DNA of 64,000 nucleotides from Branchiostoma lanceolatum (lineage: Eukaryota; Chordata; Leptocardii; Amphioxiformes; Branchiostomatidae): assembly GCF_035083965.1 (NCBI RefSeq), contig NC_089722.1:43772697-43836696 (forward strand), in the 5' to 3' direction. The translations under genes were made by a program, and so were the position numbers. The notes under the pieces were generated by a model. The model saw only the letters and a list, made by a program, of their open reading frames with translations, had not been told where the DNA came from and searched no databases. Shown here piece by piece: positions 1 to 64,000 of the stretch (position 1 is the first letter of the stretch; each line of letters opens with the position of its first letter).

Positions 1-18
1 TAGAATAGCTTGGAAGTT
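1..18. repeat. Left arm of an 18-bp inverted repeat (partner 3921-3938)
   Basis: The first 18 bases begin TAGAATAGCTTGG and are the exact reverse complement of 3921-3938. The match stops on the inner side; the outer side is cut by the window edge. Together the arms bracket the LINE. This could be the terminal inverted repeat of a DNA transposon that later took in the LINE, but no target duplication can be tested. Confidence 0.5.
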
Positions 19-184
19 TTCAGAAATCCAAGTTGAAGTGCTTGGGCAACCTCAAAACAATACAGTGTTTGTAGCTTGTGAAAAAAGGTAATTTTGTCCC
101 AACTTTGAAACGCTGTAAGTCCAAAAGTGGTGTTTTGTTTTGCTTGAAATTTACATCATATATAGAGCCCTTTCACCCTATATA

Positions 185-3100
185 GAGCCAGTCACCCTTT
201 CAAGTCAGCCCCCCCTCACAGTCACAGTCCCATTCTTCATGGGTCTGTGATACTTGTGACCTCCGTGTCTCATGGAACGACCGTGGCATAGAATGCGAAA
301 AATGTGGCCAATGGTTCCACGGACATTGCCAGAGTGTTGACACACAATATTATGAAGATTTGGCAGACTCAAACATTCATTGGTATTGCGCAATATGTGG
401 TAGTCCCAACAGTAGAACTGTGTTTGATCTATATGGAATTGACTGGTCGGGGTCATCACTTCATGATTCGTCCCTAAATTCCTGTAAAACACCAACTGAT
501 CTTCAGTTCAAACCTCAACATACATCTACTCCCTCAAGAAGTAGCCAACAAGACAAGTGGAGAGATAGACCTTTACGTATTTTAAATATTAATTTCCAGT
601 CAGCTAGCTCAAAAAGATCAGAACTTCCACACCTTTTGGAAAGTCTAAAACCTGATATAGTCATTGGATCAGAGACTTGGCTAGATCCAACGATTGCGAG
701 TACAGAATTCTTCCCAGATTTGTATAGAGTATACAGGAAAGATAGAGGTGGACGTGGGGGAGGTGTGTTGATTGCCGCCCACAACAACATTGACAGTTTT
801 GCAGCCCCGGAGCTGGAGGTGGACAATTGCGAACTCCTGTGGGTACGCATCAAGTTGAGAGGTAGGCGAGCCCTCTATGTTGCTGCCTTTTACAGACCGG
901 ACGTTGGCGACGAGCCTAGTCTGATACACTTGGCTACATCACTTCAGAGGGCATCTCAGCTACAGAATGCTTTCCTTCTCATAGGGGGTGATTTCAATCT
1001 CCCCGGATGGGATTGGACCACAACCACCTTAAAACCAAAGGCACCTCATCCCCGTCTTCATCAGGACCTCCTTAGTATGCTGTATGACAATGGTTTGGAA
1101 CAAATGGTCAAGCAACCAACTAGGGAAGCCAACACTTTGGACCTGTTCTTAACAAACTTTCCCGACTTGGTCCCCCGGGTAGAGGTGGTACCTGGACTTT
1201 CAGACCACTGTATACCGTACTGTGAAATTAGCACCAGTGCTAGGAGAAAGAAACAATCTCCACGCCAGATCCCCTGTACAATAAGGCAGATTTGGACAGT
1301 CTGAGAGCTGCAGCCACAGAACTTAGTACAGAAATTCAGGGAAAACATGACAATTTTACAACAGAAGAGCTATGGGTTACCTTTAAAGACTCTCTACTCG
1401 CAGCAGTTAAGATGCATATACCACACAAAGTGGCAAGGACCAAGACTGACCAGCCTTGGGTCACGCCAAGTATCCGGAAGCTCATCAATAGACGGAATAG
1501 GAAATACCGTCAGATGAAGAAAACCGGATCGGCCTCACTGAGAGAGGAGGTGAAGGTACTACGCCACACTATCCAGCGACAGATTCGCCGGAGTTACTGG
1601 AGCTACCTGAACTCAGTCTTTACCGAAGAAACAGCGGCTGGTCAGCCGGGTAAGAGGTTTTGGACATACATTAAAAAACAGCGCTCGTCCAATGTGGGCG
1701 TGGCACCACTCAAAAAGGATGGTCATTTGACTTCAAACCCTCAGGAGCAAGCAGAACTGCTAAACGACCAGTTCCAATCTGTCTTCGGGGAGGGTAGACA
1801 ATACACTGATGAAGAATTTGAACAGAAAACTGGTATGCAAAACACTGACATCCCAGCAATGGACAATATAAACATCAACTGCGAGGGTGTGAGGAAACTC
1901 ATGAAGAAACTTGATCCTCACAAAGCAGGAGGACCAGACGGTATAAGCACCAGAGTGCTGCGGGAGCTTGCAACAGAACTAGCACCAGCACTCACAGTCA
2001 TCTTTCAGTCCTCTTTAACAACGGGGTCAGTCCCAAAGGACTGGAGGAGGGCTTATGTCACGCCAATCTTCAAAAAAGGAGAACAATATAACCCTGCTAA
2101 CTATAAACCCGTATCATTGACATGTATTGTATGCAAAATTATGGAGCACATTGTGGTTGGCTCTGTAATGCGACACTTTGAAACCTATTCCATCTTGAAT
2201 GACAGCACGGATTTCGACCAGGTCGTTCTTGTGTGAGCCAGCTCCTGGACTTCTCAGAGGAGATAACGACCAACTTGGAAAGTGGAAAGCAGACTGACGT
2301 CCTTGTAATGGATTTTGCAAAGGCGTTTGACCGCGTCAACCACAGTCTGCTTATCCACAAGCTCCGACGCTACGGTTTCCAAGGTACCGCGCTGTCATGG
2401 ATAGACAGTTTCCTCAAAGATCGGTGCCAGGCGGTCCGGGTTGACGGACACTTTTCCTCATTCGTAGAAGTCAGGTCTGGAGTCCCGCAAGGCTCTGTAC
2501 TAGGTCCCTGCCTATTCCTAGCATATATAAATGACCTACCAGAGAAGTTGACAGCACTGGCTCGACTGTTTGCGGACGATACAGCAGTGTATAAGGTTGT
2601 AGTAAACAGCAAGCAACAAGACCAACTACAACAAGATCTCCAACACCTTGCAGAATGGGAGAGGAGTTGGGACATGCAGTTCCACCCAGCCAAGTGCGTG
2701 TCCATGGCGGTCACCAGGAGTAGGACACCACTATCCCGTTCTTACGTACTACATGGTCACACCCTAGAAACAGTCCGCACAGTAAAGTACCTAGGAGTCA
2801 CAATGAGTCACGATGGTACGTGGGATCACCATATCAACAACATGGCAAACAAAGCGAACAGGGTCCTAGGTTTCCTCAGACGAAACCTGAAAATTAGTTC
2901 TACCAGTATTAAGGAAAAGGCTTACAAAGCCTTTGTTAGACCACTCCTAGAGTACGCGTCCAGTGTATGGGACCCGTACACCCAGAAGAGCATTGCCAGG
3001 TTGGAATCGGTACAACGACGGGCTGCTAGGTTTGTGCTGAACCGTTACCACAACAAGTCAAGTGTGGGTAGCATGTTGCTACAACTGGGCTGGGAACCGC

Positions 3101-3420
3101 TTGAGCAGCGACGCAGGACACAAAGGCTCGAGGTGTTCTGCAGGATCAGAGAGGGTCTCGTCGAGTGTCCGGTCATAAGGGACAAGATAGTCCCAGCACC
3201 TCCGCGTGGACGCCGCATGTACACTGAACAGTTCACAAGGATTAAGACCAGAACACTGTACAGGGCAGAGTCCTTTCTGCCCAGAACCATCCGGGACTGG
3301 AACAACCTCCACAAAGACGAAGTGGAGGCGGTGGTTGCGGCCACAGGTCCAGTTTAAACAGCAGCAGGGAAATAAGACCCCCTCCTCCCTTGGATACTGA
3401 CATGGATTGGATACGGACTA
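185..3420 (+). mobile_element. CR1/L2-like LINE with N-terminal PHD finger, endonuclease and reverse transcriptase; two frameshifts
   Basis: A non-LTR retrotransposon in three successive frames. From about 185 the frame encodes a PHD-type zinc finger (CDTC, CEKCGQWFHGHC, WYCAIC; 235-405) with no upstream ATG. An apurinic-like endonuclease follows (LNINFQS, GSETWL, GGDFNLPGWDW, GLSDHC; 570-1220). The reverse transcriptase spans about 1900-2800: AGGPDGIS, AFDRVNHSLL, GVPQGSVLGP and catalytic FADD near 2572. The C-terminal region has ESVQRRAARFVLNRY and FLPRTIRDWNNL, ending with a stop at 3357. The frame shifts once near 1250-1275, between endonuclease and linker, and once near 2205, just before the HGFRPGRSC-like box, so it cannot make full protein. 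The tail has ACAAG repeats near 3530. The 5' end is probably truncated. Clade assignment is by motif only. Confidence 0.88.
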
Positions 3421-3938
3421 TGATTTTTGGACACTGGACATGATATAAAGTAACTGGAACGACTATGAGCAGGATGCACTACTTACTTGCGATAATACTC
3501 ATCAACAAGAGTGTGCGCAGTAACGGCAAGACAAGACAAGATATAATAGCTATTATGTACTAGTTTTCAAATTTTGGCTTCTTTTTTGGTTGTCACGTAA
3601 CTGTCCTCAGGGGTAGGTCATTTTCTATGTTTTACGAAAAATATGATGTTGGGCCATATTTAAAGCCCAATATATGGGAAAGTAAAAAAGTGATCTGCTT
3701 TAAAATCATGTCAAAGGTAACCCTATGCATGTTCTATTAAATGAGTGGTTGCAAAGGTTGGTGTCTTGTTTCGTTGCTGTGTACTTGTCCCTAAAAGTAG
3801 GCCGTATTTTCGACAAATGCGGAAATCAATATTTTTGGCTACCTTTGAAGCCCGGAAGATGTCAAAGTAGGATGTTTTTCAATTCAATCTTTTATCAGAT
3901 GTACCCCTGTGTTGTGATGTAACTTCCAAGCTATTCTA
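3421..3938. other. LINE tail and flank to the right inverted-repeat arm
   Basis: AT-rich DNA with the LINE 3' tail (ACAAGACAAG near 3530) and then unassigned sequence. A small self-complementary stretch lies near 3650-3680 (TTGGGCCATATTTAAAGCCCAA). It ends at the right arm of the 18-bp inverted repeat, 3921-3938. No gene is seen. Confidence 0.4.
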
Positions 3939-4407
3939 GTAAATCTGAGTAGTTGCTCTTGTTAGCCCAGTTTTTGTTTTCCCGTTAAATTCAAGCATCT
4001 GTTCGTAATCATGTCCTAAAATGAGCCAATTTTCATGTTTTTGACATGCCCAAATCAGGGAAAATGGCCCCAAAACTTGTTTGGCCCGTTGCCATGGCAA
4101 CAATCGGTGTTGAGCAAAAAGAAAGCTATTTTGAGGGACAGTGGGGCAAGTACTATCATTGTGCAAAATATGAGCCGAATCGATTTTTTTTACCCCTGCC
4201 ACCATTGTTTGATCCTTACAGACATTTGCTCGTAAGTCGCCATGGCTACACAAGCGGTTACTTATTTAGTTCTAACTGTGATAACGTTATACCACTCGAT
4301 TTGTAAGATTTGTTGCAAGATTCCTAAATGTGCCAAGTCCTTTTATGTCCAATACCTGGCCACTAATGTGTGCTTCATCATTTCAATTTTTGTGCACTAG
4401 GTTAGAC
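3939..4407 (+). other. Presumed 5' intron end of ZNF-A
   Basis: Unassigned sequence that ends in a pyrimidine-rich stretch and a TTAG acceptor just before the ZNF-A ATG, as in paralogues B, C and E. The homologous 5'UTR exon seen upstream of those paralogues is not visible here and may lie left of the window or have been lost. Confidence 0.4.
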
Positions 4408-6246
4408 ATGGCAGAGGCAGGAAATGGGTCTCCTACTGCTGTTCCCCACAGCTTCTGTGATGGCTCTCCAACTGGAGTTTCATTGGACAGGGATAAAAGC
4501 AATGTAAAAGACCAGCCAGCAGTGTCCTGGCATTTCTGGGGTGGGTATCCTACTGGAGTTTCTCGGGATAGAGACACAAGCAATGCTGAAGACCAGCCGT
4601 CAGAAACCAAGACAAGTTTTGACAATCAGCCAGAAGAAAACACTGGTGAGAAACACTACATGTGTTCCGGGTGCGGGTACAGGGCTAAGTACAAGTCCAA
4701 GTTGTTCAGACATATGAGAACCCATACTGGTGAAAAACCGTACAGGTGTGACCAGTGTGACTACTCTGCTGCACAGAAATTCCATTTGGACAGGCATCTA
4801 GCCAACCACACTGGTGATAAACCCTACATGTGCGGAGAATGCCGGTACAGGACAACTGACAGGTCTCACCTATTCAAACATATGAGAACTCATACTGGTG
4901 AAAAACCCTACAAATGTGACCAGTGTGACTACTCTTCTGCAGCGAAGTCCTCAATGGACAGTCATCGAGCCAAACATACCGGTGAAAAACCCTATCAGTG
5001 TGGGGAGTGCGGGTACAGGACAGCTCACAAGCGTAGCCTATCCAGACATACGATGAGAACTCATACAGGTGACAAACCCCACATGTGCAGGGAGTGTGGG
5101 TACAAGACAGCTGAGAAGCATGAGCTATCGAAACATCTAAGAACTCATACAAAACCCTACATGTGCGGGGAGTGCGGGTTCAGAACAACCCAAATGTATA
5201 ACTTATCCCAACATATGAGAACTCATACTGGAGAAAAACCCTACAAGTGTGACCAGTGTGACTATTCCGCTGCACAGAAATCCACTTTAGACCAACATCT
5301 AGCCAAACACACCGGTGAGAAACCCTACATGTGTGAGAAGTGCGGGCACAGGACAGCTCACAAGCATCACCTATCAAAACATATGAGAACCCATACTGGC
5401 GAGAAACCCTACAAGTGTGGCCAGTGTGACTATTCCGCTGCACAGAAATATCATTTGGACCAACATCTAGCCAAACACACCGGTGAGAAGCCCTACATGT
5501 GTGGGGAGTGTGAGTTTAGGACAGCTCACAAGCATAACCTATCCGTGCATATGAGAACCCATACCGGTGAAACCCCCTACAAATGTGACCAGTGTGATTA
5601 TTCTGCCAGAAAGAAGAGCACCTTGAACAGACATCTAGCCAAACACACCGGTGAGAAACCCTACATGTGTAGGGAGTGCGGGTACAGGACAGCCGACAGG
5701 CGTAACCTATCCGTGCATATGAGAACCCATACTAGTGAAAAACCCTACAAGTGTGACCAGTGTGACTATTCCGCTGCACAGAAACATCATTTGGACCGAC
5801 ATCTAGCCAAACACACCAGTGAGAAACCCTACATGTGTGGTGAGTGCGGGTACAGGACAACTAACAATTCTGACTTATCCGAACATATGAGAATCCACAC
5901 AGGAGAAAAACCCTTCAAGTGTGACCAGTGTGATTATGCCGCTGCACATAAATCCACATTGGACCGACATCTAGTCAAACACACTGGAGAAAAACCCCAA
6001 ATGTGTGGGGAGTGCGGGTACAGAACAGGTCACAAATCTGCCTTATCCAGCCATATGAGAACCCATACTGGTGAGAAACCCTACAAGTGTGGGGAGTGCG
6101 GGTACAGAACAGGTCACAAATCTGCCTTATCCAGACATATGAGAACCCATACTGGTGAGAAACCCTTTATGTGTGACAAGTGCGGATACAGAACAGCTCA
6201 CAAGTGTCACTTATCCAGCCATATGAGAACCCACATTGCTGAATAA
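4408..6246 (+). CDS. ZNF-A: 19-finger C2H2 zinc-finger protein, 612 aa
   Basis: Probable sequence-specific DNA-binding nuclear protein; targets unknown. The start is the ATG in GACATGGCAGAGGC, right after a TTAG acceptor and shared with ZNF-B, C and E; upstream in-frame codons are intronic. Residues 1-80 form a head with no KRAB, BTB or SCAN motif. It holds repeated GSPT(A/G)V and RDxSNxxDQP blocks, and one head module is duplicated in this copy. Residues about 83-610 hold 19 fingers with TGEKP linkers. They alternate between an M type ([10 protein letters not shown]...HMRTH) and a K type ([11 protein letters not shown]...HLAKH), so the real repeat is two fingers (168 bp). Exceptions are one linker cut to THTKPYM between fingers 6 and 7 and two near-identical fingers, 17 and 18. 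All fingers keep their C2H2 ligands, though finger 5 has a one-residue insertion before its final HMRTH-type end. Confidence 0.93.
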   Translation: MAEAGNGSPTAVPHSFCDGSPTGVSLDRDKSNVKDQPAVSWHFWGGYPTGVSRDRDTSNAEDQPSETKTSFDNQPEENTGEKHYMCSGCGYRAKYKSKLFRHMRTHTGEKPYRCDQCDYSAAQKFHLDRHLANHTGDKPYMCGECRYRTTDRSHLFKHMRTHTGEKPYKCDQCDYSSAAKSSMDSHRAKHTGEKPYQCGECGYRTAHKRSLSRHTMRTHTGDKPHMCRECGYKTAEKHELSKHLRTHTKPYMCGECGFRTTQMYNLSQHMRTHTGEKPYKCDQCDYSAAQKSTLDQHLAKHTGEKPYMCEKCGHRTAHKHHLSKHMRTHTGEKPYKCGQCDYSAAQKYHLDQHLAKHTGEKPYMCGECEFRTAHKHNLSVHMRTHTGETPYKCDQCDYSARKKSTLNRHLAKHTGEKPYMCRECGYRTADRRNLSVHMRTHTSEKPYKCDQCDYSAAQKHHLDRHLAKHTSEKPYMCGECGYRTTNNSDLSEHMRIHTGEKPFKCDQCDYAAAHKSTLDRHLVKHTGEKPQMCGECGYRTGHKSALSSHMRTHTGEKPYKCGECGYRTGHKSALSRHMRTHTGEKPFMCDKCGYRTAHKCHLSSHMRTHIAE

Positions 6247-7690
6247 CGAACCTACAAGTGTAACCAGTGTGAGTATTCAGCAGCTCGAAAATCAGATTTT
6301 ATCGGGCATGTAGCTAAACACACTGATGAGAAATGTGTACGAATCGCAGGTACAGGACAACAGAAGTTATTCAGCCATCGATACATATGTATGGAACATA
6401 GGAAAATTGATATAAGAACACTACATGTGTTCTATCCCAATGTCTGTCTGAGAATATGTCATTTCACAGTTCCAAATGCGCATCTGCTTTCGCGGTGCAT
6501 TGTCGTCCAAGGTCAATGTGTAAGATTCCTCATTTGTAAACAACGTCGAGACGTGGTTGCATCATTCCCGATCCCGCTTGGAGTGGATTTAACCTATGAC
6601 ATTACCGACAAGCCCATGCGGTGCTGGAACTGTGAGAAGACTTGTTCATACAGAAGAGAACCTGTACAAATATGATAACAGTGACTGTGCAGTATCTGTA
6701 CATCTACAGTACTTCAGTCTCTTTCGAGTACTTTATGTCATGGTATTCGTAAAAAAACGTACATCAGAGTGGAACATGCTTTGTTTGAATGGCTGTCAAT
6801 GTAAGTGTAAAGAAGGTTTTGACATCGATAACAAACTTATTTCCGTCAAATCTAATATAGGCTATCCTGACAGCTGACTTTGTGCTGACATTTTACTAAA
6901 GGTTGTGCTTTATTGTAAGAAGCGTGCATGAAGTTTTAGGCTAAATCACTAACCTATACCTATATATTAGTACACGAATGATTGTGCTATAATGGAGTGT
7001 TTAACATAATCTTCTGTAATATGAAGCAAATTTCATGTTTTATATGTACGAATATTGATTTAGTATATTTTGAGAAGCATGATTACTGATAACAAGCATA
7101 ATTACTGATATAATTTCAAAAAGCTGTGCATTAAGTTCAAGGCTGTGATGTTTATTTTTCTTACTTATTTACTAGCATATACACTATATATTGGAATGAT
7201 TATGACTGATATACCTTGAATGTATCATAGTGAACTAAGCTTGTGTTATAAGAAGCGTTGTCATGGTCGATATGTAAGAACACAGATGATTCAAAATATG
7301 CTAATAAGTTTGATAAAATATGCTACTAATGTTAATAAAAATATGGTAAGTTTGATGAAATATGCTACTTATGTTAATGATAATATGCTAGTAAATCTGA
7401 TAAAAGAACAGGTTTCATTTCATTTTTATCTAGTGTGGTAGATGTTACTGTGCTGGCCGTACAAGTGAAAACGTTCCAACTCTCTCTAACAGACCTGTAA
7501 GAAATATCACAGGGTTACCTGACTTACAGAAGGGTTAAAAGTAAAACGGTTTCGTTCCCTCAATAATGAATGTTAGATTATACATAAATCAACCACATGA
7601 CATAATAAACAAAACATATCCCACCTCTATGAAAATAAGGAAGACGAGTCTTATCGTCTATCCACTTGCGCAGACAGTAAAAGTAGGATG
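6247..7690 (+). other. 3' flank of ZNF-A with decayed fingers
   Basis: After the stop the finger pattern continues in decayed form (ACAAGTGTAACCAGTGTG at about 6250, CACACTGATGAG at 6320). Then comes a 3' region shared with the flanks of ZNF-B, C, D and E (AAGAACACTACATG, GTCATTTCACAGTTCC). 7311-7415 has about 2.5 copies of an AT-rich 45-48 bp repeat (ATATGCTACT...GTTAAT). No gene is seen in the rest. Confidence 0.6.
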
Positions 7691-7777
7691 ACGTGACAGA
7701 AAGCGCGCTAACCGCTCCTCCTCTGCCATTTACCACCATCTAAAACACAACCAGGGACACTCATTCAACTTCGAATC
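7691..7777 (+). mobile_element. Penelope-like element, upstream part (split by the LTR insertion)
   Basis: One frame reads SAIYHHLKHNQGHSFNFES up to 7777, matching the GIY-YIG endonuclease end of Penelope-like elements. The same frame resumes at 12711. It is a broken fragment; its 5' limit is not clear. Confidence 0.65.
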
Positions 7778-7996
7778 TGTAACACGTCCTGTCTCGTCGT
7801 GGACTGTTCTTCTACCTCTTGGTAGGGTTCCAATGAATAACACCACTCCAGTATGCACTTTCTGATGGTTTATTCCTAAGCTGGACAGACGCTCTCTTAG
7901 TCTGCCAGGAAGTCTCTTGAGGTCTTACTCTTAGGCATGCGTGTTAGTCTATATGTTAATGTTGTTAACCTAGCACACATGTTACATCTTGTTACA
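7778..7996 (-). repeat. 3' LTR of the Ty3/Gypsy element
   Basis: 219 bp, identical by eye to 12492-12710. It abuts the purine tract at 7997-8009 and the GAATC target duplication at 7773-7777. Confidence 0.93.
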
Positions 7997-10900
7997 TCCC
8001 CTTTTCTTTAGTTAAGTTCTCAGATTATACATTTCTCAACTTTTCATTTCAGATCTTATACAGTGTTATCCATATCTTTGGCCTTAGAGTTCTTTGGCAC
8101 TCTTTGTGTGCTTTAGAGTCCTTGTGTTTTCCTTGCAGTTCTCTCTGAGTTAGTTAATCAGTTGGTTAGTACAGTCCTCGAGTTAGTATTATGCTTCATG
8201 CAAATCTATTCGCGTACGTAATCCTTCAGGTGGGCTGGTGGTCTCACTGTTCGACCGGATCGCGTTGTTGTTTGCTGTTCAGCGGCACCTTCTACAGTCG
8301 GCTCTGCTGCTGGTGTCGTTGCCATTGTTGTTTCAGCGGGAGTGTGGTTCTCAATCTCCATGTCGTCTGCAACTGTTGGTGTTTCTTTTGATTGTCGTAG
8401 GTGTCTTCTGTTACGACGATATTTTCCACCATCTTCTGTCTCCACTTCGTATGATCTTCCGCCAAGATCTGCTACAACTTTTCCGCGTTTCCACTGGTTT
8501 GTTCTGTGCGTGTTGGGTTCACATCGAACTGTATCTCCAACGTTTAGAGGTGGCATGTCTCTAGCTCCTCTATTGTAGTACTTCCGTTGCCTCTGTTTTG
8601 CTTGGTGGAGCTTGCGTGGAATGTTGCTCTGAACTTTCGGTTCTAGTAGGGTCGTCTTCATCGGCAGGGTAGTCTTCGTCCTTCTGCTAAAGAGACGTTG
8701 GGCCGGACTACTTCCGATCTCTTGAGTTGGCGTGTTGCGAAAATCCAGCAGCGCTAGGTACGGGTCGGCCTGCGCTAGTTTTGCCTTTTCCATGAGCCGT
8801 TTTGCCATTTTCACAGCGTTCTCCACCTTTCCGTTACTCTGCGGGTAACCTGGTGATGACGTTTGATGTTGAAAGTTCCACTCTTGTGCAAACTTGTCAA
8901 ACTCTGAGGACGCGAACTGCGGTCCGTTGTCTGTCATCACTATGTCAGGTATGCCATGCCTGGCAAACTGCATCTTCAGCTTCCTGACGATGGTGGTGGC
9001 TCTTGTGTCTGTTTCGCATGTGTCAATCTCAAAGTAGTTGGAGTAGTAATCTACTGTGATGACGTATTCTCTGCCATGTAGGGTAAAAGGTCGATGCCTA
9101 CCTTTTCCCATGGGCGCTGTGTAACTGGGTGTGGAATCAGGGTTTCCTTTTGCTGTCTGATTCCCATCGCCTGGCACACGTCACACTTTTCCACAAAATC
9201 CTTGACCTGGGCACTCATACCAGGCCAGTAAATGCATTCCTTTGCATGCCTGAGGGACGCGTCAGTCCCCATGTGTGATGCGTGGAGTCGCTTCAACATG
9301 TCGTATCTCAGTGTCTTCGGGACGACTGCGCACTGGCCCTTGAACAACGTTCCATTCTGGAATGTCAGTTGATCTCTGACGTGGAAGTAGGGTACCATGC
9401 TTGCTGGTAGTTTTCCTTTCTCCGGAAAACCGTACCGAATGTACTGTTTCAGTTTCTGCATCTCTTGGTCATTCTCTGTGTGCCGTTGAATGTCTTCTAT
9501 CGTTGGACTTGACATGATCAGCTCGTCGACCATGTTGACTTGTTCAGTCTCCAACTCCGTCTTGCTTCTCTTCTCTTCTAGCGGTAAGTAGGCACGACTG
9601 AGAGTATCCGCCAAGTACAACTCACTTCCTGGCTTGTATGCTATCGTGACGTTGTACTGCTGTAGACGCATCAGCATGCGTTGCAACCGCCTAGGGGCTG
9701 CGTGGAGAGGTTTCAGGACAATCATCTCCAGTGGCTTGTGATCGGTCTGTACCTTCACCTCTCTGCCATAGGTGTATTGGTGAAATCTCTCTAAACCAAA
9801 GACTACACCTAGCATTTCCTTTTCTATCTGGGCGTATCTTGTCTCAGCATCGGTTAATGCTCGGCTGGCATACGCCACAGGCTGGCCATTTTGCATGATG
9901 GCCGCTCCCAACCCCGTGCTTGATGCATCAGTCTGGAGGGTCAACTCCTCGGTTGGGTCGTAGTACTTCAGCACTGGTGCCGTGGATACCATCTCCTTCA
10001 GGGTCTCCAGTATCTTCTCGTGTGCGTCCAGCCACTCAAACTCGCTGTCTTTCACAGTCAGCTTCCTCAAAGGCTCACACACGTCGCTGAGCTTTGGCAG
10101 AAACTTGGCCAGGTATGTCACGAAGCCAATCAGCCGTTGTACTGCTTGGGGGTCCGTTGGTCGGGGCATCTTAGCTATTGCCGCGACCTTGCCAGGATCC
10201 AGTTTCAATCCCTGGCTTGTGATGAGATGACCATGGAATGGAACCTCTTGCATCCGGAGCTTGATCTTGTCTTGATTCAACTTCAGATTGCGCTCCCTAC
10301 ACCTCTGCATGAGGGTTCTCAGGTTCCTGTCATGATCTGTGGTGGCTTCTGCCAGGGTTTCTCCTTCTCCCCAGACCAAGATGTCATCCACCACGGGCTT
10401 CACGCCTGCTAGACCTTCTAGTGCCTGGTCTAGGCGTCTCTGAAATTCCTAAGGGGACGACTTGATCCCAAAGGGGAGGCGTTTCCACTTGAACCGTCCC
10501 TGGGGAGTGTTGAACGTTGTCAGCAATGAGCTCTCTTCGTCCAAAACCACCTGCCAGTAGCCATTCTTGGCGTCAAGGACGCTGAACACCTTTGCTTTCC
10601 GCAGCTCTGGCGTCAGGTCATCAATTGTCGGAGCAGGGTAGTGACTCCTTTTCAAGGCCTCGTTCAGGTCCCTAGGGTCAATGCAGATCCTCAGTTTTCC
10701 GGATGGTTTGCTCACTGTGACTAAGCTAGACACCCAAGGCGTCGGTGTCGTCACTGGTTCAATCACCCCTTCTTCAGTCATGTCGTCCAATGCTCTCTTG
10801 AGTTGGACACTGGTACTCGTCTTGGGGGATGAATCGTAGGCTTGATGCTCTCATCGACATCTAGGTGGCATTCACCTGGTAGACATCCAAGGCCGGTGAA

Positions 10901-12491
10901 CACATCCTTGTATTCCTCGATCAGGCCCTCTCGCGTTATAGGCTTGTCCAACCTGCTTCCGTTGGACTGTACCACTTGTATTTTGTTGTAGTGCACCGTC
11001 ACGATGCCCATTTGCTGGATGGATCTGCTACCCAATAGTGGTGTGCCGTCGCCGTCTACTACCACGAATTTTGCACAATACTTCTTCTTTGTTCTTGGGT
11101 TGATCATCTTCAGCATGGTTTCACCATCTGACTTGATTGATGTATCATTGTACATGGTCAGTGTTCTTTGATTGTTGTCCACTTGGTAGGAAATGTTGTG
11201 CTTCTTCAACACTTTCCTCGGCATGACGTTGCAGGTGGCGCCAAGGTCTAGCTGGAATCTCACACTCTTCCCCTCGACCTTCATCGTTTGGCGTATGAGT
11301 TTGTATTCACTCCATACGCATATGCATTCTCTGGACTTGGCCTCTCATCATTGATCGTCATCAAGTAGTCTCCGTGGTCTTCATCTTCCACTGCATGTAC
11401 AGCTGTCTTCTTCTTGTACTGTCCTGGTGCCTTTCCCATTCTTCTGGGCTGCTTCTTGTCTGCACTTTTGCATGCTCTTGCAAAGTGGTTTGGTTTCCCA
11501 CACGCCGAGCACTCTTTCCCATAGGCAGGGAATGCATCTCTTCCCGGAGGGTGTTTCTTGGCACAATAACTGCAGCTTCCGGCGGAGGACGTCTTCCCCG
11601 TCTGTGGAACTGCTTGTTTCTTTGCCCTGGCTTTGCCTGGCTTGTAGGCATAGTGGACTATGTCTTCACTGTTCTTCATCGTCTGTATGCTTCTTCTAGA
11701 TACTTCCACGGCCCTGCAGATTTCTCCACATTTCTTGAGGCTGAGGTCACTCTCTCTCAGTAGTCTCTCTCGGACCTTCCCATCTGAGATTCCACACAGG
11801 ATTCTGTCTCTAATCAGGGAGTCCTTGATGGCACCAAATCCGCATTCCGCCGCTAGGGTTCTCAACTCGGTGAGATAATCGTCAAACGTCTCACCACTAG
11901 CTTGAGATCGTGTGAAGAATTTGTGCCTCTCGACAGTCTCATTCTTCTTCGGGTTGCAGTAGGCTTCGAAGGCTGTCATCACCTGTTCTACTGTTCTGTC
12001 TTTTTCTGCTATTGGAGCGTTATCATCGTTCACGATTGTCAGCGTCTCGTAAACCTTCCTCGCATCTTCTCCAATTACGTACAGAAAAGTCTTCTTCTTC
12101 TTAACAGCATCATCTACTGTAAGGTCCAAGTACAAAGTCATCTCTTCCTTCCATCTTTTCCATGTCACACTCAAGTTTCTTGAATGCACGTCTAAAGTAC
12201 TGGGAGGTTTCAAACTATACCCTTCCGCCATGTTGTTTACAAGTTGTCAGGTTAATCAGGCACTAACACGACAGTGATGGATCTCTGTATCCACCAACTT
12301 TGACCTGTCCTTGCTGAAGCAGGAGTCTTGTTAGGAAATCCCTAAGCTGTCAATTCCTAGACTCTTGGAATGTGGCTAGAAGTTGTAGAACAAAGGGCTA
12401 GTCAAACCTTGCGCTGCTCCTCGTGGGCTGCCTCTCCAAACTTCTCGTATCTTTTCAACGATTCCCGTTGGATTCCCGCTTCTGATCACCA

Positions 12492-12710
12492 TGTAACACG
12501 TCCTGTCTCGTCGTGGACTGTTCTTCTACCTCTTGGTAGGGTTCCAATGAATAACACCACTCCAGTATGCACTTTCTGATGGTTTATTCCTAAGCTGGAC
12601 AGACGCTCTCTTAGTCTGCCAGGAAGTCTCTTGAGGTCTTACTCTTAGGCATGCGTGTTAGTCTATATGTTAATGTTGTTAACCTAGCACACATGTTACA
12701 TCTTGTTACA
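12492..12710 (-). repeat. 5' LTR of the Ty3/Gypsy element
   Basis: 219 bp, identical by eye to the 3' LTR. It is followed on the minus strand by the TGG that begins the primer-binding site and flanked by GAATC at 12711-12715. Confidence 0.93.
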
Positions 12711-13115
12711 GAATCCACGGACATCCTAGATCGTGAAGAACGCTGGTTCGAACGGGGAATTAGAGAAGCAATATATGAGAGGATGTACAACCCCGCCCTC
12801 AACAGGAAAGGCGGTCTACGCGTTCAACTTTCAGGCACCTGGGATAATGCACTGCCCACCACCCCCCACCCCCGGACAAGCAACATTTAGTTACTGTACT
12901 AGAACAACAGTAGCTAATTGAACTATTGGCATAACTTTGTCTTGAATTAATCTTCTTTTTGAAGACTACTGCAAGACATCCTAAATTGTCTTTACCTCAT
13001 TGCCATATCTATTCAGAGTTTTGGTATAAAGCTGGTGTTCTCAGTCCTATCGTTAGTCACTGACGAAAGACAGTGGATACTGTCTGAAACGTCTGACTGT
13101 TTCAAAATCTTATCC
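12711..13115 (+). mobile_element. Penelope-like element, downstream part
   Basis: Continues the frame of 7691-7777 after the LTR insertion: DILDREERWFERGIREAIY, then NPALNRKGGLRVQLSGTWD, the typical C-terminal end of the GIY-YIG domain. A non-coding 3' region follows with a hammerhead-like motif at 13055-13098. It is an old, broken copy. Confidence 0.7.
13055..13098 (+). ncRNA. Hammerhead-ribozyme-like motif of the Penelope-like element
   Basis: Parts in order: AGTCA (stem I, 13055-13059), core CTGACGA (13060-13066, fits CUGANGA), a 6-bp stem II AGACAG/CTGTCT with loop TGGATA, core GAAA (13086-13089), a minimal AC/GT stem III, GTC as the expected cleavage triplet (13091-13093), and TGACT (13094-13098) pairing with AGTCA. 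Penelope-like elements are known to carry such minimal hammerheads. One unpaired A at the base of stem II and the loopless stem III mean activity as a monomer is doubtful. Confidence 0.55.
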
Positions 13116-13740
13116 AGTTGCTTGAGTAATTATTTTTGGCGTATTAAAAGTAGGAGCCCTGGGTTTTCGCGGTTCAAGGTTGTAATGTTGTTGTTTTTTC
13201 TTTTCCATTCGTCTTCCACTGTCTCGGTAAAAGAAGCCGAACCCAATAAGTTAGAACTTAGTGACAGTAGTTAAGACTAGAGTAGTCATATGTTACATTG
13301 TTCATCATTTTCTGTCCGTCCACTCCGTGTTACATGTACGTGTACTTGCAATTAGACTGCGAGCAAGAATTTGCAAAGAACTTTCAATTTAAAAGTGGGC
13401 AAAGGCAATCTTGAACCCGGCAATAATTAGGGAAATAGAATGTAACTGTGGATACAGAGAGAGAGAACACTCGCCGAAAACTATAACGTGAAGTATAATG
13501 ATTAGTCAATGGTTTGTTTTGTGCGCACAAGATGCTAACCCACCTCCATTGGTAATTTTTCCATCTAAATTTCAGTTCCCTGTATAAAAGTTCATACTTA
13601 ACAAAGAAAGAAAGAAAGAGAGAAAGAAGCTGAAGGAAGAAAGAGAAAAGGCAGACAGAAAGAAAAGAAAAATAAACATACCAAAAGAATCCAGAAAGGT
13701 CAGCAAATGGCTGCAACCATTCTAAAATGTAGGCGGAACT
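13116..13740. other. Spacer with GAAA microsatellite
   Basis: Unassigned DNA. 13600-13672 is a purine-rich AAAG/GAAA microsatellite. No gene is seen; the open frames here are by-products of the microsatellite. Confidence 0.5.
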
Positions 13741-13870
13741 TTCCACACACTAAGTGGGTAACAAGGCACAAAATGTGACCTTTCACCCCACCCTCAGTTC
13801 ACCTTTCACCCGCTGCTTCGTTAGAGACGCTTGCCGGATTATGTGAAGGGAAAATCAACAATAAAAGCAG
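13741..13870 (+). promoter_or_regulatory. ZNF-B promoter-proximal block and 5'UTR exon
   Basis: A block conserved with 21926-22059 and 29521-29662. It holds two DR1-like motifs, TGACCTTTCACCCC (13776-13789) and TTCACCTTTCACCC (13798-13811), and ends with AAAAGCAG and a GTAAGAAC donor at 13871. The partner acceptor is TTAG before the ZNF-B ATG. The transcription start is not defined. The intron just downstream is also conserved (GCTATAGGTC, TTTCGGGG, a G-rich run, GGGGCGAAA). Confidence 0.6.
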
Positions 13871-14302
13871 GTAAGAACTTGAAATATACTACATATCTAT
13901 CTTATCATGAAGCAGAGGGGCTATAGGTCTTTTCTATGGTGTACCGGTCACATTAGGAAGCCGGACGTAACGTAAAACTTTTCGGGGTGAGAAAATTGGC
14001 GCTTGGGGAGGGGGGCGAAACCACAAGCCACGTTGTTCGGGACAAAGGGCCGTTTGTGTTAGAAAAGTTCTAATAAGGGTGCTACAGTATCACCAAAATA
14101 TTACAGAAAATTACAATAGAAACCCTTTTTAGACTAAAAACAAGTTTCCAGGCCATGCAGGTCATGGAACTTTGGAAAAACTGTTTGTAAATTGTAAAGA
14201 AGATTCATTATGGAATCACGATCCAGTAACCGGATGAGCGGCCAAAATGGCCTTCCCACCTGGCCGAAAGGATCTACTCTACTACTCTACTCATAAACAT
14301 TA

Positions 14303-14320
14303 GGGGGGGGGGGGGGGGGG
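14303..14320 (+). repeat. Poly-G tract (18 G) in the ZNF-B 5' intron
   Basis: An uninterrupted G18 run followed by CAGCAG. G-rich runs sit at the matching place in the introns of ZNF-C (near 22394) and ZNF-E (near 30987). Confidence 0.8.
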
Positions 14321-14364
14321 CAGCAGAGAGTACAACTGGGCCAGGTGTCAGCGTCAGTACGACT

Positions 14365-14525
14365 TAGCCTGGGTGCCAGACCACCGCGCTCCTGGCGCTA
14401 ATCCTTCGGCCGGGGAAGCAACTCGCGCCGCCGCCACAGATAGATGCCAAGCGCTCTACTACTAGGTCTTCCCCGCCCAAAAGGGGTTATCATCGCATCG
14501 CGCGAAAGGTCTGGTATCCAGGCTA
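14365..14525. mobile_element. 161-bp MITE with 8-bp target duplication
   Basis: Ends TAGCCTGGGTGCCAGACC and GGTCTGGTATCCAGGCTA form imperfect terminal inverted repeats. GTACGACT is duplicated at 14357-14364 and 14526-14533. An 8-bp duplication with TAG ends suggests hAT-like mobilisation. It has no coding capacity. Confidence 0.8.
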
Positions 14526-14651
14526 GTACGACTGCACTTGTTTGAGCAACTTTTTTTTTGTATTAGCAGAATAAAAATGCAATCTTGACTTATCCTATTT
14601 AAGGTTGATGTGTTTGACCTTTTCAATTTTTCATCCGAGTATAGGTTAGGC

Positions 14652-15575
14652 ATGGCAGAGGCAGGTGATGGGTCTCCTACTGCTTTTCACCAGAGCTGTG
14701 ATGGGTCTCCTACTGGAGTTTTAGGGGACAAACATCAGAGCAATGTAGAAGACCATCCTACGAAAAGCAAAGCCAGTTTGGACAAAAAGCCATCAGAAAA
14801 TTCGGTCGAGAAACCCTTTATGTGTGGGAAGTACGGGTACAGGACAGCTAACAAGAGTCACTTATCCAGACATATGAGAACCCATACTGGTGAAAAACCC
14901 TACAAGTGTGACCAGTGTGACTATTCTGCTGCACTGAAATATCATTTGGATCGACATCTAGCAAGACACACCGGTGACAAACCCTTTATGTGTGGCGAGT
15001 GCGGATACAGGTCAGCTGACAAGGGTAGCCTATCCAGACATATGAGAACCCATACAGGTGAAAAACCCTTCAAGTGTGACCAGTGTGATTATTTTGCTGC
15101 ACAGAAAATCCTTTTGGACCGACATCTAGCCAAGCACACCGATGAAAAACCCTTTATGTGTGACGAGTGCGGGTACAGGACAGTTAACAAGAGTCACAAA
15201 GCCAGACATATTAGAACCCATACAGGTGAAAAACCGTATAAGTGTGACCAGTGTGACTACTCTGCTGCAGAGAAATCCACATTGGATAGACATCTAGCCA
15301 AACACAGTGGTGAGAAACCCTACATGTGTGGGGAGTGCGGGTACAGGACAGCTCAAAAGCTCCAGTTATCTAAACATATGAGAACCCATACTGGAGAAAA
15401 ACCCTACAAGTGTGACCAGTGTGATTACTCCGCTGTGCAGAAATGCAATTTGGACCGACATCTAGCCAAACACACTGGAGAAAAACCCTTCATGTGTAGG
15501 GAGTGTGGGTACAGAGCAACTCAAAAGTGTCACTTATCAAAACATATGAGATGTCATACTGGCGTAAAACCCTAA
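14652..15575 (+). CDS. ZNF-B: 9-finger C2H2 zinc-finger protein, 307 aa, cut short by a stop
   Basis: The head [15 protein letters not shown] with its GSPTG and SNVEDxP motifs is shared with A, C and E. Start chosen at the conserved ATGGCAGAG after an AG acceptor. Nine fingers alternate M and K types. Finger 1 reads CGKYGY: the second zinc ligand is Tyr, so this finger should not fold. The frame ends at KP-stop where paralogues have KPYKC; a TAC-to-TAA change accounts for it. Recognisable but decaying fingers continue to about 15760. Fingers 2-4 are nearly identical at DNA level to those of ZNF-D. It may still be a shortened functional gene or an early pseudogene. Confidence 0.85.
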
Positions 15576-17545
15576 AAGTGTGACCAGTGTGATTATTCTG
15601 CTGCACACAAATACACATTATAGAGACATCTAACCAAACACTCTGGAGAGAAACCATTCACGTGTGGCAAGTGCGGGTTCAGAACAGCTCGCAAGCATAA
15701 CCTATCCATACAGATGAAACTCATACTGGTGAGAAACCCTAGTGTGAGCTGTGTGAATATGATTAGCTATTCGAAAATCAGCTGTTGTCCGGCACCTGTC
15801 TAAACACGCTGATGAGAAACTCTAAATGTGTACGGGTTGTAGGTACAGGACAACTGAAGTTAACGTTATCCAGACAGACATACATGTATTTGGAACTAAG
15901 GGAAATGGATGTAAGAACACTACATGTGGTCTACGCCAGTGTCTCAGAATAAGTCATTTCACAGTTCCTGTTGCACATCTGCAGTCGTGATGCATTGTGG
16001 TCTAAGATGTAAGTTTAAGGTCTCTCATCTGTAATTGTGATTTGTTTGCAATTTTCTTTGTAGGGGGGGCCATGATTAACATTACCCGCAATCTACTGTA
16101 GTGCTGGAACTGTGAGGAGGCGTTTTTATGGAGAAGAAAAAAAAAGCAAAGAGAAGCATGCTTAGCGCTTATTTTAGAAATATCGTAACTGTAAAGATTA
16201 AGAAGATTTTTAAACACAGTAACAATCTTATTTCTGTCCAATCTAATATGGGCCATCCTGACGCCTGGCGTTGTACTGACATCCTTCAAAATGTGCTTTA
16301 GTGTAACAAGTGTGAATAACGTCAACGGCTGTAACCCTAGTGTGAGCTGTGTGCATATAAGTTCGAAAATCAGCTGTAGTCCGACATCTAACTGAACACA
16401 CTGATATCGATGAGAAACTCTAAAGGTTGCAGGTCCACGGCAACTGAAGTTAACGTTATCCAGACATACATACATGTATATGGAACTAAGGGAAATGGGT
16501 GTAAGAACACTACATGTGGTCTACGCCAGTGTGAGAGTAATAAACCATTTCACAGTTCTGGAATCTGAATCCTATCACATAACGGAGCATACTTTCTTAG
16601 AAATACTTCTAATGCAAAAAATAAGGAGGCCTTAAAGCTCAGTAACAAACTTATCCTGCAGGTCTGTCAATTATGATATAGGCTATCCTGACCCTTGATT
16701 TTGCACGGACATCCTATAAGATGTTATTTTATCTTTTAACATTGCAACAAGGCAGTACAATGCTCAATCTCGGTAGCATTGCTGATATCGGTGCCATATA
16801 AGTATATATTGAACTGATGTACATGATTGCGTGTTATAACACGCAATCATGTACATCAGTTCAACTTTCATTTATAGAAATGTTGTGCTTCGGTGTAACG
16901 AGTGTGCCTTAAAGTTTGTTAGTAATGTTTATTTTCTAACTTACCAACCTATGCTATATGTATTGAAGCACTAATGATTATGCTATGCTTAGCGTGTTTG
17001 AAATTATATAGAATTGCAATGTAAACTTTTGTTATATGAAGCGTCTGCCATTGCTGAAATGTAAGAACACAGTTGATTCAAAATATGCTCATTTCTGACA
17101 TGTGAAAGTAAAATGTTTAATAAAAGAACAGCATCTGAACAGGTTCCATTCCAAAATGCTGTGTAACATGTAACATTTTATTCTCACTCATGTACTAACC
17201 TATATCTATACTAATTGATGTCGTTTTAACAATAAACAATATACACGATATGTTGGAGCACTAATGATTATGCTACCAGAAGTGTTGAACATTATAAAGT
17301 ATTGTGAAGTAATCTTGTGTTATATGGAGCGACTGTCATGGCTGATAAGTAAGAACACAGTTTATTCAAAACATGCTGATTTCTGACAAGCGATAATAGA
17401 AAGGTTAGTTTAAAGAACAGATTCCATTCCATTTCCCATGTGCGGTAGATGACGATGTAAGGAATTGAGCTAGCCGCGCAGTGTAAGATGATTCGACCAA
17501 TCATTATCAATGCTATTTTCATGACATACGAGTAGCATCCTCGTC
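15576..17545 (+). other. 3' flank of ZNF-B with decayed fingers and an internal duplication
   Basis: Decayed fingers to about 15760, then the 3' region shared by the cluster. A segment of about 210 bp at 15735-15950 recurs at about 16335-16550 (GTGAGCTGTGTG, GAAGTTAACGTTATCC, GTGGTCTACGCC). Later parts (16900-17470) match the 3' flanks of ZNF-A and ZNF-C. No further gene is seen. Confidence 0.6.
16809..16864. repeat. Perfect 56-bp palindrome without spacer
   Basis: Two 28-bp arms starting TTGAACTGATGTACATG are exact reverse complements and meet at TTA|TAA. It lies in the 3' flank of ZNF-B and is absent from the paralogous flanks as far as can be read. Confidence 0.9.
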
Positions 17546-17555
17546 AACCTCCTTT

Positions 17556-17816
17556 ATCTGCCGTAACCAATAATTCTTTCTGATCCCCGATAAAATTTTG
17601 GCCAAACCCGTTTATTCTTGCCATGCCCGCTAGAAATTGGTGCCGTACCCGGTAATTCTTGTCGTACCCGGTGCTTTTGAGCCGTTACCAATACCTCTTT
17701 CTGTACCCCGATGAAATGTTGGTCGAACCCGTTTATACTTGTCATGCCGGCTAGAAATTTGTGCCGTACCCGGTAATTCTTGTCGTACTCGGTGGTTTTG
17801 AGCCGTACTGACTCTT
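17556..17816. repeat. Tandem duplication of a unit of about 125 bp
   Basis: Two copies with about 85-90% identity by eye (GTAACCAATA...CTTTTGAGCC), each with internal GCCGTACCCGGTAATTC sub-repeats. A related but shorter piece is at about 33555-33650. Confidence 0.75.
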
Positions 17817-18384
17817 CGTATCTAGATACCCCGTACGGGAAGGATACATGTCGACGATGCCAAGGCACACACCCCTTCTCACCACCTCTCTGCCGAGTGG
17901 CGCTGTACCGTCAGACCACATCCTAAGAACAACTTCTGCAAACTGTAGTGAGAAGCGGTCTGGAGAGAAACAGAAATCAGCTTTGAGATTCCTCAACGAT
18001 GGGCAGTGCAAAAAGCGCATCGATAATCAGAGACAGTGATGTTAGCCTGACAATGATGCTGTCCTGGATGTCCTGACCACACACCCGTCCCCAAACCATC
18101 GTACCCGCCCTGAACCGATACACCAAATTACCTGATCTCCCTCCCTTCTACATCAATCATCGCCTTCGTTATTTACAATGAGCTGGACAGAAAATCAGCC
18201 AACATCAACCCCCTTTACCCAATCTTCTTCTCTGACCAGCCCCCTCAACACTTGTATAATTTCTCGTTCAAACTCGTTCTACGGTGAACGGTTTCTGAAT
18301 AGAGTGCCCAATACCAGATTAATCTCCCTTCTCTGAATGATGCAGTTCTCTGTTCAACCGGGACCCACCGATATGCCCCGATGT

Positions 18385-18560
18385 TGTGCCCTTGGGAAAG
18401 GCACTTCACACGACTTTCCTCACTTCACTCAGGTGTAAATGAGTACCTAGCTTCGGTTAGGGACGTCCCTCGGATAGGACGCTAAATGAAGGTCGCGTGT
18501 TTGGGGAGAGGCACACCTCGAGCACGTTACATTTATTGAAAAGAGTAGGGGTCCTTCCCG
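18385..18560 (+). repeat. Interspersed repeat, copy 1
   Basis: Contains GGGAAAGGCACTTCACACG, GTGTAAATGAGTACCTAGC, GGGACGTCCCTCGGATAGG and GAAAAGAGTAGGGG. The same sequence occurs inverted at 38945-39140 in UNC119 intron 2, so it is a dispersed family, possibly SINE-like. No ends or target duplication were resolved. Confidence 0.7.
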
Positions 18561-19548
18561 GTGTGAGTGGTTCAAAACCTAGTCCTATGGCCGCACATGG
18601 GTTCTCCCTTAATAATAGCCTCCGGTTAGTTGGGAAACCTTGGCAATAGATAAAGAAATAAAACTGGACTACAATGAGCTGGTGCTGCTGATGCACCTCC
18701 TTTTTTCTGAATAATGTTATAACATATGTAGCATCACAACAGTCGTACAATGACTGAATACTCTAACGACAAGTCTGGTAGGAACATGTTTTTATTATTC
18801 TCTTCACCCTCAAAATCATGTCCATTTATGAAACATAACTTCATGCTAACCGTTTCAATTCTAATACTACGGAACGTAAACGTGACTTACAGTTTTACTA
18901 TAACTCGTTTAAATCATTCAACCGAACAACTAAAAGATGCTAATAACATCATCACTATGGATGAATTTTCAAAACAAACTACAGTAACTAATGCATGATA
19001 TGATATTGTAAAGTCATAACAACAAAAACTATTTCTTGTCGGAAATTTCTGCCCCATGATTCACTGCACCACCATGTTTGGGCAGGAGGGAAGACAAGTT
19101 TTCTCCCGCCATGTAACAAAAGTCTCAAACATAAAATGACGATGATTTCGGTTCACATCATTTTCATCAGAGATCATTACAGCGTCTGTATGTTAACATC
19201 AGGATAAATGCAGGACATGAACATTATCAGAAAAGAAAATTCCAATAATAACAATAATCACATGGGCTGACTTGACCAGTGTGTCTCGTACATTCCATGT
19301 CCTTTTGTTGTGTTCATTTGTTTTCTTCATCTCCTGTCCATAAACTAAAGACAGAAACAAGCAGACAACAAAAACTAGAATAGTGACAAACTTGTAACAA
19401 CAGATTGTGTGAACATGTACACATTCGCATGTCTTGTTATCGGCGTGACTTTACCAGTTTGTCTCGTATGCTTTATAAACTGTAGTCGTGGCTTCCATAA
19501 AAACCACTACAGAAACTAGAATGACCAGACTGTGAGGACATGTTCACG
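18561..19548 (-). other. 3' flank of ZNF-F
   Basis: Unassigned sequence downstream of the minus-strand zinc-finger gene, presumed to hold its 3'UTR. TTTATT near 18787 would be AATAAA on the minus strand. No other gene is supported. Confidence 0.4.
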
Positions 19549-20679
19549 TTAACATAGATTTTTATCGGCGTGTTTCTTCATGTGCCTCCTCAAATTAGAC
19601 TTGTCACCCGTAGAATAACTACAAACCTCGCACTTGTAAGGTTTCTCACCAGTGTGGGTAGCCATGTGACGCTTCAAATCGGACTTTTGAATTGCAGAAT
19701 AACCACAAACATCACACCTGTAAGGTTTCTCCCTAGTGTGTGTAGCCATGTGGCGCTTTAAGTTAAACATTTGTGTTGCAGAATAGTCACATAATTCACA
19801 CTTGTATGCTTTCTCCCCAGTGTGGGTAGCTATGTGCTTCTTCAAAGTGGACATTTGTGCTGCAGAATAATCACAAACCTCGCACTTGTAAGGTTTCTCC
19901 CCAGTGTGGGTAGCGATGTGGCGCTTTAAGTTAAACATTTGTGCTGCAGAATAGTCACATAATTCACACTTGTATGCTTTCTCACCAGTGTGGGTAGCCG
20001 TGTGATATTTCAAAGCGGACTTTCGTATTGCAGAATAATCACAAACTCCACACTTGTATGGTTTCTCACCAGTGTGGGTAGCCATGTGCTGCTTTAAGTG
20101 AGACATTTGTGCTGCAGAATAGCCACAAATGCCGCATTGGTGAGGTTTCTCCCAAGTGTGTGTAGCCATGTGACTCTTCAAACTGCTCTTCTGGGCTGTG
20201 GAGTAAGCGCATGTCTCACAGCGGTATGGCTTCTCACCAGTGTGTGACCTCATATGGACCTTCAAATGTTCCTTGGTGACTGCATAGTGGTTGCACTGGG
20301 GGCATTTGTACGGCCGGTAGTTACTGTGTTTTGCCATGATGTGATATTTCAGGGTAGACTTTTGTGCAGCGGAATAGTCGCAGACAGCGCACTGAAACGG
20401 TCTCTCACCACCGTTTGTTGCCCCGACATCATTTACAAGGTGATCTTTGCCGAGGCGATCTTTCTTCGTTTGTTTACTTTTACCCGCGGCGTGCGACGTC
20501 CTAACGTGCCGTTTCAGGGCGGACATCCTGGATGTAGAGAACTCGCATTCCCGAAATCGATGTAGTCTCTCCCCGCTGTGAGTCTTGCGGCGCTGTTTCC
20601 TTGTCCCTCCGTGGTCTGTTTCTGGACAAGCCTGTTTCTCTTCTGTCTGTTCATGCAAATCTTCTGCTGCTTCTTCCAT
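19549..20679 (-). CDS. ZNF-F: C2H2 zinc-finger protein, 376 aa, diverged from the cluster
   Basis: Probable DNA-binding nuclear protein. The start ATGGAAGAAGC directly follows a TTGCTAG acceptor on the minus strand, so this is a coding exon behind a 5'UTR intron. Residues 1-50 are acidic and then basic, without a known domain. The first finger (FRECEF...HVRTSH) lacks its first Cys. Ten intact C2H2 fingers follow, among them FQCAVCDYSAAQ, YKCPQCNHYAVT, YRCETCAYSTAQ and YKCELCDYSAAQ. Their ends are HMATH or HIATH instead of HMRTH/HLAKH, so this gene belongs to a different subfamily from A-E. Fingers 7 and 9 (CELCDYSA(A/T)QMFNLKRH) are near copies, which shows local duplication. Confidence 0.92.
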   Translation of the reverse strand: MEEAAEDLHEQTEEKQACPETDHGGTRKQRRKTHSGERLHRFRECEFSTSRMSALKRHVRTSHAAGKSKQTKKDRLGKDHLVNDVGATNGGERPFQCAVCDYSAAQKSTLKYHIMAKHSNYRPYKCPQCNHYAVTKEHLKVHMRSHTGEKPYRCETCAYSTAQKSSLKSHMATHTWEKPHQCGICGYSAAQMSHLKQHMATHTGEKPYKCGVCDYSAIRKSALKYHTATHTGEKAYKCELCDYSAAQMFNLKRHIATHTGEKPYKCEVCDYSAAQMSTLKKHIATHTGEKAYKCELCDYSATQMFNLKRHMATHTREKPYRCDVCGYSAIQKSDLKRHMATHTGEKPYKCEVCSYSTGDKSNLRRHMKKHADKNLC

Positions 20680-21925
20680 CTAGCAAGAGGAAAGAAACTT
20701 AGACATAAACAACAAAAGAACTTTGTTTAGCAAAACGTTTGCCACAATCAAGTAATAACGTCAAAATACAAACCAATGCAACAAGCAACAAGCAAAGTTG
20801 ACACCTAATCCGCCTTCAGGTCTTTCAAACATCAAAATTACCCGAAAATCTATCTGTCACGGCGCCCACTAGCTCGGTGCATCACTGTCCCAACAACAGA
20901 CAGAGCCAATCCATACAATGGTGTGAGAGTGACTTCATTCAGGACTTGAACCCAGTTGTATGTATGCTTGTGTTGTGGTCATTATGATTACTTTTGATTG
21001 CACATCTTCTGTAAACATTTATCTTCAATTCATTTACCTTATTCATATTCTTGTCAAGTATCATCACTTTTTTGTATACAATACCCAGATTATGTTCCAT
21101 TATCTCATGTTGACCTGCTTAAGCCCAGGAAACAGTCTCGCTCCGAGGCTAGGAAAGGGCCTGTTCAAGCCCAGGAAACAGTCTCGCTCCCAGGCTAGGA
21201 GCGGGCCACGCTCCCAGCCTAAAGGCTCCCCTGAACCGCTTCCTTATAGTGTTTTACATCTGGTGCTCATTATAGGAGTGACACGATGTCAAAACATGAC
21301 ATATTGTTTGTTTGCGTCTAAATGTTGGCACTCAACACAACGTCCCCAAGATAACCGTGTTTTAAACAGGCCGACAGTCAGAGCATGGATTCGAGTGAAA
21401 ACAGAGACTCTGCCACAGTACCAGCTGTGCACATGGAGGGCGCCCGCTTTACGTACTGACAACGTCATAGCTGGGAGCAGATTTGAAAATATTACATCGC
21501 CCCCCTCCCCACATCCCGGTACCAACACGACAAATTTTTTACCAGAGAGTTGTAAAAGCAGACACCAGTCTAACCTGAGACACAGCCTGGCCGCCAGGAC
21601 GCTCTCGGAACGACGCCTCCTCTATCAGGTTGGACGACATTTCTCTCCGAACTTTCCAACTCTCGGAAACAAACGTCACAGAAAAATCACAATGTGACGT
21701 CACTTACAAAGGTCAGGGGTCACGATGCTTGGTACCCCTGATAACTTCTTGTTCTTGTTCTTGTACGACGCTGTATTTATGTGAATACGTAATTGCCCTG
21801 TGTTTAACAGTCCTATCTTTAGCTATCAAAAGGGAACAAAGCAAGAAAGAAAATGATACAAACAAAAATAAGACAAACATGTCAGCAGATTGGGGCAAGC
21901 GTTCTACAATGCTGGCAGAACTTCC
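20680..21925. other. Spacer between divergent ZNF-F and ZNF-C, with a 46-bp direct repeat
   Basis: It should hold the ZNF-F 5'UTR and promoter; no start can be fixed. 21121-21215 has two copies of a 46-bp unit (AAGCCCAGGAAACAGTCTCG...AGGCTAGGA). The long open frame over 20960-21697 has no recognisable domain and is not called. Confidence 0.45.
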
Positions 21926-22059
21926 CGCACACAAACAAATTCATTGGGTAACCAGGCACAAAACTTAACCTTTCACCCCACGCCAAGTTCACCTTCCACC
22001 CGCTGTTTCGCCAGAAGACGCTTGCAGGATTGTGAGGCTACAATTAACGCTAGAAGTAG
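21926..22059 (+). promoter_or_regulatory. ZNF-C promoter-proximal block and 5'UTR exon
   Basis: Homologous to the blocks upstream of ZNF-B and ZNF-E. Motifs TAACCTTTCACCCC (21966-21979) and TTCACCTTCCACCC (21988-22001) occupy the DR1-like positions. The exon ends TAGAAGTAG with donor GTAAGAAC at 22060; the acceptor is TTAG at 22570-22573. Confidence 0.6.
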
Positions 22060-22574
22060 GTAAGAACTTGAGTTCTGCTGAATATCTACCATACCGTGAA
22101 TCAGAGGAGCTATAGGTCGTTTCTATTATTTATATACGGGCGACATTAGGACGGAATGTAAGATATTTCGGGGTGAGAAAATTAGCGATGGGGGAGGGGG
22201 GGCGAAATATCACGTCACTCCTTTCTGGACAAAAGGGTCGTTTTTATCATTAAAACTCCAAGAGGGTTGCTGCAATGTCACAAAAACGACACAAACTACA
22301 ATAAAAACCATGTAAAAATGAAAAGGAAATTTGCGTGCATGCGTGGTCAACTTCGGAAAAACGGTTTGTAAACCAGATTTATAAAACTGAAGCGGGGGGT
22401 GGGCAGTAAGACAGGAGAACCGTTTTTAACGTCATTACGATGGGAGTGGAGGCTGGACAGTTGTTGCAGTAACTTTGCATTTCTGATATAAGCAGAAAAA
22501 TGCACTCTTGACTTGTCATGAATTCGATTGATGTGTTTCATCTTTTCAAATTGTTTTCTATTATTATCTTAGAC

Positions 22575-23960
22575 ATGGCAGAGACAGGTAATGGGTCCCC
22601 CACTGCTGTTCCCCAGAGCTCCTGTGATGGGTCTCCTACTGGGGTTTCATCGGGCAGAGATACAAGCAATGTTGAATACCAGCCGACAGGAACCAAAACC
22701 AGTTTGGACAACCAGCCAGAAACACATACTAATGAGAAACCCTACATGTGCGGGGAGTGTGGGTACAGGACTATCAGCAAGTCCAAGTTGTCCATACATA
22801 TGAGAACCCATACAGGTGAAAGACCCTACAAGTGTGACCAGTGTGATTATTCTGCTGCTCAGAAAGGTGATTTAAACCGACATCTAGCAAAACACTCCAG
22901 TGAGAAACCCTATATGTGTGGGGAGTGTGGGTACAGAACTATCAGCAAGAACTTGTCCAGACATATGAGAACCCATACAGGTGAAAAACCCCACAAGTGT
23001 GACCAGTGTGATTATTCTACTGCTCAGAAAGGTGATTTAAACCGACATCTAGCAAAACACTCTGGTGAAAAACCCTACATGTGTGGGGAGTGTGGGTTCA
23101 GGACAGCTCACAAGCATGTTCTATCAAGACATATGAGAACTCATACAGGTGAAAAACCGTACAAGTGTGACCAGTGTGACTATTCTGCTGCTCAGAAAGG
23201 TGATTTAAACCGACATCTAGCAAAACCCTACATGTGTGGGGAATGCGGATACAGAGCCACTCGAAAGTCTCACTTATCCGAACATATGAGAACCCATACT
23301 GGTGAAAAACCCTACAAGTGTGACCAGTGTGATTACTCCGCCGCGCAGAAATGCAATTTGGACAGCCATCTAGCCAAACACACTGGAGAAAAACCCTTCA
23401 TGTGTGGGGAGTGCGGGTACAGGACAGTTAACAAGAGTCACATGTCCAGACACATGAGAACCCATACTGGTGAAAAACCGTACAAGTGTGACCAGTGTGA
23501 CTACTCTGCCGCAGAGAAATCCACATTGGACAACCATCTAGCCAAACATACTGGAGAGAAACCCTACATATGTGGGGAATGTAAGTACAGAACAACTAAA
23601 AAGTCTCACTTATCCCAACATATGAAAACCCACACAGGAGAAAAGCCCTACAAGTGTGACCAGTGTGACTATTCTGCTGCAAAGAAATCCACCTTAAACA
23701 GCCATCTAGACAAACACACCGGAGAAAACCCCTTCATGTGTGGGGAGTGTGGGTACAGAGCAACTCAGAGGTCTCACTTATCCGAACATATGAGAACCCA
23801 TACTGGCGTAAAACCCTACAAGTGTGACCAGTGTGATTATTCTGCTGCTCAGAAATCCAATTTGGACCGACATCTAGCCAAGCACGCTGGTGGGAACCCA
23901 ACATGTGTGAGGAGTGTGGGTACAGAACAGCTCACAAGCTTCTCTTATCCCGACATATAA
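22575..23960 (+). CDS. ZNF-C: 14-finger C2H2 zinc-finger protein, 461 aa
   Basis: Head MAETGNGSPTAVPQS...DGSPTGVSSGRDTSNVEYQP is close to that of ZNF-E. Fourteen fingers alternate M and K types. Finger 3 lacks one residue between the ligand pairs (ISKNLSRH). Finger 6 has lost its last His and linker (HLAKPYMC). Four fingers share AAQKGDLNRH or TAQKGDLNRH, which shows internal duplication. After finger 14 one base is missing from the GGTGAGAAACCC linker pattern near 23890. The frame then runs into QLTSFSYPDI-stop at 23960, and the finger array continues out of frame. The predicted protein therefore ends with about 20 non-finger residues. Confidence 0.88.
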   Translation: MAETGNGSPTAVPQSSCDGSPTGVSSGRDTSNVEYQPTGTKTSLDNQPETHTNEKPYMCGECGYRTISKSKLSIHMRTHTGERPYKCDQCDYSAAQKGDLNRHLAKHSSEKPYMCGECGYRTISKNLSRHMRTHTGEKPHKCDQCDYSTAQKGDLNRHLAKHSGEKPYMCGECGFRTAHKHVLSRHMRTHTGEKPYKCDQCDYSAAQKGDLNRHLAKPYMCGECGYRATRKSHLSEHMRTHTGEKPYKCDQCDYSAAQKCNLDSHLAKHTGEKPFMCGECGYRTVNKSHMSRHMRTHTGEKPYKCDQCDYSAAEKSTLDNHLAKHTGEKPYICGECKYRTTKKSHLSQHMKTHTGEKPYKCDQCDYSAAKKSTLNSHLDKHTGENPFMCGECGYRATQRSHLSEHMRTHTGVKPYKCDQCDYSAAQKSNLDRHLAKHAGGNPTCVRSVGTEQLTSFSYPDI

Positions 23961-24834
23961 GAACCCATACAATTGTGACGAGTGCGGGCACAGGACAGCT
24001 GACAAAGGTAACCTATCCCGACACATGAGGACTCACACTGGTGAAAAACCCTTCAACTGTGACGAGTGTAATTATTCTGCTTCACATAAATCTACCACTT
24101 TGTACCAACATGTAGCCAAACACACCGGTGAGAAACCCTACAAGCGTGACAAGTGTGACTATTCTACAGCATTCAGATCCACCTTGAACCGACATTTAGC
24201 CAAACACACCGGTGAGAAACCCTACAAGCGTGACAAGTGTGACTATTCTACAGCATTCAGATCCACTTTGAACCGACATTTAGCCAAACACACTGGTGAG
24301 AAACCCTACAAGCGTGACAAGTGTGACTATTCTACAGCATTCAGATCCACTTTGAACCGACATTTAGCCAAACACACCGGTGAGAAACCCTACAAGCGTG
24401 ACAAGTGTGACTATTCTACAGCATTCAGATCCACTTTGAACCGACATTTAGCCAAACACACTGGTGAGAAACCCTACAAGCGTGACAAGTGTGACTATTC
24501 TACAGCATTCACATCCACTTTGAACCGACATCTAGCCAAACACACCGGTGAGAAACCCTACAAGCGTGACATGTGTGACTATTCTACAGCATTCAGATCC
24601 ACTTTGAACCGACATTTAGCCAAACACACCGGTGAGAAACCCTACAAGAGTGACATGTGTGACTATTCTACAGCATTCAGATCCACTTTGAACACCGGTG
24701 AGAAACCCTACATGTGTGGGGAGCGTGAGAACAGGACAGTTCACAAGGCCTACGGTATTTCCCACAATCCTCTGCTGTGTCGGAACTCTGAGAAGACTTA
24801 TTCATACAAAAGAGAATATCTTCAAATATGTTAA
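23961..24834 (+). pseudogene. Out-of-frame finger array after ZNF-C, with seven fingers lacking the first Cys
   Basis: One open frame from 23914 holds two normal fingers (CDECGHRTADKG, CDECNYSASHKS), then seven 84-bp units. Six start KRDKC or KRDMC and one starts KSDMC, where KCDQC is expected: the first zinc ligand TGT has become CGT, then AGT. The units are almost identical at DNA level (CTATTCTACAGCATTCAGAT). The last lacks its HLAKH end. The frame closes at 24834. It is separated from ZNF-C by two frame changes, so it is probably not translated with it. The array spread after the ligand was lost. Confidence 0.8.
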
Positions 24835-26190
24835 CACTGTATAGTATCTGTACATCTACTTAGCCTCTATCAAGTACTTAGTCTGTGACAAAGAATCCTG
24901 CAATAGAGAGGAGCATGGTTTGTTAGGAGTATCCTTCGTGTAAAGAGGAAGTTGGTTATAAAACTCAATACAAACTTCTTCCTGTCAAATCTAATATAGG
25001 CTACTAGTATCCTGACGTCTGGCTTTGCAATGACATCCTGACAAGATGTTCTGCTTCATTGAAACGTATGCATAAATTTAGAGGCTGTCATGCTTATTAT
25101 CTCACTTATTTACTAACCTGTACAGTATAAACTATTTATTAGTACGCTAATGATTATGTTATACCTAATGTTTTATATGTTATGTAAAGCGACCGATATG
25201 TTATGTGAAGTGACTGTGATGTCTGATTTGTAAGATCTCAGTTAATTTAATTGATTAAAAAGCAAAAATAAAGTAACCAAATAAAAGTTTCCATTGCATT
25301 TTTATTTCTATTAGATACGTTGTTGTACTAGCCGTACATGGTCACACCTAATTTCATACATATCAGCGTGTAAGATCTTGTCCTGCTACCAAGCTTTTGT
25401 CGTACATATCAGCAGACGCATGATAATAGTTCATATTTACTACTTAAGGGTTAATGACCCGCCCCGTTATGACACCATATACACCGTGGAACAGGCGGGT
25501 CATTAACGTTATTATCACAAGCCTATCCAAACTGACCCATATAAGAGAGACAAATCCTTGTATAATACATAGATTCTTTATTTAATACTATACATGTAAA
25601 ATCCATTCATTGTACATATGATCTTCATATAATCCAATGTAAACAAGCGGTAACTTAATATCGGGCGGTATAATTGTAGATTTCGGTTCAATTGTCACAA
25701 TTCCTGACGCCTGATTGTTAAATGCTTAGTTGGCTGTGGTAAGAACAATCGTGCATGTTCACGTCCCATTTGATTGTAGTTTTCCCGGATAATATTTGCT
25801 CAAGCCGGAAAAAATCCCACAGAAGCGAACACGTATCGGACTGAGATCCTTGTAGGTAGAAACTTGTAAGAGTTTTGGCGATTTTGACCGTAATTTTTTC
25901 GATGCCAGCACATCGGTTTGGGGAGCTTACGTGACTTGGACCATGGGGAGGGGGCGTGTTAAGTGCGTGTCACGTTTGTTTTGAACACGGAAAACTGTGG
26001 GACTCAGCTCCTCCATGACGATCGAATTCGAACGGGTTCCAATGGCGGGACAAGATGAAATTTGTCGTTTCACGGTAAGGGGAGCATGTAGTTTTCCCAT
26101 TTATGCAAATAAGCAAGGCGCGTAAGCACAGGCAGGCATCTATTAACACATACATCACAGCACTTCTCAACCACAGCTGTCATACGTCAC
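24835..26190 (+). other. 3' flank of ZNF-C
   Basis: Shares the cluster's 3' region (24900-25330 resembles 6840-7440 and 16900-17460). AATAAA at about 25266 is a candidate polyadenylation signal. The stretch 25520-26190 shows no gene. Confidence 0.45.
25450..25507. repeat. Short inverted repeat
   Basis: GTTAATGACCCGCC (25450-25463) and its exact reverse complement GGCGGGTCATTAAC (25494-25507) flank a 30-bp spacer. It may be a small hairpin or the ends of a decayed element. Confidence 0.75.
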
Positions 26191-27541
26191 TAACATGTAC
26201 ACACCCATGCTCTCTTACGTACATTTGGTCATACACATGTGCACTTGTATTCACTCTACCTCATTCTGCATCACTCTTGTACACACTTGTGCACTTGTAT
26301 TCATCCTACCTCATTCTGCATCACTCTGGTACACCCTTGTGCACTTGTATTCACTCAACCCCATTCTACATCACTCTGGTACACCCTCGTGCACTCTCAT
26401 TCATCCTACCTATACCTGATGCACCCTGGTACACCCTTCTTATTCATCCTACTGTTTCTGCATCACTCTCGTACACCCTCGTGCACTCTCATTCATCCTA
26501 CCTATACCTGATGCACCCTTGTACACCCTTCTTATTCATCCTACTGTTTCTCCATCACTCTCGTACACCCTCGTGCACTCTCATTCATCCTACCTATACC
26601 TGGTGCACCCTGGTACACCCTTCTTATTCATCCTACTGTTTCTGCATCACTCTGGTACACCCTTGTGCACTCTCATTCATCCTACCTATACCTGGTGCAC
26701 CCTTGTACACCCTTCTTATTCATCCTACTGTTTCTGCATCACTCTCCTACACCCTCGTGCACTCTCATTCATCCTACCTATACCTGATGCACCCTGGTAC
26801 ACCCTTCTTATTCATCCTACTGTTTCTGCATCACTCTCCTACACCCTCGTGCACTCTCATTCATCCTACCTATACCTGGTGCACCCTGGTACACCCTTCT
26901 TATTCATCCTACTGTTTCTGCATCACTCTCGTACACCCTCGTGCACTCTCATTCATCCTACCTATACCTGATGCACCCTTGTACACCCTTCTTATTCATC
27001 CTACTGTTTCTGCATCACTCTCGTACACCCTCGTGCACTCTCATTCATCCTACCTATACCTGATGCACCCTGGTACACCCTTCTTATTCATCCTACTGTT
27101 TCTGCATCACTCTCCCACACCCTTGTGCACTCTCATTCATCCTACCTATACCTGGTGCACCCTTGTACACCCTTCTTATTCATCCTACTGTTTCTGCATC
27201 ACTCTCCTACACCCTCGTGCACTCTCATTCATCCTACCTATACCTGATGCACCCTGGTACACCCTTCTTATTCATCCTACTGTTTCTGCATCACTCTGGT
27301 ACACCCTTGTGCACTCTCATTCATCCTACCTATACCTGGTGCACCCTTGTACACCCTTCTTATTCATCCTACTGTTTCTGCATCACTCTCCTACACCCTC
27401 GTGCACTCTCATTCATCCTACCTATACCTGATGCACCCTGGTACACCCTTCTTATTCATCCTACTGTTTCTGCATCACTCTGGTACACCCTCGTGCACTC
27501 TCATTCATCCTACCTATACCTGATGCACCCTTGTACACCCT
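26190..27541. repeat. 92-bp minisatellite, about 14 copies
   Basis: Unit of 92 bp made of two related halves: TTCATCCTACCTATACC(T)G...CACCCTTCTTA and TTCATCCTACTGTTTCTGC...GTGCACTCTCA. The left edge (26200-26400) has shorter, more diverged half-units. Because 92 is not a multiple of 3, the same unit is read in all three frames. Few stops occur on the plus strand, which gives a 442-codon open frame with no known domain. It replaces the head of ZNF-D. Confidence 0.9.
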
Positions 27542-28313
27542 TCTTATGTGTGAGGAGTACGGGTACAGGACAGCTAACAAGAGTCACATATCCAGGCATA
27601 TGAGAACCCATACTGGTGAAAAACCCTACAAGTGTGACCAGTGTGACTATTCTGCTGCACTGAAATATCATTTGGATCGACATCTAGCCAGACACACCGG
27701 TGACAAACCCTTTATGTGTGGCGAGTGCGGATACAGGTCAGCTGACAAGGGTAGCCTATCCAGACATATGAGAACCCATACAGGTGAAAAACCCTTCAAG
27801 TGTGACCAGTGTGATTATTCTGCTGCAGAGAAATCCAAATTGGACCGATATCTAGCCAAACACACCGGTGAGACACCCTACATGTGTGGGGAATGTGGGT
27901 ACAGAACAGCTCACAAGTTTCACTTATCCCGACATATGAGAACCCATACTGGTGAAAGACCCTACAAGTGTGACCAGTGTGATTTTTCTACTGCAGGGAA
28001 GTCCAAATTGGACCATCATCTAGCCGTACACGCTGGTGAGAAACCCTACATGTGTGGCGAGTGCGGGCACAGGGCAGCTCAAAAGCGTGACTTATCCAGA
28101 CATATGAGAACTCATACCGGCGAAAGGCCGTACAAGTGTGACCAGTGTGACTATTCTGCTGCACAGAAATACACCTTGAAGAAACATTTGGCAAAACACA
28201 CGTCTGGAGAAAAACCCTACATGTGTAGTGAGTGCGGGTACAGGACAACTCAGAAGTCTAACTTATATAGACACATGAAAACCCATTATGGTGAAAATCC
28301 ACTACAGGTGTGA
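27541..28313 (+). pseudogene. ZNF-D: headless C2H2 finger array, 9 fingers
   Basis: Finger sequence begins at ATGTGTGAGGAGTACGGG directly against the minisatellite, so the MAEAG-type head, acceptor and promoter are missing. Finger 1 has CEEYGY, the same Cys-to-Tyr change as ZNF-B finger 1. Fingers 2-3 and the start of finger 4 are nearly identical to ZNF-B. Finger 4 has Tyr in place of its first His (DRYLAKH). The frame ends YGENPLQV-stop, and decayed fingers follow to about 28500. An open frame does run from the minisatellite into the array, but no start is convincing. Confidence 0.8.
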
Positions 28314-29520
28314 CAAGTGTGGTTATTCTGCTGAAGAAAATGCCTATTTGGACCGACATCTAGCAAAACACTCATGTGAGAAACCCTACATGTGTGACGA
28401 GTGCGGGTACAGTGTAACTCAAAAGTCTCACTGATTCAGACATGTCAGAACCCATAGTGGAGAGAAAAGAAATGAATTTGTGAAAAGTTAGAGTATTCAG
28501 CCACTCAGTATTAAACACTGGAACTCTATATTGTGTACGGAGTGCAGGTACAGGACAACAGAAGTTATCTAGTCATACAAACATAATGGAACAAAGGAAA
28601 ACGGATGTAAGAACACTACATGCGTTCTACGTCAATGTGTAAGAACAATACTCTCCAAGCAGAGGAATGGGTCCGGCAGGTTTTTGACGTATTTTTAGGC
28701 GTTTTTGTCGGGCTTTCTACTTTGTAATTTTTTTTTGTCTAGCCAACCCACTAGACAAAAAAAAAAAATTACAAAGTAGAAAGCCCGACAAGAACGCCTA
28801 AAACACGTCAAAAACCTGCCGGACCCATTCTTCTGCTTGGAGAGTGTAAGAACAAGTCATTTCACAATTCTTAGTGTGCATCTGTAGTCGTGAAGCGTTG
28901 CGATCTAAGGTCAAAGTTTAAGGTGCCTTATTTGGAAAGCCGTTTGTGGAGACGTATTTGCGACATTCCCGCTCAGAGGGACCTGAACATAAGACATTAC
29001 CCACAATCCCCTGCGGGGCTAGAACTGTGAGAATAAAGTTATACATATAGAAGAGAATCTCTACAGATATGGTAACACTGTACAGTACCAGTGCATCTGT
29101 TTAGTCCCTGTCAAGAACTTAATGTCGATGGTTACAGGTAAAGATTTCTGCAACAGAATGGAGCATGGTTTATTAGAACTACTGTAAGTGTAATGAATAA
29201 GGAGGCTTTGCATAGTTACATTTTTTGCCCCATAAGGTCATAATCAAGACACTCATACATTTTGAGCCATTCCACTACAGTACTTTTTCGAGACACTACA
29301 GTATGTTCACCTTGTTTTGAAAAGGTAGTATAAGTTAGGTCATAGGTATATTGTATTGTATACTTCTCTGTATATTGGATTATATGGGCCTGAAATAAAG
29401 TTGAAATTGAAAAAAAGAAATTTATAGTATGTTTTTCTGTTCTTCTCATATTCTTTTTGTTCATGCGACAATGCAATTCTAAAATAATAGAAATCAGAAA
29501 GGTCACTGGATAGTCTACAA
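28314..29520 (+). other. 3' flank of ZNF-D
   Basis: Decayed fingers (to 28500), then the shared 3' region, interrupted by the hairpin element 28649-28845. AATAAA near 29031 is a possible polyadenylation signal. No gene is seen at 29060-29520. Confidence 0.5.
28649..28845. mobile_element. Hairpin MITE with long arms and 10-bp target duplication (Mutator-like)
   Basis: Arms of about 90 bp (ACTCTCCAAGCAGA...TTTTGTCTAG and its inverse) with about 95% match by eye meet around an 8-bp centre. GTAAGAACAA is duplicated at 28639-28648 and 28846-28855. The paralogous flanks of ZNF-A, B and E lack the insert, which confirms the ends. Long arms plus a 9-10 bp duplication fit a Mutator-type MITE. Confidence 0.85.
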
Positions 29521-29662
29521 TGTTGGCAGTACTTCCGCAACTGGCGGATAACCGGGTGCAAAATATGACCTTTAACCCCACGATAAGTTCACCTTTCACC
29601 CGTGATTTCGCACAGAAGACGATTACAGGATTTGGGAGGGTAAAAATCAACACTAGAAGCAG
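29521..29662 (+). promoter_or_regulatory. ZNF-E promoter-proximal block and 5'UTR exon
   Basis: Third copy of the conserved block: TGACCTTTAACCCC (29566-29579) and TTCACCTTTCACCC (29588-29601), ending CTAGAAGCAG with donor GTAAGAAC at 29663. The intron to the ZNF-E acceptor is 2.1 kb because it took in two MITEs, a LINE end and a Pogo-like element. Confidence 0.6.
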
Positions 29663-29860
29663 GTAAGAACTTGAGTTACACTTAAGATCTACCTGATCTT
29701 GGAGCAGAGGAGCTATAGGTCGTTTCTGTGGTAGATAGGCCACATTAGTACGGAATGTGAGGCTTTTCGGGGCGAGAAAATAATTTGTCGGAGGGGAGGG
29801 GGGCGAAACCACAAGAGACAAAAGGATCGTTTTTGTTAGAAAAGCTCTAAGAAGAGTGCT

Positions 29861-30194
29861 ATTCACAGTTGCTACTACACATGTGCATTGTCAAAGGTAA
29901 AGGCCCCTTAGACGTAAACAAACCCCGTCGGGGCGTTGTGATGCAAATCCAGACAATGTCGAGACGAGAACTGTTTTATGTATATACAAGCCAGGGGCCT
30001 TCACCTTTGACACTAGAGATGCATAGTCGGAACCACGAATAAGCCAGTTCACGGTTGCTACTACGCATGTGCAGTGTCAAAGGTGAAGGCCCGCGGCTTG
30101 TAAACAGTGCTCGTCTCGACATTGTCTCGATTTGCATAATAAAGCCTTTACCTTTGACACTGCACATGCGTAGTAACAACCGTGAACTAGCTTA
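29861..30194. mobile_element. Two adjacent, inverted copies of one MITE
   Basis: Copy 2 (core 30047-30187) has ends GTTCACGGTTGCTACTACGC and its inverse. Copy 1 (29861-30037) has the same arms, more diverged, and its inner part (GACAATGTCGAGACGAG) is inverted relative to copy 2 (CTCGTCTCGACATTGTC). Target duplications were not resolved. Confidence 0.7.
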
Positions 30195-30199
30195 TATTG

Positions 30200-30910
30200 G
30201 CTTTCATTATATTGTGTCACAGCAATTGAATATGCGTCCTCTGTGTGGGACCCCCACAAACGCATACATTCACAAACAAACAAACTTGAGGACAAGTTAG
30301 AAGCAGTACAGAGGCGTGCCGCCAGGTTCGCCACTGGCGACTACCGTTTGACTACCAGCATTACACACACTCTGCAAACCCTCGGTTGGCCCACCCTTCA
30401 ACAGCGCAGACAAGTTGCCCGCCTTTCACTTAGGTACAAAGCTGTCAATAACCTTATTGCTATCCCCATCCACAATATCCTCACAAGAAATACTAACATA
30501 ACCAGAGGACACCAGCAACGTTTTACCACAGTCGCCTGTAAGACAGAAACATACCGAGGCAGCTTTTTCCCCAAAACAGTCATAGAATGGAATGCACTTC
30601 CGCAACACCTTATCGAAACAAAGACTACAGATAGCTTTAAAGCTGGGGTGGCCAAGTATTATGGTTACCCCGGCTTCACCCAGCTGTAAGGGGAGGAGCC
30701 TATACCTAGTGTGGCAATGTACAGCACTACTTTGTTCGTTTTTTTTGCACCACTTTTTTTATTCTTGTTGACGGCGTGCACCACCATCACCGGCCACACT
30801 TGGGTAAGGCCTCTGACCATAAGTCCTAGACACTATGCCCCACGCGGGGTTTTGTCTAGTATCACGACAAGACAAGACAAGCAATGAGACAGAATTACAA
30901 CAGAAAACAT
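30200..30910 (+). mobile_element. 5'-truncated LINE 3' end (CR1/L2-like)
   Basis: Encodes the C-terminal LINE motifs EYASSVWDPH, LEAVQRRAARFATGDYR, LQTLGWPTLQQRR and FPKTVIEWNALP, with a stop at 30689. Then comes a 3'UTR ending in GACAAGACAAG, as in the LINE at 185-3420. The 5' break abuts the MITE pair. Confidence 0.85.
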
Positions 30911-31086
30911 GATAAGGCCTAAAACAAATTTCCAGTTCATGCATGCGTAGTCAACTTTGAAAAAACACATTCATGATAAAAATGAAGGGGGGGGGGGGCA
31001 GTAAGGAAGGTTGTTGTAGCAACCTACCAGTTTCGGGATTAGTACAAACAATGCACTCTTGACGCATCGTATTTGCGATTGATGTA

Positions 31087-31729
31087 CAGTAGAATCCGCT
31101 TATTTGCATAACTGATTTGCCAGTGTATTTTATGCAATTATAAGGAGTAGTCAATTAACCCTAGGGGACAAAATGAGTGGCACTGAGGGGGGAGGGGGTT
31201 GTTGTGGTTACAAGGATGGCACTTGAAGGAAACAGACACACTTTGTGTCAAATTCACTCACTCCCAGGTTATACAAAATGTATCATATTGAATTCATAAG
31301 CATATCATCAGTTTATTTACACATGTTGAGTGCAAAGAATGGCAAACTTAGCGAAAAATTGGCAATTCTATTCTTCTGAATCCTATCACAGCAAATGACA
31401 ATGGAGTAGCTACAGCTTTTTCAAAACACAAAGGACAATAACAGTTCCTATGGTGTTGTCTAACCATAGAAACTATCCATACTCGATTTACATCTGAATG
31501 ACATTTGCATAAGATCCATAAGAGTTAGTGACTTTTACATGTTCAACCAGTTTTACCTGTTACCATTGGCATTATTTTATGCAAATAGCCGGAGTATGCG
31601 AAAATGGCTAATGCAATTATGCCATTTTATTTATAATGGAGTGAATGGGAAATGGTTTGGGTTTTCATAATTTTATGCATATCCCCGAAATATGCTATTA
31701 ACAGTAATGCAAATAGCTGGAGTCTACTG
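31087..31729. mobile_element. Pogo/Tigger-like non-autonomous DNA transposon, 643 bp
   Basis: Ends CAGTAGAATCC...TTATTTGCAT and ATGCAAATAGCTGGAGTCTACTG are imperfect inverted repeats, flanked by TA on both sides (31085-31086 and 31730-31731). TA duplication and CAGT ends fit the Pogo branch of Tc1/mariner. The interior repeats ATTTTATGCA-type motifs and has no transposase frame. It lies in the ZNF-E 5' intron. Confidence 0.75.
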
Positions 31730-31779
31730 TATTTCGTTTTTTTTCTTCAAATTGTTGTTCATTATCGTCTTAGACATGC

Positions 31780-32874
31780 ATGGCAGAGGCAGGTGATGGG
31801 TCTCTTACTGCTGTTGCCAAGAACTTCTGTGATGGGTCTCCTACTGGGGTTTCATCGGGAAGAGATGCAAGCAATGTTGAATACAAGCCGACAGGAACCA
31901 AAACCAGTTTGGACGATCAGCCAGAAGCACATACTGATGAGAGACCCTTCATGTGTGGAGAGTGCGGGTACAGGACTATCAGCAAGTCCAAGTTGTCCAT
32001 ACATTTGAGAATCCATACAGGTGAAAAACCCTACAAGTGTGACCTGTGTGACTATTCTGCTGCACAGAAATCTACCTTAGACAGCCATCTAGTCAGGCAC
32101 ACCGATGAGGAAACCTACATGTGTGGAAAGTGTGGCTACAGGGCAACTAAAATTTCTGACTTATCGAAACATATGAGAACTCATACAGGTGAAAGACCCT
32201 ACAAGTGTGACCAGTGTGATTATTCTGCTGCACAGAAATCAGCCTTGAACAGGCATCTAGCCCAACACACCGGTGAGAAACCCTACATGTGTGGAGAGTG
32301 TGACTACCGGTGCATCTGCAAGTCTCAGTTGTCCAGACATATGAGAACCCATACAGGTGAAAAACCCTACATGTGTTGGGAGTGCGGGTACAGAACAATC
32401 GAACAGTGCCACTTGACTGAACATATGAGAACTCACACAGGGGAAAAACCCTACAAGTGTGACCTGTGCGACTATTCTGCTGCACTAAAATCCACCTTGG
32501 ACCGACATCTGGCAAAACACACTGGGGAAAAACCCTACATGTGTGGGGAATGCGAGTACAAGACAGCTAAAAAGTCTCACCTATCGAGACATATTAAAAC
32601 CCATACAGGTGAAAAACCATACAAATGTGACCTGTGCGACTATTCTGCTGCACAGAAATCCACATTGGACAGCCATCTAGCCATACACACCGGTGAGAAA
32701 CCCTACATGTGTGGGAAGTGTGGTTACAGGGCAACTAGAATTTCTGACTTATCGAAACATATGAGAACTCATACAGGAGAAAAACCCTACAAGTGTGACC
32801 AGTGTGATTATTCTGCTGCACAGAAAGGTCATTTAAACCGACATCTAGCAATACACACTGGTAAAAATTCCTGA
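31780..32874 (+). CDS. ZNF-E: 11-finger C2H2 zinc-finger protein, 364 aa
   Basis: Head [16 protein letters not shown]...DGSPTGVSSGRDASNVEYKP, close to ZNF-C. Eleven intact fingers alternate M and K types, except fingers 5 and 6, which are both M type (YRCICKSQL, YRTIEQCHL). Three K fingers use CDLCDYSA, specific to this copy. Fingers 3 and 10 are near copies (YRAT(K/R)ISDLSKH). The start needs care: CATG is duplicated here, so an extra ATG at 31776 precedes the true one by 4 bp in another frame and opens a six-codon frame (MHGRGR-stop). The frame at 31780 matches all paralogues. The last linker reads HTGKNS-stop. This is the best-preserved late member of the cluster. Confidence 0.9.
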   Translation: MAEAGDGSLTAVAKNFCDGSPTGVSSGRDASNVEYKPTGTKTSLDDQPEAHTDERPFMCGECGYRTISKSKLSIHLRIHTGEKPYKCDLCDYSAAQKSTLDSHLVRHTDEETYMCGKCGYRATKISDLSKHMRTHTGERPYKCDQCDYSAAQKSALNRHLAQHTGEKPYMCGECDYRCICKSQLSRHMRTHTGEKPYMCWECGYRTIEQCHLTEHMRTHTGEKPYKCDLCDYSAALKSTLDRHLAKHTGEKPYMCGECEYKTAKKSHLSRHIKTHTGEKPYKCDLCDYSAAQKSTLDSHLAIHTGEKPYMCGKCGYRATRISDLSKHMRTHTGEKPYKCDQCDYSAAQKGHLNRHLAIHTGKNS

Positions 32875-33766
32875 AATGAAGTTCTGTCAAATTTTATATA
32901 GGCTATCCTGTCAGCTGACTTGAACAGCCATCTAGCCCAACACACCTTGTGAGAAACAGGTGCATCCACAAGTCTCAGCTTTCCAGACATATGACAATGT
33001 GAGTCTTCTGCAGCTCTAAAATCAGCTGTTGTCTGACATCTAGCTTAGCACGCTGATGAGAAACTCTGAATGTGTAGCCAGTGCGGGTACAGGACAAGTC
33101 ATACATACATGTATATGGATCTGATAAAAATGGATGTAAGTACACTACTAGAGAAGGTATCCAACCTTACATACCGTAAATGCAGAAATGTTCACGATGG
33201 TTTTATGTTCACGGTTTTCGCGGCGACCGTTTTACCGCGAACTTAAAACTACCGCGAATATTTTTGTCCAATACTGTAGCAGTGTGTGACTATGGCACTG
33301 TGGCGAAGTAAAAACCACGTGAACTTATGCATGTGGAGCATATGTAAATGTATTAAAGAACACTGCATGTGTTGTACGCAGTGTTTGAGAATTAGTCATT
33401 TCACACTTCTGAGTGCATATTTGCTGTTGTGATGCATTATGGTCTGAGGGCAAAGTGAAATTGTGAACAATTATTTGTCGAGAAGTGTTTGCAACAATCC
33501 CGCTTAGAGGGGCCTTAACCTGTTTAATGTTATGAATAAAATTTTCATGTAACTCCTTTTTTGGCGTACACGGTTATTCTAGCAGTATCCACTAGATATT
33601 CTTACCACACCCTTAGAAATCCTGGCCGAACCCGGTTACTAGTATACTTTTAGAAGAGAATCTCTACAAGTATCATAACTCTGTACGTCTACTTAGTCTG
33701 TGAAGTTCTTTGTCTGCAGCAAAGAATCCAGCTGCAGAGAGGGGCATATTTTGTTAGAAGTACCCA
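32875..33766 (+). other. 3' flank of ZNF-E
   Basis: Contains decayed finger pieces near 32920-33100 and the cluster's common 3' region. AATAAA at 33535-33540 is a plausible polyadenylation signal. Confidence 0.5.
33176..33270. repeat. Palindromic element in the ZNF-E 3' flank
   Basis: AATGTTCACGATGGTTTTATG and ATTCGCGGTAGTTTTAAG (read on the other strand) are imperfect inverted arms around TTCGCGGCGACCG. It resembles a small MITE; ends were not resolved. Confidence 0.6.
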
Positions 33767-33975
33767 CTCGCTCACCTACCCAATAACTCACCCACCCAAT
33801 AACTCACCCAATCACCCGCTCGCATGCTCACCCGACCCCTCACCCACAAACCCACCCAATAACTCAACCGACCTATCACCCACGCACTTGCTCGCTCACC
33901 CAACCAATCACTCACCCACAAACCCACTCGCTCACCCGACCACTTGCTGTCACTCATCCACACCCACTCACCAAT
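33767..33975. repeat. Low-complexity CTCACCCA-type repeat
   Basis: Irregular runs of CTCACCCA, ACCCACC and CAATAACTCA. The open frame on the minus strand is a by-product. Confidence 0.8.
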
Positions 33976-35954
33976 CCATTTTTAGCATTGCACAATTATT
34001 CTTTGTTACGTCAAGTCAATTCCATTTCTTGGTACCCTGATTTAAAACGATACGTGGTGTCTTCTAAAAGTGAAGTTGCAGCTAAGTGTAGATTTTCGCA
34101 TTGCAATTGACCTTGTTATGAATTTTTTAATTCAAGACTTCTGAGAACCAAGCAATTCAATTGACGTGGCCCTCTATGGTGAAAGAAACGACATCTCAGT
34201 CAAAAATTGTTCTCAAATAGCGTATATTTGTCCAAGCACAGAAGTAATCGAAGTGGGAACAACATTGTCAGTGTACAGCGCTCCTAGATACAGACTAATT
34301 ATGGACAGAACAAGCAAAACTTGCAGCACAACTTCAAACACAACAACACAAACTAATCCATACAAATCTAGACCCTATCCACGCCTGTGTACCTCTCACA
34401 CTCAATTCATAGGATTATTTATAGCTAGTGTGCAATGAGTCAATGTACAATCTTACACATTATGGACAAGTGCGCCCCCTTGCAGAAACATGTATCATTG
34501 CAGTGTAGTTCAGAACGACAACAAACCCACCGATTCCACAATTGTTTTGGGCGAGGAAGTCAGTCACTTTTCATTGTACCAACACATATTTCTGCTGCGA
34601 TGAAGAAAATACAAAAACAAACATACAAAAATGGGTGAAGAAAAGCTGATTGGAAAGACAAAAATCAGTGGATATTTTGGTTTGCCAGAGGAAAATTGTG
34701 GAGGTAAAATCTGTGTTTCTGTGGATTTATTTAAAGTCAGTCTCACACAGGCTCTAATTATCTATTCAGCCAAACTGTACAGTACACTCCAGACACCCCC
34801 GTTTTTAAAGTGATCCAATCCAAACAGGCTGTCTTTCACAAAAAACTAGACTTTCCCACTGAGTAAAAGGGGATTGCAGTTTCACTCTTTGAACAAACTT
34901 TCTGTCAGGGTTTTGAAAATGTGCCAGGACACTGGACTGTGCCACTTTGGAAAAGGGTGGGTATGAGGAGCGTGCAGAGACAAGAGAAATGACAAGGCAA
35001 TCTCTCAGTAGCCTATGGTGAGATAAAAATATTTGCACCCCTGTTTTAGAGAAATGGACAAGCCTGCATCCATAGTTGAAACAATGACCAAAGCTTTGGC
35101 CTGGAACATTGGTATGAGACCCTCTCAGAGCTGTCTTACTGTGACCTTGGAAACATTGACCTTGATAACCACTCATCCTGATTCTCCATTCTGTAGAGGC
35201 CATTTTTCTCCATTTGGCAGCCATTTTGGTGACCTTGAACTACAGATATGACATGACCAAATATGATGATTCTGGTAAAAAAAACAACTTTCTTTCAACT
35301 TTTAATTCAATTGCAAATTATGTTGAATTTGATCTTTTACACTTTGACCTCTGCAGAGATCTCCAATATGGCTGCTGAGGGTCACCGGAATAAATCACAC
35401 ATTTTTAGCAAAAAGTTCATACAAAAAACACCCCCGCCTTCAAATCAACTGCTCTAACACAGGCTTTCTCTAAACATTCACAAAGAGTAAAGCGGTAATT
35501 CCCATTCTATCAGGGGGGTGCTTTTCAGAGATTAAGCAATGCCGAAGTCCATACAAGGCAAAAGTTTATTTTTCATGTTTGTATGTTTACTTGTTTACTT
35601 ATTTATGGCTGTAGTGCTGCAAACAGTTGGGGGCTTTCACCTCGCAGACACTCGAGGGGACGAAATAAACTTTTATCAACTTTAGTTCATCAACAATCAC
35701 TACACAAGGCCAGTAACCACTGAAGACTCCACTGGATTAACAACTTGCCACCCCCTAATCTACAAATGGATCATCCTCAGCTACAGCTTGTATCAGCACT
35801 GATGCAGGCTAAACCATTTCAATCTGGGGTAGGGTCAGGGTTGTTTCTTTGGAGGGGGCAGGGGTCGCCGGAGTTCAAAGGTTACTGGCCAAAGCTAGAC
35901 CTAATCTGCTGCCCTGAAGTATCCCATGATTCCCGGGAGGTCTCCCACCAGAGT
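33976..35954 (-). other. Spacer and presumed UNC119 3'UTR
   Basis: Unassigned sequence between ZNF-E and the UNC119 stop. The UNC119 3'UTR should start at 35954. TTTATT at 35565-35570 (AATAAA on the minus strand) is a possible polyadenylation signal. Small open frames at 34166-35457 have no recognisable domain and are not called. Confidence 0.45.
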
Positions 35955-38900
35955 TCACTGCTGCATGATGCCCCCGTTGTAGGCGTAGTCGGCCTTGTTG
36001 TGCATGATGAGGTTGTTGTCCACGAAGTAGAAACTGTCCGATTTTGTCTCGTAGGGGTGGTCGATCATCTCTTGAACTGGAGGGGAAACAATATACAACA
36101 TTACACATGTACAAAAAAACACACACAGTCTGTAGGGGTGGTCGATCATCTCTTGAACTGGAGGGGAAACAATGTACAACATTACACATGTACAAACACA
36201 CACACAGCCTGTAGGGGTGGTCGATCAACTCTTGAACTGGAGGGGAAACAATATACAACATTACACATGTACAAACAAACACACACAGCCTGTAGGGGTG
36301 GTCGATCAACTCTTGAACTGGAGGGGAAACAATATACAACATTACACATGTACAAACAAACACACACAGCCTGTAGGGGTGGTTGATCAACTCTTGAACT
36401 GGAGGGGAAACAATGTACAACATTACACATGTACAAACACACACACACAGCCTGTAGGGGTGGTCGATCAACTCTTGAACTGGAGGGGGTCAGGCAAAAA
36501 TTTAGAATTACATCATGATAAAATTACATCATGATACATGTGCATAAACACACACATGCACACAGACACACACTACCAAACATTTACACATAAACTGTCC
36601 GTTTTGTTTCATACACAGGCACACACATGACATTGTACACATCTACACGGAGACATACACACACACATGCATGCACACACACAGACGCACACGTGCACAC
36701 ACTGAGACACATGTACACACAAACACACACATGCACAAACACACACAGACACATTCATTGTAACACATACAAACACATACACACTCACACACACACATGT
36801 GCTTCACTTACTCTGATCGGGAGCCAGCTCAGGAAACTCGTATATGTGCTCGCACGTGTTCTTGCTGTTGGGGATGCAGAAGCCAAAGTTGAAGTCGAAG
36901 CTCTTGAGAAGTCGCTCCCTGAAGTAGTGGCGCTCGATCATGCGGAACTGGCTCACCGGCTTGTCTCCTACTGTGAACTCCACTCTGCAGGGAACAAGCA
37001 ATGGGAGGAAAGTTTAACCTTTCGCCATTCGGCACCCAGTTCTCTATTGGTTACAGAGTTAGGCAGCAGGGAGAAGGTTAACTTTTAGCACACTGAAGTA
37101 GCCGTTTGGCACCCGATTCCCTATTGGTTACAGAGTTTGGCAGCAGGGAGAAGGTTAACCTTCAGCACACTGAAGTAGCCATTTGGCACCCAGTTCTCTA
37201 TTGGTTACAGAGTTTGGCAGCAGGGAGAGGGTTAACCTTCAGCACACTGAAGTAGCCGTTTGGCACCCGATTCCCTATTGGTTACAGAGTTTGGCAGCAG
37301 GGAGAAGGTTAACCTTCAGCACACTGAAGTAGCCGTTTGGCACCCAATTCTCTATTGGTTACAGAGTTAGGCAGCTAGGAGAGGGTTAACCTTTAGCACT
37401 CTGACGTAGACGCTTGGTACCCAATTCTCTATTGGTTACAGAGTTAGGCAGCTAGGAGAAGGTTAACCTTCAGCACACTGAAGTAGCCGTTTGGCACCCA
37501 ATTCTCTATTGGTTACAGAGTTAGGCAGCTAGGAGAGGGTTAACCTTTAGCACTCTGACGTAGACGCTTGGTACCCAATTCTCTATTGGTTACAGAGTTT
37601 GGCAGCAGGGAGAGGGTTAACCTTCAGCACACTGAAGAAGACGCTTGGTACCCAATTCTCTATTGGTTACAGAGTTAGGCAGCTAGGAGAGGGTTAACCT
37701 TCAGCACACTGAAGTAGCCGTTTGGCACCCGATTCTCTATTGGTTACAGAGTTAGGCAGCTAGGAGAGGGTTAACCTTTAGCACTCTGACGTAGACGCTT
37801 GGTACCCAATTCTCTATTGGTTACAGAGTTTGGCAGCAGGGAGAGGGTTAACCTTCAGCACACTGAAGAAGACGCTTGGTACCCAGTTCTCTATTGGTTA
37901 CGGAATTAGGCAGCAGGGAGAAGGTTAAAACAGCTGTCTTACATCTGCTGGTACTGGTGTATGACCAAAAAGTTCTTCATTCCCCATTTAAACAACCACA
38001 TTCTTTTTTTTCTTTAAGAGCTACTGTTTTGATGACAGTATGGCGTATATCATCTACTTTAGGGCAATTCTGTTCAGTTCTGACCTTGAGGAACTGTGGC
38101 GTGACACCAGAGAAACTGTGGTGTGAGGCTTAAGATGCTCCAACTGTTCTGAGCTTGAGAAACTGTGGTGTGAGACCAGTATTTATGTTGCTCCTACTGT
38201 TCTGAGCTTGAGAAACTGTGGTGTGAGACCAGTATTTATGTTGCTCCTACTGTTCTGAGCTTGAGAAACTGTGGTGTGAGACCAGTATTTATGTTGCTCC
38301 TACTGTTCTGAGCTTGAGGAACTGTGGTGTAAGACCAGAGACACTGTGGTGTGAGACCAGGAGGTACTTACGTTGCTCCGACTGTTCTGGGCTTGAGGAA
38401 CCGTGGTGTGAGACCAGAGAAACTGTGGTGTGAGACCAGGAGGTACTTACGTTGCTCCGACTGTTCTGAGCTTGAGGAACTGTGGTTTGAGACCAGAGAA
38501 ACTGTGGTGTGAGACCAGGAGGTACTTACGTTGCTCCGACTGTTCTGAGCTTGAGGAACTGTGGTGTGAGACCAGAGGAACTGTGGTGTGAGACCAGGAG
38601 GTACTTACGTTGCTCCGACTGTTCTGAGCTTGAGGAACTGTGGTGTGAGACCAGGAGGTACTTACGTCGCTCCGACTGTTCTGAGCTTGAGGAACTGTGG
38701 TGTGAGACCAGGAGGTACTTACGTTGCTCCGACTGTTCTGAGCTTGAGGAACTGTGGTGTGAACTGGTATCTGACGAAGCGGCCGGCGTTGGGGTCAATG
38801 TCATCAGCCTCCGCGTCCTGGTCATCGTCTTCTGTGGAAAACATTTGTTTATTTATTTATTTCGATTTACCACATTTGTGGAAGGATTGACATAACAGGT

Positions 38901-41900
38901 GACTATCAGCTTTTCAAGATGTCATGCCAGACCGGACTGTAAGATTTGGACCATTGCACACCCCTACTCTTTTTCGAAAGGTGTGGTGGGTTCTTTAACG
39001 TGCGCGGGGTGTGGCTCTCCCCAAACACGGGACCTCCATTTAGCGTCCTATCCGAGGGACGTCCCTAACCCTAGATGAGCTAGGTACTCATTTACACCTG
39101 AGTGAAGTGAGGAAAGTCGTGTTAAGTGCCTTTCCCATTTGTTTCCTCTTATTGTTGAAATTCACCACAAACATGTGAAAGGGGTGGGAGAACAAGTGAA
39201 TCACCTTTTCTGGCTTTCATCCCAGAAACAACTGTTACATCATTAAACAACAACACAATCAAACTTATTGCACTGTTCTTAATTTGTGATCAGCAAACTA
39301 CCGTGGCCATGATGCCAGGCAGAGATTGTATGCTTTAAAGGCAACCAAAGCAATATTAGGGCCCAAAAAATAAAAATTAAAAAAATGCTGAAATCTTTAC
39401 GGTAGTGACATTTGCTAACATTGTTTAGCACATTTGTGTTCTAACTTCATACTTTCACGAGCCTACAAAAACTCCGGCCACAATTTTCAGTGAGCTCTCA
39501 CATCACAACAATGTCATAATTTTGCATGATGGACGTTGCTATACATTGTCATAATGTTGTTTGAACTAATCATGTATAGAAATGACTAAATAAATTGACT
39601 TTCAAAATCTGATTTTCGGGCCCTAATATTGCGTGGGTTACCTTTATTTTAAGGTTGATATTCCAGACCCAAGGTACAAAGTAAAACAACTACAGAGAAA
39701 TTACACAGACCATGGGAATTGTTAAGTACAAAAATGTACTGACCTGAAGGAGGGGGTTTTGCTATCTCAAACAGAACCGTTCCAGAGTCCATGTCTCTGA
39801 TCTTGAACCTGGTGAAGTCGATCTGGAACACGTTCGCTTCGGGCTCACACAGGTAGTCTGGAACAACAGGTAAGCACAGGTAAACAACAGGTAAACATCA
39901 GGTAAACATAGAACAAGTGAACAACATGTAAACACAGGTGAACAACAGATAAACACAGGAAAACAGGTGAACAAATAAAGGTAAACACCAGGTAAAGAAC
40001 CTGTCATCACCATCACCATCCTCTATTCTTACAGAGAAGGAGCATTTGTTTCCCAGAACAGGTTTATTGGTAAACACAGGTAAACAACAGGTAAACACAG
40101 GTAAACAGTATTTGTACCAAAGGCAGGTTAGCATTTCATGTTCCAGGGTACAACTGGATAGGTCAGTGAACTCTTGCATTTTTCACACCACTGTCCTTGT
40201 GTAGAAAAGCTGTCTGGCTATGAGTATGATTATAACATCGTGCATCAAAGCAAAGCCAAGCCAAGTAAAGCATAGGTTGATTAACTGCGTTGGTGCCAAA
40301 TGATGTATACTTCCCTGTATGAAACGTATTCTAATTAGAGGGACACAAGAATCTGTAGTTCAAATCCTTTTTTTAAACATGGGAACAAATTGAATAAAAT
40401 ATTTTTTTATTCGTTTGACCATGAAACCATGGAACATTTTTTATTATTTGTCCGTGAAACATCACTACAATGGTTCCTATCAAACAGTCTTTATTCCTTG
40501 ACCGGGAAAGATCACAACCATATCATATGCAATGTTCACAACAACTATCTTTTTGTTAATCCTTAATTCACCATAAAACATCAGAAAAAATATTTCTATC
40601 AAACATTTTGATTATTTGACCATGAAACATCACAACAATAGTTCCCATGAAACACATGTTTTCTTATTGGGCTGTGAAAGATCAGAATAATAATTCCTAT
40701 CAACTATTTCTTTATCATTGATTTGACCATGCAACATCCCAACAATAGTTCCCACTAAACAAACATGTTTTCACCATTTGGTCGTGAATCATCAGAATAA
40801 TTGTCCCATGAAATTATATTTTTTTCAAATATCACAACAATGTTCCAATCAAACATTAATTTTTTCTTTTGTCCATGAGACTATGAGAACAATTGTTTGC
40901 ATCAAATATTTTTTGTTCCTTTGACCATAAAACATAATAACAACTGTTGCAATCAAACACGACATTTTTCTCTTTTGTCTATGAGAACAAGTTTTTCCAT
41001 CAGGTATTTTTTTATTACTTTGAGTTTGACCTTGACATCAGAAGAACACTCCCCTCCCAGCTGCAAACTGTACGCTGAATTAGGCCAATCGTGCATCAGG
41101 AGGATTCAATCAACCTCCGTTAGCCATGTGTTGGCCGCTACCATGACAACAGCACGGCCACATTGACAGACGAACGGCTTCGCTGACGAGCTGTCTTGTG
41201 TAATTATCTGTTAACGAGCCATCATGGCTGGGACGAACCGATAAATGTTTATGAGAGATGTTGATGAATTGTGAAGTGTTCGATATCTAAAAGACTCAAC
41301 AAAATTGAGATGCTGGAATCTCTAAATTAGCAGCACATAGGTGCCATTAGATGATCCATCTTAAATGTCTACCTGGTTCTGTACTGTGGAGCCGGTACGA
41401 TCAACCTTCAGTTTCACCTCCTAAAGGGACTGATCACGACACTCAATGCTGAGAATCTGGAAAGACACCTGGCAGTCTGCCATCAAGCCATGGCCTGAAC
41501 ATCTATGCGCAAGCACGTTTAACCCTCGCGAGACTGAGAACAACAGACGATAAACCTGATAGTTCAAGTGAGTGTTCTTCTTCCGACAGAAACCCCGCCT
41601 GCACCCTGTACAGTTAGTGAACCTCCCCCTGTGGAAGACAGGCCTGCGCTAATGATCAGTGTCTGAGGACCAGATGTTGTCCTGGCGATTAAACAGTTAC
41701 CATGGTAACCAAAACAACACTCCCCAGGAGGACCCATGTAGGGTATTGGAGTGACATCAAGCGATGGCCGGGCCTTGCTGATTTAATTCTGCGGTTCTCG
41801 GACATTGCAAAGTACAAATTCAGCACAAGGTGAAAACAGAGCGCTGGTACATGTAGGTAAACTTTAGCAAGTGGTTTTTACTTTGTAAGTACAAATGTGC

Positions 41901-44821
41901 TGTTAGGTCTAATGTAAAGAATTAGTAAAAACCCCGGTAACGCTTAAAATCGACAAATTTTAGGTCATGTTTTGGGCAATATTTTTTCTAAATATTAACC
42001 GATTTTCAAAAAAAAAAATTCTTGCATTCCTTCTTGCACCAGCTGTTGGTGAATCAAGGTCTGAAACAGTCATATGTTATGTAGACTTTGCTATCCACTG
42101 GTAACATGTTGGGAAAAAAAGGGGTACACCTGAATGCGAAATAGCCGCGAATCCAGGGCTGTCTCCGGGACCAGTGAGTCCCTACGTAGATGTCCCAGGA
42201 TGGAAATTTGCTTGTTGGGACAGAAAAAAATCTAACCATATCGATCTAAAAAAATCTGAACTTCATGACTTGAAATTGATTAAAATTTATTTTTTTAAAG
42301 CTAAAAATGACATATTTAACCATTTTTGGTGGGGAAAAAACATCGGCTCCCAAACAATGAGGGGTACAGAAAAATGCAAAGCTACTAGAGGCTGCCCCGC
42401 TTGACTATGGTACAGACTTGGTTTTATTTTCATGCAGATTTCTGTGTTAAATCTGAAAACCAACAAATTGAATTGGTGTTGCCCTATCTGTGATCCGCCT
42501 ACACTGATCAGATCTGATTTGTTGGAGGGGACCACGAAATGGAAGTTGATTGTGGTTTTACCCTGAACCTTCGAAGGCTTACTCAGTAACTGACTGCTGC
42601 ATGTAACTCTATAACTTAGTACTGTATAAGGAACTGACACTCAGGAAATTGATGGCTGTACATGTACATGTTTATGGATGTAAGAAAAGCAAGTTGCAAC
42701 TCTAATGGTCGTCTAGATTTGGAAATCTGGCTTCAGAGTTTCCTTTTAAATTTGAAGCAAGGTTATAAAAAGCAGGCTTGAATCCCAATCAAAATTATAC
42801 ATGGCCCTGTTGCAATTTCAATAAAGAAAGAAAGAAAACAGTTCAGCAAATTGCAGGTTACAGTTGGTATTTTGAGCCCTGTATTATTAAATATTACAAT
42901 ACATTTCAATCTCTTTTCAGTATCCCCCGATTTAATTTGGATAGGCCGATTGCAGTTTTCCATCCCTTATATGGTCGTTTTCTCACTTATTATCTACCTA
43001 CTTGTAGCTATAAAAAGGGGTGCTTGTTTTGGACATTATAATCATACAGGAAATAAGAGTTAAGAGGCAAAAACTGGTCTTTATATAGATGACTGTATAG
43101 GAGCTATTTTCGTGATCATTAAAAAACCTGAGTGACAATATGTTTGAAATAACATCCTCTGCGCTATTTCTAAATCTCACAATGTTATTGTACGATACTA
43201 TGACATTTTCCTTACCTAATATGGCTTTGATAAAAGGAACATTGTGTCCAAACTGTCTAAAAGGCAGCCAAACATAAACACAGTCAGGTGTGGATGAAGA
43301 TGTCATGTGGACAATTTCATACTAATCTGCTTAATTGTCATGGAAACGGTGGATTAACTCAGACAACAATAGGAACACAAAGGGGCAGATCTGGTCTGGG
43401 AAGACTTAGTAATACATGTTGTCTTCATGAATAGATTCATCAGGCTGGTAAATTGATCAGCAAGGATCTGCAATAATAATAACACAGACTATAAGACATT
43501 TACTTGTTTCTAAGAAGGATCCAGAGACTGAGAGAGACATGTCAAACCTGATTTGTGACCTATTTCTGAAGATAATTGGAAATCTCTTGATCTGAGTGGT
43601 CTACTCAGAAAAATATAAATAGTAAGTATAGAATCTGATTAACATGTAGTTCCTGACACTTTCATTCTATGAATAGCTTGATCTGGTTGGTAAGTAATTT
43701 GGGAGGTGAAGTTAATGTAACCAAAGTTACACTTCGGCACCTTGTATTGAAACCTGCCTTCTTCAGTGCGAATGAAGAATGTCATCTCAAAATAGGCTAC
43801 AAAATTGGCACAATCAAGGAGGTTAAAATAATAAAATTCTAACCTCCTTGGCACAATGCAGTGGAGAGAAGCAGGTTCACTATAACCTGGTGAAGGGAAC
43901 TGACAAGTTTCTGAAACATTGGCAGGTAGATAATTTTTGGTTGTCATGCATGAAAATAACTTTACCTTTCAGCTTTCTTGAATATACGACTATAGCAAGA
44001 TTCTGGTTTTCCACACAAACCTGTTTTTATCTTGACTTCTTGCTTTCAATCTGCACTTTAACTTGTCCCAGAACCAAGAAAATAAATTGGGGCGGGTTTC
44101 GTGGTCTTATGCAAAATTCCTGTAGAACTAGAAGGGGCAACGTCCTAGAGGCCATGCACCCATCATGACTTGTCATTTTCATTAAGAACCAATCAAGTGT
44201 GTCAAACTAATAAAGGAGGATTACGTTTTACCTTAAGTCTCAAGCAACTACATCAGTGGATCACAGACTGTTAATTTTTTCTTTAAATTACAAAGTTTTT
44301 AACGTATCTAGAGTGATATCTGATATAACGTTATAGAAACCGATTCTGACACCTGTTTACCCAAGTTGTCTTATTCCGTACCGGTAGCTACGCAGAAATT
44401 ACGTTTCTACCAAACAGAAACTAACTTGTTTCGGCCTTCTGTTCAGGAAATCAGCTCGCCTTGGAGTTCATGGTCAAGACGGCGGGAAACTTTCACTCTT
44501 TTTTCTCCCCCAAGTGAGATAAGACACACCTGTTAGTGTAACACTTGCTACAACATTCCTTATTCACAGTCTACCATGGCAGCCGGCAAACAGATCTGTC
44601 TGTACGCCACTCACAAACCGGTAACTACGCGCGCTAAGGAGCGGGAAAACGGCCTTACTTTCTGTGACTTTGGGGAGTTTGAGGACGTCATCCGGCGAGA
44701 TGTTCTCCTTCTGTAGAAGTTCCTCTTCTGTGATGTAGTTTTGGTTCTTCTCTGTTTTCTTCTCTTTGGCCAGTCGGCTGATCAGCCCTCCCCCTTTCTT
44801 TTTCTCTCTCGGCGCGCTCAT
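35955..44821 (-). CDS. UNC119: UNC119: lipid-binding chaperone of myristoylated proteins, 5 exons, 226 aa
   Basis: Coding exons on the minus strand: 44821-44659, 39857-39744, 38831-38723, 36984-36812, 36076-35955 (681 nt including the stop), all with AG/GT borders and consistent phase. UNC119 binds the acylated N-terminus of myristoylated cargo (transducin alpha, Src-family kinases, ciliary proteins) in a PDE6-delta-like beta sandwich. Seen here: a basic head [16 protein letters not shown], the family core [80 protein letters not shown] and [15 protein letters not shown]. Length is near the vertebrate 240 aa; the head is shorter. Exon 3's donor and exon 5's acceptor lie in tandem arrays (separate entries). 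The donors chosen are those contiguous with exon 3, and the exon 5 acceptor chosen is the one contiguous with the final exon. Confidence 0.96.
36048..36490 (-). repeat. Array duplicating the UNC119 exon 5 acceptor and exon start (6 copies, about 81 bp)
   Basis: On the minus strand each unit holds CATTACAC-side intron, a TTTCCCCTCCAG acceptor and the exon start TTCAAGAG(A/T)TGATCGACC up to CCCTAC. Acceptor-adjacent first exon bases fall at 36479, 36398, 36317, 36236, 36157 and 36076; spacing is 81 bp except one 79. The five upstream copies lack the rest of the exon and pass from CCCTACAG straight into the next intron piece (TGTGTGTTTGTACATG). Confidence 0.93.
36520..36800. repeat. CA-rich microsatellite in UNC119 intron 4
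   Basis: Imperfect ACACAC / CACATGC repeats running to within about 10 bp of the exon 4 donor (36811). Confidence 0.85.
37017..37930. repeat. 77-bp minisatellite in UNC119 intron 3, about 12 copies
   Basis: Unit holds TCTCTATTGGTTACAGAGTT, GGTTAACCTT and CACTGAAGTAGCCGTTTGGC; spacing 76-78 bp. It starts about 30 bp from the exon 4 acceptor. Each unit has an ATTGG (CCAAT box) in a near-palindrome and a GTTAAC. Confidence 0.92.
38100..38723 (-). repeat. Array duplicating the UNC119 exon 3 end and its splice donor (about 11 units)
   Basis: On the minus strand units read CACCACAG, TTCCTCAAGCTCAGAACAGT, CGGAGCAAC and GTAAGTACC: the last 29 nt of exon 3 and its donor. Six donors GTAAGT have their first base at 38722, 38665, 38608, 38529, 38450 and 38371, spaced 57 or 79 bp. 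The 79-bp units carry an extra 22 bp (CAGTTTCTCTGGTCT side). Further units down to about 38100 are decayed and have lost GTAAGT. CACCACAG before each 29-nt block looks like an acceptor, so each unit resembles a tiny exon. Confidence 0.92.
38945..39140 (-). repeat. Interspersed repeat, copy 2, in UNC119 intron 2
   Basis: Reverse complement of the repeat at 18385-18560 (CCTACTCTTTTTCGAAAGG, CTATCCGAGGGACGTCCC, TCATTTACACCTGAGTGAAG). Confidence 0.7.
39863..40110. repeat. GTAAACA-rich repeat abutting UNC119 exon 2
   Basis: Irregular repeats of AGGTAAACACAGGTAAACA and variants, about 15 GTAAACA/GTGAACA cores. It starts about 10 bp from the exon 2 acceptor, so the repeat supplies part of the pyrimidine tract on the minus strand. 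GTAAACA is also the forkhead-factor core. Confidence 0.85.
40380..41040. repeat. Diverged AT-rich tandem repeat in UNC119 intron 1
   Basis: About ten degenerate units of 60-75 bp with recurring GACCATGAAACAT, CACAACAATGGTTCC and ATCAAACATTTTTTATT. Confidence 0.65.
41041..44658. other. Rest of UNC119 intron 1
   Basis: No gene. 42160-42420 (CTGTCTCCGGGACC...GGCTGCCCCG) resembles 57230-57435 and may be a decayed inverted-repeat element. 43817-43853 is a small palindrome (AAGGAGGTTA...TAACCTCCTT) whose AAGGAGGTT motif recurs near 46663, 52145 and 52243. Confidence 0.45.
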
Positions 44822-44929
44822 ATTGCCTTGTAACAGTCACTACAGTCCAAGCTCTACCTCCCCCGAGTCGCAACAGTCGCTAACACCAGATCTTGCGTCT
44901 AGAACCAACCGAAAGGCGCTGCGAACAGA

Positions 44930-45060
44930 CAATTTTGTTCCGACTTTCTCCCAGAAATGTGAAATGTTGTCGCACAGACACCAACAAGATGGACGCCGTC
45001 CGCGCACGGCCCGACGGGAAAATACGTCATTTCCGGTTGGCCGCGGGGAATATGAAAAAA
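44930..45060 (-). promoter_or_regulatory. Candidate UNC119 promoter
   Basis: GC-rich block just upstream of the UNC119 ATG. On the minus strand CCGGAAATGACGTAT (45026-45040) joins an ETS site to a CRE-like TGACGTA. AAGATGGACGCC (plus strand, about 44987) resembles YY1. Together these look like a TATA-less housekeeping promoter. The transcription start is not defined. Confidence 0.5.
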
Positions 45061-45631
45061 TAAAGACTTTATCCTTAAAAGCGTCGCCTCTGGGCAGGGA
45101 TTTATCGGCTGGATGAAAAGATCAGCTGTGATATCGGAAATGTGATAAGCCGTATGATAGAGTCGTTACTTTGAACTTAGCTGTGCGCGGAAGTATATCA
45201 TCTGCAACTCGTACAGAAACCGCTAGGTAGCGCACATGCATGATCATGCCAGAGACTGAGATCCTTTCATGTTATGTTAGTGTAGTAAAATGTCATGGTT
45301 TACAATCGTTACTTCTCAGATTTCTTCAGAAAAAAATTGCATCGACAGGCGAAAAATAAATATTTTTTTTCAAATAGTCTTGGGCGAAGATAAAGGTTTA
45401 CATAACATTAAGAATAAGAGGATTATTAAAATTTTAGCTTTGTATGGCTCATTTTTTGGAATGCATTCCTTTCTTTGATCTAGTACTATAATTTCAGTAA
45501 CAAAGGACAGGGTGGGGTTACGTTAACTATGTGAAATTGCACAGAAGTGTTTTGATGTGGCTTCTGACTGGAGGTGGTTGGCTGACCAGGTTTGGCTGAA
45601 TATACAAATATGGCCTCCAAAGGTTCATATT
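45061..45631. other. Spacer upstream of UNC119
   Basis: AT-rich, with no gene or clear repeat until the SINE target duplication at 45622. Confidence 0.4.
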
Positions 45632-45900
45632 AAAGTTGAATAGACGCACAGGGGTGGCGCCCATCTCCATTTCTATAGCCCTTGGGCCACACACATTTGT
45701 GCAAGTCACTACAGCAGGGGGCTGGTCCGCTGGTAGTGATGTGTGTTCAACTTCCATACTCTTTCCCAAATGCTGAGTGCAAACAGACAAAGCAGTATGT
45801 ACCTGTCCATTTTTAAAGTCTTTGGTATGACCCGGCCGGGGTTCGAACTCACGACCTACCGTATGCAAGGCGAACACTCTACCAACTAGGCCATTGCACT
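45632..45900 (-). mobile_element. tRNA-derived SINE with 10-bp target duplication
   Basis: On the minus strand the head ATGGCCTAGTTGGTAGAG holds box A (TGGCCTAGTTGG) and GAGTTCGAACCCC holds box B. A body with GGGCTATAGAAATGGAGATG follows, then a short tail. GGTTCATATT is duplicated at 45622-45631 and 45901-45910. A tRNA-like cloverleaf is only partial, so it is not a tRNA gene. Confidence 0.88.
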
Positions 45901-46149
45901 GGTTCATATTGGCCTTGGCAATGCTAAAATTCACACCAGCCCTACAACATTGCCTGTGGGTAAACAGTCCTTTTCGAGAGTGACAGTCTCTACCACGTAA
46001 GACACATCTGTCAGCTGACTCAGGTCTGTCTGATGGAGTTTCAAAGTTCTTGGTTGTAGCTAAGGCCAAATAAAGTTGATTTGTTGTTGATTGGATTCTG
46101 CATTAAAATATGCTGATCCGGAAGCTCAATAAAAAAACAGTCTGAGGGG

Positions 46150-46680
46150 AAAGTCTGTGCCACTCCAGTGCTGCCTGGGACCCTTACCACAAAGAGCATA
46201 TAGTCTAAGCTAGAATCCGTCCAGAAAAGAGCGGCTAGATTTGTCACAAACTCATATTACACCTATGATAGTACTACTAAACTTGTTTCCGATTTGGGAT
46301 GGGATACTTTAAAGGATAGAAGGACAGCTAGTAGACTTACAGTTCTGCAAAAGGCAAGACACCATAAGATAGTCCTACCGGTCGAAGGTCATCTGTCACC
46401 TGCACCGCGCCAATCGCGACACTCAAACCAAAATTCATATAAGAGTATACCATTCCACAAAGACTGTTACAGATATTCTTACTACCCTCGTACTGTGAGG
46501 GAATGGAATTTACTTCCACAAGAGGTCACGGAGACAACTGATCCTCCCAAGTTCAAGGAGGCGGTGCTCCAGCACCTCAGAGGACAATAAGCGCAGCGCA
46601 CTCCTAGTAACAGATCAAGATCAAGATCTGGAACGGTCATAATTCTTGCAGGTCCTCCCGGTACCAAGGAGGTTTAATCT
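46150..46680 (+). mobile_element. 5'-truncated LINE 3' end
   Basis: Encodes RAARFVTNSYYTYD, SDLGWDTLKDRRTASRL and YYPRTVREWNLLPQEV up to a stop at 46590. The 3' tail has ATCAAG repeats and ACCAAGGAGGTTTAAT. Upstream AWDP-like codons are broken by a stop near 46205. Confidence 0.82.
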
Positions 46681-46688
46681 TGATTTAA

Positions 46689-47446
46689 AGGCATCCAGAG
46701 CATTTTATGTGGCTTGAAAATTGGAAATATTCTAGTTGCTGTAATCTTTATGGAATTGCCATCTAATGCCATTGTAAACCACATTTATGTGCTAATTTCA
46801 TGTTAAAAGCGTACAAAAACCGAGTGAAAATAAGCAACACAGTGACTCCTTTATTTAGACGCGCCTAGTGTAATTAGATTGAAACAGAACTCAAAACGGT
46901 TTTTTCGTCGGTAATGGACCGTTCCCGTCGAACACCATATAGAACCCCCTGTTCTATTTGGAACACCTCCGTCAAAAACAGCGCTAGTGGTACAGAAATG
47001 ACAAGCAGAAATGACAATGCATATCTGGGACAGATATCTCACTGCATTGGCTACATGAATACCCAAGAAAAAAACGAAATGAAAAAGAAAATATCTCTGG
47101 CACTCAAGGGGACGGAGCTTACGTAACACATTGCCAACTACTACCAAGTCCGTCTCTCATGTACTTGTGCGTTATTCCTGTGTTCGACTGGAACGGTCAG
47201 TTCTCTGCAAGTTCCGGCGACGGGACGTCACGTTCCAAGAAGTCGGAAAATTTGAGAACAAAAACGGCGGCGCTGACAGCGCTTGGATTTTTTTTAGTGC
47301 TCAACACACAGCGACATCGCATCTTTGCTCCTTGAATATCGATATGTAATGGTATAGTGTTATTGAAACTTACTATGTGTAGAAATGGCTAAAAACTGGA
47401 GTTTTTTAATTTGGGTTTGAAGCCACATAAAGTGCTCTGGGTGCCT
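46689..47446. mobile_element. TTAA-target DNA transposon, non-autonomous, 758 bp
   Basis: Ends AGGCATCCAGAGCATTTTAT and ATAAAGTGCTCTGGGTGCCT are inverted repeats extending about 35 bp (GTGGCTT...). They are flanked by TTAA at 46685-46688 and 47447-47450. TTAA targeting fits piggyBac or Kolobok; AGGC ends favour Kolobok. No transposase frame. Confidence 0.8.
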
Positions 47447-47451
47447 TTAAT

Positions 47452-50400
47452 GTGAAAATGGATATGGTTCATTTAAGTTTTGAACTCCTGACCTCAGCTT
47501 CTGAGAAACCAAGGCGTGGGTGATAGCGCACCCTGGTCAGATGGACACCGGACGTCTCAGCGGGGAATATCCTCAATTTACCCTGACTCAGTAGATTGTA
47601 AGGATTAGTCAGCGACAAGGAATTGTCTCAATGTCTTATATATGGCAGACGTCGGGTGACAGTAACACACTCTGCGCTGAGAAGCACGCACGCAGCCACG
47701 CTCAGCAATCCATTCAACTTGGTCAGAGATACTCTTGGCCCTCGGTATTGGAGTTCGACAGGGAGTATCGCACCCTGCAGGCAAACTACCACTTTCGGTG
47801 GGGGGCGGACTCACAACATCTAATGACAAAACATCTCGAACCGATTCGTGCCGCTCCCCCCAACACTACAAATTCCGCCCGGGCTACCAAGCCTCAGTCT
47901 GCCTCTCCGCTGGCCGCCAACGGCAAACCCATCTGCAAAAAGTTTAACTTTGCCAGCACAGGGTGTCCTCACTCTCCGTGTCGGTTCGAACACGTGTGCT
48001 GGCTCCCAAATTGCGGTAAAAGCCACCCGCAAAGCCGCCACGTGCCGTCCGGCCTGACTGCTCCGCCTCCACAATCAGCCTGACTGCAGCCGACTGCATT
48101 ACTGGGTTCACGCCCACTAAATTACAGCGCCTGGTGTCGTGAACTCCGGCATGACCCAGACAAATCCTTCTTACTTGACGGCATCCAACATGGTTTTCAA
48201 CTCATGCCGAATCTAGAAAGACACAGCATTGCACCGGTCGAGGTAGCTAACTACAAGTCTGTCACGAATCCAGACAGAAAACCTCAAATTGAGCGTCAAA
48301 TTTTGCAGGAAATTAAAGCCGGTAACCACATCGTCACGGAATCAAAACCGCACATTGTCAGCGCTTTCGGGGCGGTCCCTAAACCTGACTCAAACGACTT
48401 GCGTCTTATTCATGATTGTAGCCAACCCGCTGGGGCGGCAGTTAATGATTATATAGAAATTGATAAAGTAAAATTCCAAACCATCGACGATGCGCTCAAA
48501 TTAATCAAACCGGGATACTTTATGGCCAAAATTGACCTGAAGTCTGCTTACCGCTCTGTACATGTTCACCCCTCCTGCTACAGAAACTTAGGCTGTAAAT
48601 GGCAGTTTGAAGGTCATGAACATGACACGTATCTGGTTGACACTAAACTTGCATTTGGGGCGAAATCGTCCCCCTCAATTTTCCATCGCCTCACTCAATC
48701 CGTCCGCCGCATGATGAAACGACGCGGCTTTGATATGATTATTGTGTACCTCGATGATTTTCTCATTATCGGCAAGACATATGGCGAATGTCTTCAAGCT
48801 TATCTAATGCTCATGGAGCTTCTGCAGGAACTAGGCTTCCAGATTTCGCAGCAAAAGCTAGTTCCACCATCGCAATGCTTAACCTTCCTGGGAGTCGAAA
48901 TAGACAGTCGCAGCAAAACTGTGTCGCTCCCAGCCGCAAAGCTTCCCGAATTCCGATCCTTACTAGCCGAATTCTCGCATAAAACTCGCGCTACTAAGCG
49001 GCAACTGCAGCAACTAGCAGGGAAGCTCAATTGGGCATGTAGGGTAGTCTACGGCGGGAGAACTTTCCTGCGTAGAATCCTTGACACTCTCAACAAGCTA
49101 AAGAAGCCTTATCACAAGGTAAAACTTTCCGCGAACTTTAAATTGGATATTCTGTGGTGGATGGAATTCATGACCACATTCAACGGCAAACGTTTCTTTT
49201 TAGATGATGTTCCGATTGTTGACGTGATGACTGATGCCTGTCCCATTGGGGGCGGTGCGTTTTACAACGGGGACTGGGTGTACGTCAACTGGGCCAGAGA
49301 TCTCCCCGCATATTCCGACTTGCATATTAACCAAAAAGAAACACTAGCTATCTGTTGCGCTGCCAAACGTTGGGCTCCGCTATGGGCAAACAGGCATGTG
49401 ATCATTCACACAGACAATATAGCAGCCCAAGCCTTCATTAACAAGGGCACCACGCGTATGTCACACCTCATGCCGGAATTGCGTCATTTATTTTGGCTTT
49501 CTGCAGCTTACAATTTCCGCATTACGGCCCGTTACGTCAAAGGCTGCCTCAATACAATAGCTGATTCTATCTCTCGCATGCATGACCCGGCCCACATTCG
49601 CCGGTTTCAAAGCCTTCTCGTCGCATGGGTGGACGAACACGCCTCCCCTTTGTCCAGCCCCGACCTGACCTTTTGCCCTCTCACTCCACAGGGCATAAAA
49701 TACCATCGCCTCCCGGCTTGGCCACTACGTTGGAACGGAACTTGGATGCCGAAATCAGTGCATTCCGTGCTTCCACCTTCGCAGCATGATAGCACCAAAG
49801 CTACCTACGGTACCCATCTCCGAGCGTACCTCCAATTCTGCCTTTTCATGGGCTACGCCCCGGTGCCTGCAACCACGGAGAATGTTTGTCGCTACGCGGC
49901 ATTCCTGGCCCGCTCGTTAACTTACCCTAGCATCCGGCAGTATCTGAACATTGTTTCCCTGCTCCATAAAGAATTTGGCTTACCTAACCCGATCATACAA
50001 AACTGGCAACTGCAAACCGTTTTGCGGGGCATTCGGCGATTTAAGGGAGACACCCCCCGCAGAAAGCTACCAATCACTCCTACAATACTGCTCGGTATCT
50101 TGTCTACTTTAGATTTATCATTGAGCGTCGACGCGACCTTTTGGGCGGCTTGTCTGGTCGCTTTCTTTTGCCTTTTTCGGAAGGCCAATCTGGTTCCTTC
50201 CTCCAAAAACGCTTTTTCCTCTTCGAAACACCTCAGTCGCTGTGATTTTAAACTTTCCGCGTGGGGCCTGATAGTCACTTGTAGGTTCTCCAAAACTATA
50301 CAATTTGGCGAAAGGCTCCTCGAAATTCCGCTGCCAGCCATTACCGGCTCACCACTTTGCCCGTGTGCCGCCATGACACTGGCGTTCCAAAAAGCCCATG

Positions 50401-52141
50401 GGGCAACGCCCAATCAGTCTGCATTTCTCTACAGAGATCACACTGGCTCACTATTCCCGCTCACGTATCCGAAGTTTCTACACAAACTCCGCTCCAGCCT
50501 CTCCTCTTTGGGATTCACCCCCTCCGCTTACGCTGGCCATTCCTTCCGTAGGGGTGGTGCGTCCTACCTGCTAGAATGCGGTGTTCCGCTGGACCTTATC
50601 AAAATCATGGGAGATTGGAGGTCTGACTCTGTATTTGTGTATTTAGCAATCAATTTGCAAGGCCGTCTCACTGTAATGAATACAATGGGAGAAAGACTAC
50701 GGACCCTACTTTAAGTAAATGTATATGTTGTAATGACCTTCTGCTATCACTACTATTAAACTAGATACGTAAGTTTTGGGCTTTGGGAGAAACTTTGTAT
50801 TGTGTGAGAATAAAACTCCCAGTGTTTATTGCCCAAAAACTGACTTTGTACTTTCTTTTTCGGAAGGCCAATCTGGTTCCTTCCTCCAAAAACGCTTTTT
50901 CCTCTTCGAAACACCTCAGTCGCTGTGATTTTAAACTTTCCGCGTGGGGCCTGATAGTCACTTGTAGGTTCTCCAAAACTATACAATTTGGCGAAAGGCT
51001 CCTCGAAATTCCGCTGCCAGCCATTACCGGCTCACCACTTTGCCCGTGTGCCGCCATGACACTGGCGTTCCAAAAAGCCCATGGGGCAACGCCCAATCAG
51101 TCTGCATTTCTCTACAGAGATCACACTGGCTCACTATTCCCGCTCACGTATCCGAAGTTTCTACACAAACTCCGCTCCAGCCTCTCCTCTTTGGGATTCA
51201 CCCCCTCCGCTTACGCTGGCCATTCCTTCCGTAGGGGTGGTGCGTCCTACCTGCTAGAATGCGGTGTTCCGCTGGACCTTATCAAAATCATGGGAGATTG
51301 GAGGTCTGACTCTGTATTTGTGTATTTAGCAATCAATTTGCAAGGCCGTCTCACTGTAATGAATACAATGGGAGAAAGACTACGGACCCTACTTTAAGTA
51401 AATGTATATGTTGTAATGACCTTCTGCTATCACTACTATTAAACTAGATACGTAAGTTTTGGGCTTTGGGAGAAACTTTGTATTGTGTGAGAATAAAACT
51501 CCCAGTGTTTATTGCCCAAAAACTGACTTTGTACTTTCTTGTATAGACTAAACTATTTAGCACAGTAGGATTCAAAGTGAAAATGGATATGGTTCATTTA
51601 AGTTTTGAACTCCTGACCTCAGCTTCTGAGAAACCAAGGCGTGGGTGATAGCGCACCCTGGTCAGATGGACACCGGACGTCTCAGCGGGGAATATCCTCA
51701 ATTTACCCTGACTCAGTAGATTGTAAGGATTAGTCAGCGACAAGGAATTGTCTCAATGTCTTATATATGGCAGACGTCGGGTGACAGTAACACACTCTGC
51801 GCTGAGAAGCACGCACGCAGCCACGCTCAGCAATCCATTCTGCACCCTAATCCCACCCGACCCGATTATCTGTCTAGTAATATCAATTATTGTAATTGCG
51901 TTGTTAACATGTTTGTGACAATTAGCTTTTCACTCGTTATTATTGTGTAGTCATTTGTTGTGCGTACTCAAGTACCTTCAGAGTCTTTGTGTAGATTTAG
52001 TATTTGTGTTTAGATATAGTACTTGTGTGTAAGGGAGAAACTTTGTATTGTGTGAGAATAAAACTCCCAGTGTTTATTGCCCAAAAACTGACTTTGTACT
52101 TTCTTGTATAGACTAAACTATTTAGCACAGTAGGATTCAAA
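47452..52141 (+). mobile_element. Ngaro-type tyrosine-recombinase retroelement, nearly whole
   Basis: Split direct repeats: A1 at 47452-47715, A2 at 51577-51840, B1 at 51468-51576, B2 at 52033-52141, in the order A1-genes-B1-A2-B2 that marks Ngaro elements. A short gag-like frame with a CCCH finger (CKKFNFASTGC) lies at 47631-48083. A long frame at 48204-50714 (836 codons) encodes reverse transcriptase (IVYLDDFL), RNase H (TDACPIGGG) and a tyrosine recombinase (AGHSFRRGGA, then GDWRSDSVFVYL). A segment of 683 bp, covering the recombinase end and a shortened B copy, is repeated in tandem (about 50173-50855 and 50856-51538). No Dam-type methylase is seen. Copies of each repeat look nearly identical, so the insertion is young; the main frame is open and few or no breaks are evident there. 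Confidence 0.92.
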
Positions 52142-52619
52142 AAACCTCCTTGCCGGTACTAAATCACAGACAAGACCGAGGTTTTGGCTAGTAACGTTAC
52201 TGTATAAGAGTATTGGCTGCATTGGTCGAACCAAGGATTAAACCTCCTTGGTCGAACCAATAAAATTGAATTAAGTAGGCAGTAACATAACTTGAAAGTA
52301 GCGCGTTTTCCCCGCCCTGGTTTGTTGCCTGGTTTCTGCTGGCGTATGACAGGCCTGACCTTTAACCCCACATTCCAGTTCCCGCCATTTAAATCCTTTT
52401 CTCGGCTTCTGATTGGTCGGAATATATCAAAATGGTCAAAGATAAAATATTTCAAAACTTTACAAACATCTGTATCCTCGTCATCATTGTAGTGTGTGCA
52501 TGTTTATAACATCTATATGATATACATATCAGGATTTTGTTCTGATAATATCAAGTAATTTGGAATATAATTAATCTTCCATTTTCTGTTTATCTGCCCT
52601 AAAAATTAATGGACGATTC
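52142..52619. other. Spacer upstream of PHF12 with DR1-like site
   Basis: Holds TTGGTCGAACCAAGG...CCTTGGTCGAACCAA (52222-52262), two copies of a palindrome, and TGACCTTTAACCCC at 52356-52369. That 14-mer is identical to the one in the ZNF-E 5' block. ATTGGTCGG near 52412 is an inverted CCAAT box. Confidence 0.5.
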
Positions 52620-53017
52620 TGTAAATTTGACGCATGCGCTCTGACGTCCTTGTTTCCGCCCGCGCATGCGCATCTGGCTGGTGTCGATTTTTTGCGCCAA
52701 GTTTTGCGGTGAATTTTCCTGTGTTTTCAGCTCTTCTTAGCTGCTTTTCTCGCTCATTTTTCGATACTTTTGGCTAGAAACTTGGATTCTGGTAGCCACT
52801 AGTCCTAGAATTACGTGGTGCGAGTTCTGTGTTGTTTCGACGAATCTTTCTCGAGAAATTGAGTCGAGAAGTCGGTCGGTGGTGGGGGGAGCTCGGACGG
52901 CCTGAGCCGGGGTCGGTTTCTCCCAGAAACTGATTCTGATGGGCCCCAAAAGCTGAGTTTGTGAGCCGAGTGAGCTGCGGACACGACTTTTCTGTTGTTT
53001 ATCTGTACGTCACCGAC
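52620..53017 (+). promoter_or_regulatory. Candidate PHF12 promoter and 5'UTR
   Basis: CGCATGCGC (52631-52639) and GCGCATGCGC (52662-52671) are NRF1-type sites around a CRE-like TGACGTCC (52642-52649). Then GC-rich sequence runs to the ATG at 53018. No TATA box. In-frame upstream codons from 52961 have no ATG, so the start is 53018. Confidence 0.55.
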
Positions 53018-56000
53018 ATGACGACCGTCACGTATGATTTGGATACGTCAGGAGGGCTCATGGAGGTAAGAGAAGCTCGGAAGTCTACTCGATCTTTCCC
53101 GTGCCCTTGCACATGCTTTTCTACCAGAATTTCCTCAAACTCAGGCCCAAAAATTCAACTTTTCCAGTCAAACTAAACAGAGTTTTCCCTTTCCTCTCGC
53201 GAAAACAGAAAATCCAGGCCCTCATCGCCCCGCCGCAGAGCGAGGAGCCGCCGAAGCGGTCCAGGAGGGAGGCGCGGGAGCCGAGACGGACGGGGAAGAG
53301 CTTCAACCACGACTGCTGCGACTCCTGTAAGGAGGGAGGGGACCTACTCTGCTGCGATCGCTGTCCGGCCGCCTTCCACCTCCAATGTTGGTAAGTCAAC
53401 AGTTTTTCTATACTTAATAGTCACGAGAAGGTTTGTGTCTTCGTTTTGGTAGATTTGGAGGTGTTTATGACAGGGAGTTGTTGACGTAAAGAATGGAAGA
53501 ACGAAAGATACTTTCCGCCATGGCTCTGTTGAAAAATATGGGCCGGTGGGCGCCATCTTGAATTTCTGTGCTATTCAGATCGAAATTTCACTGCACAAAA
53601 ATAGCTGGCGGGTTTCCTGGGCTGGTCGCTCCTGTCCGTACAACAGAAGGTGTTTACCGCCGCAGTTTGGGCGTCCTGTGGATAGGTGTGTCCTGTCAGG
53701 CCCGTACAGCGGCTCTGCTGTTGTTGGTTTGTAGCAGTGCTTGGGGAGGGGGGCCGGAGGAGGGGTTTGGTTCAGAACGGGTCCGTTCGGACAAACACAG
53801 ACTCACAGACGCCGCCTTCTCAGAGGTGTGCTGACTTCTTGTAGTGCTGCTGTCTTAAGAACGACTTAAACTCCTTGTGTGAAGAATAACTGTCTTAAGG
53901 TGACCTTTCTACAGGCCTCGTTCCCATCAGGTACAAAACTGTCACCTTTTGATTTGAAATTTAAGTTGTTTGTCTTCAGGAATTTGTGTTCAAATCTCTC
54001 CCCAATGTCAACATTTCCTCCTTACCTAGCTCCGAAGGTTTGACCTTCTTAGACATTTTCTCGTGGATCTCAGAAAATGACAGGAAATGAGGGGACAAAT
54101 GATAAGGACCGTTTTTTAAAAGTTCCTCTCAGACATGCAAAACTATGCAGCAACATATGGCCTGCACACAAACTGTGGAATGTTATGATAAGTTATGTAC
54201 AGCAATTTAACATTGAGTAGCAATTGTCAACAATCTGTTTCTATTCGTAGTGAAATCAAGCGTCTCGTCACATATAACCCTGCATATCTAATTCCTAGTA
54301 ATGATCTATCCGTAACTCCAGCCATTGTTTAAGCCAGGCCGTAAAAAAAATCTATCTTTAAACCCCTATCTATATAGGAGGTCCATACTGTACTTGATGA
54401 CAACCAGGGTTTTTTCTAGAAAAATTGAATAAGAGGGAGCACACACAGGCGAGTGAGCAAATTCTATGTATTTATGGAAGAATCCATTGCTGAGTGAAGG
54501 CTGTATGCTGGGGATTAAGCTAAAATCTGAATTTGACATGGGGGTGCTGGGCTGAAACAAGAGGGTGCAGCGCCCCTCTTTCCTGATTTAGATGAACCCC
54601 TGACAACTTTTTGAACACCTCCCATGCTATCCTGGTTGATAACTCTCTGGTACATGAAGGCATGACTATGTCTTGTTCTTTCCTAAGCTCGTTCCAACTT
54701 ACTGAGTTGCCGGGTACGTCCACCAGTTTATTAGTCATTTTGTACATCATGCATATAGTCTGGACATGTCACATTGTCAGTGACAGTGACAGTGTCTATT
54801 GATTTGACACTAAAGCGTATTTCTCTGTGGAGACTACCGTAGTGTATGTTGTGCTTAATAATTACCCTAAATGCTAACGACAAAGCTTTAATTACTGTTC
54901 AGTTCAACTGTTGTTTGACTCCGTAGTACAGCAGACTGTAACTAATGTTGAAATATCATAACATGACCCGCTCACTGGTACTATCAGTAGTCAGTGGTAG
55001 GCCTGAAAATTCAATTCAATTTTTAATTCATATTTCAACAGCACATACATATAAAAAATGGTTGCTTGAACGACATTGATTTTTACATTCAGAGCACAGG
55101 ATTGACACATGAACATGTAGCAGAATATGTAGCGTACTAATAAAGTTGCTGAGATGTCAAAATGAAAGCTGAAGTTGTTTAGGCTGGGTTAGAGCCTTAC
55201 TGGTGACACGTTGGGCAGTCAGCCAAGTCTGCAGCCAGGTCACAACATGCACAGGTTAGCAGCATACAGGTCTGGAAATTACTAAGATTGGAGCTGTGCA
55301 GATATTTCTGATACCTACCTGCATCTTACCTGCATTAGTGCATAAAACCAGCCACAGCACTTGGGTTACATACATACATGGTCAGTATAGGTTTCTTCAG
55401 AATCAGAGTACATATTAACCTTTAGTACTGAAGCCGAAAACAAGGTCCAAAATGGTAGTACACCTGCTATGAACTATTTCAAAACATTGTTTTTCATGGA
55501 CAGTCCGACTGAAAGGCAAGGAGAACGTACGAGCTTGTCTGGTTCAGGTGATTTTAAATGTTACATACGCGGATGCAGTATGGAGGGAAAATTAGTTTGA
55601 GCCCTGGCACAACTTCTAGCATAATGTATGGACCGGTTTGCTGTCCTACTTTTGAAGGTTTGGATCCGGACTGTTGTAACTACAGGAGACTGCGAGTATT
55701 GGTGTCTTTAGACCACACCAATTTATTTCCCTGGTTCGGTTCTCCGACATTTTAGTGTAAAACTAAAACAAGATGGAAATAAACTTTATTATAAAGAGCT
55801 GGGTTGTAAACTTGAGTTGAACCATTTTAACTCCCCAAAAAGTGTTTACTGAGGTGCCGACAGACTTTCTCTTCGGGATTGGTTGTTATATCTACCCTCA
55901 TGATCTATTGTTATGATGCAAGACTGAAGAAAAGTACAGCAACTGCATGTTTTTCTTATAATTATATAACTTGCAACATTGCTTGTTGTCAGACATTTTA

Positions 56001-59000
56001 GTGTTTTTTTTTGCAGTTGGGAAAAACATTCTGCAAAGAAATACCACAGTCACAAGCCATCTACTATGATCTAGGCTTTATTGATAGTATGCAGAGTTGA
56101 GTTTCATGATATCACATCTGATTTTTGTAGATGTAAAGATGTTTATCATTTTCCCTGTAGATGTTAATTTTGTCCCCTGCAAATTTCAGGTGAGTTTTTG
56201 GAGCACGGAATTGTCAGTAATATTTCACACATGTGGAAGTAAACATCACGTGTCACAGGTCAGTTCCGCCCTGTCAGGGAGTGTGGGTTGACAGGGGAGG
56301 GTGGGGTCAGGTAGGGGACAAAGGTTAAAGGTTATCATCATCTAGTCTGAGATGTGTTTGTGTTCAAAACTACTTTATAAACAAGGTTGAAGTTGAGGGT
56401 ACCAATATTTCATGTTATCAGTTTTCCTTCAGAGCATTGTGTGCAAAGTTTTTGTTGTTTAGAGAATATTTATTCTGCTAGTGCTAGTTGTTATTTAGTT
56501 GTTATTGTTTTAAACAGACTTACATAAGAGAAAAAATAATACTTAAATCAAGACGATGTATTACATGGTTGCTGAGACTTTGCCTTTGTAAGTTTCCACA
56601 ACAGCCCTTAGAAGTAGATTTAGCTTGGGATGTGATTTTACTGGCTGTTGGACTCCACAGTTCAGCCATGTAGCTGCAGTGAGACTGTAGACAGAAAGCT
56701 TCGTTAGGGCTGCTACTGGTCGGCCACAACAATTCTGGGATCCAAATTTTAAAAAGATTAATTTACTAGTATGTTGAACTGAAAAATTTTCAATTATCAA
56801 CATGAAAGCAGAGTCTGAGAGGAAAGTCTGTACCTTGGTACACACAGTTTCAGGGAGTAAATGTTGTATTATGTAGGCAAGTGCAAGATTCCCTCCCAGC
56901 CCTCTGTGTTCATCATGTCCTCTTGCTGAATTGTTACTTCAATTTGATAGTTTAGAATATCCCAGAGCCGAGGGTGAGAATCAACAGTTACTGATGTAAG
57001 AGTCTGACTTTCCTGTTTCCTTACTGTTGGCCTGAATCAGTGGCAGCTGCTGTGGGGAAGACAGGAGGTGGTTAATGACCAGACAGCTCCTTGGCACATG
57101 TCCACACTGTGGTGTACACATGTACAGGCACCAGGGTTCAATATACCTGCTGATGCCCTCTGGTAATAGCCTGCCTGGTGAGATTCTGGGAATTGAAGGG
57201 TTCTTATTTTTAAAGTAGATGCAAGAAGCTGTAACCAATGCTGTCTCAAGGACCCGTCCCCAGACGGATATTTGCATGTTGGTACGGACAAAACGTCTGT
57301 CCAAAAATCTGACTTCCATGATATGCAGTTGATGGAAATGTATTTTCATAAGCTTAGAATGACAGATTCAACAAGGAAAATCAACAACATTGGCTCCCAA
57401 ACAAGGAAAAACAACTAAAACTGGAGACAGCCCGGCACTTCCTCCATGTGGCATAGTTGATATTGAGATTTTGGAATCTCATATATCCCTCAAACCATCC
57501 AGTTGGTTTCGAAAGTCTACTTGAACTGTCATCAGGCCCCACTAGCATATTTTCTACGTTTTCTGACTAAAAAGTTGAGGAGAAATTGAGCAAAAAATCA
57601 AGATGAACACAGGCGGCTTTCGTCTGACCAAATTCACTCCCTGAAACTGTGTGACTTCACCTCAGACTCTGTTTTCATGTTGACCTTCCGTTCCAGTTTA
57701 GCATGATTTTAAAATACTAGAACCAACGAACTAAATTGTTTCGGCCTCATGATCTTGCATGTACATCGGCCCGCCTTCCTTACTGTCCATGTTGAGTCTC
57801 TTTTGGCACTCCCTCCATGTTGCCTCACGGTCTCTTTTCCCTCAGCAAGCTTTTAATACAAATATTTTTAGCAGTTACTAGAATATTCTTCAAATATTTT
57901 TAACAGGACATGGCATTTCAAAAACATTTGCTAACTGAGTTTGATGTGTTTTCCGTAGTGGTGTAGTCCTGGTACAAACCTACATGTACATTAGCAGAAG
58001 CTTTCTTACAATACAAGCCACATATTTCATAAACAAGCGTCATCCAACCTGACACCCCCGTCCCGTAGTGGTTCCTCCCCGCTCACCAGCCAATCCTCAA
58101 TCACCAGTATGAAATGAGAGGTCATCGACCCTTGGCTGTGGGATATTCTGCATGATAAGTGGTTGCCATGGCAGCAGCTGTTCAATAATTGATGTTTTGG
58201 AGGATAGTTCATTTCTGTCCGCATGAAACGTGGGGCTTGAAATTTATTTTTGTGTGGTGCAATTTAGCTGTATTGGAGTGTGTCATGTTGGATGGATACC
58301 TGTAGCTTTTCATACAGGAGAAAACTTGCCTTTCTCTAAACTATAGATTATCTGACATTGTCGGATTGAAACCCGTAAATCTGTGTTCTGCCGTCAGTTG
58401 GGATCAGCTGATCAGGAGCTCTGGCTGCAGGGAGGGTTCCGTTTAGACAAGGAGGGCTGGAGGTCACGACCTTCTGTCTGGCTAATGGGGCTCAGTTTGG
58501 ACAGGAGCCAGCATGGTCCCTCACTGGAGTTCCAGTTTGGACAGGAGCCAGTATGGTCCCTCACTGGAGTTCCAGTTTGGACAGGAGCCAGTATGGTCCC
58601 TCACTGGAGTTCCAGTTTAAACAGGAGCCAGTACAGTCTCTCACTGGAGTTCCAGTTTGGACAGGAGCCAGTACAGTCTCTCACTGGAGTTCCAGTTTGG
58701 AAAGGAGCCAGCATGGTCTCTCACTGGAGTTCCAGTTTGGAAAGGAGCCAGCATGGTCTCTCACTGGAGTTCCAGTTTGGAAAGGAGCCAGCATGGTCTC
58801 TCACTGGAGTTCTAGTTTGGACAGGAGCCAGCATGGTCTCTCACTTGTGTTCCAGTTTGGACAGGAGCCAGCATGGTCTCTCACTTGTGTTCCAGTTTGG
58901 ACAGGAGCCAGCATGGTCTCTCACTGGTGTTCCTGCAGCGCCTATCAGATTTAATTGAGTCAGTAGAACACAGTATTGATGCTATGGTAACATCTATAGT

Positions 59001-62000
59001 GATGGACTACAAGGTGACACAGCAGTGTGGTCTCTTAATGGAGTTCCTGTAGTCGATGTCAAATTTTATTGAATCCCTAGTAGAGCTGTGTACCGGTACA
59101 CTGTACCGATACAGTACCGGGTACAATCAATTAGGTACAGGTCCAAAATACCTGACCCTGCTGTATCGGTACTGGACCTGACTCAGGAAATGGCCACTTT
59201 GACAGATAAAATTACTATGAAATCACCGTGGCAGTGCTCTAAAGCCACTCTAAAGGCACAGAAAACACATCTGCATGGCTGGAGTCAAATTTTCATCTGT
59301 GTTTTCATAAAAATAATACCGAGCACAATCAAATATTATGTTTTTACCACTTCAAACATGCTTTTGTCCTTATTGAAAATCTAGCATTTTCCGAACAAGT
59401 AGTTTAGGTACAGGTTCAGGTCCGGACCTGTACCTTAACCCGTGTACCTGTACCTGTACCCGTACCTAAAAGTTGTTTAGGTACACAGCTCTAATCCCTA
59501 GTAGAGTACAAATGTACATGAGACAACAACTTAAGTCAAAGAAATGTTCTTCATGTTCTCCTGTGACTCCGGAGAATAGGATGCTGCCCTACTCCTCTAA
59601 CCCATAATCTTGAAGTGACCTAAGAGTGAATGAAAAAAGGCACTGAAAGATAAATCAGAACGTGTGTTTCAAAATCAAAGCTTGTTAAAGGAGGTTAAAG
59701 TCGGCATCTTCTCCAAACTAGAGCGGCCATACATCAACCCCCGTGTTCATACTACGGCCCATAATTCACATGCAGCCGCATCAGTCTAACCTTATCAGCT
59801 GCCCTACATACCCACATACAGGCCCACCGCCCGCATGGACCCGCCATTACCCATTCATTACATGGATCCTTCCAGCTACAGCCAGATACATGATGAATGT
59901 TTCATACAAATGTACATAAGGAACAGTCCATGGAAGGCATAGGGGTGAAATCAGAATTGTTTTACTACATGGAAAGAGAAGGTTGTGTGACGTGTATTTA
60001 CAGTCGAACATTATGTTGACCCCCCTACTATTAACAAGGACCTGTCCCTGTTGTTCCAGTGACCCTCCCCATGAATAATGACCTGTCCCTCCTGTTCCAG
60101 TGACCCTCTCCATGAATAATGACCTGTCCCTGTTGTTCCAGTGACCCTCCCCATGAATAATGACCTGTCCCTCCTGTTCCAGTGACCCTCTCCATGAATA
60201 ATGACCTGTCCCTGTTGTTCCAGTGACCCTCCCCATGAGTAATGACCTGTCCCTCCTGTTCCAGTGACCCTCTCCATGAATAATGACCTGTCCCTGTTGT
60301 TCCAGTGACCCTCCCCCATGAGTAATGACCTGTCCCTCCTGTTCCAGCGACCCTCCCCCATGAGTAATGACCTGTCCCTCTGTTCCAGTGACCCTTCCCC
60401 ATGAGTAATGACCTGTCCCTGTTGTTCCAGCGACCCTCCCCCATGAGTAATGACCTGTCCCCTCTGTTCCAGTGACCCTCCCCATGAGTAATGACCTGTC
60501 CCCTCTGTTCCAGTGACCCTCCCCTGTGTGAGGAGGACCTCCCCGAGGGAGAGTGGCTGTGCCACCGCTGCACCGTTCTGACCCACCCCATGAGTAATGA
60601 CCTGTCCCTGTTGTTCCAGCGACCCTCCCCCATGAGTAATGACCTGTCCCTCCTGTTCCAGTGACCCTCTCCATGAATAATGACCTGTCCCTGTTGTTCC
60701 AGTGACCCTCCACCATGACTAATGACCTGTCCCCTCTGTTCCAGTGACCCTCCCCCATGAGTAATGACCTGTCCCTGTTGTTCCAGCGACCCTCCCCATG
60801 AGTAATGACCTGTCCCTCTGTTCCAGTGACCCTCCCCCATGAATAATGACCTGTCCCTGTTGTTCCAGCGACCCTCCCCCATGAGTAATGACCTGTCCCT
60901 GTTGTTCCAGCGACCCTCCCCTGTGAGTAATGACCTGTCCCTGTTGTTCCAGTGACCCTCCACCATGACTAATGACCTGTCCCTGTTGTTTCAGTGACCC
61001 TCCACCATGACTAATGACCTGTCCCTGTTGTTCCAGTGACCCTCCACCATGACTAATGACCTGTCCCCTCTGTTCCAGTGACCCTCCCCCATGAGTAATG
61101 ACCTGTCCCTGTTGTTCCAGCGACCCTCCCCATGAGTAATGACCTGTCCCTCTGTTCCAGTGACCCTCCCCCATGAGTAATGACCTGTCCCTGTTGTTCC
61201 AGCGACCCTCCCCATGAGTAATGACCTGTCCCTCTGTTCCAGTGACCCTCCCCCATGAGTAATGACCTGTCCCTGTTGTTCCAGCGACCCTCCCCATGAG
61301 TAATGACCTGTCCCTCCTGTTCCAGTGACCCTCCCCATGAGTAATGACCTGTCCCTGTTGTTCCAGCGACCCTCCCCATGAGTAATGACCTGTCCCTCCT
61401 GTTCCAGTGACCCTCCCCATGAGTAATGACCTGTCCCTGTTGTTCCAGCGACCCTCCCCCATTGGAAATGACCTGTCCCCTCTGTTCCAGCGACCCTCCC
61501 CTGTGTGAGGAGGATCTCCCCGAGGGAGAGTGGTTGTGCCACCGCTGCACCGTCCTACAGCAGTTTCCTCCCTCCCCATGAGTAATGACCTGTCCCTCCT
61601 GTTCCAGTGACCCTCCCCCATGAGTAATGACCTGTCCCTCCTGTTCCAGTGACCCTCCCCCATGAGTAATGACCTGTCCCTGTTGTTCCAGCGACCCTCC
61701 CCTGTGTGAGGAGGATCTCCCCGAGGGAGAGTGGCTCTGCCACCGCTGCACCGTCCTACAGCAGTTTCCCCCTCCTCCATGAGTAATGACCTGTCCCTGT
61801 TGTTCCAGCGACCCTCCCCTGTGTGAGGAGGATCTCCCCGAGGGAGAGTGGCTGTGCCACCGCTGCACCGTCCTACAGCAGTTCCCCGAGCTGGATGACC
61901 GGGACGAGACCGCCTCCAACGCCAGTGTGGCAAGCAGCACAGCCAGTAACAAACAGGTGAGGGGCCGGTCTGGAAGTGAGTGTGTGCAATGTTATTTAAT

Positions 62001-64000
62001 TACTTGAAGTTAAAACTTTTGTGTTTCAGCAAATTTTAGGATAAGTTCAGTGCTTCCCACTGTGTTGTGACAAGCGATTGTTTTCTCTTCAACTTTCAAA
62101 GATCTAAAAGCCACAAAATGGTCAAGGCCAAATCTTATCACAATTTCTATTCCAAACAAGGCAATCAGAGATGGCAGACTTCATGTAGGTCATAAGCAAA
62201 CACACATGCACACAGACTGTGAGTGTGACAGACATACGAAAAACGCTTTTTTCCTTAAGGTAAAGTATAAAGTCAAAGTTTTGCACTCAACTGACTTTTG
62301 AACCATTTTCCAGGCGTCGAGTTCAGCCAGCAGCAGCGGCACCAATGGAAGCAAACAGGCACTGAGTGCAGCGGGCAGCAGCAGCAGCAGTACAGTTGGA
62401 AACAAACAGGCACTGGGCCTGGCAGTGAAACAGCCAGCCCCAGTCAGAAAGCCCCCTGCGGTCAGGGGACAGAGTTTTGAGCGGGGCGACCGTGCGTTGG
62501 AAAACATGCCGGTGTCTGCAACGACAAGAAGCAAGGTACGTTGAGAAAGGCTAGACAGCCAGGTAAATATATATTCAAAGACAAAACAATCTCTACAACT
62601 GGCCAAAGTACGAAGATTACTTTAGGACGTTGGCAGTGACAGAAGCAGTCAAACTTCAAACAAAAGTCGGAAGAGATAAAGATAAAGCCTCAGCTTTTGG
62701 GACACTTGCTCTTTGCATGGTATGGTTGGTGTTTTATAATGGCTTGTTTTCAAGAGGAATAGTTAGAGGTCACTGATGATAGCTGAACTGTTTTATGGTA
62801 AGATTATTTGTCATGCCTGTTTAAGAATATTGTTTTCCCTGGCACACAGTACATGCCCTAGTCTGTAGAACTTCATGCACTTAAGGTATGCCTAGACACT
62901 TATCCTTCTGCTGTTTCCATGGCAACCAGGTCCTGGAGAATGGAGAGCGCGGAGCGGGGGATGCTGCGGTTGCCATGGAGACGGGCCTGCCTGGAGACGG
63001 GGAGGAGCAGAAGAGCGGACTGGAGACTCCGTTCCAGCTGCTCCTGCGAGCGGCGCGACTACAGAACCCTAAACAGTTCGCCCTCCCCAACGAGTTCATG
63101 TACCACGCAGCACTGCCTGGTAAGGGCAAAGGTCATAACATAGAGGTTAGAGGTTAAAGGTTGTGAGGATGAGGTTGTTGACAATTTTGCCAAATATGGG
63201 CTTGAGTGAATTTCACTAGCAAAGACACCCTTGCACTTTGAACCAGTGCACTTGAACCATGTCACCATTTTACCCTGAACCTTGACACCCTTGAACTTTG
63301 AACTCTGAACCTTGACGCCCTTGTTTCCGACGCCCTTGTGTTTGCAGGTACGAGTAAGACCCAGTGGACATACCGACAGCGCCACACCAGCAAACGGGAG
63401 ACAAAGAAACCGTACGAGATCGACAACGGCATGGTGCCCCTCCCCGCCAAACTGTGCTTCACGTGTAACAGGTAAGGGGGCGCTATTGTCTGGTTACCTT
63501 TGCCTACAAGATTCTGTTTTCGGTGCCAATTGTTGGTAGACAGCGTAACTCGAGAACCTGTAGATGGATCTTTATGACATTTTGGTATGTGAGTATGGGT
63601 CAGAAAAACAAAGGTCAAGTTGATAACGTGGCTTTCTACAATACTGCATGGTACTTTCTGTGTTCTGTGTTTGACATGCTATGATCGTGATTTTTGAGTG
63701 GTAGATAGCTCTTGGCTTAGTAAAACCCAGCTACAATCAGCAATTGGCAGAAAAACTCTTGACATGGCAAGGAAAATATAAGTTTGTAATTTGGCAATCC
63801 AAATGAATACTTTTTATGAATTCTGTGGAAAACAAAAATTAACAAGATCTAATGAGTTGTTAGAAGAAGGGCTACTATGACATGTTGTGAATGATTTCTC
63901 AGTTCTGTCCTTACCTGCACTTCCATCAGGAGTTGCCGGGTGTCCCCGCTGATCCAGTGCGACTACTGCCCGCTGCTGTTCCACCAGGACTGCCTCGACC
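53018..64000 (+). CDS. PHF12: PHF12 (Pf1) PHD-finger co-repressor protein, first 7 coding exons (328 residues), runs off the window
   Basis: Exons: 53018-53065, 53209-53390, 61809-61956, 62314-62535, 62930-63119, 63348-63471, 63930-64000 (partial), all with AG/GT borders and matching phase. PHF12 is a subunit of Sin3/HDAC complexes, where it reads chromatin through PHD fingers and contacts Sin3 and MRG15. Seen here: conserved start [37 protein letters not shown]1 split over exons 2-3 ([39 protein letters not shown]); a Ser/Gly/Gln-rich linker in exon 4; [20 protein letters not shown] in exon 5 (Sin3/MRG-contact region in orthologues); and the start of PHD2 ([24 protein letters not shown]). 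The linker is less conserved than the domains. Intron 2 is 8.4 kb and full of repeats. Confidence 0.96.
53391..58490 (+). other. PHF12 intron 2, first part
   Basis: No gene is supported. 57230-57435 is a weak match to 42160-42420 (GCTGTCTCAAGGACC, TTGGCTCCCAAACAA, GGAGACAGCCCGG), with inverted GGCTGTCTC-type ends: a likely decayed DNA transposon. The rest is unassigned. Confidence 0.45.
58491..58935 (+). repeat. 40-bp minisatellite in PHF12 intron 2, 11 copies
   Basis: Unit CAGTTTGGACAGGAGCCAGC...CTCACTGGAGTTC, exactly 40 bp, with few substitutions. Each unit has an acceptor-like TTCCAG. An open frame of 191 codons through it is a by-product. Confidence 0.93.
59081..59493. mobile_element. 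hAT-like MITE, 413 bp, in PHF12 intron 2
   Basis: Ends TAGAGCTGTGTACCGGTAC and GGTACACAGCTCTA. ATCCCTAG is duplicated at 59073-59080 and 59494-59501 (8 bp), as for hAT. GTACCTGTACC-type sub-terminal repeats lie at both ends. Confidence 0.88.
60040..61808 (+). repeat. Array duplicating the PHF12 exon 3 acceptor, with three partial exon copies
   Basis: About 40-45 units of 37-43 bp: CCATGAGTAATGACCTGTCC then CTGTTGTTCCAG then (C/T)GACCCTCCC. These are the end of intron 2, its acceptor and the first exon bases. Three units keep about 60-75 bp of exon 3 (60514-60580, 61491-61567, 61692-61768: CTGTGTGAGGAGGA...CACCGCTGCACCGT). The real exon starts at 61809 in the last unit. The long open frames on the minus strand here are by-products. 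Confidence 0.95.
61957..63929 (+). other. PHF12 introns 3-6
   Basis: Short introns (357, 394, 228 and 458 bp) with consensus borders. 63200-63345 has a small CTTGACACCC / TTGAACC repeat next to the exon 6 acceptor. No other feature is seen. Confidence 0.6.

Follow-up and report, generated by a model that had tools for sequence, protein, structure and literature searches.

The window analyzed here, 64,000 nt of amphioxus (Branchiostoma lanceolatum) DNA, contains the UNC119 gene and the 5′ part of PHF12 (Table 1). In the gene model, the UNC119 reading frame was open over 226 codons with consensus borders, and its product matched GMP_PDE_delta (E=2.1e-71) and human UNC119B (9odx; E=3.6e-97). Exons 1-6 of PHF12 were joined in an open frame of 304 codons; exons 1-4 encode a PHD finger, and their product matched human PHF12 (8bpb; E=1.5e-55). 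The nine complete introns sum to 17,726 bp, in agreement with the ~18 kb given by an earlier sequence-only reading of this DNA.

Table 1. Genes, tandem arrays, and splice sites in the window (forward-strand coordinates).
Feature	Position	Strand	Remarks
UNC119 gene	35955..44821	-	coding exons 44821-44659, 39857-39744, 38831-38723, 36984-36812, 36076-35955
81-bp array, UNC119 exon 5 acceptor	36051..36488	-	6 copies of CCCCTCCAG|TTCAAGAG
Acceptors in exon 5 array	36076; 36157, 36236, 36317, 36398, 36479	-	first true, other 5 decoys
CA-rich tract	36653..36799	-	12.5 bp from UNC119 exon 4 donor
77-bp array, UNC119 intron 3	37024..37928	-	39.5 bp from exon 4 acceptor; unit without border
53/57/79-bp array, UNC119 exon 3 donor	38136..38762	-	true donor 38723
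Intact decoys in exon 3 array, GTAAGTACC (n=5)	38666, 38609, 38530, 38451, 38372	-	
ATAAATACT copies in exon 3 array (n=3)	38293, 38240, 38187	-	donor GT lost
Frayed copy in exon 3 array	38133	-	further fragments beyond
TTTACCTGTTG-type (GTAAACA) repeats, period 10-58 bp	39862..40107	-	4.5 bp from UNC119 exon 2 acceptor
52-bp degenerate array, UNC119 intron 1	40563..40959	-	705 bp from border; counter-example
PHF12 gene, 5′ part	53018..64000	+	runs on beyond window
PHF12 exons	53018-53065, 53209-53390, 61809-61956, 62314-62535, 62930-63119, 63348-63471	+	
40-bp array, PHF12 intron 2	58493..58933	+	2.9 kb from border; counter-example
41/42-bp array, PHF12 exon 3 acceptor	60039..61887	+	38 acceptors, true one 61809

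Tandem arrays were called with TRF, and rows that overlapped or adjoined were merged (40563-40754 with 40836-40959, the rows of 38136-38762, and the rows of 60039-61887). The sequence-only reading had claimed that three arrays contain true exon/intron borders, and the TRF arrays and gene models bore this out: the borders at 36076/36077 (UNC119 exon 5 acceptor), 38722/38723 (UNC119 exon 3 donor), and 61808/61809 (PHF12 exon 3 acceptor) lie inside arrays. Moreover, it is the repeat units themselves, and not merely the array extents, that contain both intron and exon sequence, and such straddling units were found in three of the six minisatellite arrays of the two genes. This anatomy could be established directly, as could the intact decoys and the reading-frame effect of each. 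When the exon-joined borders are used, the full UNC119 frame and the frame of PHF12 exons 1-6 are both intact. The AG or GT signal was kept in 37 of 37 extra copies in PHF12, in 5 of 5 at UNC119 exon 5, and in 5 of 9 at UNC119 exon 3, and in the measured UNC119 copies the exon-derived parts showed 0-2 base differences to the true exon.

Within the PHF12 array, acceptors were spaced at 40-42 bp, except for gaps of 106, 117, and 117; the three longer units each included 66-79 nt of exon sequence, in which 2-3 positions were mismatched. By eye, in alignment columns, variants fell in the intron-derived and exon-derived parts of this array alike. In the UNC119 exon 3 array, the donor was lost in copies at the far end, and the four extra copies without an intact signal comprised the three ATAAATACT copies and the frayed one. 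Judged from their sequence, the extra copies in the three arrays look like tolerated decoy splice sites.

A contrasting reading is that the decoys are functional, their copy number tuning UNC119 and PHF12 output through unproductive splicing. In keeping with it, premature stops would be produced by all 37 PHF12 decoys and by all five intact decoys of UNC119 exon 3, and CAG and a pyrimidine-rich tract were retained in each of the 38 PHF12 copies. However, a stop arises by default from a phase-2 intron starting with GTAA, and high copy identity alone could explain the preserved signals. Use of the five UNC119 exon 5 decoys would bring no stop inside the array, and the lost or frayed donors at exon 3 also speak against a function. 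Tandem border copies, named 'mirages', have been described in the amphioxus Adh, troponin C, globin, and PGBD5 genes (PMC3087553, PMC3902484, both as far as accessible); for the globins (RT-PCR) and Adh, the data reportedly point to undisturbed regular splicing, although the same authors allow that cryptic splice sites in mirages may be used (PMC3087553). We regard functional decoys as very improbable.

We consider it likely instead that the three border arrays are mirages of the amphioxus type, which arose by border-straddling tandem duplication, whose intron-side copies are tolerated, and in which the true site is chosen by context. We infer that, in this lineage, each array began when a segment of ~40-120 bp straddling the exon/intron border was duplicated locally in tandem, and that expansion and partial homogenization by slippage or unequal exchange followed. 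The copy attached to the complete exon would go on working, and copies would build up on the intron side alone because elsewhere they would not be spliced out with the intron. Since the splice signals of many decoys are near-identical to that of the true site, the latter is probably picked by context, in that it alone is joined to the remainder of the exon and, where the exon is internal, to the partner splice site. The founding step of the UNC119 exon 5 array could not be clearly reconstructed because its outer flank matched the intron part of the unit weakly (12 of 500 shuffles reached the score). Selection that keeps one intact border had also been put forward; a gene does need one working border, but such selection accounts for tolerance of the copies and not for where an array starts.

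Alternatively, copy numbers, or entire arrays, might be products of misassembly. According to the accessible parts of the respective reports, a published globin mirage was misassembled in one draft genome (PMC3087553), and the lancelet PGBD5 region occurs in two versions of unequal copy number (PMC3902484). On the other hand, the copies described here fall into classes distinguished by shared variants, and re-sequencing data for PGBD5 are reported as strong evidence against an error of assembly (PMC3902484). An assembly artefact is considered highly unlikely.

The earlier proposal of exon borders as founding sites of arrays was right for three arrays and agrees with the phenomenon described in amphioxus. 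Whether borders are preferred was assessed by placement tests that were all post hoc, in a region chosen for showing the pattern. Units of <35 bp and two-copy rows were left out of the placement count (among the latter, 39861-39974, with period 58, next to the acceptor of exon 2, and 61653-61887, which belongs to the PHF12 array), as were zinc-finger coding arrays and a 92-bp array outside both genes. Nineteen borders entered the whole-array placement and packing tests, and 18 (those of the nine complete introns) the coverage test and the intron-length count; the founder-unit test drew on both sets. In the founder-unit test, a border lay inside the unit in 3 of 6 arrays, compared with 0.27-0.53 expected (P 0.0015-0.011, post hoc), which suggests that borders are a preferred birthplace of arrays. 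The coverage test gave no such sign: of 18 borders, 3 lay in duplicated DNA, as did 505 of 2431 points within introns, so that borders showed no excess. Whole-array placement gave P=0.22 when computed naively and P=0.031 when arrays engulfing exons were disallowed. It is quite conceivable, if somewhat short of an even chance, that there is no preference at all: minisatellites would be common in these introns, founders would land anywhere, and the three at borders would have been noticed afterwards. The coverage result, the naive placement value, the 26% of intron length that consists of array bases, and the three of six arrays without a border all fit this explanation. Against it, the founder-unit test provides the fitting null for border-containing units, and border-spanning arrays have been reported independently in other amphioxus genes, as far as the accessible reports go. 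Because the tests disagree and only three events are involved, we treat a preference for borders as a possibility.

Three further repeats had been said to stop 10-30 bp from a border and to be unusual in doing so. By TRF edges, the CA repeat lies in this range, but the GTAAACA repeat lies nearer to its border (3.5 bp by one TRF row) and the 77-bp array farther away, and only the GTAAACA repeat was nearer than expected. Since repeats occupy 86% of UNC119 intron 3 and 76% of intron 4, a repeat in either intron is bound to end close to a border; the chance of such packing was 0.29 (intron 3) and 0.13 (intron 4) for the observed end, and 0.53 and 0.26 for either end. The exon 2 gap was small for its intron (0.0017, uncorrected). 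Likeness of the exon 2 border to its GTAAACA surroundings was reached by 1 of 500 shuffles, yet by 28% of 2431 control points. At exon 4, the pyrimidine tract was weakly like the 77-bp unit (7 of 500 shuffles reached the score), and the likeness of a window across the exon 4 border to this unit was reached by 155 of 500 shuffles; the weak likeness did not show up in the point control. The 77-bp and CA repeats were accordingly rejected as signs of border preference, as packing fits and the point control revealed no likeness, and the GTAAACA repeat was kept as a candidate. Repeats near borders outside the three border arrays thus mostly reflect packing. The idea that the 40-bp array of PHF12 descends from the exon 3 border by erosion was rejected for want of a match (106 of 500 shuffles reached the score).

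If the founder-unit excess is real, transcription, R-loops, or spliceosome-bound RNA might have directed duplication to splice sites and so created the founders. High GC and GC skew are named as the sequence features that best predict R-loops (PMC3990486, as far as accessible). Each of the three border arrays had a negative sense-strand GC skew (-0.046, -0.270, and -0.314), where an R-loop-prone sequence would have positive skew; of the three remaining arrays, two had positive values (+0.333 and +0.077) and one a negative value (-0.112). The R-loop-linked duplication suggested by the sequence-only reading is disfavored by these values, but not decisively, as R-loops are also reported at sites without high GC or GC skew (PMC9223372, as far as accessible). 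Furthermore, one donor as well as acceptors is affected, and therefore no single splice signal accounts for targeting. We judge targeted duplication to be very improbable.

It is slightly less probable still that borders are a true hot spot of minisatellite birth in this lineage and that decoy copy number varies between individuals, tuning gene output. Were the hot-spot reading true, exon edges would be copied dozens of times, as with the 38 acceptors of PHF12, whose 37 decoys would all be unproductive. With its 38 near-identical acceptors packed into 1.8 kb, PHF12 is also a natural test case for how the spliceosome picks the correct one.

Several known systems resemble these arrays, as far as the accessible parts of the cited reports allow comparison. 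Intron gain by tandem genomic duplication (AGGT) likewise involves local tandem duplication that copies splice signals; there, however, an exonic segment is duplicated to give a new intron (PMC3443670), whereas here a border is copied into an intron. In this sequence alone, no sign of a new intron was seen, and no intron of the UNC119 and PHF12 gene models was built of a duplicated exon piece. CeRep25B of C. elegans is also an intronic minisatellite, over-represented near alternative splicing regions, but it is described with regulatory motifs, and the accessible text mentions no exon-border copying for it (PMC4039745). No genome-wide count of minisatellite birth at exon borders was found in the literature searched, as far as accessible. 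According to the globin report, mirages may be general among cephalochordates and arise by an unclear mechanism (PMC3087553). In the published mirages (Adh; globins BflGb6 and BflGb9; troponin C; PGBD5), tandem units of 10-160 bp straddle an exon/intron border, donor or acceptor, and decoy splice signals occur in many copies (PMC3087553, PMC3902484). The same features were found here: the unit spans the border, one intact border is joined to the exon, and many copies keep AG or GT. The three border arrays of UNC119 and PHF12 are probably further cases of the already named amphioxus mirages, and they enlarge a small published set. They differ in their hosts, which are new and comprise two neighboring genes at once, and the 38 acceptors of PHF12 exceed the 2-7 copies given for published mirages other than those of Adh and troponin C.

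UNC119 and PHF12, whose splice borders are considered here, are neighbouring genes. Five spliced coding exons of UNC119 yielded a 226-codon frame that matched human UNC119B (E=3.6e-97) and GMP_PDE_delta (E=2.1e-71), and exons 1-4 of PHF12 matched human PHF12 (E=1.5e-55). Minisatellite arrays were counted as TRF rows within these genes having more than two copies of a unit of 35 bp or longer, with rows at the same place merged; two-copy rows were excluded, including a 58-bp row adjoining the UNC119 exon 2 acceptor. Six arrays were obtained, and three of them contain a true border (UNC119 exons 3 and 5, PHF12 exon 3), as the sequence-only reading had proposed.

Coordinates of genes, arrays and other elements (window positions)
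Feature	Positions	Strand	Detail
UNC119 coding exons	44821-44659, 39857-39744, 38831-38723, 36984-36812, 36076-35955	minus	
PHF12 exons 1-6		plus	open 304-codon frame when spliced
Array, UNC119 exon 5 acceptor	36051-36488		TRF
Array, 77 bp	37024-37928		TRF
Array, UNC119 exon 3 donor	38136-38762		TRF
Array, 52 bp	40563-40959		TRF
Array, 40 bp	58493-58933		TRF; PHF12 intron 2
Array, PHF12 exon 3 acceptor	60039-61887		TRF
Two-copy 58-bp row	39861-39974		TRF; not counted
Partial PHF12 exon 3 copies	60514-60579, 61491-61568, 61692-61770		66-79 bases each
Degenerate repeats	63180-63347		by eye
92-bp array	26364-27547		TRF
Retrotransposon	47446-51840		between UNC119 and PHF12
Retrotransposon ORF	48084-50714		
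Direct repeats	47446-47715, 51571-51840		270 bp, 99%

In each border array, one copy of the splice signal is joined to a complete exon (the true site) and the extra copies are decoys. The UNC119 exon 5 acceptor array comprises six copies of CCCCTCCAG followed by TTCAAGAG, the true copy starting at 36076. Proceeding outwards, the decoys carried 0, 1, 1, 2 and 1 differences from the true copy in the exon part (26 bases) and 1, 0, 0, 1 and 9 in the intron part (20 bases); the likeness of the array's outer flank to the unit's intron part was equalled in 12/500 shuffles. According to computed reading frames, splicing to the nearest decoy would insert 27 in-frame codons, splicing to any of the other four would shift the frame, bypass the native stop and reach a stop further downstream, and none of the five would meet a stop inside the array. 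At UNC119 exon 3, the true donor (38723) is accompanied by five intact GTAAGTACC copies, by ATAAATACT in three more copies, and by a frayed copy at 38133. Mismatches to the true exon part rise outwards (1, 0, 0, 1, 2, 2, 2 and 2 of 40 in the eight copies measured), so that divergence is slightly greater at the far end. If used, all five intact decoys would give an immediate TAA stop (computed).

The PHF12 exon 3 array was searched with the pattern CAG then C/TGACC, and 38 acceptors were found, all with CAG and spaced 40-42 bp apart save at three places, where the intervals are 106, 117 and 117 bp; this regularity shows that no unit was missed. Changes in the pyrimidine tract mostly exchange one pyrimidine for another, with G at one column in 20/38; across the 22 upstream bases, 17 of the 37 decoys are identical to the true site. 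Every decoy (37/37) would lead to a premature stop if used (computed). Longer exon 3 pieces occur in three copies, at 61692 (about 79 bases, 2 mismatches), at 61491 (78 bases, 2 mismatches) and at 60514 (66 bases, 3 mismatches). By eye, these partial copies end without a donor.

The proposal that random placement would make such border arrays unexpected gained suggestive support from where arrays begin, but none from how much sequence they cover. When founder units were placed at random, 0.27 of six arrays were expected to span a border, compared with the three observed (P=0.0016); when the choices of unit length, overlap and collapsed introns were varied, 0.27-0.53 arrays were expected and P was 0.0015-0.011. 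Placing whole arrays at random gave P=0.22, or P=0.031 if engulfing exons was forbidden. The point-coverage test showed no excess of borders in locally duplicated DNA (3/18 borders versus 505/2431 intron points). Expansion of arrays dilutes the point-coverage signal, and the founder-unit test loses force through its small numbers and its post hoc choice of region. Together, these tests suggest, but do not establish, more border arrays than random placement would give.

Three further UNC119 repeats had also been tied to borders. Packing alone would bring the 77-bp array end as close to the exon 4 acceptor with a chance of 0.29 (0.53 for either end) and the CA repeat end to the exon 4 donor with 0.13 (0.26), and only the GTAAACA repeat at exon 2 stood apart (0.0017, uncorrected). 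Likeness to the neighbouring repeat was equalled in 1/500 shuffles for the exon 2 acceptor, 7/500 for the pyrimidine tract of exon 4, and 155/500 for a segment spanning the exon 4 border; against control points, the acceptor borders of exons 2 and 4 were unremarkable (scores reached by 28% and 85% of controls). PHF12 exon 3 did not resemble the 40-bp unit (106/500); that array has 11 copies, and the closest mapped border is 2.9 kb away. Degenerate ACCCTTGAACTTTGAAC / GACGCCCTTGT repeats abut the PHF12 exon 6 acceptor, a border that is likewise unremarkable against the control points.

A transcription- or R-loop-linked duplication process had been offered as one possibility. Since GC content and GC skew combined are said to predict R-loops best (PMC3990486), the negative sense-strand skew of the three border arrays (-0.046, -0.270, -0.314) argues against an R-loop origin, though not decisively; R-loops are known also where these properties are absent (PMC9223372). 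Skew was -0.112, +0.333 and +0.077 in the 77-, 52- and 40-bp arrays, +0.015 over UNC119 intron 1, and +0.059 over most of PHF12 intron 2.

Elsewhere in the window, the retrotransposon's ORF encodes reverse transcriptase and RNase H, with a C terminus that we read as tyrosine-recombinase-like, without a tool match; in its interior a 300-nt stretch is repeated at 683-bp spacing. The 92-bp array (~13 copies) contains no AG dinucleotide throughout 26364-27535 and leads straight into a C2H2 zinc-finger coding stretch, which lacks the start noted by eye in other zinc-finger genes of the window.

Amphioxus minisatellites whose unit spans a border have been termed mirages. An amphioxus origin of the window would fit the style of its zinc-finger genes and the adjacency of UNC119 and PHF12 in chordates. 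In globin genes, units of 150-160 bp were described at both border types, with six and three units in two BflGb6 haplotypes, length instability, and a mechanism called unclear; the same source cites somatic instability of the Adh mirage (PMC3087553). Borders of PGBD5 carry 60- and 108-bp arrays, with Adh and troponin C cases cited (PMC3902484); the available text on amphioxus huntingtin scaffolds mentions tandem repeats without placing them at borders (PMC2206037). In the literature searched, we found neither a genome-wide count of mirage-type arrays nor a work combining three of UNC119, PHF12, amphioxus and minisatellite. General nucleation of arrays on exon edges is suggested, not established, and needs a genome-wide test. 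Globin RT-PCR suggests that regular splicing is undisturbed, cryptic site use being allowed as a caveat, and mirages have been proposed as a source of new introns (PMC3087553). The three UNC119 and PHF12 arrays are real border-spanning minisatellites, additional mirages beside the published ones.
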